Positions 1-64,000 of a stretch of DNA of 64,000 nucleotides are shown in pieces. Origin of the DNA: Novakomyces olei (lineage: Eukaryota > Ascomycota > Novakomycetes > Novakomycetales > Novakomycetaceae); assembly GCA_016906335.1 (NCBI GenBank), contig JADEYG010000001.1:186001-250000 (forward strand), written 5' to 3'. The notes beneath the pieces are model-generated. The model saw only the letters and a list, made by a program, of their open reading frames with translations, made no database searches and was not told the origin of the DNA. The first letter of the stretch is position 1; each line of letters begins with the position of its first letter. Both the position numbers and the translations under genes were made by a program.

Positions 1-657
1 TTCACGGCATATTTGGCAATTGCAACTATGCCGTGAAAAAGACTCAAAGGTTGAAAAAGAATCTTGTCTATTCCTTTCAGAAAAGGTATGGAGAAAGTTT
101 CCAAATATTCCCTCACCCATTCAAGGGTTGCGGAGCGGTTCTAGTTTAGTTTTCAATAAGCAAAAACACGATCTCGGACGAATCCTCACTGATACGCGTA
201 AATGCCCTGCATAAGAATGGAGGAAAAAGAGGACGGCGGGCCACTCTCCTTATATACAATAAAATTAGGGTTAGGGCTCGGAGACTGTAAATTTCGTTGA
301 AGAATTGTTTATTTACTTTCTAATACTTTTAGTGTTGATGGACTAAAGGCGCACAGTAACGACGGAGAAAAGTCCTATTAACTAAATCAGACTATCAGAG
401 AAGAGTCAAGTGACGGAACGAAAGCAGCTCGCGTGTTGGATCATTGAAACCGGTGCAAAGCGCAAGAAAAAATTAGAAATTGGAACATTATAACAAACTA
501 AACACCATTATCTCTCTTCCTATACAAATAAAGAATAAATCGGGCGAGTTGAGATCGGCGAAGACGCATTGAAAGAATTAAAAAGGCCGCATATCCGTTA
601 CTACAGAATCAACCTTTCTGCTGGTGTAATCTCAAAAATTGGCCTTTTGACAATAAT
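1..657. other. 3' flank of NHP6 gene, no gene seen
   Basis: I see no convincing coding region. The one short open frame (20-214) has no recognisable domain. The only notable element is a double TTAGGG word at 265-276, one of many telomere-like words scattered in this window. Confidence 0.5.
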
Positions 658-1100
658 TTACGATAGACCTTGTTCGAATTTGGCCTTCTCTGTCTCATAG
701 CGTGTTTTGTCGGCGGCTGCTTTATCTTCAAACACCTAAAAACTCGTTAGCAATGCTCATGACACTGAACGATGATGATGTTGGTATACCTTTCTCTCGT
801 CAGCAGGCAAATACTTCCATTTTTCACCCAAAAGTCTGCCCACATCGCCTAAACAATCAGTACTCTGAAGAAGAACAAGATAATGGTAAAAGAACTCACC
901 GAAACTGGCGCCCTTGTTGGACTCTCTAATTTTTTCGCGCCACTCCTGAGCGAAAAACATGTAAGCGCTTAAACCACGCTTCGGCGCGTTAGGGTCTATG
1001 AACATTAGCATCTGTAAACAAGCCTTCAAAGCAAACCTTTCTTTGCGCGCGGCTTGCGGCCAGATTCCGGGCGTCCTCGTTTAGATGCTTCCTTGGGCAT
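658..1100 (-). CDS. NHP6: NHP6-like HMG-box chromatin protein
   Basis: Small HMG-box protein that bends DNA and assists nucleosome reorganisation (FACT partner in yeasts). Four exons on the minus strand: 1037..1100, 900..995, 790..848 and 658..735, total 297 nt, 98 aa plus stop. The start [20 protein letters not shown] is a basic tail, followed by [17 protein letters not shown], the hallmark opening of the NHP6 HMG box, then [17 protein letters not shown] and a C-terminal helix [17 protein letters not shown]. Introns are 41, 51 and 54 nt with branch sites GCTAAT, TACTGAT and GCTAAC close to the acceptor. Length matches yeast Nhp6 (about 93-99 aa). All junctions restore the family sequence, so the model is firm. 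Confidence 0.95.
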
Positions 1101-2980
1101 TTTGTTCCCTAGCAGCAAAGTCAGTTTTCCACATCGTGCAGGGTCAGTATGCTCTTTACTTTAATCAAAGTCCGTAGTCTTGATACTCCGTACTATATGT
1201 GCGTGCGCTATAACGCGTCGTTAGCAGAGAAGCAGGACGTATATAAGCTTATACTTATCACTTTGCCCTCAAGCAATGTAGGAAGCGAATAAAAACAATA
1301 GACGGTTGTGCTTGTGCGCGCGTGTGTGTACACCACTTGTTGTAGGCGCTGCTAATAATATGTGCTTATTGACGTAGAAAGACAATATATGGCAGTAGTA
1401 GTGTGTGTTTGTGTGTGGTGTTTGTGTGTGGTGTTTGTGTGTGGTGTTTGTGTGTGTGCGGATGTGTGTAGGTTTTTTGTATGGTGGCTTAAAGCGCAGG
1501 CTTGCGCTTTTTTCCGTACTTTTCGCACCGCGGAAAGGGATAGGGTTTGCTAGGGTTGAAAATGTGATGCAATTATTATCAAGTACAGTGTATGACGAGA
1601 GCCCAAGTTGTGATTGGCTGGTGTAATTTTTAATTTTGTGCGAAGTATTTTCGATAGCGAACTCGCTGAATAGCGAATGGCGAGAATACGAAACCGTCAT
1701 TATGCATACCGATCGCTATACTTGGCAGGTTGCTTACATCTATATTTCACTGATTTCTGGTCTGGCCTTATCTGTGATTGGTGGATATTAGTATTTGTTT
1801 ATTCTCATACTACGTCACAATATAGATTCTCGTTTGCGTTTTGCGGACGAGCAGCTCCCTTTAATTTGCTCTTCGTTCGTATACGTACGTCGTTGAGCAT
1901 TCGAGGTGACACAAGTAATTGGATATAGTGCATTATGTATGTTTTTGGGTAGTACTGTTTACTGATTTGTATACATTGAATACCCTCCCCAACGATATCG
2001 TTGTCCACTACCTTGTTAATTTGTGTTTAATTCGCAGTATAGTAAACCGTTCAGTATTGTTACAAAGGACGCAGCAGACGTGTCATACTAGACGATTCCT
2101 AATCATGTGGACCCATTACATTTCCCGCTCTTTCTGCTCGAATTTTACGTTTCCTCTAGAACCTATTGTATTTGTAACCCGATCTGTACTTTGTCTCGGT
2201 GTATGGTATTGACTTGTGTTTATGTTCCGTATAATGTAGTCGCATCCCGATCAACTGGCGCGAAATATATACCATAGATAGAAAGTCGAGTATTCCCCGG
2301 ATTTCAAATCCCAGATATTTTCTACAACGGCAGTCGATATTAGTAATTTGAAACCAAACAAGACCTATAATAAAACCCGTTGTCGGTTGATCTACATTTG
2401 CGTTTACTGAGAATAATTTACCAATTTACTCGCTGCGGCTATGAACAAATAAAAGGAGATATCATTGGGACAAAAACATGAACGCCTCAAGCACTCGGCC
2501 TATTTAAAATCTCCACATAGAGCGTCTACCAAAATAAACGTTAAAGTCCTCAAAGAAGCGACGTTCATAATTTAATGACAAGAGTTTGCATGCAAACCCA
2601 TCCTAACAACCAATTATTCTCGCCTTATTCGTAGGAGTTTGGTTGCTCTTTGCCTTACTTCTCTTTACTGGGTTCAGATGCAAAAACGAAGTATGTGGCA
2701 GGGTTATATCTGTAAACAAATTTAACCTAAACCCCGCAGCCGTTCATTCTTGCTATTGATGAGGAAATCATGACGTCTTTACATTATCGAATCTATCTGT
2801 AAAGCGATAATGATACTATGAATGAAACTCACGCTTGATATACTCATTCATGGTTTCAAATGCAGCTATCTAATACTAAAAATACACTATACAAACAGGC
2901 AAAACAGTAATGTAATACATTCCTTTTCTTTTCAGAAAGACTGCCTGACAATTTGCTTCATTATTGCCCGTTGATAGAAA
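1101..2980. other. Long intergenic stretch, no gene recognised
   Basis: About 1.9 kb between the NHP6 start and the zinc-cluster gene stop. Short open frames exist on both strands (for example 1677-1928 and 1919-2212), but none shows a domain, splice-supported extension or protein-like composition. It contains the NHP6 promoter and the GT-rich repeat listed separately. Confidence 0.5.
1401..1470 (+). repeat. GT-rich microsatellite
   Basis: Imperfect (GT)n with the word GTGTGGTGTTTGTGT repeated about three times. It generates Cys/Val-rich and His/Thr-rich spurious frames on both strands. Confidence 0.85.
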
Positions 2981-4522
2981 TCATTGAGCCGCTGATAAAA
3001 CCAGTTTTTCAACCTCCGCTTCCGTCAAAGGATCCGTAGGAACGCGCGTTTCGAACAATGGCACTGCCCTCGCGTTCTTTTGCACAGCGCGAAGCGTATC
3101 CGTGTCCTTTTGTAAAACTGTCTCTAAAGACGCGGCCATAATATCCGCACTAGCATATCCCGGACCACCGAAAGCACATACGCGTCCAATCACGCCTTGA
3201 ATGAATGGGGCCATACGAGGCATTACTGCATCCCAAGATCGAGCCACTTTTGATACGTAGTCTTGCAGGCGAGCGTCCATTGGAACTCCAAGCGCAGCGC
3301 ACAAATTGGCTGCCTTTAGCAAAGATACCAAAACATACAAGGCCTTGAAAGGGACCCACACTGGGCCTTTGACTATCTTTTCAGTACGGCCAGTGTACAT
3401 TTCTAGAGCCTTTTGGGCGTGAACTACGATGCCTTCAAGGCAGTGCCAAAAATATTGGCCCTGATTGCCTGCTTGCAGGCTCACAAGCATTGCAAATACA
3501 GCATTTTCGTAAAATGCACAGGCCAGAGCGTAAACATCCAGCAGGACTACGTCATGAGCAATAGTGTTGTCCTGTTCTGCCCAACGCAAATGCCCCAAAA
3601 TGTCCTGTTCAAGTCCATAAGCATTATCAGTAAAATCCTGCACCGTATCCCCACTATCCAGAGCCCGTAATCCGGGTGCTTTAAGCTCAATTTGCACCCG
3701 TGACCATAGCCGCGGCCCCGCTGCGGAATCGCACATAAACTGGTCAGCAGTAGAAATGCCCTCAGAGCTGTTGCTGTCTGACCGTACAGCCGCTATACAC
3801 TCATCAGCCTCGCGCGGCCAGGGCGTGACTGGGAGGCAAGATATGTTGAAGCTCATAGAAGCAAAAACACACGAGGCCAGGATCATGGCGCGCTGAGTCT
3901 GGCGATTGCTGCGATCACCATAAGTGCACTGCCAGCGAAACATTTGCTGTAGCAAAGCCACACACCAAACGCGGGAAGCGGCCTCGCGTCGATGATCAGA
4001 GGGCATTGGAACAATGTGCAAGAGCCGTACGAAAAGCACTAGCATCAATGTCGCATCGCTGTCGCCCTGAAAAAGAGCACATTTGCCGATATCCTCGTGC
4101 AAGAGACGTGACAAATCGTGTCCAGAACGTTCTTCCAGCCGCGATGCGGCTACTGTGCAGACGGCTAGAAGCAGTAGCGGCTCAGCCGCCAAAAGAGATT
4201 CAAAAGTGGATCCTTCAGTCCACAATGGGAGCGGCATTTCGGGCAGAATTTCGTTCACAAAGTGAGAAAAGAGCCGTCGGGCAGCAGTATAATCCAAAAC
4301 TTTCTCCCCTAGTGCCCGGCGCATGCCCGGGCCGAGATCATACTCCACTGACGTCGTCCCCGTTTTGGCCGCTGGCGGTACCGCCTGCCGAGGCCGAGGC
4401 CTTGCCGACGTCCTACAGCGAAGGTTTTTCGACAGGCATTTCCGGCAGACATCGCTATTAGAATCGTACACGCACTTGATCTTCCATGTACGGCACCTGT
4501 CGCAAGCCCTGTGCCTTTCCAT
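2981..4522 (-). CDS. Zn2Cys6 fungal-type transcription factor
   Basis: A 513-aa single-exon protein. Residues 7-36 form a zinc binuclear cluster, C-x2-C-x6-C-x8-C-x2-C-x6-C (ACDRCRTWKIKC then VCRKCLSKNLRC), which binds CGG-type DNA half sites in this family. A basic Pro/Arg/Ala-rich linker follows. The rest, roughly residues 75-480, is helical with no recognisable catalytic motif and resembles the regulatory middle region of zinc-cluster factors. The Met at 4522 directly precedes the cluster, as is usual. It has no adjacent cluster of metabolic genes, so its target cannot be guessed. The family call is secure; the pathway is unknown. Confidence 0.9.
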   Translation of the reverse strand: MERHRACDRCRTWKIKCVYDSNSDVCRKCLSKNLRCRTSARPRPRQAVPPAAKTGTTSVEYDLGPGMRRALGEKVLDYTAARRLFSHFVNEILPEMPLPLWTEGSTFESLLAAEPLLLLAVCTVAASRLEERSGHDLSRLLHEDIGKCALFQGDSDATLMLVLFVRLLHIVPMPSDHRREAASRVWCVALLQQMFRWQCTYGDRSNRQTQRAMILASCVFASMSFNISCLPVTPWPREADECIAAVRSDSNSSEGISTADQFMCDSAAGPRLWSRVQIELKAPGLRALDSGDTVQDFTDNAYGLEQDILGHLRWAEQDNTIAHDVVLLDVYALACAFYENAVFAMLVSLQAGNQGQYFWHCLEGIVVHAQKALEMYTGRTEKIVKGPVWVPFKALYVLVSLLKAANLCAALGVPMDARLQDYVSKVARSWDAVMPRMAPFIQGVIGRVCAFGGPGYASADIMAASLETVLQKDTDTLRAVQKNARAVPLFETRVPTDPLTEAEVEKLVLSAAQ

Positions 4523-4599
4523 GAACGCGCCAAGTCATGGGCGAATCTGCAGCAATAATACGTAAAACTAGTATCGCAATTAAAAGCTGCTGATAAAGG

Positions 4600-4624
4600 T
4601 AGTAGTAGTAGTAGTAGTAGTAGT
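4600..4624 (+). repeat. (AGT)n trinucleotide run
   Basis: About eight tandem AGT units just upstream of the zinc-cluster gene start, in its presumed promoter. Confidence 0.9.
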
Positions 4625-4928
4625 ATAGGTTTGTATGGTGTAATTATGGGGACTGTTCATTTTGCTATATAATTGCATTAAAAACTTTGAAAGAAAAGCG
4701 GCAGCTGAATCGCCCACGGATTTGGGTATTCACTTGATTATACACAACAATAGCTTTTAAACAGAGATCCAATAGAGCTCGAGTCAAGAACAGACACGCA
4801 CGGTGGATTTATCGAATTAGGCGTAGAGTAACAAAGGCTAACATGGGGATAATACAAAGAATCTATATCGACACAAGATGTCAGTGATATATCGGGGGTT
4901 TATTGCGCAAGGGTTTATTTAAACATCA

Positions 4929-5047
4929 TATCGGGCAGACAACAATGTATCGTTAGATAGTTATCAGGCAGATAATTAAAATATCAATCAAATAATTATT
5001 AGCAGTCAGATACAATACATCAGGCAGACAATTATCAGGCAGATACA
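4929..5047 (+). repeat. Dispersed ATCAGGCAGAYA words
   Basis: Four close variants of ATCAGGCAGA(T/C)A plus one AGCAGTCAGATA within 120 bp, spaced 20-45 bp apart and separated by AT-rich filler. Irregular spacing suggests a clustered binding site or a decayed short tandem repeat. Confidence 0.6.
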
Positions 5048-5854
5048 ACGAGGGATTATGATTACAATAGGGCGAAAAGCGAAAAAAATTGGCGGCAACA
5101 GTTGGCAGAATATGCGTGTAGACTCTGGGCTATAGCGATTCTAACCGATTCCGACTCTGTGTAACCCCACTGATTGCAACTTTCTCCGCTACAAAGTCCC
5201 AGAAAACGCTGAAACCAACTCGACGGGCACTACCAAAATAGTCAGGTAGATAATTCAACCAACAATAGTCCACATAATTAGGGTTAGTTAGGGTTAATAT
5301 AGCGATAAGGCAGCAGAAATAATATTTGTGGATTGTTGACGTGCCGGCCAACGAGTCCGTGTGCGCCATATGACGCACGCTCTTAGAATAAACGGGTTTC
5401 CCAGTGCATTCGGAACAAGCGCGGCAGAGGACGATGTTTTCAGTGTAGGATACGGCACAATCCTGCATTTAGTGGTACATTTAAGCCAATGCGCTTTTAA
5501 GCCAATGCGCTTGCTGACATCAAGACCCAAACTGCCAGGGGACTGAACGACAGGGTATTCTTCGTAAGCGAGGAGCGCGTGGGCCTGCGCGTGCTGAAGC
5601 AATCATTTTCACCACGTAACCAAGCCGGCCACGGAAGGTAGATATTGCTAAAAGAAATAATAATTCATCGTATAGACGGTACCATATCTCTGTACTCCAG
5701 AACGGCTCCTGCTCTGTATCCGTCTTTGCTGGCGATTACACTCTGACAGACAAACTCTCGATATTCGGCAGTCAACGGGTAAAGTGCCATTGACTGGTTT
5801 CAGCTCAAACTGACATTCACCAGCACCGATCTGCCCTTGCCGACTGTCCAGATA

Positions 5855-7885
5855 ATGTTTGGCAGGCTCTTTTGTGTAATGGTTAGTGACTCGTGTCACA
5901 TTTTTGTTTGGCAATTTGCCGCCCTGTCTGCCAATGAAATAGTTTACAGTCGGCCAATGCTTCTTTTCCTCGCTCTTATTCACGCAAATCACGTTCTAAT
6001 TATCAGTGAGCAACGTTTGCTTTACGCTTCCACTAGAATGCGCTGCCTCCCACTGGGGCACTTCGTTTGCGCTCTTTGCAGCTGCTTCCAGTGTATATAT
6101 TTTCCGGTAAAAGCACCTTGAAAACGTTTCTGACGCTTTAAAGATGCGAGCCTGATACTCTGCGGTACGTGAAAAGTATCAATCCGTGCCATAGTCTGCG
6201 GGTACGGTCGCTCGACGCTGTCTTTTGCCCCTCTGACGAGTTTGTTGCTTTTCTGGTAACATCAGACGTGGGCCTGTATGAGGTCTTTATAAGCCAGGAC
6301 GGTAGCGTTCAAGAATCAGTGGTTATCGACGACGCCGGTCGGTGTTGCGGTCTCACTACCTTTTGCGTTGATGTAAGTTCGGATCACTGGATTGGTCTAA
6401 TAATAGAACATGGCTTTCATTGCCGCTGCATATCCATACTGCCTACGTATATTTCGACAAAATAAAAGGCAGGTCGAAGCGGTTGCCTTTTACGATCTAG
6501 ATGTATTGCCTTGTGATTGTGGTAGGTGGTGGTGCAAGATGCTAAGCTGACTTGAAGACATACTGTCTACATGCTCTAGTGCCACAGTCGTGAAGCTGAG
6601 TCTTTATTTCAGTGATGGATCTATTGTGATATTTGACTTTGATGCTACCGATGGGCAACTTGTTGGAACGGAACAAAGCATACGCCAAAAACGCCTTATT
6701 ATACAGACTTTGAAACAGTACGAGGAGGATATTATGAGCTCTGCGTCCACACATGTCCGTGTGTACGGGGCTGTGCAGTTTCAGTATGGAGAATCTGCAG
6801 TTATTGTACAGTATGTCTATTGCTTTGACCTATCATTCTCAAATTTCATCTATTCTGATAACAGTGCGGAGCCTCCAATACGAACGCTGACCCCCGGTTT
6901 CAAACGGTCTCACATAATAACCCTTCCAGCACTTTACTCGTTTGACCAGAGGGTTCGAAATTTGAAGAAGGCAATTGTGGCTGGTATTGACTCGTTGTTT
7001 ATCCTTTCTGACATCCAAATATTGTTTAGTTCCACCAATTTTGCTAACAAAGAGATAAATCCCTTAGCGTTGCGTATCCCGTGAAAGCCCTTCATCGCCT
7101 CGCCCGTGAACACTCGGTGTCAGCCGAGACACTTTCCGAGTTGATTACGGAGTTTGCTTTGCCCATCGATATCGACAGCACCAGTTCTCGGGACAGTACC
7201 AGTGTCCTGTATGTAAGCGTGGACATTGGCAAGGTTTTAACGACAGGACGGAAAAAGATCTGGAAGAAAAGCTTTTGCTTAATACCCGGTTTCGCGCATT
7301 GAGAATTCGGCTGCTGTGGTACTGCTTCGATCATCAGCCGGCGCTCAATAACGAAGCGTCGCCCCCAACATTGCAACAAGAAAGCTTCAAAGAGCTTTTT
7401 GCCCGCTATGTAGAGTTTGTTGTCGGACAGATCTCTCACGATCAGGAGCAGCAAGGAATCTTTGCCAAAGGCCGAGTCACACAGAGGGCATTTACTGTCT
7501 TTCAAACCGTCAGTGGAATATTAGGTCTCCCTTCGCCTGCAAGTAATACGACCGGCAGCGCAGACGGGTCCTTACTGGACTCGCAGTGTCCTGTGTGCTC
7601 TGCGAGTGTCCCATTAACAGATCCTCACCGGGCTCTTTGCCTTAAAAACCATTGTTTTGGTAATAACGCCTTTGACATACAGACTAATGACCGGCAGACC
7701 GGTGCTCATTGACTTTTACTGTTCTAACTGCCACCAACTGCCGACGCTGCAAGACTTGCGGTATGGCGTTCCTCGATCTTGGTGGCAGTAGTGCGCCTGC
7801 GGAAGAGTCAACCGCGAGCTTTTATAGTACACTTGTCCGAACTCTCTCTGACGCCTGCTGTTTCTGGTGCGGATCAATGCTCTAA
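5855..7885 (+). CDS. TFIIIC subunit with C-terminal TFIIIC zinc finger
   Basis: Likely the TFIIIC90/Sfc9-type subunit used in RNA polymerase III initiation. The C-terminus is diagnostic: CPVCSASVPLTD, RALCLKNHCFDRCSLTF, RRCKTCGMAF and CCFWCG, the paired Cys/His zinc finger of TFIIIC subunits. The N-terminal half reads as beta-propeller strands (SSVYIFRCEP, LRIFRQNKRQ, FSDGSIVIFDFD). Exons with consistent phase: 6007..6106, 6144..6372, 6407..6521, 6558..7023, 7053..7208, 7247..7659 and 7698..7885. The introns among these are 29-38 nt with CTGAC, CTAAT or CTAAC branch sites. The junction at 7023/7053 has an alternative (6983/7055). The first exon is unresolved: frame 5855 onward (GRLFCVMVSD, IFVWQF) is propeller-like but its splice to 6007 is not settled, and more sequence may lie upstream. 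Confidence 0.8.
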
Positions 7886-8202
7886 GGCCATACAAGAAAT
7901 ACAAATGACTCTACAAAAGACACAAATGGCACAAGACCAATGCGGAATTGACGCGAATTCTGGAAATACTCCGGCACTGGTTACAATCTGCGCAAATTCA
8001 TCCAATCCGCTTTGCATACTTGTTTGTATAAAAGACATATGCCACATCGCTCCAATGCTATACCAGCATATCATTGCGCAGTGAACGGATTGTTTGATAA
8101 TATTTATGTTATTGGGTAAGGATTTAAACGGCAAATGCGGCAGTTCAGATTCGTACCAGACTTGGGTTGAGTGTATAAGATTTATAGAAAACTCAGAGCA
8201 GT
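7886..8202 (+). other. Possible upstream exons of the next gene
   Basis: Two overlapping plus-strand frames look protein-like: one at about 7920-8025 with helical ELTRILEILRHWLQSAQ, and one at about 7960-8105 with YNLRKFIQSALHTCLYKRH. Splice signals near 8026 and 8107 allow either to feed the gene at 8203. I could not choose between them. Confidence 0.3.
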
Positions 8203-8615
8203 ATGGTGAGTATAGTGTGTTCAATATCGATAATGATGGAATGGACCGGTGTTGTGAATTGGAGCCCAATATTAGACGAGTTGACAGCTACGGTCTTTGC
8301 TGAATTCCTTGTTACAACTGTCCTATCATTACAACAATGCCCTCGAGGGGCAATTCTCTCGATGTAGAGTTTATTTTGTCAGGGTTAGGGTTAACTTACA
8401 ATCTAATGACTAGTGTTGAAGGTCCGAGACTAAAAGCCATCTTCGAAATTCTGTTTGAAGAGTACGAAATTAAAAAGGTCCAAGAGGGCATCTGTATGAA
8501 AGGAATGATAAAATCGATTAAACTGTTGACAATTCTGCCTTTAACATGTAATCAAACTGAACAGGCGTCTGCCTGTCGTGTATTATCTTATTTCATGTGT
8601 ACTTGCTTGCTTTGA
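8203..8615 (+). CDS. Unidentified spliced gene (3' part)
   Basis: Two exons, 8203..8363 and 8414..8615, join in frame across a 50-nt intron with branch CTAATGAC and acceptor TAG, giving 120 aa from the Met at 8203. The joined protein contains NWSPILDELTATVFAEFL and VEGPRLKAIFEILFEEYE, amphipathic helices typical of an alpha-solenoid or a helical subunit. I do not recognise the family. The true N-terminus probably lies upstream, in exons within 7920-8200. The intron carries AGGGTTAGGGTTA at 8381-8393. The alternative reading, in which the intron is coding (8337-8615), has a less protein-like start. Confidence 0.5.
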
Positions 8616-8920
8616 TTGAGGAATAATAATATAAATGTTCAATGAGATACCGATGCAATTAAGTATAGTCCGGGCCTATGAATAAGATCTTGTGGCTGCT
8701 ATTCTAATTCAAGGATCCGAGCATTTTACTGCGCCGGACTGCTTATGGCCGATACGTGTCGTCAAGCACTAATATCAAAACCCTAAACCCTAAACCGTAT
8801 CAAACGCGGGCGAAAAGTATTCCGTTGCGTTCAAAATAAATATAGACTAAAATAAAACGCTCTCCATGATGGTATCAATAATATGCTCAATGCTGCTCGT
8901 AATCCGATTCGTCTTGTACA
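8616..8920. other. Convergent 3' spacer with CCCTAA repeat
   Basis: Spacer between the unidentified plus-strand gene and the ATG11 stop. It contains AACCCTAAACCCTAAACC at 8779-8796, a 2.5-unit telomere-like array. No gene is seen. Confidence 0.6.
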
Positions 8921-11900
8921 TTATATTTTCTTTCGCCTATCTTCAATGTCAACCACAAACCATTTCATGCCTTTCCCAAGACCATAAGGGTCGCGACTAT
9001 TGCTCTTGTACCCGTCGTCTGCCTCTCCCGTATCCCTTAATCTCTCTTGTTTAGCGTTGCCATCGTCCACCGTAATATCCGGCACTTGCCTTGACAACGA
9101 CAGCGCCGTATCTGCGGGCTGAGCACCCTGAACATCATCATCGTCCGGCACCACGTGCTCGTGGATAGCAGATATTCTGGCAATTAGCCATTCCCGTTTT
9201 ATCGGCGGAACACGCAAAAAGTAGTGTGGAGCGCCGACATTAAACGCTGCCCACGGATTGTACTTGTTTTTACTGCGCGTTGGGAGAAACAAGGCCAAGT
9301 CGCCAATTTTGAACGAGCGATACGCAATTCTTTCTGAGGTCTCCTTGACCGCAGTCTGGGACCGTGTACGATACTTGCTGATCTTGTGCTGCTGGTGCTG
9401 TAATAAAACTGCCATATCTGCGAGCTGCTTTGGCAGTTTATCACCCAATTTTGGTATTATACGATCGCCAACAAGCGACTCCACTCGTGCCAATAGAGCA
9501 CGCGACTCTTGCACAGACATAGCCGGCTGCCAAGTAATTTTGCCGGCCCTTGTGAGGGGCACAGAGGCAGTTTTATTGCTATTTACATTATTCTGCAATT
9601 TATTCGAAGCCGAAGCCGTACCAGCCTCTAAAATCGCGAGCCTGTCCTCTACTTGATGGCCCTCTACTTGATGGTATTTGCGCGGCAAAATGCCGTCCAG
9701 TGCCTGGTCCAGTTCGTCGACCATGGCTGCAATATTGTAGACCAAATCAGTCAAAGACTGCAGCTCAAAGGCCTTGCTATCAGGATTAGTTGCATCTGTC
9801 TCCAACACGGCGTTGCTGCAAATTGCCGCCGGTATTGCATTGCCATTGCCATTGCCATGTCGATCGTCGGTTACTGAGCTTTCTGTACGCTGCTCGTACA
9901 GCTCTATCCGGTTCTCTGCATCTCTCAATTGCTCCCTCAGTAATTCAGCCTCTGTTATACTCGTTTTGCGCTGCTGTACTATCTCTCGCGTCTGATCCTG
10001 CAAATTCGCCATTAAATCGTCTTTTGTCTTTCGAAGCTCAGCAATTTCGTCCTCCATTACAGATATCTTTGCCAGCTTTTCATTGAACATGTTCAGTACA
10101 CTATCATGAGACTTTTGTGATTGTTCTAGCGTGCCAGCAAGATCATTGACTTTGGACTTGAGCCTTGCTACCTCGGAGGCAGTTTGACGAGTGCTCCCGT
10201 CGAAGGCTTCTTCTGCGGTTGCAGACTGCTGCTGCTGCTGGACAAGCTTCCCGCTCAAGGAGCGTATGACACTAAGCGGCACTGACGTGTCCCCAATGGG
10301 GTACTGCACTCTTTGCTCCGGACCTGCTGGTTGAAGCGAGGGCGAATGAACGGCAGAGGTAAAAGGAGTGGAGAACGATAGACGGCGATGCAGCATGGAC
10401 TCGAGCCTTTCAATCCGTAACTCATAAGCCTGAGCCTTTTCTGCATCAAAGTAGCCCTGGCTCGGTTTACCTGCGACTGGGGACGTATCCCCAATTTTGC
10501 TAGTGCCTTTTGCCTCCGGCTCCCCGGCTGGAGGGGAATCAAAAGGCAAATGCGAATACTCTTCCGAGCGCAAAAGGGACTGTGACTTTTGAGTGCAAGA
10601 CGAAGAGCTTCCCTCGCTCTGGAGAATCATGTGCAGGGAATCTGCAAGGTCATCGATTACCGGTTTCACTACACCCATTTGATTCAAGACAGATAGTAAA
10701 TTTAACACTTGATCTTGATTCTCCATAGCAGGCGAGTCCCTTTCTTTATTTTTATCATTATCGTTATTACTACTGTTATCAAGAGACTGATTGATGTTGC
10801 GACGCGTATCCGTAATCTGTTCATCCTCAACAAAAACAGTCTCAGGCAAATCCGCTACTTCGAGTCGATCAAGTAATGGATGCTGCTGCAGATCCTTTTG
10901 CAAGATTTCCTTCTCATTTGCTATCGACGCGTTCCATTGCTGCCAGATCTCTTTCTGCCTCGCTCGCATTTGCAGGGACCACTTTTCATGGCGTAAAAGG
11001 CAGATTAATGAAGCTGCATAGTCAACTGTGGCCTTGGTAAAATTTTCACAGCGTCGAACTACAGAATCGGCGTCCCGCAAAAGTAACTGCAGAGCGTTTA
11101 TGCTCTTTCTGATCCCACCAATCTCTGACTGGCGCCGGGCCATTTCTTGCAGAAACGTAAAGCGCGCAGATACAAGTTCATAGTAAACACTGTGCATAAT
11201 ACTTGCATCTTTCCTTACGCTTGAGGCCGATTGGGCAAAGGAAGGTCGTAGCTGTGCATCATGTAACAATTTAAGCCGGGAAAATAATCGGCGCTGATCA
11301 TTGGGGTCTGCAGAATCTATGCTCTGCGCATCTTTGAAATTAGAATCAGGTTGAATAAAGTTTTTTAAAAAAACAGGAGCTAAAAAAAACAAAAATTAGA
11401 AGAATGATATGATAAATAATAAATACTAAAACTATTGGGTAAATACCTCTTTCGAATCGCTCGTAGATTGCGCTGACTTCACCTTTGTTGGTCGCTATTT
11501 CGTGCACAATGTTGTCGATAGTCGATACGTCAAGCGAAAGCTTTGGCAACCTGGCCTGACTTATTTGTTGTAAAGCTAGTGCGATATCATCGCTTAATTT
11601 CTTCATTTCTCTCTGAATACTATTGCAATCGGCCTCTAGTCCGGAAGAGCCTTCAAAAAAGTCAAACAAGCTCGTGTCTTGCACAATAGCACGATACGTT
11701 GGACACTGTCGAAGTAGGAAAAAGACATTATTATCAAACATTTTGCCTTGTGCCTTTTGCACACGTTCATCCAAGGCGTGAGCCGCGTCTTTAGTACGCT
11801 CGAGGATCTCTTCGAGCTGTGCAATATTTGAATTCTGCAGATCCCCGAGTACGATACAATTATCCTTCTCCTGCTTCGCTACAGCAGCTACGCGAACGGC

Positions 11901-12350
11901 AGCATCTTTAACCTTTTTTGCCCAAGACTCTTCAGCCCGGAACGACTCCAAATCGGTTGGGCCTGATTCTGTCACAGACGTCTCCAAGTCTGGCTCATCT
12001 GTTGGAGGGCCGGCAATTGTAGCCAAGAAAGCGTCACGGGAAATACTTCCATCAAAGAGACGCCGGTCGTATACAAACACATCCCCCTAAAATTTATTAG
12101 AAAAATTAGAAAAAGTATTAAAGTACAGAGGATTGTGCGGCTAGATTATGCGGCCGGCTACGGTGATCTGTGACGATTTGGTATCGTACGGGAATACGTG
12201 AAACCTGTTGGATCCATGCGCGCAAGGTATCATTGGTGCTACATTTGTGTCAGACAAAAAAGTAAAGGGAATAGTGCAAAAATACAATTTACTGAATGCA
12301 TCTTCAGGGCAATCTAAAGTCTGGCCGCTTGCACCCTCGACCAACCGCAT
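8921..12350 (-). CDS. ATG11: Autophagy scaffold Atg11
   Basis: Scaffold for selective autophagy that links cargo receptors to the Atg1 kinase at the phagophore assembly site. Four exons: 12286..12350, 12127..12238, 11447..12086 and 8921..11379, total 3276 nt, 1091 aa. The N-terminus (MRLVEGASGQTLDCPEDAF, then DTLRAWIQQVSRIPVRYQI, then DVFVYDRRLF) is the ubiquitin-like start of Atg11. Long coiled coils fill the middle, roughly residues 450-690. The C-terminal Atg11 domain is clear: FKIGDLALFLPTRSKNKYNP, WAAFNVGAPHYFLR, REWLIARISAIHEHVV, ending KWFVVDIEDRRKKI. Introns of 47, 40 and 67 nt have CTGAC or CTAAT branch sites. It is divergent from the SurE-like gene; the shared upstream region carries CCCTAACCC at 12543. 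Confidence 0.93.
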
Positions 12351-12542
12351 TAACAATAGCTATTCTCGACGGACAAGTGTGATCTGCACATTAATCGTGC
12401 GACGATTGGCTTGGCTGTGACAAATCCGCAGTTAATATACGAGGAAAACCCTGTCCATAATATTTTGTGTCAAACACGCACTGATTGTATGTATATTCTG
12501 GGGTTCTTGAAATCAACATTTTCGAGCCCATTTAGTCATAGA

Positions 12543-12554
12543 TAACCCTAACCC
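12543..12554. promoter_or_regulatory. Telobox (TAACCCTAACCC) in divergent promoter
   Basis: Two CCCTAA units midway between the ATG11 start (12350) and the SurE-like start (12708), about 150-190 bp from each. Teb1/Tbf1/Tay1-type Myb proteins bind such words in fungal promoters. A regulatory role here is inferred. Confidence 0.4.
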
Positions 12555-12707
12555 TTCTGTTTGGTTTAGTCATCCACAGTTTCAAGTAAGCCAACGGTCC
12601 AACACGGTACTATTGCTCACTTTGCTTAATATTAAAACAAAATAAATAAATAAATTGATGTTCATTATTTTTGGTCGGCAGATACGAACTACTACATCAA
12701 TCCAAGG

Positions 12708-13994
12708 ATGCATGTTGTCATGTAAGTTTTTGTAATTACAAGTGACAAATGTTCTAAGCGCTGACGTCAGAACGAACGATGATGGGCCGCCGGGAAAGGC
12801 ATCGCCGTACATTCAGCAGTTTGTGCAGACGCTGCGCGAGGAGACCGATTGGAAAATAACGTACGTGTATTAAATAGGCTGCCAAGTACAGCGAGCAAAC
12901 TAAATCTGACTAATTTAGGATAGTGATACCACGAACACAAAAGTCATGGATCGGAAAAGCCTTTGTTATAAACGATACTATCACAACTGCGTACTATGCT
13001 CCTAGCCAAGTTATAGGCCACGAAGGCGAAATGTACCTGGAGTCGCGCAGAGACGAGAATGAACACGAGTGGATCACGCTGGATGGTAAGCAGATTTACA
13101 ATCAAATTTGTACAAATTTAAAGGTCAAAATTTAAGAGATAATAAAATTCAAGAGATATAATGCTCGAAATATTACAGTGTTACTGACGATTGGTTTCTA
13201 GGCACTCCTGCAACCTGCACGAATATTGCAATAAATCATATTTGCAAGGAGGAGAAAGTTGATCTTGTGATTTCTGGTCCGAACTATGGGCGAAATGTGA
13301 GGCTCCGGGATATTTTTTCGCTTTTATCTTTTCCGTTTAAGGTTTCCTGTTATTAATATAGCTTTAGACCTCGGCAGTTTTTTCATTGGGCAGTGGCACA
13401 ATTGGAGGTGCTATGGAGGGGGCTTTGCTCGGTGTTCGGTCAATTGCTCTCTCATTTGCCTTTTTCGAGAAACATACGCGCCCTGAGATTGTTCGGGCGG
13501 GATGTGTACTGGGGATACGTATTATCGAGAATTTGCTACAGAATTGGCACAATGCTCATCTCTATTCAATCAATATTCCCCTAGTGAAATCCCTGCCGAA
13601 TATTCCTGTTCACTACACGAAAATCCTGCAAAATCATTGGGGTGGCGGATTTATTAAATTACCAGAAAAGCTTTCTACAGATCCAGCGTCCCTCGAGTAC
13701 GAGATTCGTGAGCAAGATATTTCTCCCAGTCAGACGCCCGAGAACGGAAGTAGTAGCAGTCCCCGTTTAATATCATCTGAGCGGTACCAATTTCATCCGG
13801 ATTTTAGCGAGCTCGCTAAATTTGTCGAGGAAAAGGGACAGTACGGGGGAGTTGAGGACGGCCGTTTGAGCGACGGATGGGCAGTTAAGGCAGGAATAGT
13901 CTCAGTCACGCCTCTGATTGCAAACTTTGCTCATGCGGATGACTCTTTGAAAGGAGAAATCAAGATCGATTTGCAAGCGAATAGATCCATTTGA
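12708..13994 (+). CDS. SurE-like 5'/3'-nucleotidase or acid phosphatase
   Basis: SurE-fold phosphatase, here 330 aa in five exons: 12708..12721, 12771..12860, 12919..13085, 13202..13296 and 13368..13994 (993 nt). The metal site motif TNDDGPPGKASPYI is split by the first intron right after the opening MHVVI. Downstream hallmarks are RTQKSWIGKAF, VISGPNYGRNTSAV and SLGSGTIGGAMEGA. In yeasts this domain occurs in PBY1-like proteins fused to a tubulin-tyrosine-ligase domain; here only the SurE part and a short tail are present. Introns show CTGACG or CTGACTAAT branch sites beside the acceptor. The 14-nt first exon was chosen because it restores the conserved Asp-Asp motif in frame. Confidence 0.9.
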
Positions 13995-14235
13995 CCTTTG
14001 CTTTCGACTAATAGAAGCATGAAACAAAGCAATTATTTAAAACAAAAAGAACAGAATGGGGGAGAGAAAACAAAAAATCTGAAAATCAAACATTATTGTT
14101 TTTATTATTTCGAGTTCCTTTAATTTTTTGGAGAAGAAAAGCATACAAGGCAAAAAGGAAAAAATGTATAATAATTGTATATATATTGAAGTCTATTTAC
14201 ATGTACATTTTGATGTCGGCGTGTGGATCTCGAAG

Positions 14236-15645
14236 CTAAAGCTTAAAGTACCCCTTTGCAGATTGCGCAATAAGTTTTGCAATATTGCGGCCAGACAAAG
14301 CACTCGTCTCCATTGTGGATATAAAAGGCTCTATAGCCTCGACGTAAAAAAATTCGTCAGCTACTTCAACAGCTGGCAAAACAGCGCGTGGAACTTCGTA
14401 GGGATAAGCGTTCCAGACTTTGCGATAGATCCATGCATCTTTATCGAGACACTCGAATAGTTGACCAATCACAACGTCATCTAAACGTTCACTTGAAAAA
14501 ATCTTGTATACATTGTCAGTGCCATCGTGCCTGACGCGACTGACGGAATTGAAAAACGGCAAACTGCCATCACTGCCCGGGACAGTGAGAATCATACGAG
14601 ACGGCTCGGCGCCAAAATAAGAGGCGGACAAATTAGAAGCAGTGGCCACAATAGTAACATGGAGCTTGACGTAATCAATGTGGGGCAGTCGACCAAACTC
14701 TGCGGGCAGGTCGATATTTGCCAGTGAGTGAGGAGCAGCAAGAACAACATAATCATAGCTTTGCTTTGTAAATTTTGTAGTGACCAGCCATTTGCTGTTG
14801 TCTTGCAGCGAGACGCTATCAACCGCTGCTAATTGCACAGTCGCGCCACTACGAATAACCCACTCGTTAAATATCTGCCAGTTCCCGCCAACGACAGACC
14901 GAGCGCCATCTGTGCTGAGGCAGACAAGGCCCTCGACTGCGTGGAAGTTGTAGACATTTTGCCCATAGTTTACGCGTGTAGATGCCTGTAGTATCTCGTA
15001 CACAAAGGCATTATCTGCTTTTAGATTCTGAGCCAGTGCGGGCACCGTCATGTTTGTGAGAGTAGCCAGTGAGTATTCGTCGTTGACAAGCAATTTCTTC
15101 AGCGCCTTGTTTAAATTAACGAATGAATAGTCATCATCGTAGAGCCGGAGAAAAGTAGAGACTACTTGCTTTGCGAACCGAGACAGCCGCATTGGTGCCA
15201 GGCCATACCGCCACAAGAGCCTTGGGGTATCGAGAAAGTTTCCATAGTTTCTATAGACAAAGCTGCTTCCGTTCCAAACGTCGAACCGGCCATTGTCCCC
15301 AAAAGTCTGAGTAGTAAACGAGAACTCTTCCGTTGCATTTGCCAGAATAGTATTGGCAGAGACAAAGATACTGGCGCCAATTTCAACGGGTCGGGAGATA
15401 TCGCCACGGACGCCGATAGTTTGAGAACGGCCTCCGATACTGTCCCGCTCGTATACTGTCACATGACAATTAGGCGCGTACTTTGCTAGATGATAGGCCG
15501 CCGACGATCCACCCGCTCCGGCGCCGATAATTGCAACTGTGCACGCTTTGCCCAGAGAAGAAAGGTCTCCGATAACCGTCTGCTCAGACCGCGCCGTAGG
15601 GACTGCGAGCAGCAGCAGTAAAAGTGAGCTCCACAAATTGACCAT
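14236..15645 (-). CDS. Prenylcysteine oxidase/lyase-like flavoprotein
   Basis: A 469-aa single-exon protein with a hydrophobic signal peptide (residues 1-20, LLLLLLAVPTARS), so it is probably secretory or vacuolar. A Rossmann FAD-binding motif follows (VAIIGAGAGGSSAAYHLAK, about residues 37-56), then YERDSIGGRSQT, which contacts the cofactor in this oxidase superfamily. Conserved stretches such as VNYGQNVYNFHAVEGLVCL and YDYVVLAAPHSLANI match prenylcysteine lyases, which oxidise farnesyl- or geranylgeranyl-cysteine left after breakdown of prenylated proteins. Several N-glycosylation sites (NAT, NGS, NMT) fit a lumenal location. It is divergent from the PLP enzyme gene at 16314. Confidence 0.88.
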   Translation of the reverse strand: MVNLWSSLLLLLLAVPTARSEQTVIGDLSSLGKACTVAIIGAGAGGSSAAYHLAKYAPNCHVTVYERDSIGGRSQTIGVRGDISRPVEIGASIFVSANTILANATEEFSFTTQTFGDNGRFDVWNGSSFVYRNYGNFLDTPRLLWRYGLAPMRLSRFAKQVVSTFLRLYDDDYSFVNLNKALKKLLVNDEYSLATLTNMTVPALAQNLKADNAFVYEILQASTRVNYGQNVYNFHAVEGLVCLSTDGARSVVGGNWQIFNEWVIRSGATVQLAAVDSVSLQDNSKWLVTTKFTKQSYDYVVLAAPHSLANIDLPAEFGRLPHIDYVKLHVTIVATASNLSASYFGAEPSRMILTVPGSDGSLPFFNSVSRVRHDGTDNVYKIFSSERLDDVVIGQLFECLDKDAWIYRKVWNAYPYEVPRAVLPAVEVADEFFYVEAIEPFISTMETSALSGRNIAKLIAQSAKGYFKL

Positions 15646-16067
15646 ACTAGACGCGATCTACCAGCGTGAGGGAATAGTACTGACAAACAAAAGCGAGATT
15701 GACAGAGAAAGTGGTAAAAGGCACCGACTGCTTAATAGCCAAATATTGGCAAACGACAAACGGCAAACGGCAATTGCTGTTGAACCGAGTGCAAACGAGC
15801 AACGCCGTAAAAATTGCTCCGAGAATTGAGTGGCGGCAGTACGGCCAGTGGAATCGAGGGGACAGGAAAAGCAGGCGAGCCGAGTTTTATTGCACACAAA
15901 TTAAAGACTATACAGGCTAATGCTCCTTTGATTATAAATAGACTATCAGCTTGAATCAAAGATCCAACTGGCCTACTCGTTTAAGCGTCGAGCTTCTATT
16001 GTGGGGACAGTACCCAATTATCGCCCAATCATTCGCCGATTAAGGTCAAAAGCGTGTATTTAGCGGC

Positions 16068-16084
16068 GAGACGACTGTCGTCTC
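16068..16084. promoter_or_regulatory. Perfect 8-bp palindrome GAGACGAC-T-GTCGTCTC
   Basis: Inverted arms of 8 bp with a single central base, 230 bp upstream of the PLP enzyme start. The tight dyad suggests a homodimer binding site; the factor is unknown. Confidence 0.4.
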
Positions 16085-16132
16085 ACAGGATTTAATGTGA
16101 ACAACATTTCGTCGTCCTTAAGAGGAATGTGA

Positions 16133-16140
16133 ATCACATG
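16133..16140 (+). promoter_or_regulatory. CDEI/Cbf1-like site ATCACATG
   Basis: Matches RTCACRTG, the Cbf1 consensus used at sulphur amino acid genes in yeasts, about 175 bp upstream of a trans-sulphuration-family enzyme. An eight-base word can occur by chance; the gene context makes it worth noting. Confidence 0.35.
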
Positions 16141-16313
16141 GCGCAAAGTAGTATAGAGTCCTAATCGCAACCTGGGTTACGGTAAACTGCGACTAGCGTA
16201 AATCCACGTCTGCAGGGAATTGAACCTTAAATAGCACTGCACTTCTCTGGTGCTCTCTGGTGCCATTACCAAGTTCGTTTCTGAGACATTCAGCAGGCAG
16301 CCATTAGTTGGAA

Positions 16314-17678
16314 ATGGCAGTGGAAAATGGCACAGAGGCCACTGGCATCGCTACTAATGCGGTACACGCCGATCATGGCGTGCCGATTAGCGTAAGTGAC
16401 GTTACACCGCCCATCCATCTCAGCACTACGTACAAATACCCACGCGACATTGATCAGCTTGTAAGCGTGCGCGATCGTAAATCCTGGGATTTCCCTGTTT
16501 ATACGCGATGGGCACACGCAAATGTGGATGGAGTGGAGGCAGTCTTGTCCAGCGTATTGAAATCTAACGCGATCGCTTATAGCTCTGGCCTTTCTGCCGC
16601 CTATGCTTTACTGAGCCATCTAAACCCGAAGACTATAGCTATTACACGCGCTGACGTGGGCGGGTATCATGGCACTCTTGGTGTTGTTAACGCGATTTCG
16701 CGTCTATCTGGATTGGTATCTGACGATATTTATTGAATTGCGCTAACAAGGGTTTAGAAACGCGTAGAGCTCAAGGATGCTCATACCCTTTCTCGAGGTG
16801 ACTGCCTGTGGCTGGAGACGCCGCTCAATCCGCTTGGAACTGCTGCGGGTAAGGCTTTCCACATTCTGTATCTATATGATTTGCTATCAATGTGCACATC
16901 GCCAGTCTAGTATTTCTAGTATTTCTACTATTCTAATTACTTTACTCTGTATTAACCCTAAAACTAATCATTAGATATCGGCGAATACTCTAGGATCGCA
17001 AAGGCCACAGGTGCGTATTTGGTAGTTGATGCCACATTTGCACCTTTTCCCCTTCAGAATCCTTTTGAGCATGGAGCTGATTTTGTTTTGCATTCTGCCA
17101 CAAAATACCTCGGAGGTCATTCTGATGTCCTGGCTGGCGTCATTCTGAGCCGAGATGCCAGTATTCTAGAGCAGCTAAAGCTCGATCGGTCTATGTTTGG
17201 TACGGTGCCAGCGCCCCAAGTAGCGTCACTGCTACTCCGCTCGCTCCGTACTTTTCCCCTACGTATCAAGCAGCACAGCGAAAACTCAAAAACAGTGGTC
17301 CAGTTTTTAAATAAATTAGCGGCAAATAAAAGCTTTGCGGATGAACAGGGGGTAAAGTATGGCTTGCTCCGTAAAGTAACACATACGTCGTTGCAGACAG
17401 AGCCTTTTGTCGCGAAACAAATGACCGGGGGTCATTCACCAACCTTTTCTATTTATTTCGATTTGCCTTTGACTGCAAGGCGGTTTTGCTCTAACGTCGG
17501 CAACCTTAAGCTCTTCGATCATTGCACTTCACTCGGAGGTGCAGAGTCTTTGGTCGAATGGCGAGCAATGTCGGATCCGGAAGTGGATCCTACTCTTGTT
17601 CGTGTCAGCATCGGTCTGGAAGATGCTCAAGATCTTATACAAGACATTGTCGCTGCTCTGCGTCGTATTGACTTTTAG
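16314..17678 (+). CDS. PLP-dependent Cys/Met metabolism enzyme (YHR112C-like)
   Basis: Member of the cystathionine gamma-synthase/beta-lyase family, 398 aa in three exons: 16314..16715, 16758..16848 and 16975..17678. Landmarks are THLS-type substrate strand PPIHLSTTYKYP, YTRWAHANVDGVEAVLSS, the glycine-rich YSSGLSAAYAL, ETPLNPLGTA, VVDATFAPFPLQNPFEHGAD and the PLP lysine in HSATKYLGGHSDVLAG. It resembles the poorly characterised YHR112C group more than canonical STR2 or STR3, so the exact reaction is unsure. The ATG at 16314 is the first in frame; a TTG lies just before it. Intron 2 (126 nt) carries an AACCCTAAA word. A CDEI-like site lies upstream, consistent with sulphur control. Confidence 0.88.
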
Positions 17679-18039
17679 AATGCTCGTTTTAATGCGTGGT
17701 TGGTTTGCCCGGGTTTGGTATTTGCGTAACATAATTTAAAACTAATTATGCCACAAGTTTCTCTGCGTTTAGTCTTTAATTAAAATTAATTAATTAATTA
17801 TAAATTAATAAATTAATAAATAAATAAATAAACAAACCTAAGCGTTTGTAATAAAAATTAATATAGACAAACCCTAACATTGCGTATCCTACACCAATTA
17901 TGGGTACCATATACGCGGTTTATCTTACACGACAAGTAACCAAGAAATGAGGTAGTATAGTAAAATTGGTCGGTCAAAGACGTCAGTGCTGTGGGAACGT
18001 AAACACCAACTCGGCTTCTGGTCCAAAGTGCGGGTCATT
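17679..18039. other. Intergenic, AT-rich repeat and telobox
   Basis: It contains an (AATT/AAAT)n AT-rich tract at about 17785-17835 and AAACCCTAAC at 17869-17878, about 170 bp upstream of the dysferlin-domain gene. No gene is seen. Confidence 0.55.
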
Positions 18040-19563
18040 ATGGTCAGAGCTAAGCGGGCAAAATTCAAAAAATCGGCTTCTCATACAATATCGCTGAACG
18101 ACAATGACGCAGACGAAGAAGTTGCGCCCGGTGGCGAAGATGTTTCCTCACCGCTAATACAGAGAAACCAGCCAGAAACATTAACAACAGCAACAACAGA
18201 GCAGCAAAGACCAGCAAGCTCGCTCGCGGCGGCTCCTTTGGCACAGACTAATACGCGTGCTGGAAGGGAAACAGTACGGACATTTGACACTCGCGGGCAA
18301 TTAGCAGAATGGGCGCGTGGGAGCCAGAGCGATGCTGGCACCAATAGCACTGGCGTAATTGATATATTATACGAAAATCAGCGAGGGTAATACTGAACTT
18401 CAAGTGACTTTACTAATTTAAATTTAGAGCCTTTGTATGCGGCGCTTGTCTGTTCTCGTCGCAGAGTCTTTTCAGTCTTGATCCTGACGCGTGGACTGAT
18501 CGACATGGCAAGTAGGTCACTCCAAGATCTTTATTCAATTAATTTGTTTACCTCTATGACTTTAGTTAATCATCAATACAGTATTTCTTAGTTTAGTATT
18601 ATTCATTTAATTTTTATTTACTAACTTTATTTGTTTGCTTCTCTATTTTTTCCATCTTCGTTCCACCTTTTTCCCTTCCTTCGTTTCCGCTTTGTGAGAT
18701 GCATAATCACTGATTTGAAGGTACTCTCCGGTAACACCGCAGAGCGCAATTTGCCCCGATCTTACGTGGAAATGGGTAAGTCGTTTTGTTCTGAAATATC
18801 CTCCATTTATATCTGAGTAGGCCTGGCAACGCTGGTTCGTTGATATGACGGGCGATGTAGACGAAGATGGCTGGCAGTACTCGGTATCCTTTAGATCAAA
18901 TCGCTGGCATGGCAGCCATGTCTGGTTTCATTCGTTTGTCAGGCGCCGTCGCTGGCTGCGAAAACGGGTTAAACGGGTTAGTCGATAATCAATTTAAACT
19001 TATCTGAGCAGTAACTGACTCTTTTCTTTTTAGGACTTGGGTCTTCCAGAGAATGTCATTGAAGACCACTTTACACATTATTCAGCAACTATCACGGCTT
19101 CTGTGGCGAACCCCGGCAGTGCTACAGGCTATTCAAACATGGAGGAAACTTCCTTAACGGAAAACATTGAATCTGTTCCAAGTCTATTTGATGTGCTACG
19201 GCAATCTCGCATCGATCGAGAGAGACTTGACGCTATCGCGAACTTTTTAGAGCATGGCGATACTGAAATTGCCGTGCTTAAAGATAGGGTAAGCCATTTT
19301 AAAACTTACATCATACTTACATTTGCAAGATGGGCGAGCTTATGGACATGATGTTTTTCCAAAGTTCAAGATTGAAGGTCGCCTCGATAATGAAAAGAAA
19401 TTATGAGATGGCTGATCAAAAGGCTCAAACTGATACAAAAAAAGGCGATGATACCGAGGTGAAACGCCGATTGATGGTTTTGAGACAATTGTGTGATGCA
19501 AGCGATGCGTACGTGAAGCATTTAGATTTCTGGACGGACAGAATCAAGGCGAATAAAGCCTAG
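18040..19563 (+). CDS. Dysferlin-domain (Pex30/Spo73/Mug65-like) protein
   Basis: 376 aa in six exons: 18040..18386, 18428..18511, 18721..18775, 18821..18976, 19034..19288 and 19330..19563. After a disordered basic N-terminus, DILYENQRGAFVCGACLFSS and SLDPDAWTDRHGKYSPVTP match the dysferlin N motif of Pex30-family and Spo73/Mug65 proteins. WQRWFVDMTGDVDEDGWQYS and HSFVRRRRWLRKR are the Trp-rich and Arg-rich dysferlin C part. No transmembrane segments are visible, so it looks closer to Spo73/Mug65-type proteins (prospore or sporulation membranes) than to membrane-spanning Pex30. The C-terminal third is helical (MDMMFFQSSRLK, CDASDAYVKHLDFWTDR). The exon 4 donor could also be 9 nt earlier without a frame change. 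Confidence 0.88.
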
Positions 19564-20643
19564 ACGGATAGGGCTCTATACCAGGGTTAGACTTGTCCTC
19601 TTTTATAATTCTATCTTGGATATGGTTTAGGCTCGTTATTTGTTATTTTGACAAGCAACATAACATTGACGTATACTGCGAACAAAAATTATTTTTCCAG
19701 TTGTATTATTAATTGAATGTTTTCTTTTTCAAGAAAGCGTTTTTGTGGTAGTGGCAAGGAGCCTTAGAACCAAACCAGAAGGAGCGTATATTGAACTACG
19801 TGGAATTACGGCAGAATGGATCCTATTTATTAGACCATGGGTCGAGGAGTAAGTGCATCATAAGTTCCCTTTAAACACCATTTTCCTATAAGAATCCCTT
19901 TTTAAGTTAGTGGTTTAATTGACTACAACGAAATAAGCCACGGATAGAGTAATGCTGAGTTGTCTTAATCAAGATAAGGTTTACGGCCCTATCAAATACA
20001 AGTCTATAGAATCTTACAACCTTGTAGCTATTCACTTTGCTCTGTCCCTGTTCAAACTTTTTAGATTTTATTAACTTGTTAATTGATTAATGTCTGCTCA
20101 AACGCAAATATATAGTCTGACTAGGGTTTTCTATATCACTGAATAAATAAATTAAGTTTGAGTGTAGGGACCATATTTATAGCTTATTCCAACAAAACGC
20201 ACAACACTAGATAACATATGTAGTGGATTATTATTATATCAATCATCAAACTCGTATTAAACCCTAACACTATTGCATACTTATCAATCTCATTGTGATT
20301 ACTTTTATGATTCTACGGAGAGTGCACAAAGAATTTCGAGGCACATTTGTTGTGGCAGAGGATTCCAATTTGCTTTATGTCGCTCGTGCTTCAGAAGCAC
20401 GGAAGAGCTGTGGGAAGCAGCGTGTAGAAAAATGGAGACACTGTATGTTTCCCAACAGCACGTACAATAATAGCTTCTATAACATTGCTTAGCTATTGAT
20501 GCGTAACCTCTATGTGCTTCATGGTATACAAGTAAATTTATATGCATTACGTTGCCAGATTGAAGTATATTAATCCGCTATCTACGATAGCTGCTTAATG
20601 AAACAAATGAGAAGCCTTTTGTAACCGACGCCGATCAAGCAAG
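19564..20643 (+). other. Intergenic with two orphan coding-like segments
   Basis: 19736-19847 reads AKPEG-type sequence (RSLRTKPEGAYIELRGITAE, WILFIRPWVE) between an acceptor-like TTTTTCAAG and a perfect donor GTAAGTG, so it looks like an internal exon. 20307-20492 is a 61-aa frame from an ATG (HKEFRGTFVVAEDSNLLYVA, RVEKWRHC). They may belong to one spliced gene. I do not recognise it and could not find a first exon. AAACCCTAAC at about 20259-20268 lies 380 bp upstream of trehalase. Confidence 0.35.
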
Positions 20644-23023
20644 ATGGGGAGTAAAGAGCCTACATCGGAAAAGACAAGACCGCTACCGATCCGCTATGAT
20701 GCACCGGCTCGCGGTAAGAATAATTGAGATCTCTATTTGATGGACAAGCTAACTTTTGGGACAGTGTATTACGGACCGGAAAACAACAATTATCATGCAC
20801 GAGCTCAATCGTTTAATATACATGCACACGACGGCCTTAGTCTTAACCGTCGGTCGATATTTGCTGAAAGGGCACCACGGTCTCGACGCATGTCTCATGG
20901 TAAGTGGTGTCAATATTAAATATAAGACTAACCCAGAAATTAACGTAGACGACTTTGACACTGCAGAGAAAGGCGGAAGGAAGTTCGTCATCAACGTAGA
21001 CGAGACTCTTGAAGATCTACTTGCACAGGAGGATACAGACCGTAATTTCCAAATTACAGTGGATGACAAAGGTCCCAAGGTGATTGCCCTAGGTACTGCT
21101 CGTTCGAACGGCTATTCTACCGTAGAGCTACGTGGCACTTATCCGTTAAGTAATCTGTGTAAGTTTTTACATAATCTATTGAGGATCACGTATACTTATA
21201 ATCGGTTAGTGCAAGAATTGACTCTGGCAAAACACTATGGAAAGAAGACTATTATTCTAGACGAGGAGCGCATAAACGAAAACCCTGTAGACCGGCTACA
21301 TCGCCGAATTCGTGACTCGTTTTGGCACAATTTGACGCGACGCATTGACGCTAGTATGCTAGACAAGATTTGCCGAGATCCGAAGAATAGAGGCAAAAAC
21401 CAAGATCCGCGGTTGTACGTACCTGCTGTGGAGGAAGAAATATATCAATACTATGTCAAGGCGGCCAAAGAGAGGCCAGATTTAAAGCTTATTGTCGAAA
21501 AACTTCCTCATAAAATTACTGCTGAATGGATGAGAGATAAAAATGATTTTCCTGGTCTTTTGGCGCTGGCCATGGAGAAGTACAAAAAGCCTGATGGATC
21601 TATTGATTTACGGGGGCAGCCTTTCGTCGTACCAGGAGGCAGATTCAATGAACAATATGGATGGGACTCATACTTTGAGGCTCTAGGTTTACTTGTGGAT
21701 AATAAGCCTGAATTGGCTAAAGGCATGGTAGAGAATTTTATTTTTGAAATTCGTCATTATGGAAAAATTCTCAATGCGAATCGAAGTTATTACATAATGC
21801 GTAGTCAGCCTCCATTTTTAACAGACATGACAACCCAAGTTTATCGACGATTGAAGGACCAAGAAGGCTCTCTCGATTTTTTGAAGCGTGGAATGACTGC
21901 AGCTATCAAAGAGTACTATACAGTTTGGATGTCTGCCCCACGCTATGATCCCGATTCCGGGCTGTCTTGCTACAGACCAGAGGGTATAGGCATCCCACCT
22001 GAGACAGAGGCGTCACATTTTATTCATATTCTCATGCCGTATATCAAAAAGCACGGGATGGAGTTTGACGAGTTTACTAGGGCCTACAACAATTGTGAGA
22101 TTCATGAACCTGAACTCGACGAATTTTTCCGGCATGATCGAGCAGTGAGAGAGTCGGGTCATGATACAACAGCAAGATTGGAAAACATATGTGCTGATTT
22201 GGCTACAGTGGATCTCAACACTTTGTTATACAAGTATGAAACTGATATCGCCTCTACTATTTTGCACAAGTTTAATGATCATTTTGAGCTGCCAGATGGC
22301 ACAGTTGAGACGAGTGCAGTTTGGGAACGAAGGTCACGTGCACGCAGGGCTGCGGTAAACAAGTACCTGTGGAACGAGGAGAGTGGTATGTATTTTGATT
22401 ACAATACAAAGATCCGTAAGCAGCATGAATACGAGTCTGCTACTACTTTTTGGGCTCTTTGGTCTGGGATTGCTAGCCCCAAAAAGGCCTATCTTATGGT
22501 GGAAAAGGCTCTACCTAAATTCGAAATGCACGGAGGTTTAGTGGCTGGCACTAAAGAATCCCTGGAGAAAATGAGGACCACTGATCTGACTAAGCCTAAT
22601 CGTCAATGGGACTATCCAACTGGGTGGGCACCTCATCAGATAATGGCCTGGCAAGGCTTACTTCGTTATGGGTATGAGGAGGAGGCTCAAAGACTCATTT
22701 ACCGCTGGCTTTATACAATGACCAAGTCTTCCGTTGATTATAATGGCGTTGTAGTTGAAAAATACAATGTCGTTACTCACGGAGATGCTCATATTGTCAC
22801 TGCAGAATATGGGAATCAAGGAGCTGATTTCCGTGGTGTTGCAACTGAAGGCTTTGGATGGGTTAATGCTAGTTATCAGATTGGATTAAAGTATTGCAGC
22901 ACTCAAATGCGTCGGGCTCTGGGTACAATTACGCCACCAAAGGTCTATTTGAAGGGAATTGAAACACATACTGCAGAGCTTAATCTGACGGATACTGTAA
23001 CGCCTTCAGTTTTTCAAGCATGA
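20644..23023 (+). CDS. NTH1: Neutral trehalase
   Basis: Cytosolic trehalase (GH37) that hydrolyses trehalose to two glucose, 746 aa in four exons: 20644..20713, 20765..20899, 20937..21158 and 21210..23023. The fungal neutral-type N-terminus is present: [16 protein letters not shown] carries RxxS sites typical of PKA control, and the calcium-binding domain reads [18 protein letters not shown]. Both trehalase signatures are intact: [15 protein letters not shown] and [10 protein letters not shown]. The intron before [13 protein letters not shown] restores the family sequence exactly. The Met at 20644 gives the short N-terminus common in filamentous and early-diverging ascomycetes. Regulation by PKA and 14-3-3 proteins is known for the family, not shown here. 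Confidence 0.95.
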
Positions 23024-23286
23024 ATAAAAATTAATTATTTTTTGGTTTGTCTTTCTCGAGTTTTTATATTTGTATTTTCAACTGTTCAATTTTAAAATTT
23101 CCCTCGCTGTCTTAGCTTGAATTCCTACTGCATGCTTACTTTGCTGTCATGCTTTTTAACGATTTGCCTCTGAGACTCTCGTCTGTTTGATGAACATCAA
23201 AAGACATTTTATGTTTCTAAAGTGCGGGTCACTATGCAATTATCGTGGGCTATCTTGATGAATTTCCATAATGTTTATAAAATGAT

Positions 23287-24774
23287 TTATACAATTTTCC
23301 CCATCCGTGTAATATCTGGGGTATCATCAAAACTTTTCGAATCCCGTGTAAAAGTTGTCATGCCGTTAAACTCGCTTGTATCATAATCGTCCCAATTATC
23401 AAACCCAAGGAACTTTCGACTAATCAGAATTGATACGGCGGCTACCAAAAAAACGAAATGATGCCATCTATCAACGAATTTGATGTCCAGCAGGTATAAG
23501 AGTTGCGAGCCAGTCGCTGACGTGGAAGAAGCAGAAGAGGCAAAAGAAGGCAGGGATTTCTCAAACACTAATACGGCGCTGACCGAGTAAGCTGCCGAGA
23601 CACAGCAAGCTAATAGCATAAAATTGGACGAGACGTTATCGGACTTGCTAACAACTGAACGTAAAAGTCGGGCAAATATTCGAACAATCCCGCTCAGGTA
23701 GCCAGCGACCACGGCACCAGAGAAAACAAAACTGGCCCGTTCAGCCAGCAAATCAGGATCTATACCAGCTCCTCCAAACGCTGTTCCAGCCAAAAGACGG
23801 CGAATGGGATCAAGAGCATTCCGCGCCGGTCCATCGCCAATTGCGGATGGATCAGAAAGCGGTGATGTCAAGGTTGATCCTGTGCCATTACCGGCAGCAG
23901 CCAGCCAGGGTAAAATGAGCAGGCTAAAGGCGGCTAATAAAATACGGTAAAAACAGTAAAAGCTAAACACCCAATTCCATAATCGCATAAGCATTCCGCC
24001 AATTGTTTTACGTGATTGCTGATATTGCATTCTACTTTGTAAAGCTGCCAAATCTTCTTCTGCCAATTGTTTTATTCTCCGCAGTCCGCGAGTGTCTTCG
24101 TCATCGGCCGTGGCAAAACGCGTCGCGACATTGTTCCATTCCGAGGAGGCAACGCGTCGCTGCTGCCTTCGCTGCTGTTCATAACCCCTATTTTGGTTTA
24201 ATTGGTCATCCGTTGCCTGCACTCTAGACTGTGCCTGAATAAGAGCCGCTTCAGAGATCGGCTTGTATGACGCAATCCAAGTATCGTAAACACAGCCGGC
24301 CGAGCCAATGCCTGAGAGCAGGGCCGAGACGTTTATGCCGACAAATGCAATTCGACGCACACACCCAAGGAAACAACGAGCCAACAAAGGAGTAGATAGA
24401 GACTCGTTGCTGCCAGCAAAGGGTTTACCCGCGAGATAGAAGCCCAGGAGAAAAATGCAGTAAATGGGCAATGCAATCTTTGCGTTTTGTGCTCCAGGAG
24501 GGAGATGCCCAAAACTGAAAAAAATTGCCAGAGGAATCAAAGCAACAGTGCAGAGTAAAACAACGCTGAGCAACAGCAAGCCCAGCCATGAAGGCCAGAC
24601 AGTGGAGAAAATGGCGGCATAATGAATCAGCAGCAAACACGACACGACACAGACACTGAAAACTTGGATTTTATACGCGTACACTCGGCCATTTAGAAAC
24701 AGCTTCTTTGACACTGCCCATGCCACTGCGCAGGACAAGGCCAAAGCTAAAATAAACGTTATTAATGCCTTCAT
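23287..24774 (-). CDS. Golgi pH regulator / GPR89-like membrane protein
   Basis: 495-aa single-exon polytopic protein with about eight to nine hydrophobic segments. The mid region RRIAFVGINVSALLSGIGSA is the conserved N-terminal GPHR core, followed by a charged helical loop (residues about 190-260, Gln/Arg-rich) and WNWVFSFYCFYRILLA. The C-terminal half, with FSGAVVAGYLSGIVRIFARL, SSNFMLLACCVSAAYSVSA and the final KFLGFDNWDDYD, matches the ABA-GPCR/GPHR domain. Family members set Golgi or ER lumen acidity as anion channels. The GTG codon before the ATG at 24774 is ignored as start. It is convergent with trehalase, the stops being about 260 bp apart. Confidence 0.85.
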   Translation of the reverse strand: MKALITFILALALSCAVAWAVSKKLFLNGRVYAYKIQVFSVCVVSCLLLIHYAAIFSTVWPSWLGLLLLSVVLLCTVALIPLAIFFSFGHLPPGAQNAKIALPIYCIFLLGFYLAGKPFAGSNESLSTPLLARCFLGCVRRIAFVGINVSALLSGIGSAGCVYDTWIASYKPISEAALIQAQSRVQATDDQLNQNRGYEQQRRQQRRVASSEWNNVATRFATADDEDTRGLRRIKQLAEEDLAALQSRMQYQQSRKTIGGMLMRLWNWVFSFYCFYRILLAAFSLLILPWLAAAGNGTGSTLTSPLSDPSAIGDGPARNALDPIRRLLAGTAFGGAGIDPDLLAERASFVFSGAVVAGYLSGIVRIFARLLRSVVSKSDNVSSNFMLLACCVSAAYSVSAVLVFEKSLPSFASSASSTSATGSQLLYLLDIKFVDRWHHFVFLVAAVSILISRKFLGFDNWDDYDTSEFNGMTTFTRDSKSFDDTPDITRMGKIV

Positions 24775-26095
24775 CACATCATATCGTTTTTGGACTGCGG
24801 TTTTGATAGGGTTTTGTCCTGTCGTCGAGCGAGGGTTTGCGGGTTACCAAACAGTCTTGCCACGTCGGTTGGAATCCGTATGAGTTCATTAGTCTGTTTC
24901 TGGATTCTAACCTTGCAAGCTGCTAATATAATAGTTTACGCGTTGCGCTCCAAGTGCGAACTCTACGTCTCTATATGATCCTGTAAATTTCTGGAATAGA
25001 AAGTTCTTGAGCCAATTGCTCGACAACAAATAACTATCATCAAAATGAGCTGTATTGACTATGCGCAACCGCTTGAGCTTAGGCGCGAACGCTCCTTGAG
25101 CGTGTGTGTATTTTCAGCTGGAGCTTTGAGCCCTAACCCTGGATCTGGAAAATATACCCAATTCATGCTACGTCATGGTAAATGGAATCACTGTGACAAT
25201 ATTTCTCAGTCCATAGTGAAAGAATTGTATTGCACTTTCCTCATTTTATTTCTCTTTTATATCAGATACCAATAGCCATTAAAAACACTTTGCGACAGCA
25301 ATTTCGTTTCAAAATTGCGGTAAAGATTCGTACAATTCATAGTCCGGGCCAAAGATCTGGGGTTAAAATTTCCAAAGACGGCCGAGATAGCGTTGTACTC
25401 AATCGGAGGCTCTTTATTTGAGCTCCTTTAATCACGCGTGGATAGACAAAATTAGGATTGCCAGACAGTAAACGACATTTATGAGAATAAAGCTGGTTGT
25501 CTTGAAGATTTTGCGTAGCACGATCAGCCCAGAGTACAATATACCAATATCTATTATCTCTACTTTGCCGAATTTTCATGTCTGTTTTATGCTAGAAAGG
25601 ATCGCCTTTCCTTCAAATTTTAGTCGGTGCCGGTATTTTGTCCACGTGCGATACTTATATTCCTTGTCCCCGCAAATCATGGCCAACGAGTAATTCGGCT
25701 ACAATCATAAGAAAAACATACCGATTGTGAGATAAAATCGTATCTCGAGCCAGAATCCCCCTGTAATCTCATTAAATTGCTATAATCACTCAATTATCTG
25801 TGTTGTAAACGATTAAGCCCTCCTCACTTTAGACAAGCAGAGCAGGAAAATTATGTCATTAATTTCAGCAGCACTGAAAGAACGCTCCGGATACGTTTGA
25901 TTGAGGTCCCATGCGTATACATAATTACTAATTGCACACACATTACACGTATGGAGTCGCTAGATTACTTGGTTATGATGGTTCCCCAAGGGGCGTGGTG
26001 GAACATGGCAGAAAATTATAGTGGATATAAATTGGCAAGGTTCTCTCAACGCCAATAACTTATCTCCTCGTAACGATAAAGCCGCGTAATCAATC
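24775..26095. other. Intergenic with uncertain short frames
   Basis: About 1.3 kb. An ATG at 25045 opens a 76-aa frame (SAGALSPNPGSGKYTQFMLR) that overlaps CCCTAACCCT at 25131-25140. A second segment, 25270-25420, reads IAIKNTLRQQFRFKIAVKIR, then SGVKISKDGRDSVVLNRRLF. A donor GTAAATG at 25180 and an acceptor at 25265 could link them, but the phase gives an early stop, so I do not call a gene. Confidence 0.35.
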
Positions 26096-26635
26096 ATGTC
26101 AAAGGTCTTTTTCGACGTAGCTGGTACATTACCAAAAAATGGAACGGTTCCGGACTCATACTAATCTGACCTAGCTAATGGCAATCGCCTGGGACGCATA
26201 ACTTTCGGGCTTTACGACCAAGATGTGCCAAAAACGGCCGCAAACTTCCGGGCTCTTTGCACTGGAGAGAAGGGTTTCGGTTACAAACATTCGATCTTCC
26301 ACCGTGTAATCCCACAGTTCATGCTGCAGGGAGGTGATTTCACCAACCATAACGGAACTGGTGGCAAGTCCATCTATGGCGCAAAGTTCCCAGACGAGAA
26401 CTTCAAGCACAAGCACACCAAGCCTGGATTGCTGTCCATGGCCAATGCTGGACCTAACACCAATGGCTCGCAATTCTTCATCACCACTGTTCCCTGCCCC
26501 TGGTTGGACGGCAAACACGTTGTCTTTGGTGAGGTGGTTGATGGACTTGATGTTGTCAAGAAGATCGAGTCATATGGATCTGGAAGCGGCGCTACCAAGG
26601 CTAAAATTGAGATTGTCGACAGCGGTGAGATCTAG
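26096..26635 (+). CDS. CPR1: Cyclophilin A (peptidyl-prolyl isomerase)
   Basis: Cytosolic cyclophilin, 162 aa, the size of yeast Cpr1. Two exons, 26096..26123 and 26175..26635; the intron interrupts after MSKVFFDVA and has an unusual donor GTACAT and branch CTAATCTGACCTAG. The catalytic core is complete: the Arg in [45 protein letters not shown], and the cyclosporin-contacting Trp in [14 protein letters not shown]. The coding sequence is strongly codon-biased and GC-richer than its neighbours, consistent with high expression. It catalyses proline cis-trans isomerisation in folding and is the cyclosporin target in fungi. Confidence 0.96.
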
Positions 26636-27307
26636 GTTTGGTTTGTTTTCATCAGACATCGAGTTTTACCCTATAGTGACACCAAAAAATTAAAGTTTTT
26701 GTCTCTGTCCCGAGATATTATTTATTTTATTTCATTGCCTCCATACTCCTTCGCTATAACCTATAAATATCATCCGTAGTTTTATCGCTGAAAGGTGTCG
26801 TTTTTTCGATTACAAATTCAATTAGATCACTAGTTGGCACCGCAATCGGTTTACGCCGTTCCTTTATCTATAGGCGAGTAGGTTTAAGTGTAATTAAGAT
26901 TATTTCTCTCACTAACCCTTCTACTTGATTTTGATCACCAACCCAACCCTAACCCTATTAACCCCTAACTCGCGAATATCTTTTGACCGAAGTGAGCCTT
27001 CTATTTAACCTTTTGCAGCTTTGGAATAGAAAATTATAGCGCATCCTGCAATAAGAAAATCGTGTGTATAAATGGTGCACACTCTGAAGAAAAAAATGAT
27101 CAACGTATAGCGAAGTAAATTAATAATGTCGCACATTAATCATATTCGGTCGTATATAACCGCATTTTATTATGTCATTCTAAAAGACATAGAGAGCTAC
27201 AAGGTGCAGCGAATGCGGACAACACATGAGCTAAACGTTGATCTGCCATAGTGTGGATCACCGCGCTTGAATTTGTATATAGTATTATTCGAAAAATATC
27301 GGAGCGC
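26636..27307. other. Intergenic with CCCTAA cluster
   Basis: A cluster of four CCCTAA-like words lies at 26941-26970 (ACCCAACCCTAACCCTA then ACCCCTAACT), about 340 bp upstream of the Ser-rich gene. No coding region is seen. Confidence 0.55.
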
Positions 27308-28616
27308 ATGTTTATCAAGAGGAAACTTCGCGGCGCGGCCAGACAGAATCGCTCGCAAACGGCGTCACCCTCGCTTGATCTGCTCTCTGATAATGATCCG
27401 CCCACGGCTGATTTAGGGCCTCACTTGGAGCCGGAACTTAGTCTGGCTGTACAGACAAATGAGCAAGAAAGTGCGCGTTTGAGTTCAGACAAATTCGCGG
27501 GCGAGGTCTCTCCGGGTAAGAATTTTCTTTCGTCCTTTATTTCTTTTTCTTCTTTTCCTTCTATTTATTTATGCACTTTTTTTTTTTTTAAATTTCTAGT
27601 TTTGCCTATATCATACTAGGCAGAGTACAATTCTCAATTGTATCAAATTTTTTACTGTGAGGCTGGGTTTAATTTTATATACTCCCTTCTACTTTGCTGG
27701 CTCTGAAAATTTGAATCTCATCTCATGACACTTGCATTTAACTTGTAATATTAATAATTCAGCTCTATCCGGCACAGAACGTTCACGGTCACGTTCGCTA
27801 TCAACAGTAGGAAGTCCCCATGCTCCGCCATCTCCCGCGGCAATCTTTGAGCGTAGCGTCGACGCAGCTGCGATGAATAATGCTCCGTCTGTCCCGTCTT
27901 CAATCAATGGAAACCCAGCAACATTCACATCATCATCATCAGCGACAATAGCAAGCTTAGTACGCCCATCAGACGAAATGGTCCCTTCTGTTTTAGACGC
28001 ATCTCTTTCGACTCTAAACAGTGATGCACTAGATCCAGACCAAGTGGATATTGTGCAATTAGTCCGGTCGCCTTCTTTAAACCATGGAAAGATGCCAGCC
28101 TTGCCTAACCCATGGATTCACGATGCATCAGTGACTTCTGTAGCTAATGAAGACGATCAGGAACCAATTAGAAGCTTGAACGAATCCCCTATCGGCAAGA
28201 GCGCCGATGCAACGGCCCCAGGATCAGCTAAGGAAGAACGTCAGCACTTAAATTTTATCAGCTACCGTGACCTTGTAAACGCAGAAGCAGCAGAAACGTC
28301 CTCGGCTCTAGAGCAGACATACAAGGAGCCAGTGGCTTCTTTGACTGCTGTTGATACTCAGGTTTCTAATAGCAGCAATAGTATTACCGGCGGAATTGTA
28401 CCGGGAGCTAGCCCTCATGTTGAATCGCTCGATCATGTTTTAGCCAGTAACCAGACTGGCACTTCTGTAAACACAGGAGTATCGTCTGTTTTGCCTTCGC
28501 CATCGCAAAAGGTGTCTACAAGCACAGATGCTTCAAGTCCCGAAGTTATACGCTACGCGCTTTCTCAGGCCTTGCTTGCCGATAATCAGTTGGACACGAA
28601 CCCGTGGGCTTTATAG
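27308..28616 (+). CDS. Ser/Ala-rich protein of unknown function
   Basis: 353 aa in two exons, 27308..27515 and 27763..28616, joined through a 247-nt intron with branch TATTAATAATTCAG. The start MFIKRKLRGAARQN is basic; the rest is low-complexity Ser/Ala/Asp/Pro sequence with SRSRSLST,  TSSSSATIASLV and LRPSDE-like acidic patches. A more conserved-looking island near residue 215, QHLNFISYRDLVNAEAAETS, and a tail ADNQLDTNPWAL resemble the short conserved motifs I associate with a fungal family of disordered proteins, but I cannot name it. An earlier GTG in frame at 27251 is not used as start. Confidence 0.65.
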
Positions 28617-28889
28617 CCCCCTAAAATTGTTGCAGGTTTAATTTTATTTCGAAGTACGGACGAAAGGTGGGAATAGCACAAAACGGAAAAACCTAAAAAT
28701 TAAGAGCTAAAAATTAATAGGAAAAGAAATAACCGAGAAAGCTTAGTATGTCTAGCAGCAATATCATTTTTTTCTATTGATACCCATAAACAATAGATAT
28801 CGTGCAGAAAGCTTGTAGCATGTAGTGGTTTGATTACGAATTTATTGTGGCAATATGAAAGTTTTCCCAAAATACCCAAATAAATTCCT

Positions 28890-30012
28890 TCATGCATAAA
28901 GCTTGGCAAACCCCGTCTCATCAGGCTGCAGCCAATTGCGCTCGTCTAAAAACGTTAATTGTTCATATAACAAATAATAAAAAATAGAAAGATAGAAAAA
29001 AATATCACCGCATACCATATTTGTTTACTCCCTCAATCATATGAAATGTATAGATAAATCGACTGATATCGCTTGTGTTCTTTTCACTCTTGTGCAAAAT
29101 ATTTCCGTGGATTAGGACTAACGTGCCAGCAGGACACTCCCCGAGAACAAAGTCCTCGTCTCTCACAGCTGGGTTGCGTGTTTCCTTTATTTTAATAAAC
29201 TCAGTACCAGAACCATTATCCTTTCGAACCATGCGCTGCTCAATATCGTGAGTTTTATGAGACCCCGGCACAAAAGACAAGCAACCATTCTTAACTTTAC
29301 AATCTTCCAAAGCGAACCACAGTCCGACTGCGCTAGGTGGATCGGTGTAAAGGAAAGTAGAATCTTGGTGCGACGGTACTTTGCCTCCTATTTCAGGCTG
29401 TTTACATATAATCATGCTGGACAAATTAATAAAGGCATAAAGTTCAAGTCTCGCGTACCTTTGCAGTATGCGGGGATCCTTGAAACCCAAAGCTTGCGCA
29501 ATGGCCCTTGTGCGGTCGTTTATTGAAATGTCGTGAAATATGGACTCCAGCGAGTGTAGACCATGACCAATTTTGTTTATAGCCAATGCTTTAGGTTTCG
29601 TAAGATTGCCCTGCGCATCGAAGGCATCCTCCTCGAAAAAGTACCGAACCTTGTTGCCAGAGTCTAGAAAGTACTTATTCGTTAGCACGCGTTGGGTATA
29701 TATCTACGTGGCAGCGTACATCATCACCAATGTGCTCGGAAGTGTCACCAGTAGAAAATTTTGTCATGGAATGTTCTTCAGGCTTGAATGATTCGAGAAG
29801 TTCGTGAGAGCGCCATCGGCATTGCTTGACTTGCTGTGGGGAAAGGAAGTCTACAAAAGATTAGCCTTTGCCGGCTCCGCGCATTGCGGAAATAAAGGAA
29901 ATACTCTAAAATAAGTCTTACTGGGCAGTATTAAATATCCATCGCGTTCGAATTGAGCAACTTGATCTTGCGAGATTGTAAATCTCGAGTCAGCCATTGC
30001 TGCCTGAGGCAT
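28890..30012 (-). CDS. Phytanoyl-CoA dioxygenase (PhyH/PHYHD1-like)
   Basis: Fe(II)/2-oxoglutarate oxygenase of the PhyH family, 311 aa, four exons: 29922..30012, 29720..29850, 29016..29673 and 28890..28945 (936 nt). Motifs are ISQDQVAQFERDGYLILP, TSEHIGDDYFLDSGNKVRYF, FEEDAFDAQG, VPSHQDSTFLYTDPPS (iron-binding His and Asp), LSFVPGSHKTHD and GTLVLIHGNILHKS (distal His), ending YDERNWLQPDETGFAKLYA. The last exon was found by joining GTATGC at 29015 to an acceptor at 28946, restoring the family C-terminus. PHYHD1 relatives alpha-hydroxylate acyl-CoAs or related substrates; the substrate here is unknown. A second Met at 29997 could be used instead. Confidence 0.9.
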
Positions 30013-30597
30013 ACGATCTGTGGTTTGTCACGCGCTAACACACTTATCTAACGGTAACGTTAATATTACGTAGAAGGATCTAAATATACTAAGCGCTATC
30101 TCGTTGTACGTAAAGTGAGACAAGTAAAACATATAAATGATTGGTCAGGCGAGAAGTCTATCGGTAAAGGATATTGTTAGCATTTTATATTGCAGCAAAG
30201 TTCTTGAAGATAGAATAATTGAATTAGCAACGAACACTAGCTTCAGCTGAATCCCCCAAGAGTTCTGGGAGTTCGCTTGGTCTATATATTTTTATGTATT
30301 GTAAAGTGAGATCCGGTAAACTAAAGTCAAACAACTGACACGCACGTTAGATGTATCTGAATTTGGAAAAGATAAACGAAAGTAGTATGAGGGGATAATA
30401 GGTTCATATTTCAACAGATGTGTTGGCGTTGCCTCTCACCCATACGGGGTTCCTTTTAAAAGTACAAGGCTCTTTCTTGTCTTTGCTGGCGTTGAAAATA
30501 CTCAATTTTAGATTGAATATATATCGAACACCAAAAATAATCATTGAAGCCGAGTTTATTTTTTATCTTATTTGTATAATGTATAAAAGAACGGGAT
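30013..30597. other. Spacer between PhyH gene and the palindrome
   Basis: About 580 bp of AT-rich sequence. I see no coding region, repeat or recognisable site, apart from the promoter expected for the PhyH-like gene. Confidence 0.5.
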
Positions 30598-31516
30598 TGC
30601 GAAAAAATCTTCACTCTGAATCATATGGCTCTTTAGCAAAAGCAGCAACGTTGCCAAAAATAGCATTCATTGTTCGGTTATGATTAATTTTCATTTTCAA
30701 GAGGACCAAAATCGCAGATTAACAAGCGCAGAGTAACAAGCGAGCATACAATGCTTTTAGTTTCGCCTTCTGCTTTCTGGATATCCATCGATATCTGAAT
30801 TTGGCTCAGCTTGTACTAATATCTTTGTTTCAAAGCCTCATTTTAGAAACAGAAATACAAGAGCAAACCAAATAAACAAGCACAAGAAAGAAGATAGAAA
30901 AACCATTATTTCTAACGATTTCTAGTTTTTAGTGCCTTCAGAGTAACCAGAAATCGCTCTCTCCAGAAAAGTTGGCCAGTTTGCAACTTTTCTAGTGAGA
31001 GGGGTGTTTGGTTACAACACTCCCCGGCCAGCGATGATCGACAGTCACCGCTGACCTACCTTGTATATTTAAAAGAAACAAATCAACAAAGAAACAAAAT
31101 CGTGAAGAACAATCCAAAACAAAAAACAAAAAAAAAAAACACAGATGAAAGTACCGCATGCACAAGGCTAGAAGCACGGGATTTAAAAAAGAGCAAATCT
31201 TTAGAAGTAAAATAAGAACTGAAACCAAAAAAAAAATAAAAAAAATAAAAAAAAATAATAAAATAAAGTAACAACACAACGCCAGAGCAAAAATTGCGTT
31301 TTTATGAACTGTAGTTTGCCTGAATTTGTTTTTGACTTTCGTTGAAGTAATTGTTTTTGTTGTCTTTCGATGTGTGAGATTTTTGTCTTTTTTCTACAGG
31401 CATTATCTTTTTTTATTCGTCGTTTATTTAACAAAAAAGAAATATGCCCATTTCGCCGCCTTTAAGCATCGAACCCAAGCATCCGCATGATCACGAGAGA
31501 GCAATTTGTTGGATTT
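30598..31516 (+). repeat. Block A1 (outer left copy)
   Basis: About 0.92 kb, matching 59120-60060 in inverted orientation and, for its inner 0.7 kb (from 30811), matching 32086-32880 directly. It contains a conserved hairpin near 30965-30993 and a word CATCGAACCCAAGCATCCGC shared with other copies. Confidence 0.85.
30957..31025. other. Conserved double hairpin in block A1
   Basis: AGAAAAGTTG at 30965-30974 pairs perfectly with CAACTTTTCT at 30984-30993 around a 9-nt loop, and flanking CTCTC/GAGAG extends the stem. A second dyad follows at once: GGGGTGTT (31001-31008) against AACACTCCCC (31016-31025). The same pair occurs at 32237 and, inverted, at about 59640-59700. Confidence 0.75.
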
Positions 31517-32085
31517 TTGGATTTTTGGATTTTTGTATTTTTGTATTTTTGGATTTTTGTATTTTTGTATTTTTGTATTTTTGGATTTTTGTATTTTTGT
31601 ATTTTTGTATTTTTGTATTTTTGTATTTTTGTATTTTTGTATTTTTGTATTTTTGTATTTTTGTATTTTTGTATTTTTGTATTTTTGTATTTTTGTATTT
31701 TTGTATTTTTGTATTTTTGTATTTTTGTATTTTTGTATTTTTGTATTTTTGTATTTTTGTATTTTTGTATTTTTGGATTTTTGTATTTTTGTATTTTTGT
31801 ATTTTTGTATTTTTGTATTTTTGTATTTTTGTATTTTTGTATTTTTGTATTTTTGTATTTTTGTATTTTTGTATTTTTGTATTTTTGTATTTTTGTATTT
31901 TTGTATTTTTGTATTTTTGTATTTTTGTTATTTTTGTATTTTTGTATTTTTGTATTTTTGTATTTTTGTATTTTTGTATTTTTGTATTTTTGTATTTTTG
32001 TATTTTTGTATTTTTGTATTTTTGTATTTTTGTATTTTTGTATTTTTGTATTTTTGTATTTTTGTATTTTTGTATTTTTGTATTT
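31510..32085 (+). repeat. TATTTTTG octamer satellite
   Basis: About 70 tandem copies of the 8-bp unit TATTTTTG, with a few GATTTTTG variants near the left edge and in the middle and one TTATTTTTG slip near 31930. It translates in every frame, hence long repetitive FCIFVFLY-type frames that are not genes. It sits exactly between blocks A1 and A2. Confidence 0.95.
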
Positions 32086-32880
32086 CTTGTACTAATATCT
32101 TTCAAAGCCTGATTTCAGAATTAGAAATACAAGAGCAAACCAAATAAACAAGCACAAGAAAAAACATAGAAAAACCATTATTTCTAACGATTTCTAGTTT
32201 TTAGTGTCATCAGATTAACCAAAAATCACTCTCTCCAGAAAAGTTGGCCAGTTTGCAACTTTTCTAGTGAGAGGGGTGTTTGGTTACAACACTCCCCGGC
32301 CAGCGATGATCGACAAATGTCACCGCTGACCTACCTTGTATATTTAAAAGAAACAAATCAACAAAGAAACAAAATCGTGAAGAACAATCCAAAACAAAAA
32401 ACAAAAAAAAAACACAGATGAAAGTACCACATGCACAAGGCTAGAAGCACGGGATTTAAAAAAGAGCAAATCTTTAGAAGTAAAATAAGAACTGAAACAA
32501 AAAAAAAAATAAAAAACAAAAAAACAAAAAAACAAAAAAACAAAAAAACAAAAAAACAAAAAAACAAAAAAACAAAAAAACAAATAAACAAAAAAACATA
32601 AAAACAAAAAAAAACACACACACACAACGACAGAGAAACAAAAATGCACTTTTATGAACTGCATTTTGCCTGAATTTGTTTTTGAATTTCGTTGAAGTAA
32701 TTGTTTTGTTGTCTCTCGATGTGCGTGATTTTCGTCTTTTTTCTACAGGCATTATCCCTTTTTTTTGTCTTTTTATTAAAAAAAGAAACATACCAATTGC
32801 GCCGCGTGAAACGACAATGGCATCGAAGCCGAGCATCCGCATGATCTCGAGAAAACAATTTGTTAAACAAAACCTCTTGG
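32086..32880 (+). repeat. Block A2 (direct duplicate of inner block A1)
   Basis: Direct repeat of 30811-31516 with the same hairpin (stem 32237-32246) and the same end word at about 32818. It carries its own octamer expansion, AAAAAACA, at about 32510-32600, absent from A1. Confidence 0.85.
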
Positions 32881-33475
32881 CGCTTTTATATTGGTAATTC
32901 AGACATTCAGTTCTTTTTCTTGTAAAATCAGACAGACAATCGTTGCTTTTTGTTGCTTTTCTTTTTTCTTTTTTCTTTTTCCTATTTTGTTTATTTTTGT
33001 TTATTTTTAGTTTTTGTTTTGATTTGTAGACCAGACATTCAGTTTTGTTTTTGTTTTTGTTCTCGTAAAAACAGACCCGCTTTTTTTTTTGGGTTTGTTA
33101 TTCAGACATTTGATTTTTTATTTTTTTATTATTTTTTGTGTTTTAGTTTATTTTAGTTTCATTAATCAGACAGATTTTTGTTTTTGTTGGTTTTTTTTTT
33201 GTTTTTTTTTGTTTTGTTTCTTATTTTGCGTTCTCGGTTTGTTATGCTATTCAGAAAATCTGAATTTTGTTTTGTTTTTTTTTTGTTTTTTTTTGTTTTG
33301 TTGATTTTGTTGATTTTGTTGGGTTATATTTGTTTTTTTTGTCTTTTGTTCGTTTTTTGCATTTTTGCATTTTTTCTATGCTATTTCTTTTTGACTTTTT
33401 GAAATTCTGGTCCCCCTGTTCCCTTTAGTTTTATTTCTTTTTTTTTGCGTCTTTATTCTTATGTTTTTTGCTTAT
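32881..33475 (+). other. T-rich spacer with CAGACATTCAG words
   Basis: Simple T-rich DNA dominated by TTTTTGTT. It contains repeated ATTCAGACATT/CAGACA words (about 32899, 33031, 33101) that recur inverted on the right side at about 58852, 59003 and 59083, and a GTTGATTTT run of 2-3 units at about 33300 that is hugely expanded on the right. Confidence 0.6.
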
Positions 33476-36400
33476 TTGCCTCTTTGCCTCTTTGCCTATT
33501 TGCTTCTTTGCTTCTTTGCTTCTTTGCTTCTTTGCTTATTTGCTTATTTGCTTCTTTGCTTCTTTGCTTCTTTGCTTCTTTGCTTCTTTGCTTCTTTGCT
33601 TCTTTGCTTCTTTGCTTCTTTGCTTCTTTGCTCCTTTGCTTCTTTGCTTTTTTGCTTCTTTGCTTTTTAGCTCCTTTGCTTTTATAGTTTTTTTCTTTCT
33701 TTGCTCTTCTGCTTGTTTGCTTTTTTGCTTTTATTGCTTTTTAGCTTCTTTGTTATTTTGCTTTTTTGCTTTTTTGCTTTTTTGCTTCTTTCTTTGCTAT
33801 TTCATTTTGGTTCTTTGTGTTTTTGGTCCCCCTGTTCCCTTCAGTTTAAGTTCTATTTTTTTGCTTCTTAGCTTTTTTGATTCTTTGCTTTTTTGCTAAT
33901 CTTCTTTTTTGCTCCTTTGCTTTCTTTGCTTTTTTGCTTTCTTTGCTCTTTGCTTCTTTGTTATTTTGCAATTTTGCATTGCTTTTTTGCTTTTTTGCTT
34001 TTTTGCTATTTTGCATTGCTATTTTGCTTCTTTGCTTTTTTGTTATTTTGCATTGCTTTTTTGCTTTTTTGCTTTTATTGCTTTTTAGCTTCTTTGTTAT
34101 TTTGCAATTTTGCATTGCTTTTTCGCTTCTTTGCTTTTTTGCTATTTTGCATTGCTTTTTTGCTTCTTTGTTATTTTGCTTCTTTGTTATTTTGCTTTTT
34201 TTCTTTCTTTGCTCTTCTGCTTTTTTGCTTTTTTACTTTTTTTCTTTTGTCGCTTCTTTGCTTTTTTGATTTTTTGGTTTTGCTTTTTTTGCTTTGCTTT
34301 TTTTTTTGCAATACCCTTCTTTGCTTTTTTGCTTCTTTGCTTTTCTGCTTGATTGCTTGATTGCTTTTTTGGTTCTTTCTTTGCTATTTCATTTTGGTTC
34401 TTTGTGTTTTTGGTCCCCCTGTTCCCTTTATGTTTTAGTTCTTCTTTTTGCTTCTTTGCTTTTTTGCTTTTTAGATTCTTTGCTTCTTTGTTATTTTGCT
34501 TCTTTGTTATTTTGCTTTTTTGCTTTTCAGCTTCTTTGCTATTTTGCATTGCTTTTTTGGTTCTTTGCTTTTTTGCTAATCTTCTTTTTTGCTCCTTTGC
34601 TTTTATAGTTTTTTGCTTTCTTTGCTTTTTTGCTTTTCAGCTTCTTTGCAATATTGCTTCTTTGCTTCTTTGCTAATCTTCTTTTTTGCTCCTTTGCTTT
34701 TATAGTTTTTTTCTTTCTTTGCTCCTTTGCTTTCTTTTCTTTTTTGCTTTTTTGCTTTTATTGCTTTTTAGCTTCTTTGTTATTTTGCTTCTTTGTTATT
34801 TTGCAATTTTGCATTGCTTTTTTGCTCCTTTGCTTTTTTGCTCCTTTGTTATTTTGCTTTTCAGCTTCTTTGCTATTTTGCATTGCTTTTTTGGTTCTTT
34901 GCTTTTTTGCTAATCTTCTTTTTTGCTCCTTTGCTTTTATAGTTTTTTTCTTTTTTTGCTCCTTTGCTTTCTTTGCTTTTTTGCTTTCTTTGCTCTTTGC
35001 TTCTTTGTTATTTTGCAATTTTGCATTGCTTTTTTGCTTTTTTGCTTTTTTGCTTTTTTGCTTTTTTGCTTTTTTGCTTTTTTGCTTTTTTGCAATATTG
35101 CTTTTTTGCTTTTTTGCAATATTGCTTCTTTGCTTTTATAGTTTTTTGCTTTCTTTGCTCTTTGGCTTCTTTACTTCTTTGCTTTCTTTTCTTTTTTGCT
35201 TTTTTGCTTTTATTGCTTTTTAGCTTCTTTGTTATTTTGCTTCTTTGTTATTTTGCTTTTCAGCTTCTTTGCTATTTTGCATTGCTTTTTTGGTTCTTTG
35301 CTTTTTTGCTAATCTTCTTTTTTGCTCCTTTGCTTTTATAGTTTTTTTCTTCCTTTCCTCCTTTGCTTTCTTTGCTTTTTTGCTTTTTTGCTAATCTTCT
35401 TTTTTGCTCCTTTGCTTTTATAGTTTTTTGCCTTCTTTGCTCTTTGGCTTCTTTACTTCTTTGCTTTCTTTTCTTTTTTGCTTTTTTGCTTTTATTGCTT
35501 TTTAGCTTCTTTGTTATTTTGCTTCTTTGTTATTTTGCAATTTTGCATTGCTTTTTCGCTTTTTTGCTTTTTTGCTTTTTTGCTTTTTTGCTTTTTTGCT
35601 TTTTTGCTAATCTTCTTTTTTGCTTCTTTGCTTTTATAGTTTTTTGCTTTCTTTGCTCTTTGGCTTCTTTGCGTCTTTGCTTTCTTTTCATTTTTGCTTT
35701 TTTGCTTTTTTGCTTTTTTGCTTTCTTTGCTCTTTGCTTCTTTGTTATTTTGCAATTTTGCATTGCTTTTTTGCTTTTTTGCTTTTTTGCTTTTTTGCTT
35801 TTTTGCTTTTTTGCTTTTTTGCAATATTGCTTTTTTGCTTTTTTGCTCTTTGGCTTCTTTGCGTCTTTTCTTTCTTTTCATTTTTGCTTTTTTGCTTTTT
35901 TGCTTTCTTTGCTCTTTGCGTCTTTGTTATTTTGCAATTTTGCATTGCTTTTTTGCTTCTTTGTTTTTTTGCTATTTTGCATTGCTTTTTTGCTTCTTTG
36001 CTTTTTTGTTATTTTGTATTGCTTTTTTGCTTTTTTGCTTTCTTTGCTCTTTGCGTCTTTGTTATTTTGCAATTTTGCATTGCTTTATTGCTTCTTTGCT
36101 TTTTTGCTATTTTGCATTGCTTTTTTGCTTCTTTGCTTTTTTGTTATTTTGTATTGCTTTTTTGCTTTTTTGCTTTTTTGCTTTCTTTGCTCTTTGCGTC
36201 TTTGTTATTTTGCAATTTTGCATTGCTTTTTTGCTTCTTTGCTTTTTTGCTATTTTGCATTGCTTTTTTGCTTCTTTGCTTTTTTGTTATTTTGTATTGC
36301 TTTTTTGCTTTTTTGCTTTTTTGCTTTCTTTGCTCTTTGCGTCTTTGTTATTTTGCAATTTTGCATTGCTTTTTTGCTTCTTTGCTTTTTTGCTATTTTG

Positions 36401-37450
36401 CATTGCTTTTTTGCTTCTTTGCTTTTTTGTTATTTTGTATTGCTTTTTTGCTTTTTTGCTTTTTTGCTAATCTTCTTTTTTGCTCCTTTGCTTTTATAGT
36501 TTTTTGCTTTCTTTGCTTTTTTGCTTTTCAGCTTCTTTGCTATTTTGCATTGCTTTTTTGGTTCTTTGCTTTTTTGCTAATCTTCTTTTTGGCTCCTTTG
36601 CTTTTATAGTTTTTTGCTTTCTTTGCTTTTTTGCTTTTCAGCTTCTTTGCAATATTGCAATATTGCTTCTTTGCTAATCTTCTTTTTTGCTCCTTTGCTT
36701 TTATAGTTTTTTTCTTTCTTTGCTCCTTTGCTTTCTTTTCTTTTTTGCTTTTTTGCTTTTTTGCTTTTTTGCTTTTTTGCTTTTTTGCTTTTTTGCTTTT
36801 TTGCTTTTTTGCTTTTTTGCAATATTGCTTCTTTGCTAATCTTCTTTTTTGCTCCTTTGCTTTTATAGTTTTTTTCTTTCTTTGCTCCTTTGCTTTCTTT
36901 GCTTTTTTGCTTTTTTGCTAATCTTCTTTTTTGCTCCTTTGCTTTTATAGTTTTTTGCTTTCTTTGCTCTTTGGCTTCTTTACTTCTTTGCTTTCTTTTC
37001 TTTTTTGCTTTTTTGCTTTTTTGCTTTTTTGCTTTTTTGCTTTTTTGCTTTTTTGCTTTTTTGCTAATCTTCTTTTTTGCTTCTTTGCTTTTATAGTTTT
37101 TTGCTTTCTTTGCTCTTTGGCTTCTTTGCTTCTTTGCTTTCTTTTCTTTTTTGCTTTTTTGCTTTTATTGCTTTTTAGCTTCTTTGTTATTTTGCTTCTT
37201 TGTTGTTTTGCTTTTTTTCTTTCTTTGCTCTTCTGCTTGTTTGCTTGTTTGCTTTTTTGGTTCTTTCTTTGCTATTTCATTTTGGTTCTTTGTGTTTTTG
37301 GTCCCCCTGTCCCCTTTATGTTTTAGTTCTTCTTTTTGCTTCTTTGCTTTTTTGCTTTTCAGCTTCTTTGCTATTTTGCATTGCTTTTTTGGTTCTTTGC
37401 TTTTTTGCTAATCTTTTTTTTCGCTCCTTTGCTTTTATAGTTTTTTGCTT
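33476..37450 (+). repeat. GCTTTTTT/GCTTCTTT octamer satellite, left (4 kb)
   Basis: Tandem 8-bp units, mostly TTTTTTGC and TTCTTTGC, with higher-order words: TTATTTTGC, GCAATATT, CTTTTATAGTTTTTTGCTTT and GCTAATCTTC. A longer spacer with CATTTTGGTTCTTTGTG and GGTCCCCCTGTTCCC recurs at about 33788, 34365 and 37258. The T-rich strand is the plus strand. It is open in most frames and produces long Phe/Leu/Cys-rich or Lys-rich pseudo-proteins; none is a gene. Confidence 0.95.
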
Positions 37451-37914
37451 TCTTTGCTTTCTTTGCACTTTTTTATTTTTCCGCATTTTTGCGATTTCGT
37501 TTTGTCGCTTCTTTTGCTTTTTTAGCTTTCTTGTTTTTTTGTTTATATTGTTATATTGTTCTGTTGTTGTTTTTTTTGTGTTTTTTGTGTTTTGCCTTTT
37601 CGGCTTGATTTTTATATTCAGACATTCGTTGCTTTTTGTTTTTTTCTTCTATTTTTGTTAGTCATAGGAAACTTACCGTTTTGGTCGCTGCAAGGCAATG
37701 GCATCAAAGCCAGCATTCGCATGATTCTGATAAAAACCATCCTTGACCCAAACCTTTTGGTGTTCTTAAAAGACAAAGAGAGAAAGAAAGAAAGAAAGAA
37801 AGAAAGAAAACCAGCATATCATGGCACAATACACCATTTATCAGCTCGGTTGGCTTTGGTCAAGCCACAAATCGACAAAGCGACAAAAACCAAGCAAGCA
37901 AATCAAGCAACCAA

Positions 37915-38540
37915 TAGCAAAGCAGACTCATAACAGCGATTTCAAGGAGCCCAGTTTCTCAAATTTTCATGTAAGCAAGCATCATAGAGCCACCGACGGT
38001 AAGGTTGAAAACATGAACTAAGCAGACAAAACGTGGTCACGTGAGGCTATGGAGGTGAAACTAGCATGATTTAAATACACAGCATCATAGAGAGCACAGA
38101 TCCGATCAAAGAAACGAGAAACAAGCAAACAAAACTGTTAAGCAACCAGTAGCAAAGCAGACTCATAACAGCGATTTCAAGGAGCCCAGTTTCTCAAATT
38201 TTCATGTAAGCAAGCATCATAGAGCCACCGACGGTAAGGTTGAAAACATGAACTAAGCAGACAAAACGTGGTCACGAGAGGCTATGGAGGTGAAACTAGC
38301 ATGATTTAAATACACAGCATCATAGAGAGCACAGATCCGATCAAAGAAACGAGAAACAAGCAAACAAAACTGTTAAGCAACCAGTAGCAAAGCAGTCTCA
38401 TAACAGCGATTTCAAGGAGCCCAGTTTCTCAAATTTTCATGTAAGCAAGCATCATAGAGTCACGGTAAGGTCGAAAACATGAAATAAGCAGACAAAACGC
38501 GGTCACGTGAGGCTATGGAGGTGAAACTAGCATGAAATAC
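37915..38540 (+). repeat. 236-bp tandem repeat, about 3 copies
   Basis: Units start with AGCAAAGCAGACTCATAAC at 37915, 38151 and 38387, an exact 236-bp period; the third is partly deleted and truncated. Each unit ends in GAGGCTATGGAGGTGAAAC. Two of the three keep the palindrome TCACGTGA (38037, 38503); in the middle unit the site is changed. Confidence 0.9.
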
Positions 38541-39453
38541 ACAGCATCATATAGAACACTGATCAAACTAAAGGAACACCCGACAATTTGAGATAAAATG
38601 AAAAAGAGGCATAAAGGTAAAGAAAATTCAAAGTGATCAACGCGTAAAATAGTGAAAGAAAAAGAAAAAAACGCGTTCAGAAGTCGACTTTTACACACAG
38701 CCGTGAGTTAAAGACTTGAAGTAGAAAGAAAGATATTGAAAGCGTTTTATAGACGCGTCATGCTGTGAAACGCCCTCTTTAGAGTCGTGATAACTCGAGG
38801 TTATTGTGGCCCTCTGCTTTGTTTTTGGTCAGGAAGAAGTACGCGAAAGCAGCCGCTTTATATATTTTACGCCAGAGAGAAAACCCTTGACACATACGTG
38901 GTGGATAACGCGGTTTTCAAGAATACGTTTCCCGTTTCAGTCGTCATAGCAACGCTACCGTATAAGTGTCATAAGCCCTAAACCATGCTTTTCTGCCAAA
39001 TATCATCTGCCTAAGTTACGCTGGGGGCCGGGCCAATTCGGACTTTATTGTCTGTGGATGATGCAGATGGCACGAAGTATCAGGCCTCCAAAAGACAATA
39101 AGGCGGGAAAATTCCCGTCTGTTGGACACATATATCGTCGCTATACGATAGATTTGATTTCAACACATCTTTCTATATTATCTGCTGTCCAAAAAGTAGC
39201 AACACAAAATACGATAATCAAGTTTGTCCGCCTCTGTCCACCTGTTGCTTAGTACTCGACAATAAGTCTTTGCCCAAAATAATCAAATAAACAATCAATA
39301 CAATTAATTACGTCACGCGTCACGGGCTTAACATTGTAAACACCTTCTTACCTTCCGTTGCTCCGTAGTTGCTCCGTGGTTCGCCTCGACATCAAGAGCC
39401 AAGCATACATGCATAACTGAAGTCCCCAAAGCGTTCTGCATGTACGAGGCGCC

Positions 39454-39684
39454 TCAATGGATCGCATACTGCACATCTTCAAGCGCATTCAAGCAAATAA
39501 CGGGCTTTGTGTAATCTAGCCAAAAAGTAGCAATCCTGGAAGCCCAACGACTAAACAGGTACTCGTCCTGGGCCAGGTCAATGACGACGCCAGCACGGCC
39601 TCTCCATTGCATAGTGCCGCCCTTATTAAAAGTGCTGCTCAAATCAGTAGACACGTGCACTGCTTCAATGTTCGTTTGCAGCAT
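39454..39684 (-). other. Arm-B open frame, 76 codons, unknown
   Basis: Protein-like frame (TMQWRGRAGVVIDLAQDEYL, FSRWASRIATFWLDYTKP, VICLNALEDV) with an exact copy at 54749..54979. No family is recognised. It may be a fragment of an old gene or a coincidental frame. Confidence 0.35.
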
Positions 39685-40373
39685 ACAATCTAGAATTTCC
39701 GCTGGAATTTACGCTTTGTTCCAAGGGCGCATCCCAAAAAGCCCACATACAGGCGGCATAAAACCAGAACACTTACAGCAAGGTACAACACAAGACAGAA
39801 GAAAGAGAACAACCTGGTCTAGAAAGCAGTTTCAAGCCATTACCCTTCTAATCTATTCTTTGAGCGTGAAAAGCAAGCCAACTTCGTCGTCTATCTCTGT
39901 TACAAATCAGCAGTAATTGCATTGGTGTTCTGAAATCACGGCTTTCAAAAAAGAACAATTTCTGAATGCCTATGAGTACATTATTTTCGTTTATCTTCCG
40001 CGAGAGCCATTAGCAAAGCATATATATGTTGAATCGAGATTTTACAACAATGACGCTAAACGACATATACAATGTATATCCAGAAAGTCAACCGTATGTT
40101 ATTGTCAATGAAAATATATCAGAGCATTCAGCAAGCTACAACAAAAACAAAGCTTTCCTTCTGATTAAAGTAAAATTTTGATAACCATAACATCTTAAGA
40201 TTTCTTTTTGAAAATTTTCTCAAAAATCTGAAAACGTTCTGCAAATTCAAATATACCCAGGGGGCACGAAGACTGACTGTTGCGAAGTATTGCCCAATTA
40301 TAGCAAACAGCATTATAAAAGGCTAAATACAGGCCGAGAGTTTGAATCGGGACCTCAGTCAAACCAAGACCTT

Positions 40374-40728
40374 TCAAAGGTAAGAAAGTGACAACAGAAA
40401 AAGGACATTACTGGCAATAAATAGAGTTGAAAGCCTAGTATTTAGAACATTAAAAATGGCCGTGAAAATAAAAATATTGAGAAAAAAATGTTTGAAATTA
40501 AGAGAACACAGAAAACAAGTCAATAAGTTACGAGGAAGAGGTAATGTTTCATAGAGTAAGCATTTAGATAAGCTCAATTTAAGCCTGATATAACGTGGAG
40601 GCTCAAACTGAATCTTTGTGAAACTGCAAATATAAATTCGCGCCCGCAAATAACATTGACTCCTGAGACCAAAAACAATAAAAAGCAAAAATAGAAGCAT
40701 AATCAAAAAATGACAAAAAAAAACAGAA

Positions 40729-40759
<31 letters not shown>

Positions 40760-40808
40760 CAACTATAATGCAGTAATTGAGGCGGATAAGTTCTAGATGA
40801 AAAGACAT
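40374..40808 (-). other. Arm-B open frame, 144 codons, hydrophobic
   Basis: Opens with ATG, has a GSGSGSGSGS run from a (GGCTCT)n hexamer, then hydrophobic stretches (FLIMLLFLLFIVFGL, FFLNIFIFTAIF). The right-arm copy 53625..54059 is open with one Lys/Arg change. Arm identity alone can explain the conservation; there is no domain evidence. Confidence 0.3.
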
Positions 40809-41046
40809 TTCAATCTTGCCAAGTCCTAGAGCACCTTAACCCTTAAGTTCACAATTTGCCGCGCCACATTGGAATGTCTTCTCTAACGTGTTGCACAAAG
40901 TCGCAAGATATCTTTTAAAACATTGACGTATGAGGGAAAATGCCGCGGAAAAGTCAACTACGAGCGACTTTGCACGGCTTTGGGCCAAAAGTCTCGGCGG
41001 ATCCGTCACGAGTAAGCAAGTTGATTTGGATTTGGATTTGGATTTA

Positions 41047-41547
41047 CTATTTATTTATTTATATTCATATTTCAATAGTACATAATTGTGCTGCTTGCTA
41101 TACTTTTGCTGTAGTATTACACGCTGGCTTTATTTAGTTTTCTAATTACTTTCCTGCTTTTCCCAGTACATTTTGTTGAATTATTTAAGTTATGTTGAAG
41201 TTCGAACGGCTGATTATCTGACTGTAGAAAAGAATGTAAAGGTCCCCCCCCCCCCCCCCCCCCCCCCCCAAGGCTCAGAGGCGCTGTCAGGGATATATAT
41301 ATATATATATATATCTTGTAGAGGGAGAATGTAGAATTTAGAGGAGATTTCAGTAAGTAAAGTATAGACAGAATTATCCATTAACGACAGTGATTATTTC
41401 AAATAATAATGGCAAGACACTGCTACCGCGTACCGCGGTACTGGATGGTCCTTATTAATACGAACGAGCACATTATTTCTATTAGTATTATTCATTCATT
41501 ATCTATAATATATCTTCGAGCAGATATGGCGCATGTTTTAACCTGAA
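41047..41547. other. Inner palindrome edge and OMS1-like promoter
   Basis: 41050-41180 is diverged homology to 53230-53395 (shared TGCTTGCTATA and ACACGCTGGCTTTATTTA). Beyond it lie a 26-base C run at 41244-41269 and a (TA)n at about 41293-41315. No gene is seen. Confidence 0.6.
41244..41269 (+). repeat. Poly-C run of 26
   Basis: Uninterrupted C26, making a G26 on the minus strand, followed about 25 bp later by an alternating TA run. Length may vary with sequencing. Confidence 0.85.
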
Positions 41548-42580
41548 ATGAAGGGTTGGCGGCGACGTTTGGCTGTAACGGCGCAACCGATCTTGAAAAG
41601 ATCTCATTCGAGCTCAGCGGAAGCGCTTAAACGCCATTTTGCTCAACGTCCTTCGGCGCCCAAAGTAGTGCGCCGAATACAGCCTTTAAAGACGGAGCAG
41701 CCAGTTCAACGCTCACGTCTGGGTTTGGTGTTACTTTTAGTTATGGGTGGCAGTTTTGCGACTTATGCTTCCTATATCATTAGTCGGACTTGGAAAGATG
41801 TAAAGACTTTTGAGGAAGCAGAGCAGATTGAGGCTGCGGCTTATGACCAAAGCAAAGTTACACAAATATATGATGCCAATGCTTCGTCGTTTGACGCTTG
41901 TGTTAGATTCGACGAATGGCTAATGGGGTTAACGCGTCTGCGGGAAAACCTGGTTCAATCTTTGGAGGTAAATTTTGAAAATCGCAATTTTGACGAATTT
42001 CTTTTTGGTTTTGGGTCGAATGTTTTAAATGCTTTGTCGACTCTTGACACTTTAGTATTCTAACGTTTAGGGGTCTGTGGTGGAAGTCGCAGCAGGCACG
42101 GGTAGGAATTTGGAGTTTTACAAGTTTGGGCGTTTAAAGGACCTCACATTGGTTGATGGCTCAGAGCAGATGTTGAAGTGCGCACAATCACGAAGTGAAC
42201 AGATTCCCACTGCTCAGCGTGGTAAAATTCGGTTCATTGCAGCGCCTCTTGAATCATCGGGATTAGAAGAGCATTCGTACGATGCCGTAGTTGACACTAT
42301 GGGTCTCTGCTCGTTTCCTGATTGTTCTCGGGCGCTGGAGCAAATGGCACGGCTGGCCAAACCGGGCGGGAAGCTCGTGTTATTGGAACACGGAAGGTCG
42401 ACATGGTCGATCATAAATCGTGTTCTAGACGCATACGCGACTCGACACAGGGCAAAATATGGATGTACGTGGAACCGCGATATTGAAGGTGTTGTACGCG
42501 CCTATCCGGGTATTGAAATCGAACGGTTTGAGAGGTGTAATTTTGGAACTACATTTATTATTGTTGCACGGGTGCTGTAA
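41548..42580 (+). CDS. OMS1-like mitochondrial methyltransferase
   Basis: SAM-dependent methyltransferase, 309 aa in two exons (41548..41967 and 42071..42580). The N-terminus is Arg/Ser-rich without acids (a mitochondrial presequence), followed by one membrane span, LGLVLLLVMGGSFATYASYI. The SAM site is VVEVAAGTGRNLEFY, then LTLVDGSEQML and SYDAVVDTMGLCSF; the late motif LAKPGGKLVLLEHGRS and GCTWNRDIEG match the Oms1/METTL7 type. The intron ends CTAACGTTTAG. Oms1 is an inner-membrane protein linked to cytochrome oxidase maintenance; the substrate is unknown. Confidence 0.87.
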
Positions 42581-42964
42581 TCCTTTTCGCACATAGGCGT
42601 AATTGTTTTGTTAGTTTAATTATGAATGAATACCAGCATTGATTTGCACTGTTTTTGAGTACAGTCCTGCTGCATTTTCAGGTCCTTTTTGAAAAGGTTC
42701 CCTGTGATTAGGATAACTGGGTAGAGCGAGCATGTTTATTATAAAGTGTTCTTCTCCATCACGCAGTATATTAACCCTAATCCTAACAGTAATTATATAG
42801 CAAATTTACTTTAATATATGTCAACGTGAATTGTATCGCTCCTTGCACGTGGTAGATCTGTAACCAACCAACGCTGTAAATATATGTCATAATAGTTCCC
42901 AGAAATTATTAATTAATAAAAAATAATTAATAAAATAGTTGTAGACTACAGCAAACCGTCAGTC
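42581..42964. other. Intergenic with telobox
   Basis: TTAACCCTAATCCTAAC at about 42770 lies 190 bp upstream of the UPF0652 gene. It is otherwise AT-rich with no gene. Confidence 0.5.
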
Positions 42965-45007
42965 ATGGAAGGCAATGGTGTAAAACACGATGCTGGTGCG
43001 GAAAGACGGCAGCAAATTGAACGCGTGTTGTTAGGACAATTTCCGGATGAAGCGGATCGATCTTCGGCGGAAACAGAACGGTTAGACTCAAATGAACATG
43101 AAGACGGAGCCACCAACGGTAGCAATAACAATAATAATGATTATGATGATAATGAAGTGAGCGGTGGCAAATGTGCAGAATGTGAGGATGAGCAGGGTGA
43201 AATTTGCTGCGTTCAATGCAACGAAAAATTCTGCCAAGTTTGTTGCCTTTCTGTAATCCATAGAACAGGCAAGCGCCGAAGACACAAGCTGCTTGTTGCA
43301 GAGACTAACGAACCGATCTCGCAAAGGGATCGGGATCAGTTGGAAACAGGGATAACCTTAGCGGCTTTGCGAGGCTCCAAGAAGGAAGAAAGTCACCAGT
43401 CACCGCTAGCTTTGAAAAAATCAAGCCAGAATAAGGAAAAGGACCGAGATAGAGGTCATTCAGGTTCACACAACGCTTCCGAGTCAGACTCTACCGACTC
43501 ATCAGACGACGAAGCTTCGCCTTACATGGACGTTGATTCCGGCGCTGGGATAGAGAAAAACGTGGACGAGACGCTACGATTACGGGTCAAAGAAAGAGCT
43601 GCACATATACCACTTCGTCTTGGATTCGAGGAGAGGAAAGGCATGCGACTGCTCGAAGCGGCTCTCAATGTTTCCGAATACACGGACAAAGTCGATATTA
43701 TTTCATATACTTCAAAAACAAAACGAATAGTAGCTCAGCTCAAGGAGATCTGTTCTGTGCTTAGCGGCTTATTAGTGGCCTCCGACATTAAACGCGGACA
43801 AGAGTTGCTCAATGATCGAGATTTCGCTCAAAATGCTAGTTTTTACCGACACATTTTTGAGTTGGGTCGCCGATACAAGATCATGAACCCGGATCGTATG
43901 CGTGCCTCTTATGGGAAATTAATGTATATGGTCCAGGACTCTTTGCTGCCCGAGGTTGAAGACGTATTAGGCTTTAATCTATACTCCCCCATTGTAACAG
44001 TGGGCCGAAGACTGGCCGAGCTTGGTGTTGAAGATTTATTGGACGATAATCTGATTGTTGCTGCTACAAAGGAAATTATCGCCACCGGCAAATCACGGGC
44101 TACTGTGCAATTAGAGATTAGGGATAAAGAACGGGCTATCGAATCTCTGTGCAAAAAGTTCTCCGCTCGTGTTGCACAGCGTTCGGGGAGCAGCCATTCG
44201 GAAGCACGTGAGTCATTGAGGCAGTGTGTCTATTCTGTCGGTGATAATTCCGCCTTTTTACGATTTAACCGTGATCCTGTTCAGAGGATCCAGGCTTATT
44301 TGCATCGGTACTTTTTGCCCGATCAGCCGGTTGCTAAAGAGTATTCTCTCGCTATAGCGGCCGGACGCAGTGGCGCGAGACTCACGCATTCACATCAAAA
44401 GCAGTTCCAATACGTGAATCAAAGCTTGATTTTATGGAATATGATCATGGACGATATGTTTTTGCTTTGGACTTTGACGGACACAGATCTGCTTTCTAAA
44501 ACAACGACGAGGTACCGTCTAATGGACACCGGCCAAGGATTTAATCGTGTACAAGCTTGCCCCCAAATTTCCAGAGCAATGCATAAAATCTTGTATCGTG
44601 CACAAGCTCGAGCGGGGCATTGGCTGGGTAGTAGCGCTATTCACTTGGGAGATCATAATGTACCAAACGCTTTAATGTTTATCGACAAGTACCTTCAAGT
44701 CCCTCGGATCCTGAATCCTATTGTGCTGGTTATGGAGCAGCTGCCGCAGCTTATGCATGATCCCTTTATTGCAAAGTACATTGAAAGCTCGTTTGGCAGT
44801 TTGATGGACCTAGAGCAAACTATTCTCTCCGACTTCTTCCGGTATGCCTTTGATGGCTCCGGAGCCGACTCGTCGTATGACGCTGGGTCGTGTATAGACG
44901 GACGCCTAACTTCCGCATGGAATTGGGCCAATCAAATCGAAAAGAAACCGTTTTACCGCGTTTTTCTCATGGCTGGGTTTTCGGGCTTTGACGGTTCCGG
45001 ATTTTAA
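42965..45007 (+). CDS. UPF0652 (DUF2009) family protein with B-box
   Basis: 680-aa single-exon protein. Residues about 69-115 form a B-box-like zinc finger (CAECEDEQGEICCVQCNEKF, then CQVCCLSVIH). An acidic Ser/Asp linker follows. From about residue 205, the DUF2009 domain starts with PLRLGFEERKGMRLLEAALN and VSEYTDKVDI, and continues through FYRHIFELGRRYKIMNPDRM, RASYGKLMYMVQDS, RDKERAIESLC and RFNRDPVQRIQAYLHRYF to the C-terminus. Fission yeast has two such proteins (UPF0652) and plants and many fungi have one, but budding yeast has none. Molecular function is unknown; the B-box suggests protein-protein contacts. Confidence 0.92.
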   Translation: MEGNGVKHDAGAERRQQIERVLLGQFPDEADRSSAETERLDSNEHEDGATNGSNNNNNDYDDNEVSGGKCAECEDEQGEICCVQCNEKFCQVCCLSVIHRTGKRRRHKLLVAETNEPISQRDRDQLETGITLAALRGSKKEESHQSPLALKKSSQNKEKDRDRGHSGSHNASESDSTDSSDDEASPYMDVDSGAGIEKNVDETLRLRVKERAAHIPLRLGFEERKGMRLLEAALNVSEYTDKVDIISYTSKTKRIVAQLKEICSVLSGLLVASDIKRGQELLNDRDFAQNASFYRHIFELGRRYKIMNPDRMRASYGKLMYMVQDSLLPEVEDVLGFNLYSPIVTVGRRLAELGVEDLLDDNLIVAATKEIIATGKSRATVQLEIRDKERAIESLCKKFSARVAQRSGSSHSEARESLRQCVYSVGDNSAFLRFNRDPVQRIQAYLHRYFLPDQPVAKEYSLAIAAGRSGARLTHSHQKQFQYVNQSLILWNMIMDDMFLLWTLTDTDLLSKTTTRYRLMDTGQGFNRVQACPQISRAMHKILYRAQARAGHWLGSSAIHLGDHNVPNALMFIDKYLQVPRILNPIVLVMEQLPQLMHDPFIAKYIESSFGSLMDLEQTILSDFFRYAFDGSGADSSYDAGSCIDGRLTSAWNWANQIEKKPFYRVFLMAGFSGFDGSGF

Positions 45008-45572
45008 CAGGTAAAGTTTGATCGAGTAAATATAAGAGGATGTGGTATTGGACTGGTACATAAATGTTTAATTGGATAAGGAATGAGATTGCAATATCGC
45101 GGATCATGTATAAGATTATATGCGCACTTGGTCCTTTCTTTATTTTTATGGAAGCAGACGTGTATTTCAAGGACAATCTGGGCTGAACAGGTGCATAATG
45201 ATGAAAAAAGATCTCTATTGCTATTGTTCTTTATGAAAAAAAGCAAATAGAATACTAGACATTAAAATTTAGAGCAAATTGAAATGAGTTCACACCAGTC
45301 CTCCGTCCTTTAAAGACAACTTTCTACAATAATAAATGTGCTTTACTAATTTCGGAATTACAGTGCCAGAGTACTTTAAAGCGACGCTGTTTTGCGGTAG
45401 AAATAATCTGTTACAGTCCTCGATATTCCAAAAGCTTGAGGTGCATTGGACTAATAGTAACAATAAAAATAGTGATGACAATCAAAGAACAGCCTGAGGG
45501 AGAAAAGTTTCTATCAAATCTCTTGTAACAAACCAAAATTCTCCCCCACCTTTTTAAGAAACATGGCCCACT
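45008..45572. other. Convergent 3' spacer
   Basis: Spacer between the UPF0652 and glutamine synthetase stops. AT-rich; I see no gene or repeat. Confidence 0.55.
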
Positions 45573-47014
45573 CTAACCGTCAACGGCACCGCAAACGGTT
45601 TCGAGCATGACTGCGACAACACGGTAAGGGTCAATGTTGCTAGCAGGGCGACGATCCTCAAAGTATCCCGACTTCTCGAGGTCAACAGAGCGTGGGATAC
45701 GGATTGAGCAGCCACGCTGGGCGACGCCATAAGTAAACTTTTCAATGTTCCCAGTCTCGTGCTTTCCAGTGAGACGCAGATCATTATCCTCACCGTATTC
45801 AGCAATGTGCTCCTTGTGGCGCTTGCTCAGAGCCTCAATTGCCTTGAGGATGACTTGATCACCACCCTTCTCACGCATCTTCTCGGTAGAAACGTTAGTA
45901 TGGCAGCCAGCACCGTTCCAGTCGCCCTGCAGCGGCTTCGGGTGGAAGGAGATCTTTACACCAAACTCCTCGGCGATACGGACGATAAGGAAACGGGCCA
46001 TCCACAGGTCATCGCCCATAGTCACACCCTCACAGGGGCCAACTTGGAATTCCCACTGAGAGGGCATAACCTCAGCATTGATACCAGAGATGTTTACACC
46101 AGAGTACAAGCAGGCCTTGTAGTGGGCCTCCACGATATCACGGCAAAAGACTTTGCCAGTGCCAACACCGCAATAGTAAGGACCCTGCGGGCCGGGGAAG
46201 CCGTTCTTGGGCCAACCGTAGGGGCGGTTATCGTCGCCGAGGAGAGTGTACTCCTGCTCAATACCGAACCAGGTATGGTGGCCCTTGTACTTATCCGAAA
46301 GCTCGGCGGCACGAGCACGGTGATTGCTCTTGTGAGGCTTTCCGTCGGGCGTATATGTGTCGGCAATTACAATGATGTTATCGCCTCGGCGGAAGGGATC
46401 GCGGTAGATAGCGCGAGGCCTTAGCAGAATGTCAGAGCCCTCGGGGCCTTGAATATTAGACAAGGTGATCGATCAATGACGGAATCAAATGCAATTATTA
46501 AATCAAAAGAAAAGTAAAAGCTTCGTGCACAACTTTGAGTAGCACGCACGGAAAAGAGAACATTGAAAGGAACAAGGACGAATGACAAGACAGCGATAAT
46601 GTGAGTGGGCAGAAATAGTGAGCGGGCGGGAATAAAGTCAAACGGTACGAAAACAGGCCATCAATGAATAGAGCAAAAAGTCAAAAAATTAAAAAATAAA
46701 ATAAAAGCAACGTTGCGCAAAGGAATTGAATGATTGAGCGAGTATAGAAAGGCGCTTACCCTCCGAAGTGGCCTGGCCAGTAGAAGAGCCGTCAAAGTTC
46801 CATTCCTTGAGCTGATCAAGAGACGTGATTTTTTTGGGAAAAGTCGTGGTTTTTGAACGGACCTCATTGTCCGCATCAATCCACACATACTCTGCCATAA
46901 TATGGCCTCCCTGGTCCAGATCGATGTATTTCAACAGCTTGATAAAGTCAGTAAAGGGATGGCGCTTAATGAAATTACGTTGGCGGTATTCGAGATGGTA
47001 GTTGATTCTGCCAT
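45573..47014 (-). CDS. GLN1: Glutamine synthetase
   Basis: Cytosolic type II glutamine synthetase (ATP + glutamate + ammonia to glutamine), 362 aa, three exons: 46979..47014, 46760..46937 and 45573..46447. The start [12 protein letters not shown] joins [20 protein letters not shown] across an intron with branch CTGAC, then [16 protein letters not shown] and, after a 312-nt intron, [17 protein letters not shown]. Catalytic landmarks are all present: [47 protein letters not shown] and RGCSIRIPR. The coding sequence is GC-rich and codon-biased, as expected for a highly expressed gene. Tandem GATAAG sites upstream fit nitrogen control. Confidence 0.97.
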
Positions 47015-48159
47015 GGTGAATGAAGCGCGAGCAGCTTAATTGTTTTCTCTAAAGAACAATTGTTGTACTTTAACGTACGAGCAGATGATCCGCGGCAAAC
47101 AAAAGGTTTGCTGTGCAGAGATTCTCTGTGCGCTGTGTGATTGGAGCTTTTTATTGTAGTGCGCCTTCAAGTTTATGGCCAGGAAAATTAAGTATCGGTC
47201 GTGCCCTTTAGGCTTACTTGTCGTATGTGAATTAAATACAATGTAACTTGCAAATATACGGGCGCTATCAATTATCGTTTAGTTTAGGTCCATGTGACTG
47301 ACTAAATTCCAGCAATAATACCGCGGCGACGGCGGAACCCGCATTAAGCGTGAAAATTCTTATCGCTTATCTTTGAAGGGAAAAAATAGGTGACGTCCCA
47401 TTCGACGACAAGGTTTCAACTCAGTCAGTTGCAATATGCGGGTATCCATCTATTTGAAAAAAGGCACAATCTGCGCATTTGTAGCATGGATGTCTGACTT
47501 ACACATCTATGTTTAAGGCCGCAAATTACTTTGTAATTGTCTCTATTTCACTTCAGCCAAACAAGCCTGTGCGGAATAAGTCGGCGGCAGTACAAATAGA
47601 TAAGCGGCATTTTTCGGGACCAGACCTGAATTGCGCATGCCTTACTTGTGCAACCTCCATGTTCTTACGCATCCGGTACCTTAAGAAAAGAGCAGTAAGA
47701 AACTTTCAAGTAATGAGTAAGCATGAGTATGTTATGCTTTACCTCTCTCTGTATATGTGGAGATCTGATAAAGGATTCTCATCATAGCCTATATAATTCG
47801 AATAATTTTGGCTTGGTGCATTTGTCAAGTCAAAAATGAATTTTTTTTTAAAAATCATTCATAATTGGCGCCTAACTACCGTCATGCAGCACCGCATCGT
47901 AATTTGCCTTCTAGACATAAATCTGACCAAAACTCGGTAATTGAGGCAATAATCAAACGTAAAATAGTATTGACAATATTAGAGTTATCAAGCCGGAAAG
48001 GCTCGCCAAAGACTAATATCGATGCTTCTGATGACTTCAAACTATGGCTAACTTGATAATAATGCCCCAGACTAGATTGTGTAGAGTTAATTGGACCATG
48101 AAGAAATTATGTAACTCCGTACGCGTGACTGAAGTGCAATAGCTGGTCTAATATGTCAG
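47015..48159. other. GLN1 upstream region; uncertain frames
   Basis: Besides the GATAAG pair, there is an open frame 47865-48056 (NSVIEAIIKRKIVLTILELS) without domain support, possibly an upstream exon of the next putative gene. Nothing else is recognised. Confidence 0.4.
47359..47371 (-). promoter_or_regulatory. Tandem GATAAG sites upstream of GLN1
   Basis: Two CTTATC words at 47359-47364 and 47366-47371 read GATAAG on the GLN1 strand, about 350 bp upstream of its start. GATA factors (Gln3/AreA type) activate GLN1 under poor nitrogen in ascomycetes. Confidence 0.45.
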
Positions 48160-48403
48160 TATTACGCGGAGCATTTGAAAGTCAAGGTCACAAATCCAGA
48201 TGACGGCAAAGTTGTCAGAAAGTTCTATTTTGTCTCTCGCCAAATACGTCGCTCACTGCAGTTGAGGTTAATGTACATAATCGAAGCTTATCTCCTATCG
48301 TTATTGAACCAATTTTATCCCCTAATCCTGTGGCTACAGTTACGCATATTTCCATAATCTGGATGCGTTGGTTGTTTATGACAAAATGCGGGTTTTAATC
48401 TAA
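48160..48403 (+). CDS. Putative spliced gene, 3' exons only
   Basis: Exon 48160..48266 starts after a good acceptor (GTCTAATATGTCAG) and reads YYAEHLKVKVTNPDDGKVVR, KFYFVSRQIRRSLQL. A 73-nt intron with branch CTAATCC joins it in frame to 48340..48403 (SYAYFHNLDALVVYDKM, stop). LKVKVTNPDDGKVVRKFYF weakly resembles the first strands of a PB1 domain. The first exon was not found. It could still be a chance frame. Confidence 0.35.
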
Positions 48404-48536
48404 TTCCCCAATGACTCGATGATGTCACTCTAAGCATTCAATAAAATTATGAAAGGAAGCCATAAATGACGACTCGAAGAACAAAGTCGTTTACAGATAA
48501 TCCTGCAAACTACGACAAAGATTTATTGTACGCATT

Positions 48537-48827
48537 ATGCTTTCTATTGGGACAGGAGTTCGTCGAGTGACATCAGCTGGTTGGAGTTTAATGGCCGTTT
48601 CGCGTAAATTTACAGTTGCGGGATGCTTGCGAAATAATGAAGGACCAACGCCACCTGACAAGCGACAAGAAGCGCGTTCTGAAAAAGCAAAATACGTGAA
48701 TGAACGAAGCCATGCGGCACCTACACATGGCTCGGAACAGAACGTGGACCCAAAGGCGGTTGATGGAACGGATAGCTCTGAAGAACAAAAGAATCAAAAA
48801 GTCGACCAGAAATTCTGGAGCACATAG
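48537..48827 (+). CDS. Small hypothetical protein, possibly mitochondrial
   Basis: 96 aa from an ATG. The first 30 residues (MLSIGTGVRRVTSAGWSLMA, VSRKFTVAG) lack acids and carry Arg/Lys, like a presequence. The rest is hydrophilic and charged (KRQEARSEKAKYVNERSH, DSSEEQKNQKVDQKFW). There is no known domain. Its place between putative and real genes and its ATG support a real product, but the family is unrecognised. Confidence 0.5.
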   Translation: MLSIGTGVRRVTSAGWSLMAVSRKFTVAGCLRNNEGPTPPDKRQEARSEKAKYVNERSHAAPTHGSEQNVDPKAVDGTDSSEEQKNQKVDQKFWST

Positions 48828-49034
48828 TGCGATTTGTGACTTGTAATCATCCCCCGTTTACGATATTGATATACACTTTACTTTTTTTGGGCGCCAATTT
48901 GACTAGGGCTAGTTATAAAGCCCTGGTATACACATATTCATATAAACATGCCGAATAACAGAGGGTTATGAGCTGCTATGATCAATTTGCTTCAATCATA
49001 GGAAAAATCAATGCTAAATGACTTTATAAATAAT

Positions 49035-49877
49035 CTATTTCTTCATAGTATCTGCCAAAACTGCTGTCTTGGCATCATTGATCAATCGATCTATGCCTTT
49101 CCCCGCTTCTGAATAAACCTTTTCCACATCTCTTTTAAAATCGTTCACTAGATTAGCGCTCACTTTTTTATTTTTAAGTGTGCTCCATGTCTTTTGTACA
49201 GCTTGTCGCTGGTTTCGCAGCCGTGTTCTTAATGTCTCGCCAAACTTTGCGATATCATTGGTTAAAGCAACTCTTGATTCTCTTGTAGGCACCGGGAGAG
49301 GAATGACCAGCCCATTTGGATTTGCAGGCATGGGCTGAGGATTGAATCCTGGTATCTCTGCCACGATTGTGCGGCTAATTGGTTTAACGTAATCAGGATC
49401 ATAGCATGCAAGCTGAATCCTTCGCCCATCCACAGCAGTTATTGACGCCAGAGTCGAAAAGGAATAGACTTTGTCGCCTTGCGGTAATTTAATTGAAAGT
49501 CGCTCCAGTGCTTCTGCCTTGGATGCTGTAGCATTGCGCATTCCTTGCAAATGTTTTTCTCCCTGCTTTAATAAATCATTTGCCTCTGACTCCAACATTT
49601 CCATATTTATGAGCGAGCCAAGATCTACCAGTTCACCCGATTCGTCATCTTCCTTGGTGCTGCTTCCATGTTTTTTCCCGCCCGAACCGCGCTTGTCGCT
49701 TTTTTTAGCGCATGGAGGGCTTATGTGGAGTAAGGCACAATTTGTCATTGAAGTAGAGCTCTCATTTGCCCATCGGAAATTATTTGAATTGTTTGTGTTC
49801 AGCACAGAAAGATTTGCGCCAGCCGGGCTTAGGCTCCTGCAATCTATGCGCAGAATCGGCCTCAGTCGCCTAATCAT
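49035..49877 (-). CDS. RRF1: Mitochondrial ribosome recycling factor
   Basis: 280-aa single-exon protein. The first about 60 residues are a mitochondrial presequence (MIRRLRPILRIDCRSLSPAG). Residues about 85-280 form the RRF domain: a long helix MLESEANDLLKQGEKHLQG, then ALERLSIKLP, a beta domain TLASITAVDGRRIQLACYDP and PNPNGLVIPLPVPTRESR, and the closing helices SANLVNDFKRDVEKVYSEAG and GIDRLINDAK. It splits post-termination ribosomes with EF-G2 in mitochondria (yeast Rrf1/Fil1). The start at 49877 is the only Met giving the presequence. Confidence 0.88.
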   Translation of the reverse strand: MIRRLRPILRIDCRSLSPAGANLSVLNTNNSNNFRWANESSTSMTNCALLHISPPCAKKSDKRGSGGKKHGSSTKEDDESGELVDLGSLINMEMLESEANDLLKQGEKHLQGMRNATASKAEALERLSIKLPQGDKVYSFSTLASITAVDGRRIQLACYDPDYVKPISRTIVAEIPGFNPQPMPANPNGLVIPLPVPTRESRVALTNDIAKFGETLRTRLRNQRQAVQKTWSTLKNKKVSANLVNDFKRDVEKVYSEAGKGIDRLINDAKTAVLADTMKK

Positions 49878-50201
49878 TTTGTGGGCTTCGAAGTTGATGA
49901 CAAAATTTAATGCACTACAGATTGTGTATTCTTTTTACCATAGTATTTTATTTTTTTATCTATTTTTTAATTATTATCATAAACTCGAATAATTATTTAA
50001 CAGCACCTTATAGCATTACCCTTAGGGTTACATCTCTGGCGAAATTGAGCAAGATAAGAGTCTAAACTATGGCAGATCAGAGATAGTAAAATAGTTTCTA
50101 GTAGTTCAAAGGAGTTTGCCGCATTTCATTCTCAAGACTATAAAATATAAGGCAATTTAGGCTAAGCTTTGTTAAAGCAAGCACGTTGTACTATTATTAA
50201 A
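49878..50201. other. Intergenic, RRF promoter side
   Basis: AT-rich. It contains the palindromic CCCTTAGGGTTA word at about 50019. No gene is seen. Confidence 0.5.
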
Positions 50202-50333
50202 CTATACGTGGTCTTTGATTCGACGGCGTTTTCCTTGTGAATGCGCCTTGGGCACCTGGCTTTCATCAAACACCAGACTATGTTTGCTCCGCTCACTATA
50301 AGGCGTTGTTAGCGAAAGGCTTGCAGGAGGCAT
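50202..50333 (-). CDS. Candidate 43-aa small protein
   Basis: ATG at 50333 and TAG at 50202. The frame reads MPPASLSLTTPYSERSKHSL, then VFDESQVPKAHSQGKRRRIK, ending DHV. It has a protein-like composition with a KRRRIK nuclear-localisation-like cluster. It lies about 100 bp downstream of the kinase stop on the same strand. It could be the last exon of a longer gene or an independent small gene; no family is recognised. Confidence 0.35.
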   Translation of the reverse strand: MPPASLSLTTPYSERSKHSLVFDESQVPKAHSQGKRRRIKDHV

Positions 50334-50437
50334 GAATAGTACTCATATAAATAAAAATACATGAAACGTTGAATGTGGATTTTAAAACATGAAAATAAAG
50401 ATAAAAACTCAAATTGTAACATGTATTTGAAGAAGAG

Positions 50438-51800
50438 CTAGTACTTCCTGGTTTTCGTTTCGTGCGAATTGAAATTGCGCGGAAGAAAATGCATTTCTTT
50501 GGGCAAGCATTCCACTGGACTCGCGCTAAAGTAAGTTGAGCGGAGTGCCTGCCCGGCTGTTATCCTCCGGCGCGGATCATATGTCAAAAAGGATTGTAAC
50601 AGATGTACAGCCGCTTCACCATAGGAGCGGAATTTCTTTTCCAAAAGGCTGCTTCGCCGGTTAAAGTTTAATTGTAAGGAACGGCTCCCTGGTAGTAAAT
50701 GAAACCCCGGCCAAATTCCCTCGTGGGGGGCACCAAGTAAAGATGCTATTAAATCAAACTCTTCCCGTTCATTGTCTCCTGGAAATAAAGGATTGCCGGT
50801 CAGTAGCTCCGCCATGGCACAGCCCAAACTCCACATATCGCAAGAACAATCGTACTGATCTGAATCAAGTAACAGTTCCGGCGATCGGTACCAAATTGTG
50901 ACGACGCGAGGCGTCATTCTTTCCTGACCTGCTGTGGGAAACGAACGCGCCATACCAAAATCCGCTAAGACATTTAGAGTCAGGACATTAAATAATTTAA
51001 ATTGCCAAAAATTGATTATGCCAAGAGATTAGAAAAGTCCGTACCAATCTTCAAAGTGCCGTCCATTGTTATTAAAAGGTTTGACATTTTTAAATCGCTA
51101 GAAAATAGTCAACAATACAAGAACAAGATGTACGGGAGAAAACTATACCGATGCACGACTTTATTTTCGTGCAGATATGCTGTACCCAGCAAAAGTTGCT
51201 TCAATAGACATTTTGCTGACGCTCAGTATACACACACAGTTTTCTTGTACCTTCTGAAGCTGTAAACCGGACACGTTCATCATCGAGCAACCGACCCAGA
51301 TCCTATCGGTTTAGTGCATGTGTGCATTCATGCATGACACATACCTGGTAACACCATTCCATAACAAGAGCAATTTCGTCAAGCGACCGGCCACACGCGA
51401 CTTGGGACACGTGCACGATATTCGGGTGTTTAAGAGAACGTAGCAATGAAACTTCCCGAATTGACGTCATAGATATGCCGTTACCACGGCTTTGATCGTG
51501 CGTAGGGATCCTCAGCGCCTTCAGAGCAATAACATTTCCCGATTTTTGCATACGCGCCCGGCTATTTCAGATTCAAAGATCAGAATTGGAATAGGAGTAA
51601 ACGAAATTACTAGACGACACCGTAGGCTAATTAATGCGAGTTTAGTAATTCAATCTAAATGATGTATGACTTTACGTACTGCCTTCGCCTACAACACGCT
51701 TGTCGTAAAAATCGGCGTCCAAATCCAGATTTCCGACTAGAATAGGCTGATCGGATAAGGCACGACGCTCTCCCGTAACAGAGACCATCGTTTGCGCCAT
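50438..51800 (-). CDS. Cyclin-dependent kinase, CDK10/CDK11-like
   Basis: Ser/Thr kinase, 350 aa in seven exons: 51680..51800, 51611..51626, 51345..51561, 51251..51302, 51149..51215, 51045..51097 and 50438..50964 (1053 nt). The Gly loop GEGTYGVVYRAR is rebuilt across a 16-nt microexon. Other motifs are IALKALRIP (ATP lysine), the PSTAIRE-position helix MTSIREVSLLRSLKHPNI, VMEWCYQDLGRLLDDER, HRDLKMSNLL (catalytic loop, completed across an intron), ADFGMARSF, and TIWYRSPELLL, CDMWSLGCAMAELL. The SMTSIRE helix and MEWCYQDL resemble fission yeast Ppk23 and CDK10/11 rather than cell-cycle CDK1. It probably acts in transcription or septation control; the cyclin partner is unknown. Confidence 0.92.
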
Positions 51801-51988
51801 CACATCAAGCGTATCCTTTACCAACGCCGTATTTCCTCCAGGATACACGTCCTCCCAATATACTGTATATTTTGCATACTTTATTGATATATGCGAGTTA
51901 TATTATATATATTAATAAGAAAAAAAAATAGATAGTTTTAAAATATCATTAGCATTATATAATATAGAGCTGCTGCTGCAAAGACGGT

Positions 51989-52602
51989 ATGGCAAAGACA
52001 CTTAGCGAGAACGTTGGCGAAACAGCAAAAGAGATTAGCGGGGACGATAGGAAAGTTTCGCTCAGTGACATATCTAGCTATAGCGATTTACAAAAAGCTT
52101 GGGCGCGTTCGCCACTTGGCGCGTGGGCTGCCGCCTCGACGTGTAAGTGTCTTGTGCAGTGCATACACGCTTTACGCTAAACTTTAAAGTATTTCTTGGT
52201 TTACCGCGCTCGTTGGTTCCGAGTCTACGTACACCAAGCCAGCCATCGTTTGCGTCTGCGCTTTGCTTTTCTGCAATTTTTGGAGGATCTGGGTAAGGTA
52301 GCGCTAGCTTGCTCACGGTTGTGCTAATGTGATTCTAAAGTTATTTGACGGCCACTGGAGGTAAGGCATGATTATCCATAGTGAAGACTTATGCCACAGA
52401 TTATGAAAATGGCTCAGGTCTAATGTCGGGTATGCCGTATTCTCGGTTTGAGCAACCGCTAATGTAGACAGCCTGGTCAGCGGCATACTTGCTCGTGCAC
52501 GGGAAAAGTGCCGTGAAAGCGTTGAAACCGGTCCCGTTAGCCATGGCGGCGTTAAGTGCGGCTAATGCGACGATGTACGGCCAAGACTACTTTGGATACT
52601 AG
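51989..52602 (+). CDS. AIM19: AIM19-like mitochondrial membrane protein
   Basis: 145 aa in five exons: 51989..52142, 52190..52292, 52341..52360, 52400..52429 and 52472..52602. Joined sequence: SDLQKAWARSPLGAWAAAST, LFLGLPRSLVP, SALCFSAIFGGSGYLTATGD, YENGSGLMSAWSAAYLLVHG, KPVPLAMAALSAANATMYGQ, DYFGY. The pattern (SPxxAW, then NGSGxxxAWSxxYL, then KPVPLAxAxLxxxNAxxYG) matches my recollection of the Aim19 family of small mitochondrial membrane proteins with unknown function. Exons of 20 and 30 nt are unusual but phase and family motif agree. A minimal-intron reading runs into stops. Confidence 0.8.
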
Positions 52603-52752
52603 GTGCGTTTCGTAGTTACGCCTTGGGCTGTATTGCCTGGAAGGAATGAATAATTATTTAATCAATTACCTTTTGAAGGGTTTGCTGTGCTCATAAACGG
52701 GAAAAGAAATAGAATAGCTCATCAATAGTAAATTACATAAAATGTCGTATGG

Positions 52753-53073
52753 TCATTGCTCTTTTTTCGCCGTGTCGTTGTCACTAGATTCAGTCATCGC
52801 CGCGTAAACCCAACCTCCTAAAACAATATTTGCCACCAACGCAGCAAATATAGCGGCATGCGTTGTCTGGTAAGCTAAGCTTGTCAGCAATCTTCACTTT
52901 TTGGAGTATCGAGAAATATTACGTTCAAACAATAGGGCTAAAGAAGCAAAATAGCATCCGATTGGTAAGACTATCATTGCAATCGTGAACGAGAAAACTT
53001 TGAAAAGAACAGAGGGCGGAACATTAATGCTTTGCCGTGTTTCCACACCGCTGTCTTTGGCCGTCGTATCCAT
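52753..53073 (-). CDS. VMA21: V-ATPase assembly factor Vma21
   Basis: 90 aa, two exons (52923..53073 and 52753..52874). Topology is a short acidic N-terminus, TM1 (VLFKVFSFTIAMIVLPIGCY), a short loop FEPYQTTHA and TM2 (AIFAALVANIVLGGWVYAAM), with a cytosolic tail ending KKEQ. The C-terminal di-lysine (KKxx) is the ER-retrieval signal of Vma21, which chaperones V0 assembly in the ER. The acceptor at 52875 was chosen because it keeps the phase. A TTG upstream (53106) is not used. It is the last gene of the island before the right arm. Confidence 0.88.
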
Positions 53074-53229
53074 TAGATCGAATATGAAACTCGACTCGAG
53101 CGCCAAAATACCGTTTGCCCCACGCGCAATATTTCAAATCTTTATGATGCGTCTTTTTGTATATACGAATATATATTGCTTGCCGGATTCTGACATGTAT
53201 TATTGTGCATTTATGATTTCCAGCGATTT

Positions 53230-53338
53230 ATGCTCTACAATATGAAATGTATTGGGAAATGCAAAGTAAATAAAGCCAGCGTGTCATTTGTATAGCAAGC
53301 TGTACAATTATATTTTACTATAGAAATTAATGAATATA

Positions 53339-53396
<58 letters not shown>
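53230..53396. repeat. Diverged inner edge of right arm with ATTT run
   Basis: An uninterrupted (AAAT)n of about 60 bp at 53338-53402, then diverged homology to 41050-41180 (about 70-80% by eye). Arm identity falls sharply across this microsatellite. Confidence 0.75.
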
Positions 53397-53401
<5 letters not shown>

Positions 53402-53673
53402 ATCCAAATCAACTTGCTTACTCGTGACGGATCCGCCGAGACTTTTGGCCCAAAGCCGTGCAAAGTCGCTCGTAGTTGACTTTTCCGCGGCATTTTCCCT
53501 CATACGTCAATGTTTTAAAAGATATCTTGCGACTTTGTGCAACACGTTAGAGAAGACATTCCAATGTGGCGCGGCAAATTGTGAACTTAAGGGTTAAGGT
53601 GCTCTAGGACTTGGCAAGATTGAAATGTCTTTTCATCTAGAACTTATCCGCCTCAATTACTGCATTATAGTTG

Positions 53674-53704
<31 letters not shown>

Positions 53705-56700
53705 TTCTGTTTTTTTTTGTCATTTTTTGATTATGCTTCTATTTTTGCTTTTTATTGTTTTTGGTCTCAGGAGTCAATGTTATTTGCGGGCGCGAATTTA
53801 TATTTGCAGTTTCACAAAGATTCAGTTTGAGCCTCCACGTTATATCAGGCTTAGATTGAGCTTATCTAAATGCTTACTCTATGAAACATTACCTCTTCCT
53901 CGTAACTTATTGACTTGTTTTCTGTGTTCTCTTAATTTCAAACATTTTTTTCTCAATATTTTTATTTTCACGGCCATTTTTAATGTTCTAAATACTAGGC
54001 TTTCAACTCTATTTATTGCCAGTAATGTCCTTTTTCTGTTGTCACTTTCTTACCTTTGAAAGGTCTTGGTTTGACTGAGGTCCCGATTCAAACTCTCGGC
54101 CTGTATTTAGCCTTTTATAATGCTGTTTGCTATAATTGGGCAATACTTCGCAACAGTCAGTCTTCGTGCCCCCTGGGTATATTTGAATTTGCAGAACGTT
54201 TTCAGATTTTTGAGAAAATTTTCAAAAAGAAATCTTAAGATGTTATGGTTATCAAAATTTTACTTTAATCAGAAGGAAAGCTTTGTTTTTGTTGTAGCTT
54301 GCTGAATGCTCTGATATATTTTCATTGACAATAACATACGGTTGACTTTCTGGATATACATTGTATATGTCGTTTAGCGTCATTGTTGTAAAATCTCGAT
54401 TCAACATATATATGCTTTGCTAATGGCTCTCGCGAAAGATAAGCGAAAATAATGTACTCATAGGCATTCAGAAATTGTTCTTTTTTGAAAGCCGTGATTT
54501 CAGAACACCAATGCAATTACTGCTGATTTGTAACAGAGATAGACGACGAAGTTGGCTTGCTTTTCACGCTCAAAGAATAGATTAGAAGGGTAATGGCTTG
54601 AAACTGCTTTCTAGACCAGGTTGTTCTCTTTCTTCTGTCTTGTGTTGTACCTTGCTGTAAGTGTTCTGGTTTTATGCCGCCTGTATGTGGGCTTTTTGGG
54701 ATGCGCCCTTGGAACAAAGCGTAAATTCCAGCGGAAATTCTAGATTGTATGCTGCAAACGAACATTGAAGCAGTGCACGTGTCTACTGATTTGAGCAGCA
54801 CTTTTAATAAGGGCGGCACTATGCAATGGAGAGGCCGTGCTGGCGTCGTCATTGACCTGGCCCAGGACGAGTACCTGTTTAGTCGTTGGGCTTCCAGGAT
54901 TGCTACTTTTTGGCTAGATTACACAAAGCCCGTTATTTGCTTGAATGCACTTGAAGATGTGCAGTATGCGATCCATTGAGGCGCCTCGTACATGCAGAAC
55001 GCTTTGGGGACTTCAGTTATGCATGTATGCTTGGCTCTTGATGTCGAGGCGAACCACGGAGCAACTACGGAGCAACGGAAGGTAAGAAGGTGTTTACAAT
55101 GTTAAGCCCGTGACGCGTGACGTAATTAATTGTATTGATTGTTTATTTGATTATTTTGGGCAAAGACTTATTGTCGAGTACTAAGCAACAGGTGGACAGA
55201 GGCGGACAAACTTGATTATCGTATTTTGTGTTGCTACTTTTTGGACAGCAGATAATATAGAAAGATGTGTTGAAATCAAATCTATCGTATAGCGACGATA
55301 TATGTGTCCAACAGACGGGAATTTTCCCGCCTTATTGTCTTTTGGAGGCCTGATACTTCGTGCCATCTGCATCATCCACAGACAATAAAGTCCGAATTGG
55401 CCCGGCCCCCAGCGTAACTTAGGCAGATGATATTTGGCAGAAAAGCATGGTTTAGGGCTTATGACACTTATACGGTAGCGTTGCTATGACGACTGAAACG
55501 GGAAACGTATTCTTGAAAACCGCGTTATCCACCACGTATGTGTCAAGGGTTTTCTCTCTGGCGTAAAATATATAAAGCGGCTGCTTTCGCGTACTTCTTC
55601 CTGACCAAAAACAAAGCAGAGGGCCACAATAACCTCGAGTTATCACGACTCTAAAGAGGGCGTTTCACAGCATGACGCGTCTATAAAACGCTTTCAATAT
55701 CTTTCTTTCTACTTCAAGTCTTTAACTCACGGCTGTGTGTAAAAGTCGACTTCTGAACGCGTTTTTTTCTTTTTCTTTCACTATTTTACGCGTTGATCAC
55801 TTTGAATTTTCTTTACCTTTATGCCTCTTTTTCATTTTATCTCAAATTGTCGGGTGTTCCTTTAGTTTGATCAGTGTTCTATATGATGCTGTGTATTTCA
55901 TGCTAGTTTCACCTCCATAGCCTCACGTGACCGCGTTTTGTCTGCTTATTTCATGTTTTCGACCTTACCGTGACTCTATGATGCTTGCTTACATGAAAAT
56001 TTGAGAAACTGGGCTCCTTGAAATCGCTGTTATGAGACTGCTTTGCTACTGGTTGCTTAACAGTTTTGTTTGCTTGTTTCTCGTTTCTTTGATCGGATCT
56101 GTGCTCTCTATGATGCTGTGTATTTAAATCATGCTAGTTTCACCTCCATAGCCTCACGTGACCACGTTTTGTCTGCTTAGTTCATGTTTTCAACCTTACC
56201 GTCGGTGGCTCTATGATGCTTGCTTACATGAAAATTTGAGAAACTGGGCTCCTTGAAATCGCTGTTATGAGTCTGCTTTGCTACTGGTTGCTTAACAGTT
56301 TTATTTGCTTGTTTCTCGTTTCTTTGATCGGATCTGTGCTCTCTATGATGCTGTGTATTTAAATCATGCTAGTTTCACCTCCATAGCCTCACGTGACCAC
56401 GTTTTGTCTGCTTAGTTCATGTTTTCAACCTTACCGTCGGTGGCTCTATGATGCTTGCTTACATGAAAATTTGAGAAACTGGGCTCCTTGAAATCGCTGT
56501 TATGAGTCTGCTTTGCTACTGGTTGCTTAACAGTTTTATTTGCTTGTTTCTCGTTTCTTTGATCGGATCTGTGCTCTCTATGATGCTGTGTATTTAAATC
56601 ATGCTAGTTTCACCTCCATAGCCTCACGTGACCACGTTTTGTCTGCTTAGTTCATGTTTTCAACCTTACCGTCGGTGGCTCTATGATGCTTGCTTACATG

Positions 56701-57205
56701 AAAATTTGAGAAACTGGGCTCCTTGAAATCGCTGTTATGAGTCTGCTTTGCTATTGGTTGCTTGATTTGCTTGCTTGGTTTTTGTCGCTTTGTCGATTTG
56801 TGGCTTGACCAAAGCCAACCGAGCTGATAAATGGTGTATTGTGCCATGATATGCTGGTTTTCTTTCTTTCTTTCTTTCTTTCTTTCTCTCTTTGTCTTTT
56901 AAGAACACCAAAAGGTTTGGGTCAAGGATGGTTTTTATCAGAATCATGCGAATGCTGGCTTTGATGCCATTGCCTTGCAGCGACCAAAACGGTAAGTTTC
57001 CTATGACTAACAAAAATAGAAGAAAAAAACAAAAAGCAACGAATGTCTGAATATAAAAATCAAGCCGAAAAGGCAAAACACAAAAAACACAAAAAAAACA
57101 ACAACAGAACAATATAACAATATAAACAAAAAAACAAGAAAGCTAAAAAAGCAAAAGAAGCGACAAAACGAAATCGCAAAAATGCGGAAAAATAAAAAAG
57201 TGCAA
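53397..57205 (-). repeat. Arm B, right copy
   Basis: Inverted, near-identical copy of 37470-41046, longer by about one 236-bp unit. It includes the frame copies 53625..54059 (+) and 54749..54979 (+), the tandem repeats and the TTTC microsatellite at about 56862-56888. Confidence 0.92.
55920..56760 (-). repeat. 236-bp tandem repeat, about 4 copies
   Basis: Unit boundaries at about 56038, 56274, 56510 and 56746 give a 236-bp period. Every unit keeps TCACGTGA (55923, 56154, 56389, 56624), unlike the left array. Confidence 0.9.
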
Positions 57206-58310
57206 AGAAAGCAAAGAAAGCAAAAAACTATAAAAGCAAAGGAGCGAAAAAGAAGATTAGCAAAAAAGCAAAGAACCAAAAAAGCAATGCAAAATAGCAA
57301 AGAAGCTGAAAAGCAAAAAAGCAAAGAAGCAAAATAACAAAGAAGCAAAATAACAAAGAAGCAAAATAACAAAGAAGCAAAATAACAAAGAAGCAAAGAA
57401 TCTAAAAAGCAAAAAAGCAAAGAAGCAAAAAGAAGAACTAAAACATAAAGGGAACAGGGGGACCAAAAACACAAAGAACCAAAATGAAATAGCAAAGAAA
57501 GAACCAAAAAAGCAAACAAGCAAACAAGCAGAAGAGCAAAGAAAGAAAAAAAGCAAAACAACAAAGAAGCAAAATAACAAAGAAGCTAAAAAGCAATAAA
57601 AGCAAAAAAGCAAAAAAGAAAAGAAAGCAAAGAAGCAAAGAAGCCAAAGAGCAAAGAAAGCAAAAAACTATAAAAGCAAAGAAGCAAAAAAGAAGATTAG
57701 CAAAAAAGCAAAAAAGCAAAAAAGCAAAAAAGCAAAAAAGCAAAAAAGCAAAAAAGCAAAAAAGCAAAAAAGCAAAAAAGCAAAAAAGCAAAAAAGCAAA
57801 AAAGCAGAAGAGCAAAGAAAGAAAAAAAGCAAAATAACAAAGAAGCTAAATAACAAAGAAGCTAAAAAGCAATAAAAGCAAAAAAGCAAAAAAGCAAACA
57901 AGCAGAAGAGCAAAGAAAGAAAAAAAGCAGAAGAGCAAAGAAAGAAAAAAAGCAAAAAAGCAAAAAAGCAGAAGAGCAAAGAAAGAAAAAAAGCAAAATA
58001 ACAAAGAAGCTAAATAACAAAGAAGCTAAAAAGCAATAAAAGCAAAAAAGCAAAAAAGCAAAAAAGCAAAAAAGCAATACAAAATAACAAAAAAGCAAAG
58101 AAGCAAAAAAGCAATGCAAAATAGCAAAAAAGCAAAAAAGCAAAAAAGCAAAAAAGCAAAAAAGCAAAAAAGCAAAAAAGCAAAAAAGCAAAAAAGCAAA
58201 AAAGCAAAAAAGCAAAAAAGCAAAAAAGCAAAAAAGCAAAAAAGCAAAAAAGCAAAAAAGCAAAAAAGCAAAAAAGCAAAGAAGCGACAAAAGAAAAAAA
58301 GTAAAGAAGC
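57206..58310 (-). repeat. GCTTTTTT satellite, right (1.1 kb)
   Basis: Reverse-complement counterpart of 33476-37450, about a quarter of its length. It includes runs of AAAAAGCA longer and purer than on the left (58130-58275) and the spacer containing GGGAACAGGGGGACC at about 57450. Confidence 0.95.
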
Positions 58311-59119
58311 GAAAAAGAGAAAAATCAAAGAAGTATAAAATAGAACTAAAACTAAAGGGAACACGGGGATTAAAAACACAAAGAACCAAAATGAAGTAGC
58401 AAAGAAAGAACCAAAAAGGTAAAAATGCAAAAAAAACTCTAACAAACTAAAAACTAGAAAACAAAGAAGAACAAAAAAAACAAAATCAACAAAATCAACA
58501 AAATCAACAAAATCAACAAAATCAACAAAATCATCAAAATCATCAAAATCATCAAAATCATCAAAATCAACAAAATCAACAAAATCATCAAAATCAACAA
58601 AATCAACAAAATCAACAAAATCAACAAAATCATCAAAATCGACAAAATCAACAAAATCAACAAAATCAACAAAATCAACAAAATCAACAAAATCATCAAA
58701 ATCATCAAAATCATCAAAATCATCAAAATCAACAAAATCAACAAAATCAACAAAATCAACAAAATCAACAAAATCGACAAAATCAACAAAATCAACAAAA
58801 TCAACAAAATCAACAAAATCAACAACAAAAAAAATAAAAACAAAGAAACCAGATTGTCTGAATAACAAAACAAAACCAAAACGCAAAAGTATAAACGAAA
58901 CAAAAAACCCAACAAAAACTAAAATTACTGAATTTCTTAATAAAGAAACTCAACTAAACTGAATTAAAATAAAATAAAACCAAAAGAAACAAAAACAACT
59001 GGATGTCTGATTTACAAAGCAAAATAAAAACCAAAAAATTAAAATAAAAACAAAAACAAAATTGAAAAGCAACAAAAGGTAACGAATGTCTGTCTGATTT
59101 TACAAGAGAAAGAACTGGA
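58311..59119 (-). repeat. AAAATCAAC satellite and A-rich spacer
   Basis: 58481-58824 is about 38 tandem 9-bp units (AAAATCAAC, with AAAATCATC and AAAATCGAC variants). On the left the same unit has only 2-3 copies near 33300. Around it lie A-rich spacers with TGTCTGAAT words. It encodes VDFVDF- or LLILLI-type frames that are not genes. Confidence 0.9.
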
Positions 59120-60060
59120 TGTCCGAATTACAAAAAAGTTACTGGGAGGTTTTGGTTAACAAATTGTTTTCTTGTGATCCTGCGGATGCTCGCTTCGATG
59201 CCATTCCTGTTTCAGGTGGCGAAATTGGTATGTTTTTTTTTATTAAAAAGACAAATAAAAAAGGATTATGCCTGTAGAAAAAAGACGAGAATCCCACACA
59301 TTGAAAGAACATTGCTTCAACGAAATCCAAAAACAAATTCAGGCAAACTACAGTTCGTAAAGACGCATTCTTTCGCTGGCGTTGTGTTGTTGTTTTATTT
59401 TGTTTTATTTTTTATTTTTAATTTTTAATTTTTGGTTTCAGTTCTTATTTTACTTCTTGAGATTTTTTTTTTTTAATCCCATGCTTCTAGCCTTGTGCAT
59501 ATGGTACTTCCAGCTGTGTTTTTTCTTTTTTTTTTTTTTGTTTTGGATTTTTCTTCACGATTTTGTTTCTTTGTTGATTTGTTTCTTTAAAATATACAAG
59601 GTAGGTCAGCGGTGACATTTGTCGATCATCGCTGGCCGGGGGAGTGTTGTAACCAAACACCCCTCTCACTAGAAAAGTTGCAAACTGGCCAACTTTTCTG
59701 GAGAGAGCGATTTTTGGTTACTCTGAAGGCACTAAAAACAAGAAATCGTTAGAAATAATGGTTTTTCTATCTTCTTTCTTGTGCTTGTTTATTTGGCTTG
59801 CTCTTGTATTTCTGTTTCTAAAATGGGCTTTGATACAAAGGTATTAGTGCAAGCTTAGCCAAATTCAGATATCGATGGATATCCAGAAAGCAGAAAGCTT
59901 AACTAAAAGCATTGTCTACTCGCTTGTTACTCTACGCTTGTTAATCTGCGATTTGGTCCTCTTGAAAATGAAAATTAATAACCGAGCAATGAATGCTATT
60001 TTTGGCAACGTTGCTGCTTTTGCTAAAGAGTCATATGACTCAGAGTGAAGATTTCTACGC
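59120..60060 (-). repeat. Block A, right copy
   Basis: Inverted match to 30598-31516 (and to 32086-32880). It has the hairpin AGAAAAGTTG/CAACTTTTCT at 59671-59699 and the CGCAGGATC end word near 59185. The palindrome ends at 60060 with GTAGAAATCTTCACTCTGA read inward. Confidence 0.88.
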
Positions 60061-60629
60061 AAACTAACAAACAAAAAACAAAAAACACTGAAAGTCTGAA
60101 TAACAAAACAAACAAAACGAAAACACAAGAAACCAAATGCATGAACTAAAAAACTAAAAAGACAAAAAAATAGTAACAAATGCCTGGATAGAAAACCAAA
60201 CAAAAGGAACACAAAAACCCAAAAAACCCTGACGTGGATTATTATTGTTTATTCACTTCATGATTCAATCTCCAGTGCTTTATACAATATATTATATTAT
60301 ATTATATTATATTATATTATATTATATTATATTATATTATATTATATTATATTATATTATATTATATTATATTATATTATATTATATTATATTATATTAT
60401 ATTATATTATATTATATTATATTATATTATATTATATTATATTATATTATATTATATTATATTATATTATATTATATTATATTATATTATATTATATTAT
60501 ATTATTATATTCACAAAACATATCGAAACCTGCCGACTTTGCACGATCTGTGCGTAGAGTAATGTGCGAATTTAAGTAAAGCGTATCCTAAATTAACCTC
60601 TGTCTACCACCAGTCTGGCATGTGCTGGC
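60061..60629. other. Spacer with TATTA pentamer run
   Basis: It carries one more GTCTGAATAACAAAAC word (about 60088) outside the palindrome proper, then the pentamer array and the LST7 promoter. No gene is seen. Confidence 0.5.
60283..60507 (+). repeat. (TATTA)n pentanucleotide array
   Basis: About 44 perfect tandem pentamers, immediately outside the right end of the palindrome. Confidence 0.95.
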
Positions 60630-61446
60630 ATGGATTCTATGGTATAAACTAACACCTTTGCTGCCTTTCTAACTCGATATCCAGATATGTATAGCGCATT
60701 TTTGTGAGGTTCATGGCCCTGTTGTGGTGATGACTACGCAATGCGTACAGTCATCATCACCAAAGTCTAACGTGGCAGAGCAGATTGCAGGAGAGAACGA
60801 TACGTCAGTTTCCTCGCCACTGCAGGAGATAAGCCCTCCTGGCTCATGTGCCTCATGCTCCATTTCACTCCCCAAACATTTACGCTCAAATTTTGCTCCT
60901 GTAATGACCACAGACAGCGGTAATGGCTATGTGTGCATAAGTGCACGACATCCTCAGTCTCAGGCGCGCTTTGCCGCTCTAAGGCAAAGCTGTGTGAGGG
61001 CTTTAAATTGCGAAATAATTCCAAAACGTGAAGGCCCTTTGTTTTTTTCGGACCGTGATATTGGTTATGCCACTGCCTACGTTTTCAGTTTGCAGGATAA
61101 ATCTGCCCGTGGCGGTACTCGTAATTATGCTCTGCTTTGTCTCAATCAAGATCCTCTGGCGGCTCTCGCTACTTGGGAAGATACGATTCAACGATTCGAA
61201 AATGTTGCTTTGCATTTGATTGCTGCAAATCAGCGTCAACAGCGTGGAGCGGACATAGAGCATCAGAGACCCACCAGTCCTGGAATTCAGATTAAAGCTC
61301 GCTCACCGGAAGGGTTTTTACGTAAACGCGATGATGTTGGGGTAGCAAAAAATCTGGCAGAGCTTACGTCTCTTTCTGACGTGTATTTACAAGTGCATGT
61401 AGGGTTCTCCTGGCTCTTGTCACTTTGGCAGGATTCTAGCCGCTAG
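60630..61446 (+). CDS. LST7: Lst7/folliculin (FLCN longin domain)
   Basis: 257 aa in two exons: 60630..60641 (MDSM) and 60685..61446. The 43-nt intron ends CTAACTCGATATCCAG. The joined start MDSMICIAHFCEVHGPVVVM is the signature N-terminus of folliculin. PLFFSDRDIGYATAYVFSLQ, DKSARGGTRNYALLCL is the longin core. It is as short as yeast Lst7, lacking the C-terminal DENN part of animal FLCN. Lst4-Lst7 acts at the vacuole as a GAP for Rag GTPases in amino acid sensing to TORC1. A Cys-rich patch (SCASCSISLP) lies near residue 55, as in other folliculins. Confidence 0.9.
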
Positions 61447-61692
61447 GACTATAGTTGCACGGTGGACAGTATGTTATAAGCATCCAGATAACTTTTTTTC
61501 TCCTGATTTTTCCCCGTTTGCTTTGGGTCACAAAGGAAGCAGTGTTGCCATGAAAAATAGCTTGATTATTTTTCAGCTTGTAAATATTCTAGTCTTGGAA
61601 TTGATTTGGAGTTAATTATTGCTTTCGCAAACAGGAACCGTTTGTCATTATTATGTGAACGCGCAAATTTAAACGCCTATACCTTCCAGAAT

Positions 61693-64000
61693 CTAATCCT
61701 CATCCTCCAGGTAGCTGTACATAAACTTGAACTCTGGTTTTTTCCTTTGTATCCACGATCCTTCAAAGTCAAAGTACCTGTAAGTGCCTGACTCGTACTC
61801 ATCTGTAATGATCTTGGGTTCCTCATGGCGCTGGAACCAAGTGAGATATTTTTTGTGGAAACGCCAGCTTTGCTTTTTCAGCTCGTGTGCCGCTAATGAT
61901 CTGAATGTATTAATAAAAGTTCAGATATAACTGCAAGTGATTGAACAATGCAGCTTACAATTGAAAAAAGATAAAAATCAAACGAAAATATTTAATCTGA
62001 ACTAGTTCATATCCTTTGATAAAAAAAACAAAACAAATGAAGTATGTTTAAACAGATCAACAAACAAGAAAACAAAACCCCGTGAATTTGAGCAGATAAA
62101 GCACATCCAAAACCGCAAAATCTAACAAATAAATAAACATAAAAACGACTTACTGTTGATATGTCCCAGGCTGATAGTAAAACATGAAAAACAACGTATC
62201 CGTATCCATTTTCTCTACTGCAAAAGGAGATTCCAGCGAGCGCAATGGGTGCTGAGGGTAATAAGGCGGAACAGTAAAAGGGTTTCGCGGTTTGTAGGGC
62301 GGTTGCAATTCACTATCAGCCGCATCCGTCACATGATGAAATGATGCACTTAATAAAGCACCCGTTTCTGCATAGCTTCTTTGTCCCAAAAATTTTGATC
62401 GCGCGGATTCAAACGACGTAGCCAAATCTTGAATACCTTGCGGTAAATCAGCGGTCAAGCTAGCTGCCTGCTGCACTTGAGTCTTTTGATTAGTATTGAA
62501 ATTATTGTTTTGAACTACAGATGAGACCGTATTGGCCGCAGTCAGTGAGGGCGATGACGCTGTTCCGTCTGTTTCAATGCCTGGCAGTGTCGTCCCCGGC
62601 TGCCTCTGAGAAGGTAAACCTGGTGCTCCAGACCCTGTGGCTCCACTGGGCGTTCTTTGAGCAGAATCTGTGTCTGGTTTTGCTATAGACGAAGACGAAG
62701 ATGAAGCAGCAGCAGCAAATGCATACTGTAAACCTTCTGCACGGGGTTTGGGAGCTGGAGGCAAAGGAGCAATCTTGTGTGCACCACTTCCTCCTGATTG
62801 TGACGAGAAATCACGAGACGGTAATTTCGCAGGAGTAACTGAAGGCTTCCTTGCAGTTGTAGACGGAGCAGCAGGTTGAGCAGTGACGGGTAATGGCCTT
62901 GACGCCAATCCTGCTCCGGTAGGAGCAGTCTCCTTTTTGCTGCTGAGGAGTGAAGGTGAGTTAGAAGCACCTTCATTAGGACCTGCTTTGTCTGGTGAAG
63001 ACGAAGTCTTGTCCTCTTTCTTGTCCTTGCTCGCTTTTTCATCTTCTTTCTCAGTCCTGTTACTTTCGCTATTCAGGTTGTAAATAAGATCGTCTGTAGG
63101 CGGTTCGTCCTCCACTAGCTCCGGCTCTGCGACCAGTTCATCCGAGTCAAGATTTAGATCTTCATAAATGTCATCATCTTCCGCAAAATCAACGTCCTGG
63201 TTCGATTCGACATAGTACGCAACGTCCTCTTTGATCTTATCAACCTGTGAGGGAGAGAGTGAGTCATTCTCAAGCAGCCTTAAAATCTTTTCAAGTCTGC
63301 CTTGATGCCATTTATGTCGATCTATGAAATGCTCAACCTCATGCAGTCGATCCTGCTTTGAAGCATCACGCGATTTCTTCTTGACCGAGCTGTGTAAAGA
63401 ATCTTGTTCTGACTCTAATTGCTCTAACTGCCGATCCAGCTCTTCAATCATAGACGATATCCATTGGCCAATTTCTGATTTTTCTTTCTCTTTGGGATCC
63501 AATTTAGCCGCTGCTGATAAGCCTTCTTTACTAAACGCTTTTGTCTTCATTTCTTTCTCGACCGCCTTGAACTCCTCCATTTTCTGATTGTTAAATTAGT
63601 AAAAAAGACACCTCCAGCCAGAAACCATACCGTTTCAATCAGCCTTCGATTTTCAAGAAGAGGCTTCTTGTCCTTGATATCGCTGCTAGCAGCCCATGTT
63701 TTAATTTGGTCTCGAAGCCGTTGTAACCGTTTGATCTCTTTCTTTAAATCCGATTCGAGCTTTTCCTTTTGCGACTGGTTATTTGAGGCATCTAATTTGA
63801 ACTGAATATCATCAAAAGCCGCAATCTTTGTCAATTTAGCAACCAAGTTATAATCAAAACGATTTTTCTGTTGTGTCAATACCCCTTCTTGAACCTTTTT
63901 GAAGGTCCTGTCTATCTCGGCTAAATATTAAGTTAGCGATCATGAATTTTTCGCTCAGTGAAAGCATGTCATGATCTGTGCTTACCCTGAAGTTTCCGTG
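61693..64000 (-). CDS. NOT3: CCR4-NOT subunit Not3/Not5 (5' end beyond window)
   Basis: Exons 63986..>64000, 63631..63920, 62154..63583 and 61693..61900; 646 residues are visible and only about three codons are missing (the window opens at RKLQ). The N-terminal Not3 coiled-coil domain is clear: [71 protein letters not shown] long Ser/Pro/Ala-rich linker (residues about 240-480) leads to the NOT box: [50 protein letters not shown] and [20 protein letters not shown]. It scaffolds deadenylation and codon-optimality decay in the cytoplasm. The last intron is 253 nt, long for this window. Confidence 0.94.

Follow-up and report, generated by a model that had tools for sequence, protein, structure and literature searches.

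A probable old inverted segmental duplication with near-identical inner arms, close to a candidate centromere of Novakomyces olei

The closest known counterpart of the locus described here is the flip/flop region of Saccharomyces chromosome XIV, which has nearly the same plan, so that the initial annotation went too far in stating that no fungal element of this kind had been described (PMC9731477). The inverted repeats adjacent to CEN14 stay identical, for which the authors of that study propose selection, with the cause left undetermined by them; the Centroid gene family is reported there only from Saccharomycetaceae (PMC9731477). At the centromeres of S. pombe, inverted repeats likewise recombine around a core, and crossovers are thought to invert it; that core is the centromere, whereas the core of the present locus is a block of genes (PMC10813616). 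In the mating-type regions of Ogataea and Komagataella, inverted repeats also flank an invertible block that has a centromere or telomere near one of its ends (PMC6692504), but an HMG-box search found no mating-type gene in the core described here. The PubMed Central literature searched yielded no description of the present structure, though this is no proof that there is none; in the main text of one Novakomyces paper (PMC7912804), the terms centromer-, inverted, satellite and telomer- do not occur.

The locus occupies positions 30597-60062 of the window, the whole 64,000-nucleotide stretch of contig C1 that was analysed, in one assembly of a 14.34-Mb genome. Its features, in window coordinates, are as follows.

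30597..31503, plus strand: left outer block A (copy A1), with a 94% match on contig C4 and an inverted match to right block A
31504..32091, plus strand: left satellite 1, (ATTTTTGT)73, from tandem-repeat analysis
32086..33374 (right limit approximate), plus strand: A2, another A-like copy in the left arm that is found on C4 as well, from sequence matches
33464..37541, plus strand: left octamer satellite, (TTTTTTGC)n, ~4.1 kb, from tandem-repeat analysis
36993..41033, plus strand: left near-identical tract (satellite end, junction, 235-bp tandem repeat, arm B), from the arm alignment
41034..41172, plus strand: residual diverged left-right homology beyond an (ATTT)n microsatellite, from the three-way alignment
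41034..53399, no strand: 12.4-kb core between the arms, the block predicted to invert, from the arm alignment and genome self-search
41548..42580, plus strand: methyltransferase gene, two open frames taken as two exons with an inferred intron
42965..45007, plus strand: gene for a DUF2009 non-canonical E2 ubiquitin-conjugating enzyme (PF09418, 673 bits)
45573..47048, minus strand: glutamine synthetase gene, exons with approximate limits (PF00120, PDB glutamine synthetases)
49035..49934, minus strand: ribosome recycling factor gene (PF01765)
50438..51566, minus strand: protein kinase gene, exons with approximate limits (PF00069)
52894..53133, minus strand: VMA21-like exon, below the Pfam cut-off (PF09446, 27.8 bits against a cut-off of 29.5)
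53400..57771, minus strand: right near-identical tract (arm B, 235-bp tandem repeat, junction, satellite edge), from the arm alignment
57127..58333, minus strand: right octamer satellite, (CAAAAAAG)n, from tandem-repeat analysis
58470..58825, minus strand: right 9-mer satellite, (AACAAAATC)n, from tandem-repeat analysis
59158..60062, minus strand: right outer block A, from the inverted match to left A and the three-way alignment

The mirrored structure is confirmed as real; chance is ruled out because of the length and identity of the arms. The proposed 29.5-kb imperfect palindrome with a gene core of about 12 kb is borne out: block A at 30597-31510 matches 59158-60062 in inverted orientation with 88.7% identity over 928 columns, and the inner arms at 37905-41046 and 53387-56528 are 100% identical (rounded) over 3142 nt across a spacer of 12340 nt, which places the centre of symmetry at ~47.2 kb, in agreement with the annotated mirror point near 47 kb. 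The order of block A, satellite and arm B is mirrored as claimed, with satellites separating A from B on either side, but the left arm additionally contains another A-like copy and another satellite; therefore the two arms do not mirror each other in a simple way. Octamer satellites are present, yet the best-matching arm is not built of them as had been thought. Satellite is the poorly matching portion, roughly 70-80% alike between left and right; the best-matching arm consists of ~2.5 kb of ordinary, non-satellite sequence without recognisable genes, together with the 235-bp tandem repeat (left, 37905-38564, 2.8 copies; right, 55869-56763, 3.8 copies). None of five arm-B ORFs matched a Pfam family above cut-off, four having no match and one a sub-threshold match; the latter, to Serglycin, was rejected as low-complexity and below cut-off. 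A search of window positions 37400-53500 against Rfam returned no RNA genes at E values up to 0.1.

The core has an ordinary GC content of 42.9%. Five genes could be named above the Pfam cut-off and one more, VMA21-like, falls short of it, in place of the seven housekeeping genes originally counted; the first exon of the glutamine synthetase gene has a weak N-domain match. The claim that the core is single-copy holds beyond its first 1.8 kb, since elsewhere in the genome positions 42837-53386 are matched by just four short stretches of 46-98 bp, of which three fall in the final ~125 bp of the core, but those first 1.8 kb, including the methyltransferase gene, are duplicated on C4. The single-copy genes are in this way enclosed by two near-identical inverted repeats, each a few kilobases long, the methyltransferase gene having a decayed copy on C4. 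For the DUF2009 protein, no locus was confirmed in a collection of bacteria and archaea, a result that is therefore uninformative. The core genes are proposed to be passengers, and the explanation preferred below requires no selected function. An active inverted-repeat centromere is not supported, on account of the open genes in the core; the candidate centromere of this chromosome is a retrotransposon cluster 21-22 kb away. A relic of a former centromere on the S. pombe plan, into which genes moved later, would share with this locus the unique core, the near-identical inverted repeats, the AT-rich repeats and the proximity to a candidate centromere; the ordinary GC content and open genes of the core argue against such a relic, as does the restriction of long A and B copies to C1 and C4 (in a genome search for A and B themselves), and this origin is highly improbable.

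A genome-wide search for blocks A and B and the octamer satellites, as the initial annotation had advised, recovered a third, unmirrored arm copy on C4 and listed octamer places on C1 and C7. Arm B has three long copies; its other matches are one of 53 bp on C2 and short pieces at the same loci. The array type of left satellite 1 recurs at C4:741265-741779 on the reverse strand. A 24-mer of the left octamer satellite had 293 forward and 158 reverse genome matches with up to two mismatches, compared with 0 for its backwards control; among the 100 places listed, all were on C1 and C7. On C4 the arm belongs to a larger segmental duplication comprising outer flank, arm and the neighbouring methyltransferase gene, the copy of which, at C4:733.7-735 kb, is frame-broken; because of this decay, interchromosomal copying likely ran from C1 to C4. 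Long inverted arms containing tandem repeats could suggest a pair of fold-back (Galileo-like) transposons whose long terminal inverted repeats are rich in satellite. However, arm B has just those three long copies, the one on C4 lies within a larger segment with flank and gene, and the arm-B ORFs have no Pfam family above cut-off; direct matches at the flanks amount to a 6-mer of A for the whole structure, none of five or more bases for the left unit and a 5-mer for the right unit, and dispersed arm-bounded copies with convincing target duplications were not found. A fold-back origin, one of the earlier suggestions, is hardly credible.

Left and right copies differ at 72 of 880 positions in outer block A (8.2%) and at 4 of 2651 in arm B (0.15%; Fisher p 1.7e-39), a contrast that points to recent homogenisation of old arms over ~4 kb within this one genome, most simply by gene conversion. 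With outer arms 8% diverged, the duplication is old, and the suggestion of an amplification intermediate is not supported. The left and C4 copies differ at 47 of 880 positions in A and 94 of 2651 in B (odds ratio 1.5, p 0.022); since this difference is small, a faster-mutating A block accounts for only little of the left-right contrast. Changes unique to the C4, right and left copies number 32, 57 and 13 in the 880 ungapped columns of A (plus two three-way differences), and 91, 1 and 3 in the 2651 columns of B. Left-C4 divergence is uneven, with 106 differences in 3060 columns over 38354-41474 against 16 in 1298 over 41532-42836; in the intervening 41475-41531, the 20 differing columns of 50 are an alignment of rearranged sequence, not mutation. 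Because of this unevenness, C1 and C4 may have exchanged sequence as well.

The near-identical tract is 4.0-4.4 kb long and has sharp edges; left positions 37300-41033 differ from the right arm by eight substitutions and by length differences (96 columns; one 235-bp unit). Diverged left-right homology continues ~0.1 kb beyond the inner edge, which is therefore not where the duplication ends. The short span of near-identity, only ~4 kb, would also fit a recent template switch that copied arm B alone from one side to the other, instead of conversion of existing arms; yet the mirrored order extends outward through diverged satellites to block A and inward into the diverged homology, and a new copy would need to have been inserted exactly in register with the old homologous sequence on either side, the outcome that conversion produces. 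A template switch is unlikely. The genome was assembled with Canu from PacBio reads and polished with Illumina reads (PMC7912804), and polishing can homogenise near-identical 4-kb arms, so that a false hairpin or polishing product has to be weighed. A false hairpin would give identical arms throughout, whereas block A differs by 8% and the satellites by 20-30%, and the near-identical arms themselves show a gap of 96 columns and a difference of one 235-bp unit; short-read polishing could have erased a few true differences between them, but the 3.5% by which arm B of the C4 copy differs from the C1 arms survived it. An assembly artefact is very unlikely.

Fifty-nine RVT_2 matches were found in the genome, 52 of them above cut-off, and each of the eight longest contigs has one internal group of at least two; lone matches occur outside these groups (e.g., on C1 at 107, 338 and 1074 kb), a further group on C2 is subtelomeric, and the groups on C7 and C12 consist of two elements each. 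These retrotransposon clusters may mark candidate centromeres, and the C1 and C4 sites would then be pericentromeric: the arm copies lie 21-22 kb from the cluster on C1 and ~15-17 kb from that on C4. For clusters at C1 268031-293830 and C4 693843-718949 the gaps are 22.0 and 14.8 kb, and 0.25% of random placements give two gaps as small as these, where the clusters that serve as centromere proxy were picked after inspection. The satellite locus on C7 (2421 kb) is far from the RVT_2 group of that contig (1840-1848 kb). C1, C4 and C7 carry telomere repeats at both ends.

It is likely, taking these results together, that the locus is an inverted segmental duplication of old date, probably situated next to a centromere, and that gene conversion between its two inner arms made these near-identical. 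The segment of A, satellite and B is present as two inverted copies 12.4 kb apart; non-allelic homologous recombination would have overwritten the inner 4 kb, with the conversion tract bounded inwardly by the microsatellite and outwardly by diverged satellite, a process with precedents in the recombination described for Saccharomyces and S. pombe (PMC9731477; PMC10813616). In a minority of events a crossover would result and turn the 12.4-kb gene block around; if crossovers occur occasionally, both orientations are therefore expected in the species. Among the four options of the initial annotation, an inversion hotspot has the strongest support, in the form of a prediction based on the 4-kb near-identical inverted arms. 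In the C4 copy, left outer flank and methyltransferase side are joined in the same way as in present C1; orientation is equal at two time points, and there is therefore no sign of flipping. The copy from C1 to C4 would have included the methyltransferase gene, which later decayed; clustering of centromeres could have favoured exchange between two pericentromeric sites, a weaker suggestion. Near-identical inverted arms beside a likely centromere are also the layout of mating-type or other programmed flip/flop switches of the Ogataea and Komagataella type (PMC6692504); on this reading, selection would maintain the arms, and inversion of the core would alter the expression of the genes at its ends. 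However, the core ORFs that contain domains belong to other genes, and the six HMG-box matches of the genome all lie on contigs other than C1. Novakomyces olei has been described as primary homothallic; a profile search gave no gene matching matPc, matPi, matMc or matMi, and a relaxed search placed an HMG box beside ste11, srm1 and rps20 (PMC7912804), genes that were not seen in the core; an alpha-box search gave no match, but nor did its controls, so that it carries little weight. Such a switch has very little probability.

If the preferred reading of duplication and conversion is correct and the arms are gene-free, homogenisation would need no selection on gene products, which bears on the persistence of such regions; satellite-bearing blocks, with a neighbouring gene, also appear able to move between likely pericentromeres, as the C4 copy suggests. 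It is possible, though tentative, that a pericentromeric gene block which flips repeatedly owing to arms that stay identical, here satellite-flanked arms that lack recognisable genes, has arisen independently a second time far from Saccharomyces; a similar region in a deep lineage of Taphrinomycotina would implicate recombination and position over gene function. The parallels with Saccharomyces chromosome XIV, as that region is described, extend to two near-identical inverted repeats (4.2 kb there, 4.0-4.4 kb here), to homogenised repeats that enclose ordinary genes (15 in Saccharomyces, at least five here), and, for a candidate centromere here, to a distance of tens of kilobases from the centromere (28-58 kb there, 22-51 kb here) (PMC9731477). 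In contrast to the present arms, which have no recognisable gene, the Saccharomyces repeats carry sporulation genes of the Centroid family, and inversion is documented there in many strains, whereas here it is predicted (PMC9731477); the Novakomyces locus differs in turn by its octamer-satellite edges, its 235-bp tandem repeat and its third copy on another contig.

The mirrored block order claimed in the initial annotation was borne out by the arm comparison; over window 30597-60062, a 12.4-kb core is flanked on both sides by block A, the satellites, the 235-bp tandem repeat and arm B, in inverted order. The outer block A is 88.7% identical between left and right, satellites outward of the near-identical tract match at approximately 69-80% per 100 columns, and the arms compared over left positions 37300-41033 show 8 substitutions, along with length differences (96 columns; one 235-bp unit). 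Strand asymmetry of the satellites is extreme, with AT skews of -0.77 to -0.85 on the left (window 33000-37000) and of +0.86 and +0.74 on the right (window 57000-59000); satellite on contig C7 reaches values as low as -0.98.

Between the two arms, 72 of 880 columns differ in block A vs. 4 of 2651 in arm B (Fisher p 1.7e-39); in the same columns, the left arm and a third, unmirrored arm copy on contig C4 show 47 (block A) and 94 (arm B) differences (odds ratio 1.5, p 0.022). With the left-C4 pair as comparison, these left-right counts indicate that the two versions of arm B were equalised long after the duplication arose. Since diverged left-right homology continues approximately 0.1 kb inside the tract edge, beyond a microsatellite, the inner edge looks like the end of a conversion tract rather than the end of the duplication. 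A dispersed short repeat of approximately 235 bp (window 41173-41408), distinct from the tandem unit of the arms, lies at the left arm's inner edge and begins where left-right homology stops. This repeat, which may be a SINE or a solo LTR, takes 38 of the core's 43 genome matches (67-93% identity).

The C4 copy (C4:733705-742953) represents one arm in its left form (A, satellite, the second A-like copy A2, satellites, 235-bp repeat, B), and extends past it by 0.25 kb on the outer side and by 1.8 kb of core, methyltransferase included, on the inner side. In this copy the left outer flank adjoins the methyltransferase side, so the two were already linked at the time of copying, as they are now. 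The methyltransferase frame is broken on C4 while that on C1, the contig of the window, is open, and C1 is therefore the likely source. Left-C4 divergence is uneven (3.5% over 38354-41474, 1.2% over 41532-42836), so C1 and C4 may also have exchanged sequence to some extent.

Domain matches in the core identified a methyltransferase, a DUF2009 E2 enzyme (Saitoella and Neolecta among its top matches, 53-54% identity), glutamine synthetase, ribosome recycling factor and a protein kinase, together with a VMA21-like exon scoring under the cut-off. Of ten further core ORFs, nine returned no domain in this search, and the remaining one is the first exon of glutamine synthetase, with a weak domain match. 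For arm B, domain searches of ORFs and an RNA-family search found no recognisable gene. Elsewhere, the minus strand of window 74-218 carries a U4 spliceosomal RNA gene (89.1 bits in Rfam). For isocitrate lyase (protein P0121, L028:3130-4887), an 85% identical match on a public 8.9-kb contig points to an environmental relative of this yeast; the matches ranking next, at 63-65%, include Saitoella, Savitreella and Neolecta.

The genome analysed comprises 14,339,745 bases in 15 contigs (N50 1,687,658; L50 4; longest contig 2,621,054), and the window corresponds to C1:186001-250000. GC content is 40.7% in the window and 39.9% in another 110 kb, both samples having been picked around AT-rich repeats; the available text on the published Novakomyces olei assembly gives 43.8% genome-wide (PMC7912804). 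Beyond the long copies, the genome search recovered arm B only as short pieces (a 53-bp match on C2), block A as three C7 matches of 45-65 bp, and the satellite end as three matches of 62-87 bp on C1, C12 and C7; these counts are lower bounds, as simple repeats were skipped. The octamer array recurs at C1:261.8-264.3 kb and C7:2421-2428 kb. These loci (C1:260564-264787 and C7:2421158-2428860; stretches L029, L026 and L027) are 80.7% alike over 3.7 kb, one flank included, and both adjoin 52-bp tandem repeats; they form a second pair, another copy common to two chromosomes. The C7 locus is distant from the C7 retrotransposon group.

Copia-type reverse transcriptase turned up 59 times in the genome search (52 matches above the cut-off), and internal groups of at least two elements occur on each of the eight longest contigs:

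Internal copia-type groups, taken as candidate centromeres
C1, 268-294 kb
C2, 460-468 kb
C3, 1363-1391 kb
C4, 694-716 kb
C7, 1840-1848 kb
C9, 1172-1187 kb
C12, 52-60 kb
C15, 971-987 kb

The candidate-centromere reading follows precedents in the available texts on japonicus (PMC4600332) and on some budding yeasts, where retrotransposon clusters mark centromeres (PMC9731477). A simple picture is weakened by a second C2 group (24-75 kb), a split match at C12 434 kb, lone matches on most long contigs, and a C12 start without telomere repeats. Telomere repeats were seen at both ends of C1, C4 and C7, the remaining contigs being viewed at their first bases alone; the repeat is mainly the 10-mer CCCTAACTAA (TTAGTTAGGG), with variants (contig ends, L054-L071), and C11 and C12 start instead with AACCAACA-like arrays. 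Within the C1 cluster, C1:277304-279476 (L030) holds two tandem copia-type pieces, 99.7% identical over 293 residues. On C1, 22.0 kb separate the palindrome from the first copia-type match and 21.0 kb separate it from the start of copia-like sequence; on C4, the corresponding distances for the arm are 17.5 kb to the last match and 14.8 kb to the end of copia-like sequence. Both gaps were this small (22.0 and 14.8 kb) in 0.25% of random placements, for clusters picked post hoc.

The N. olei palindrome may work like the flip/flop region of Saccharomyces chromosome XIV, a 24-kb segment that holds 15 genes, has repeats of 4.2 kb and lies 28-58 kb from its centromere; the mechanism proposed there is gene conversion between the inverted arms, occasionally resolved as a crossover (PMC9731477). 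Inversion of the N. olei core would then be predicted; inversion through crossover between inverted repeats is likewise discussed, in the part of the source available, for S. pombe centromeres (PMC10813616). The mechanism proposed here is the same as that for the chromosome XIV region, but the N. olei case differs in its arms.
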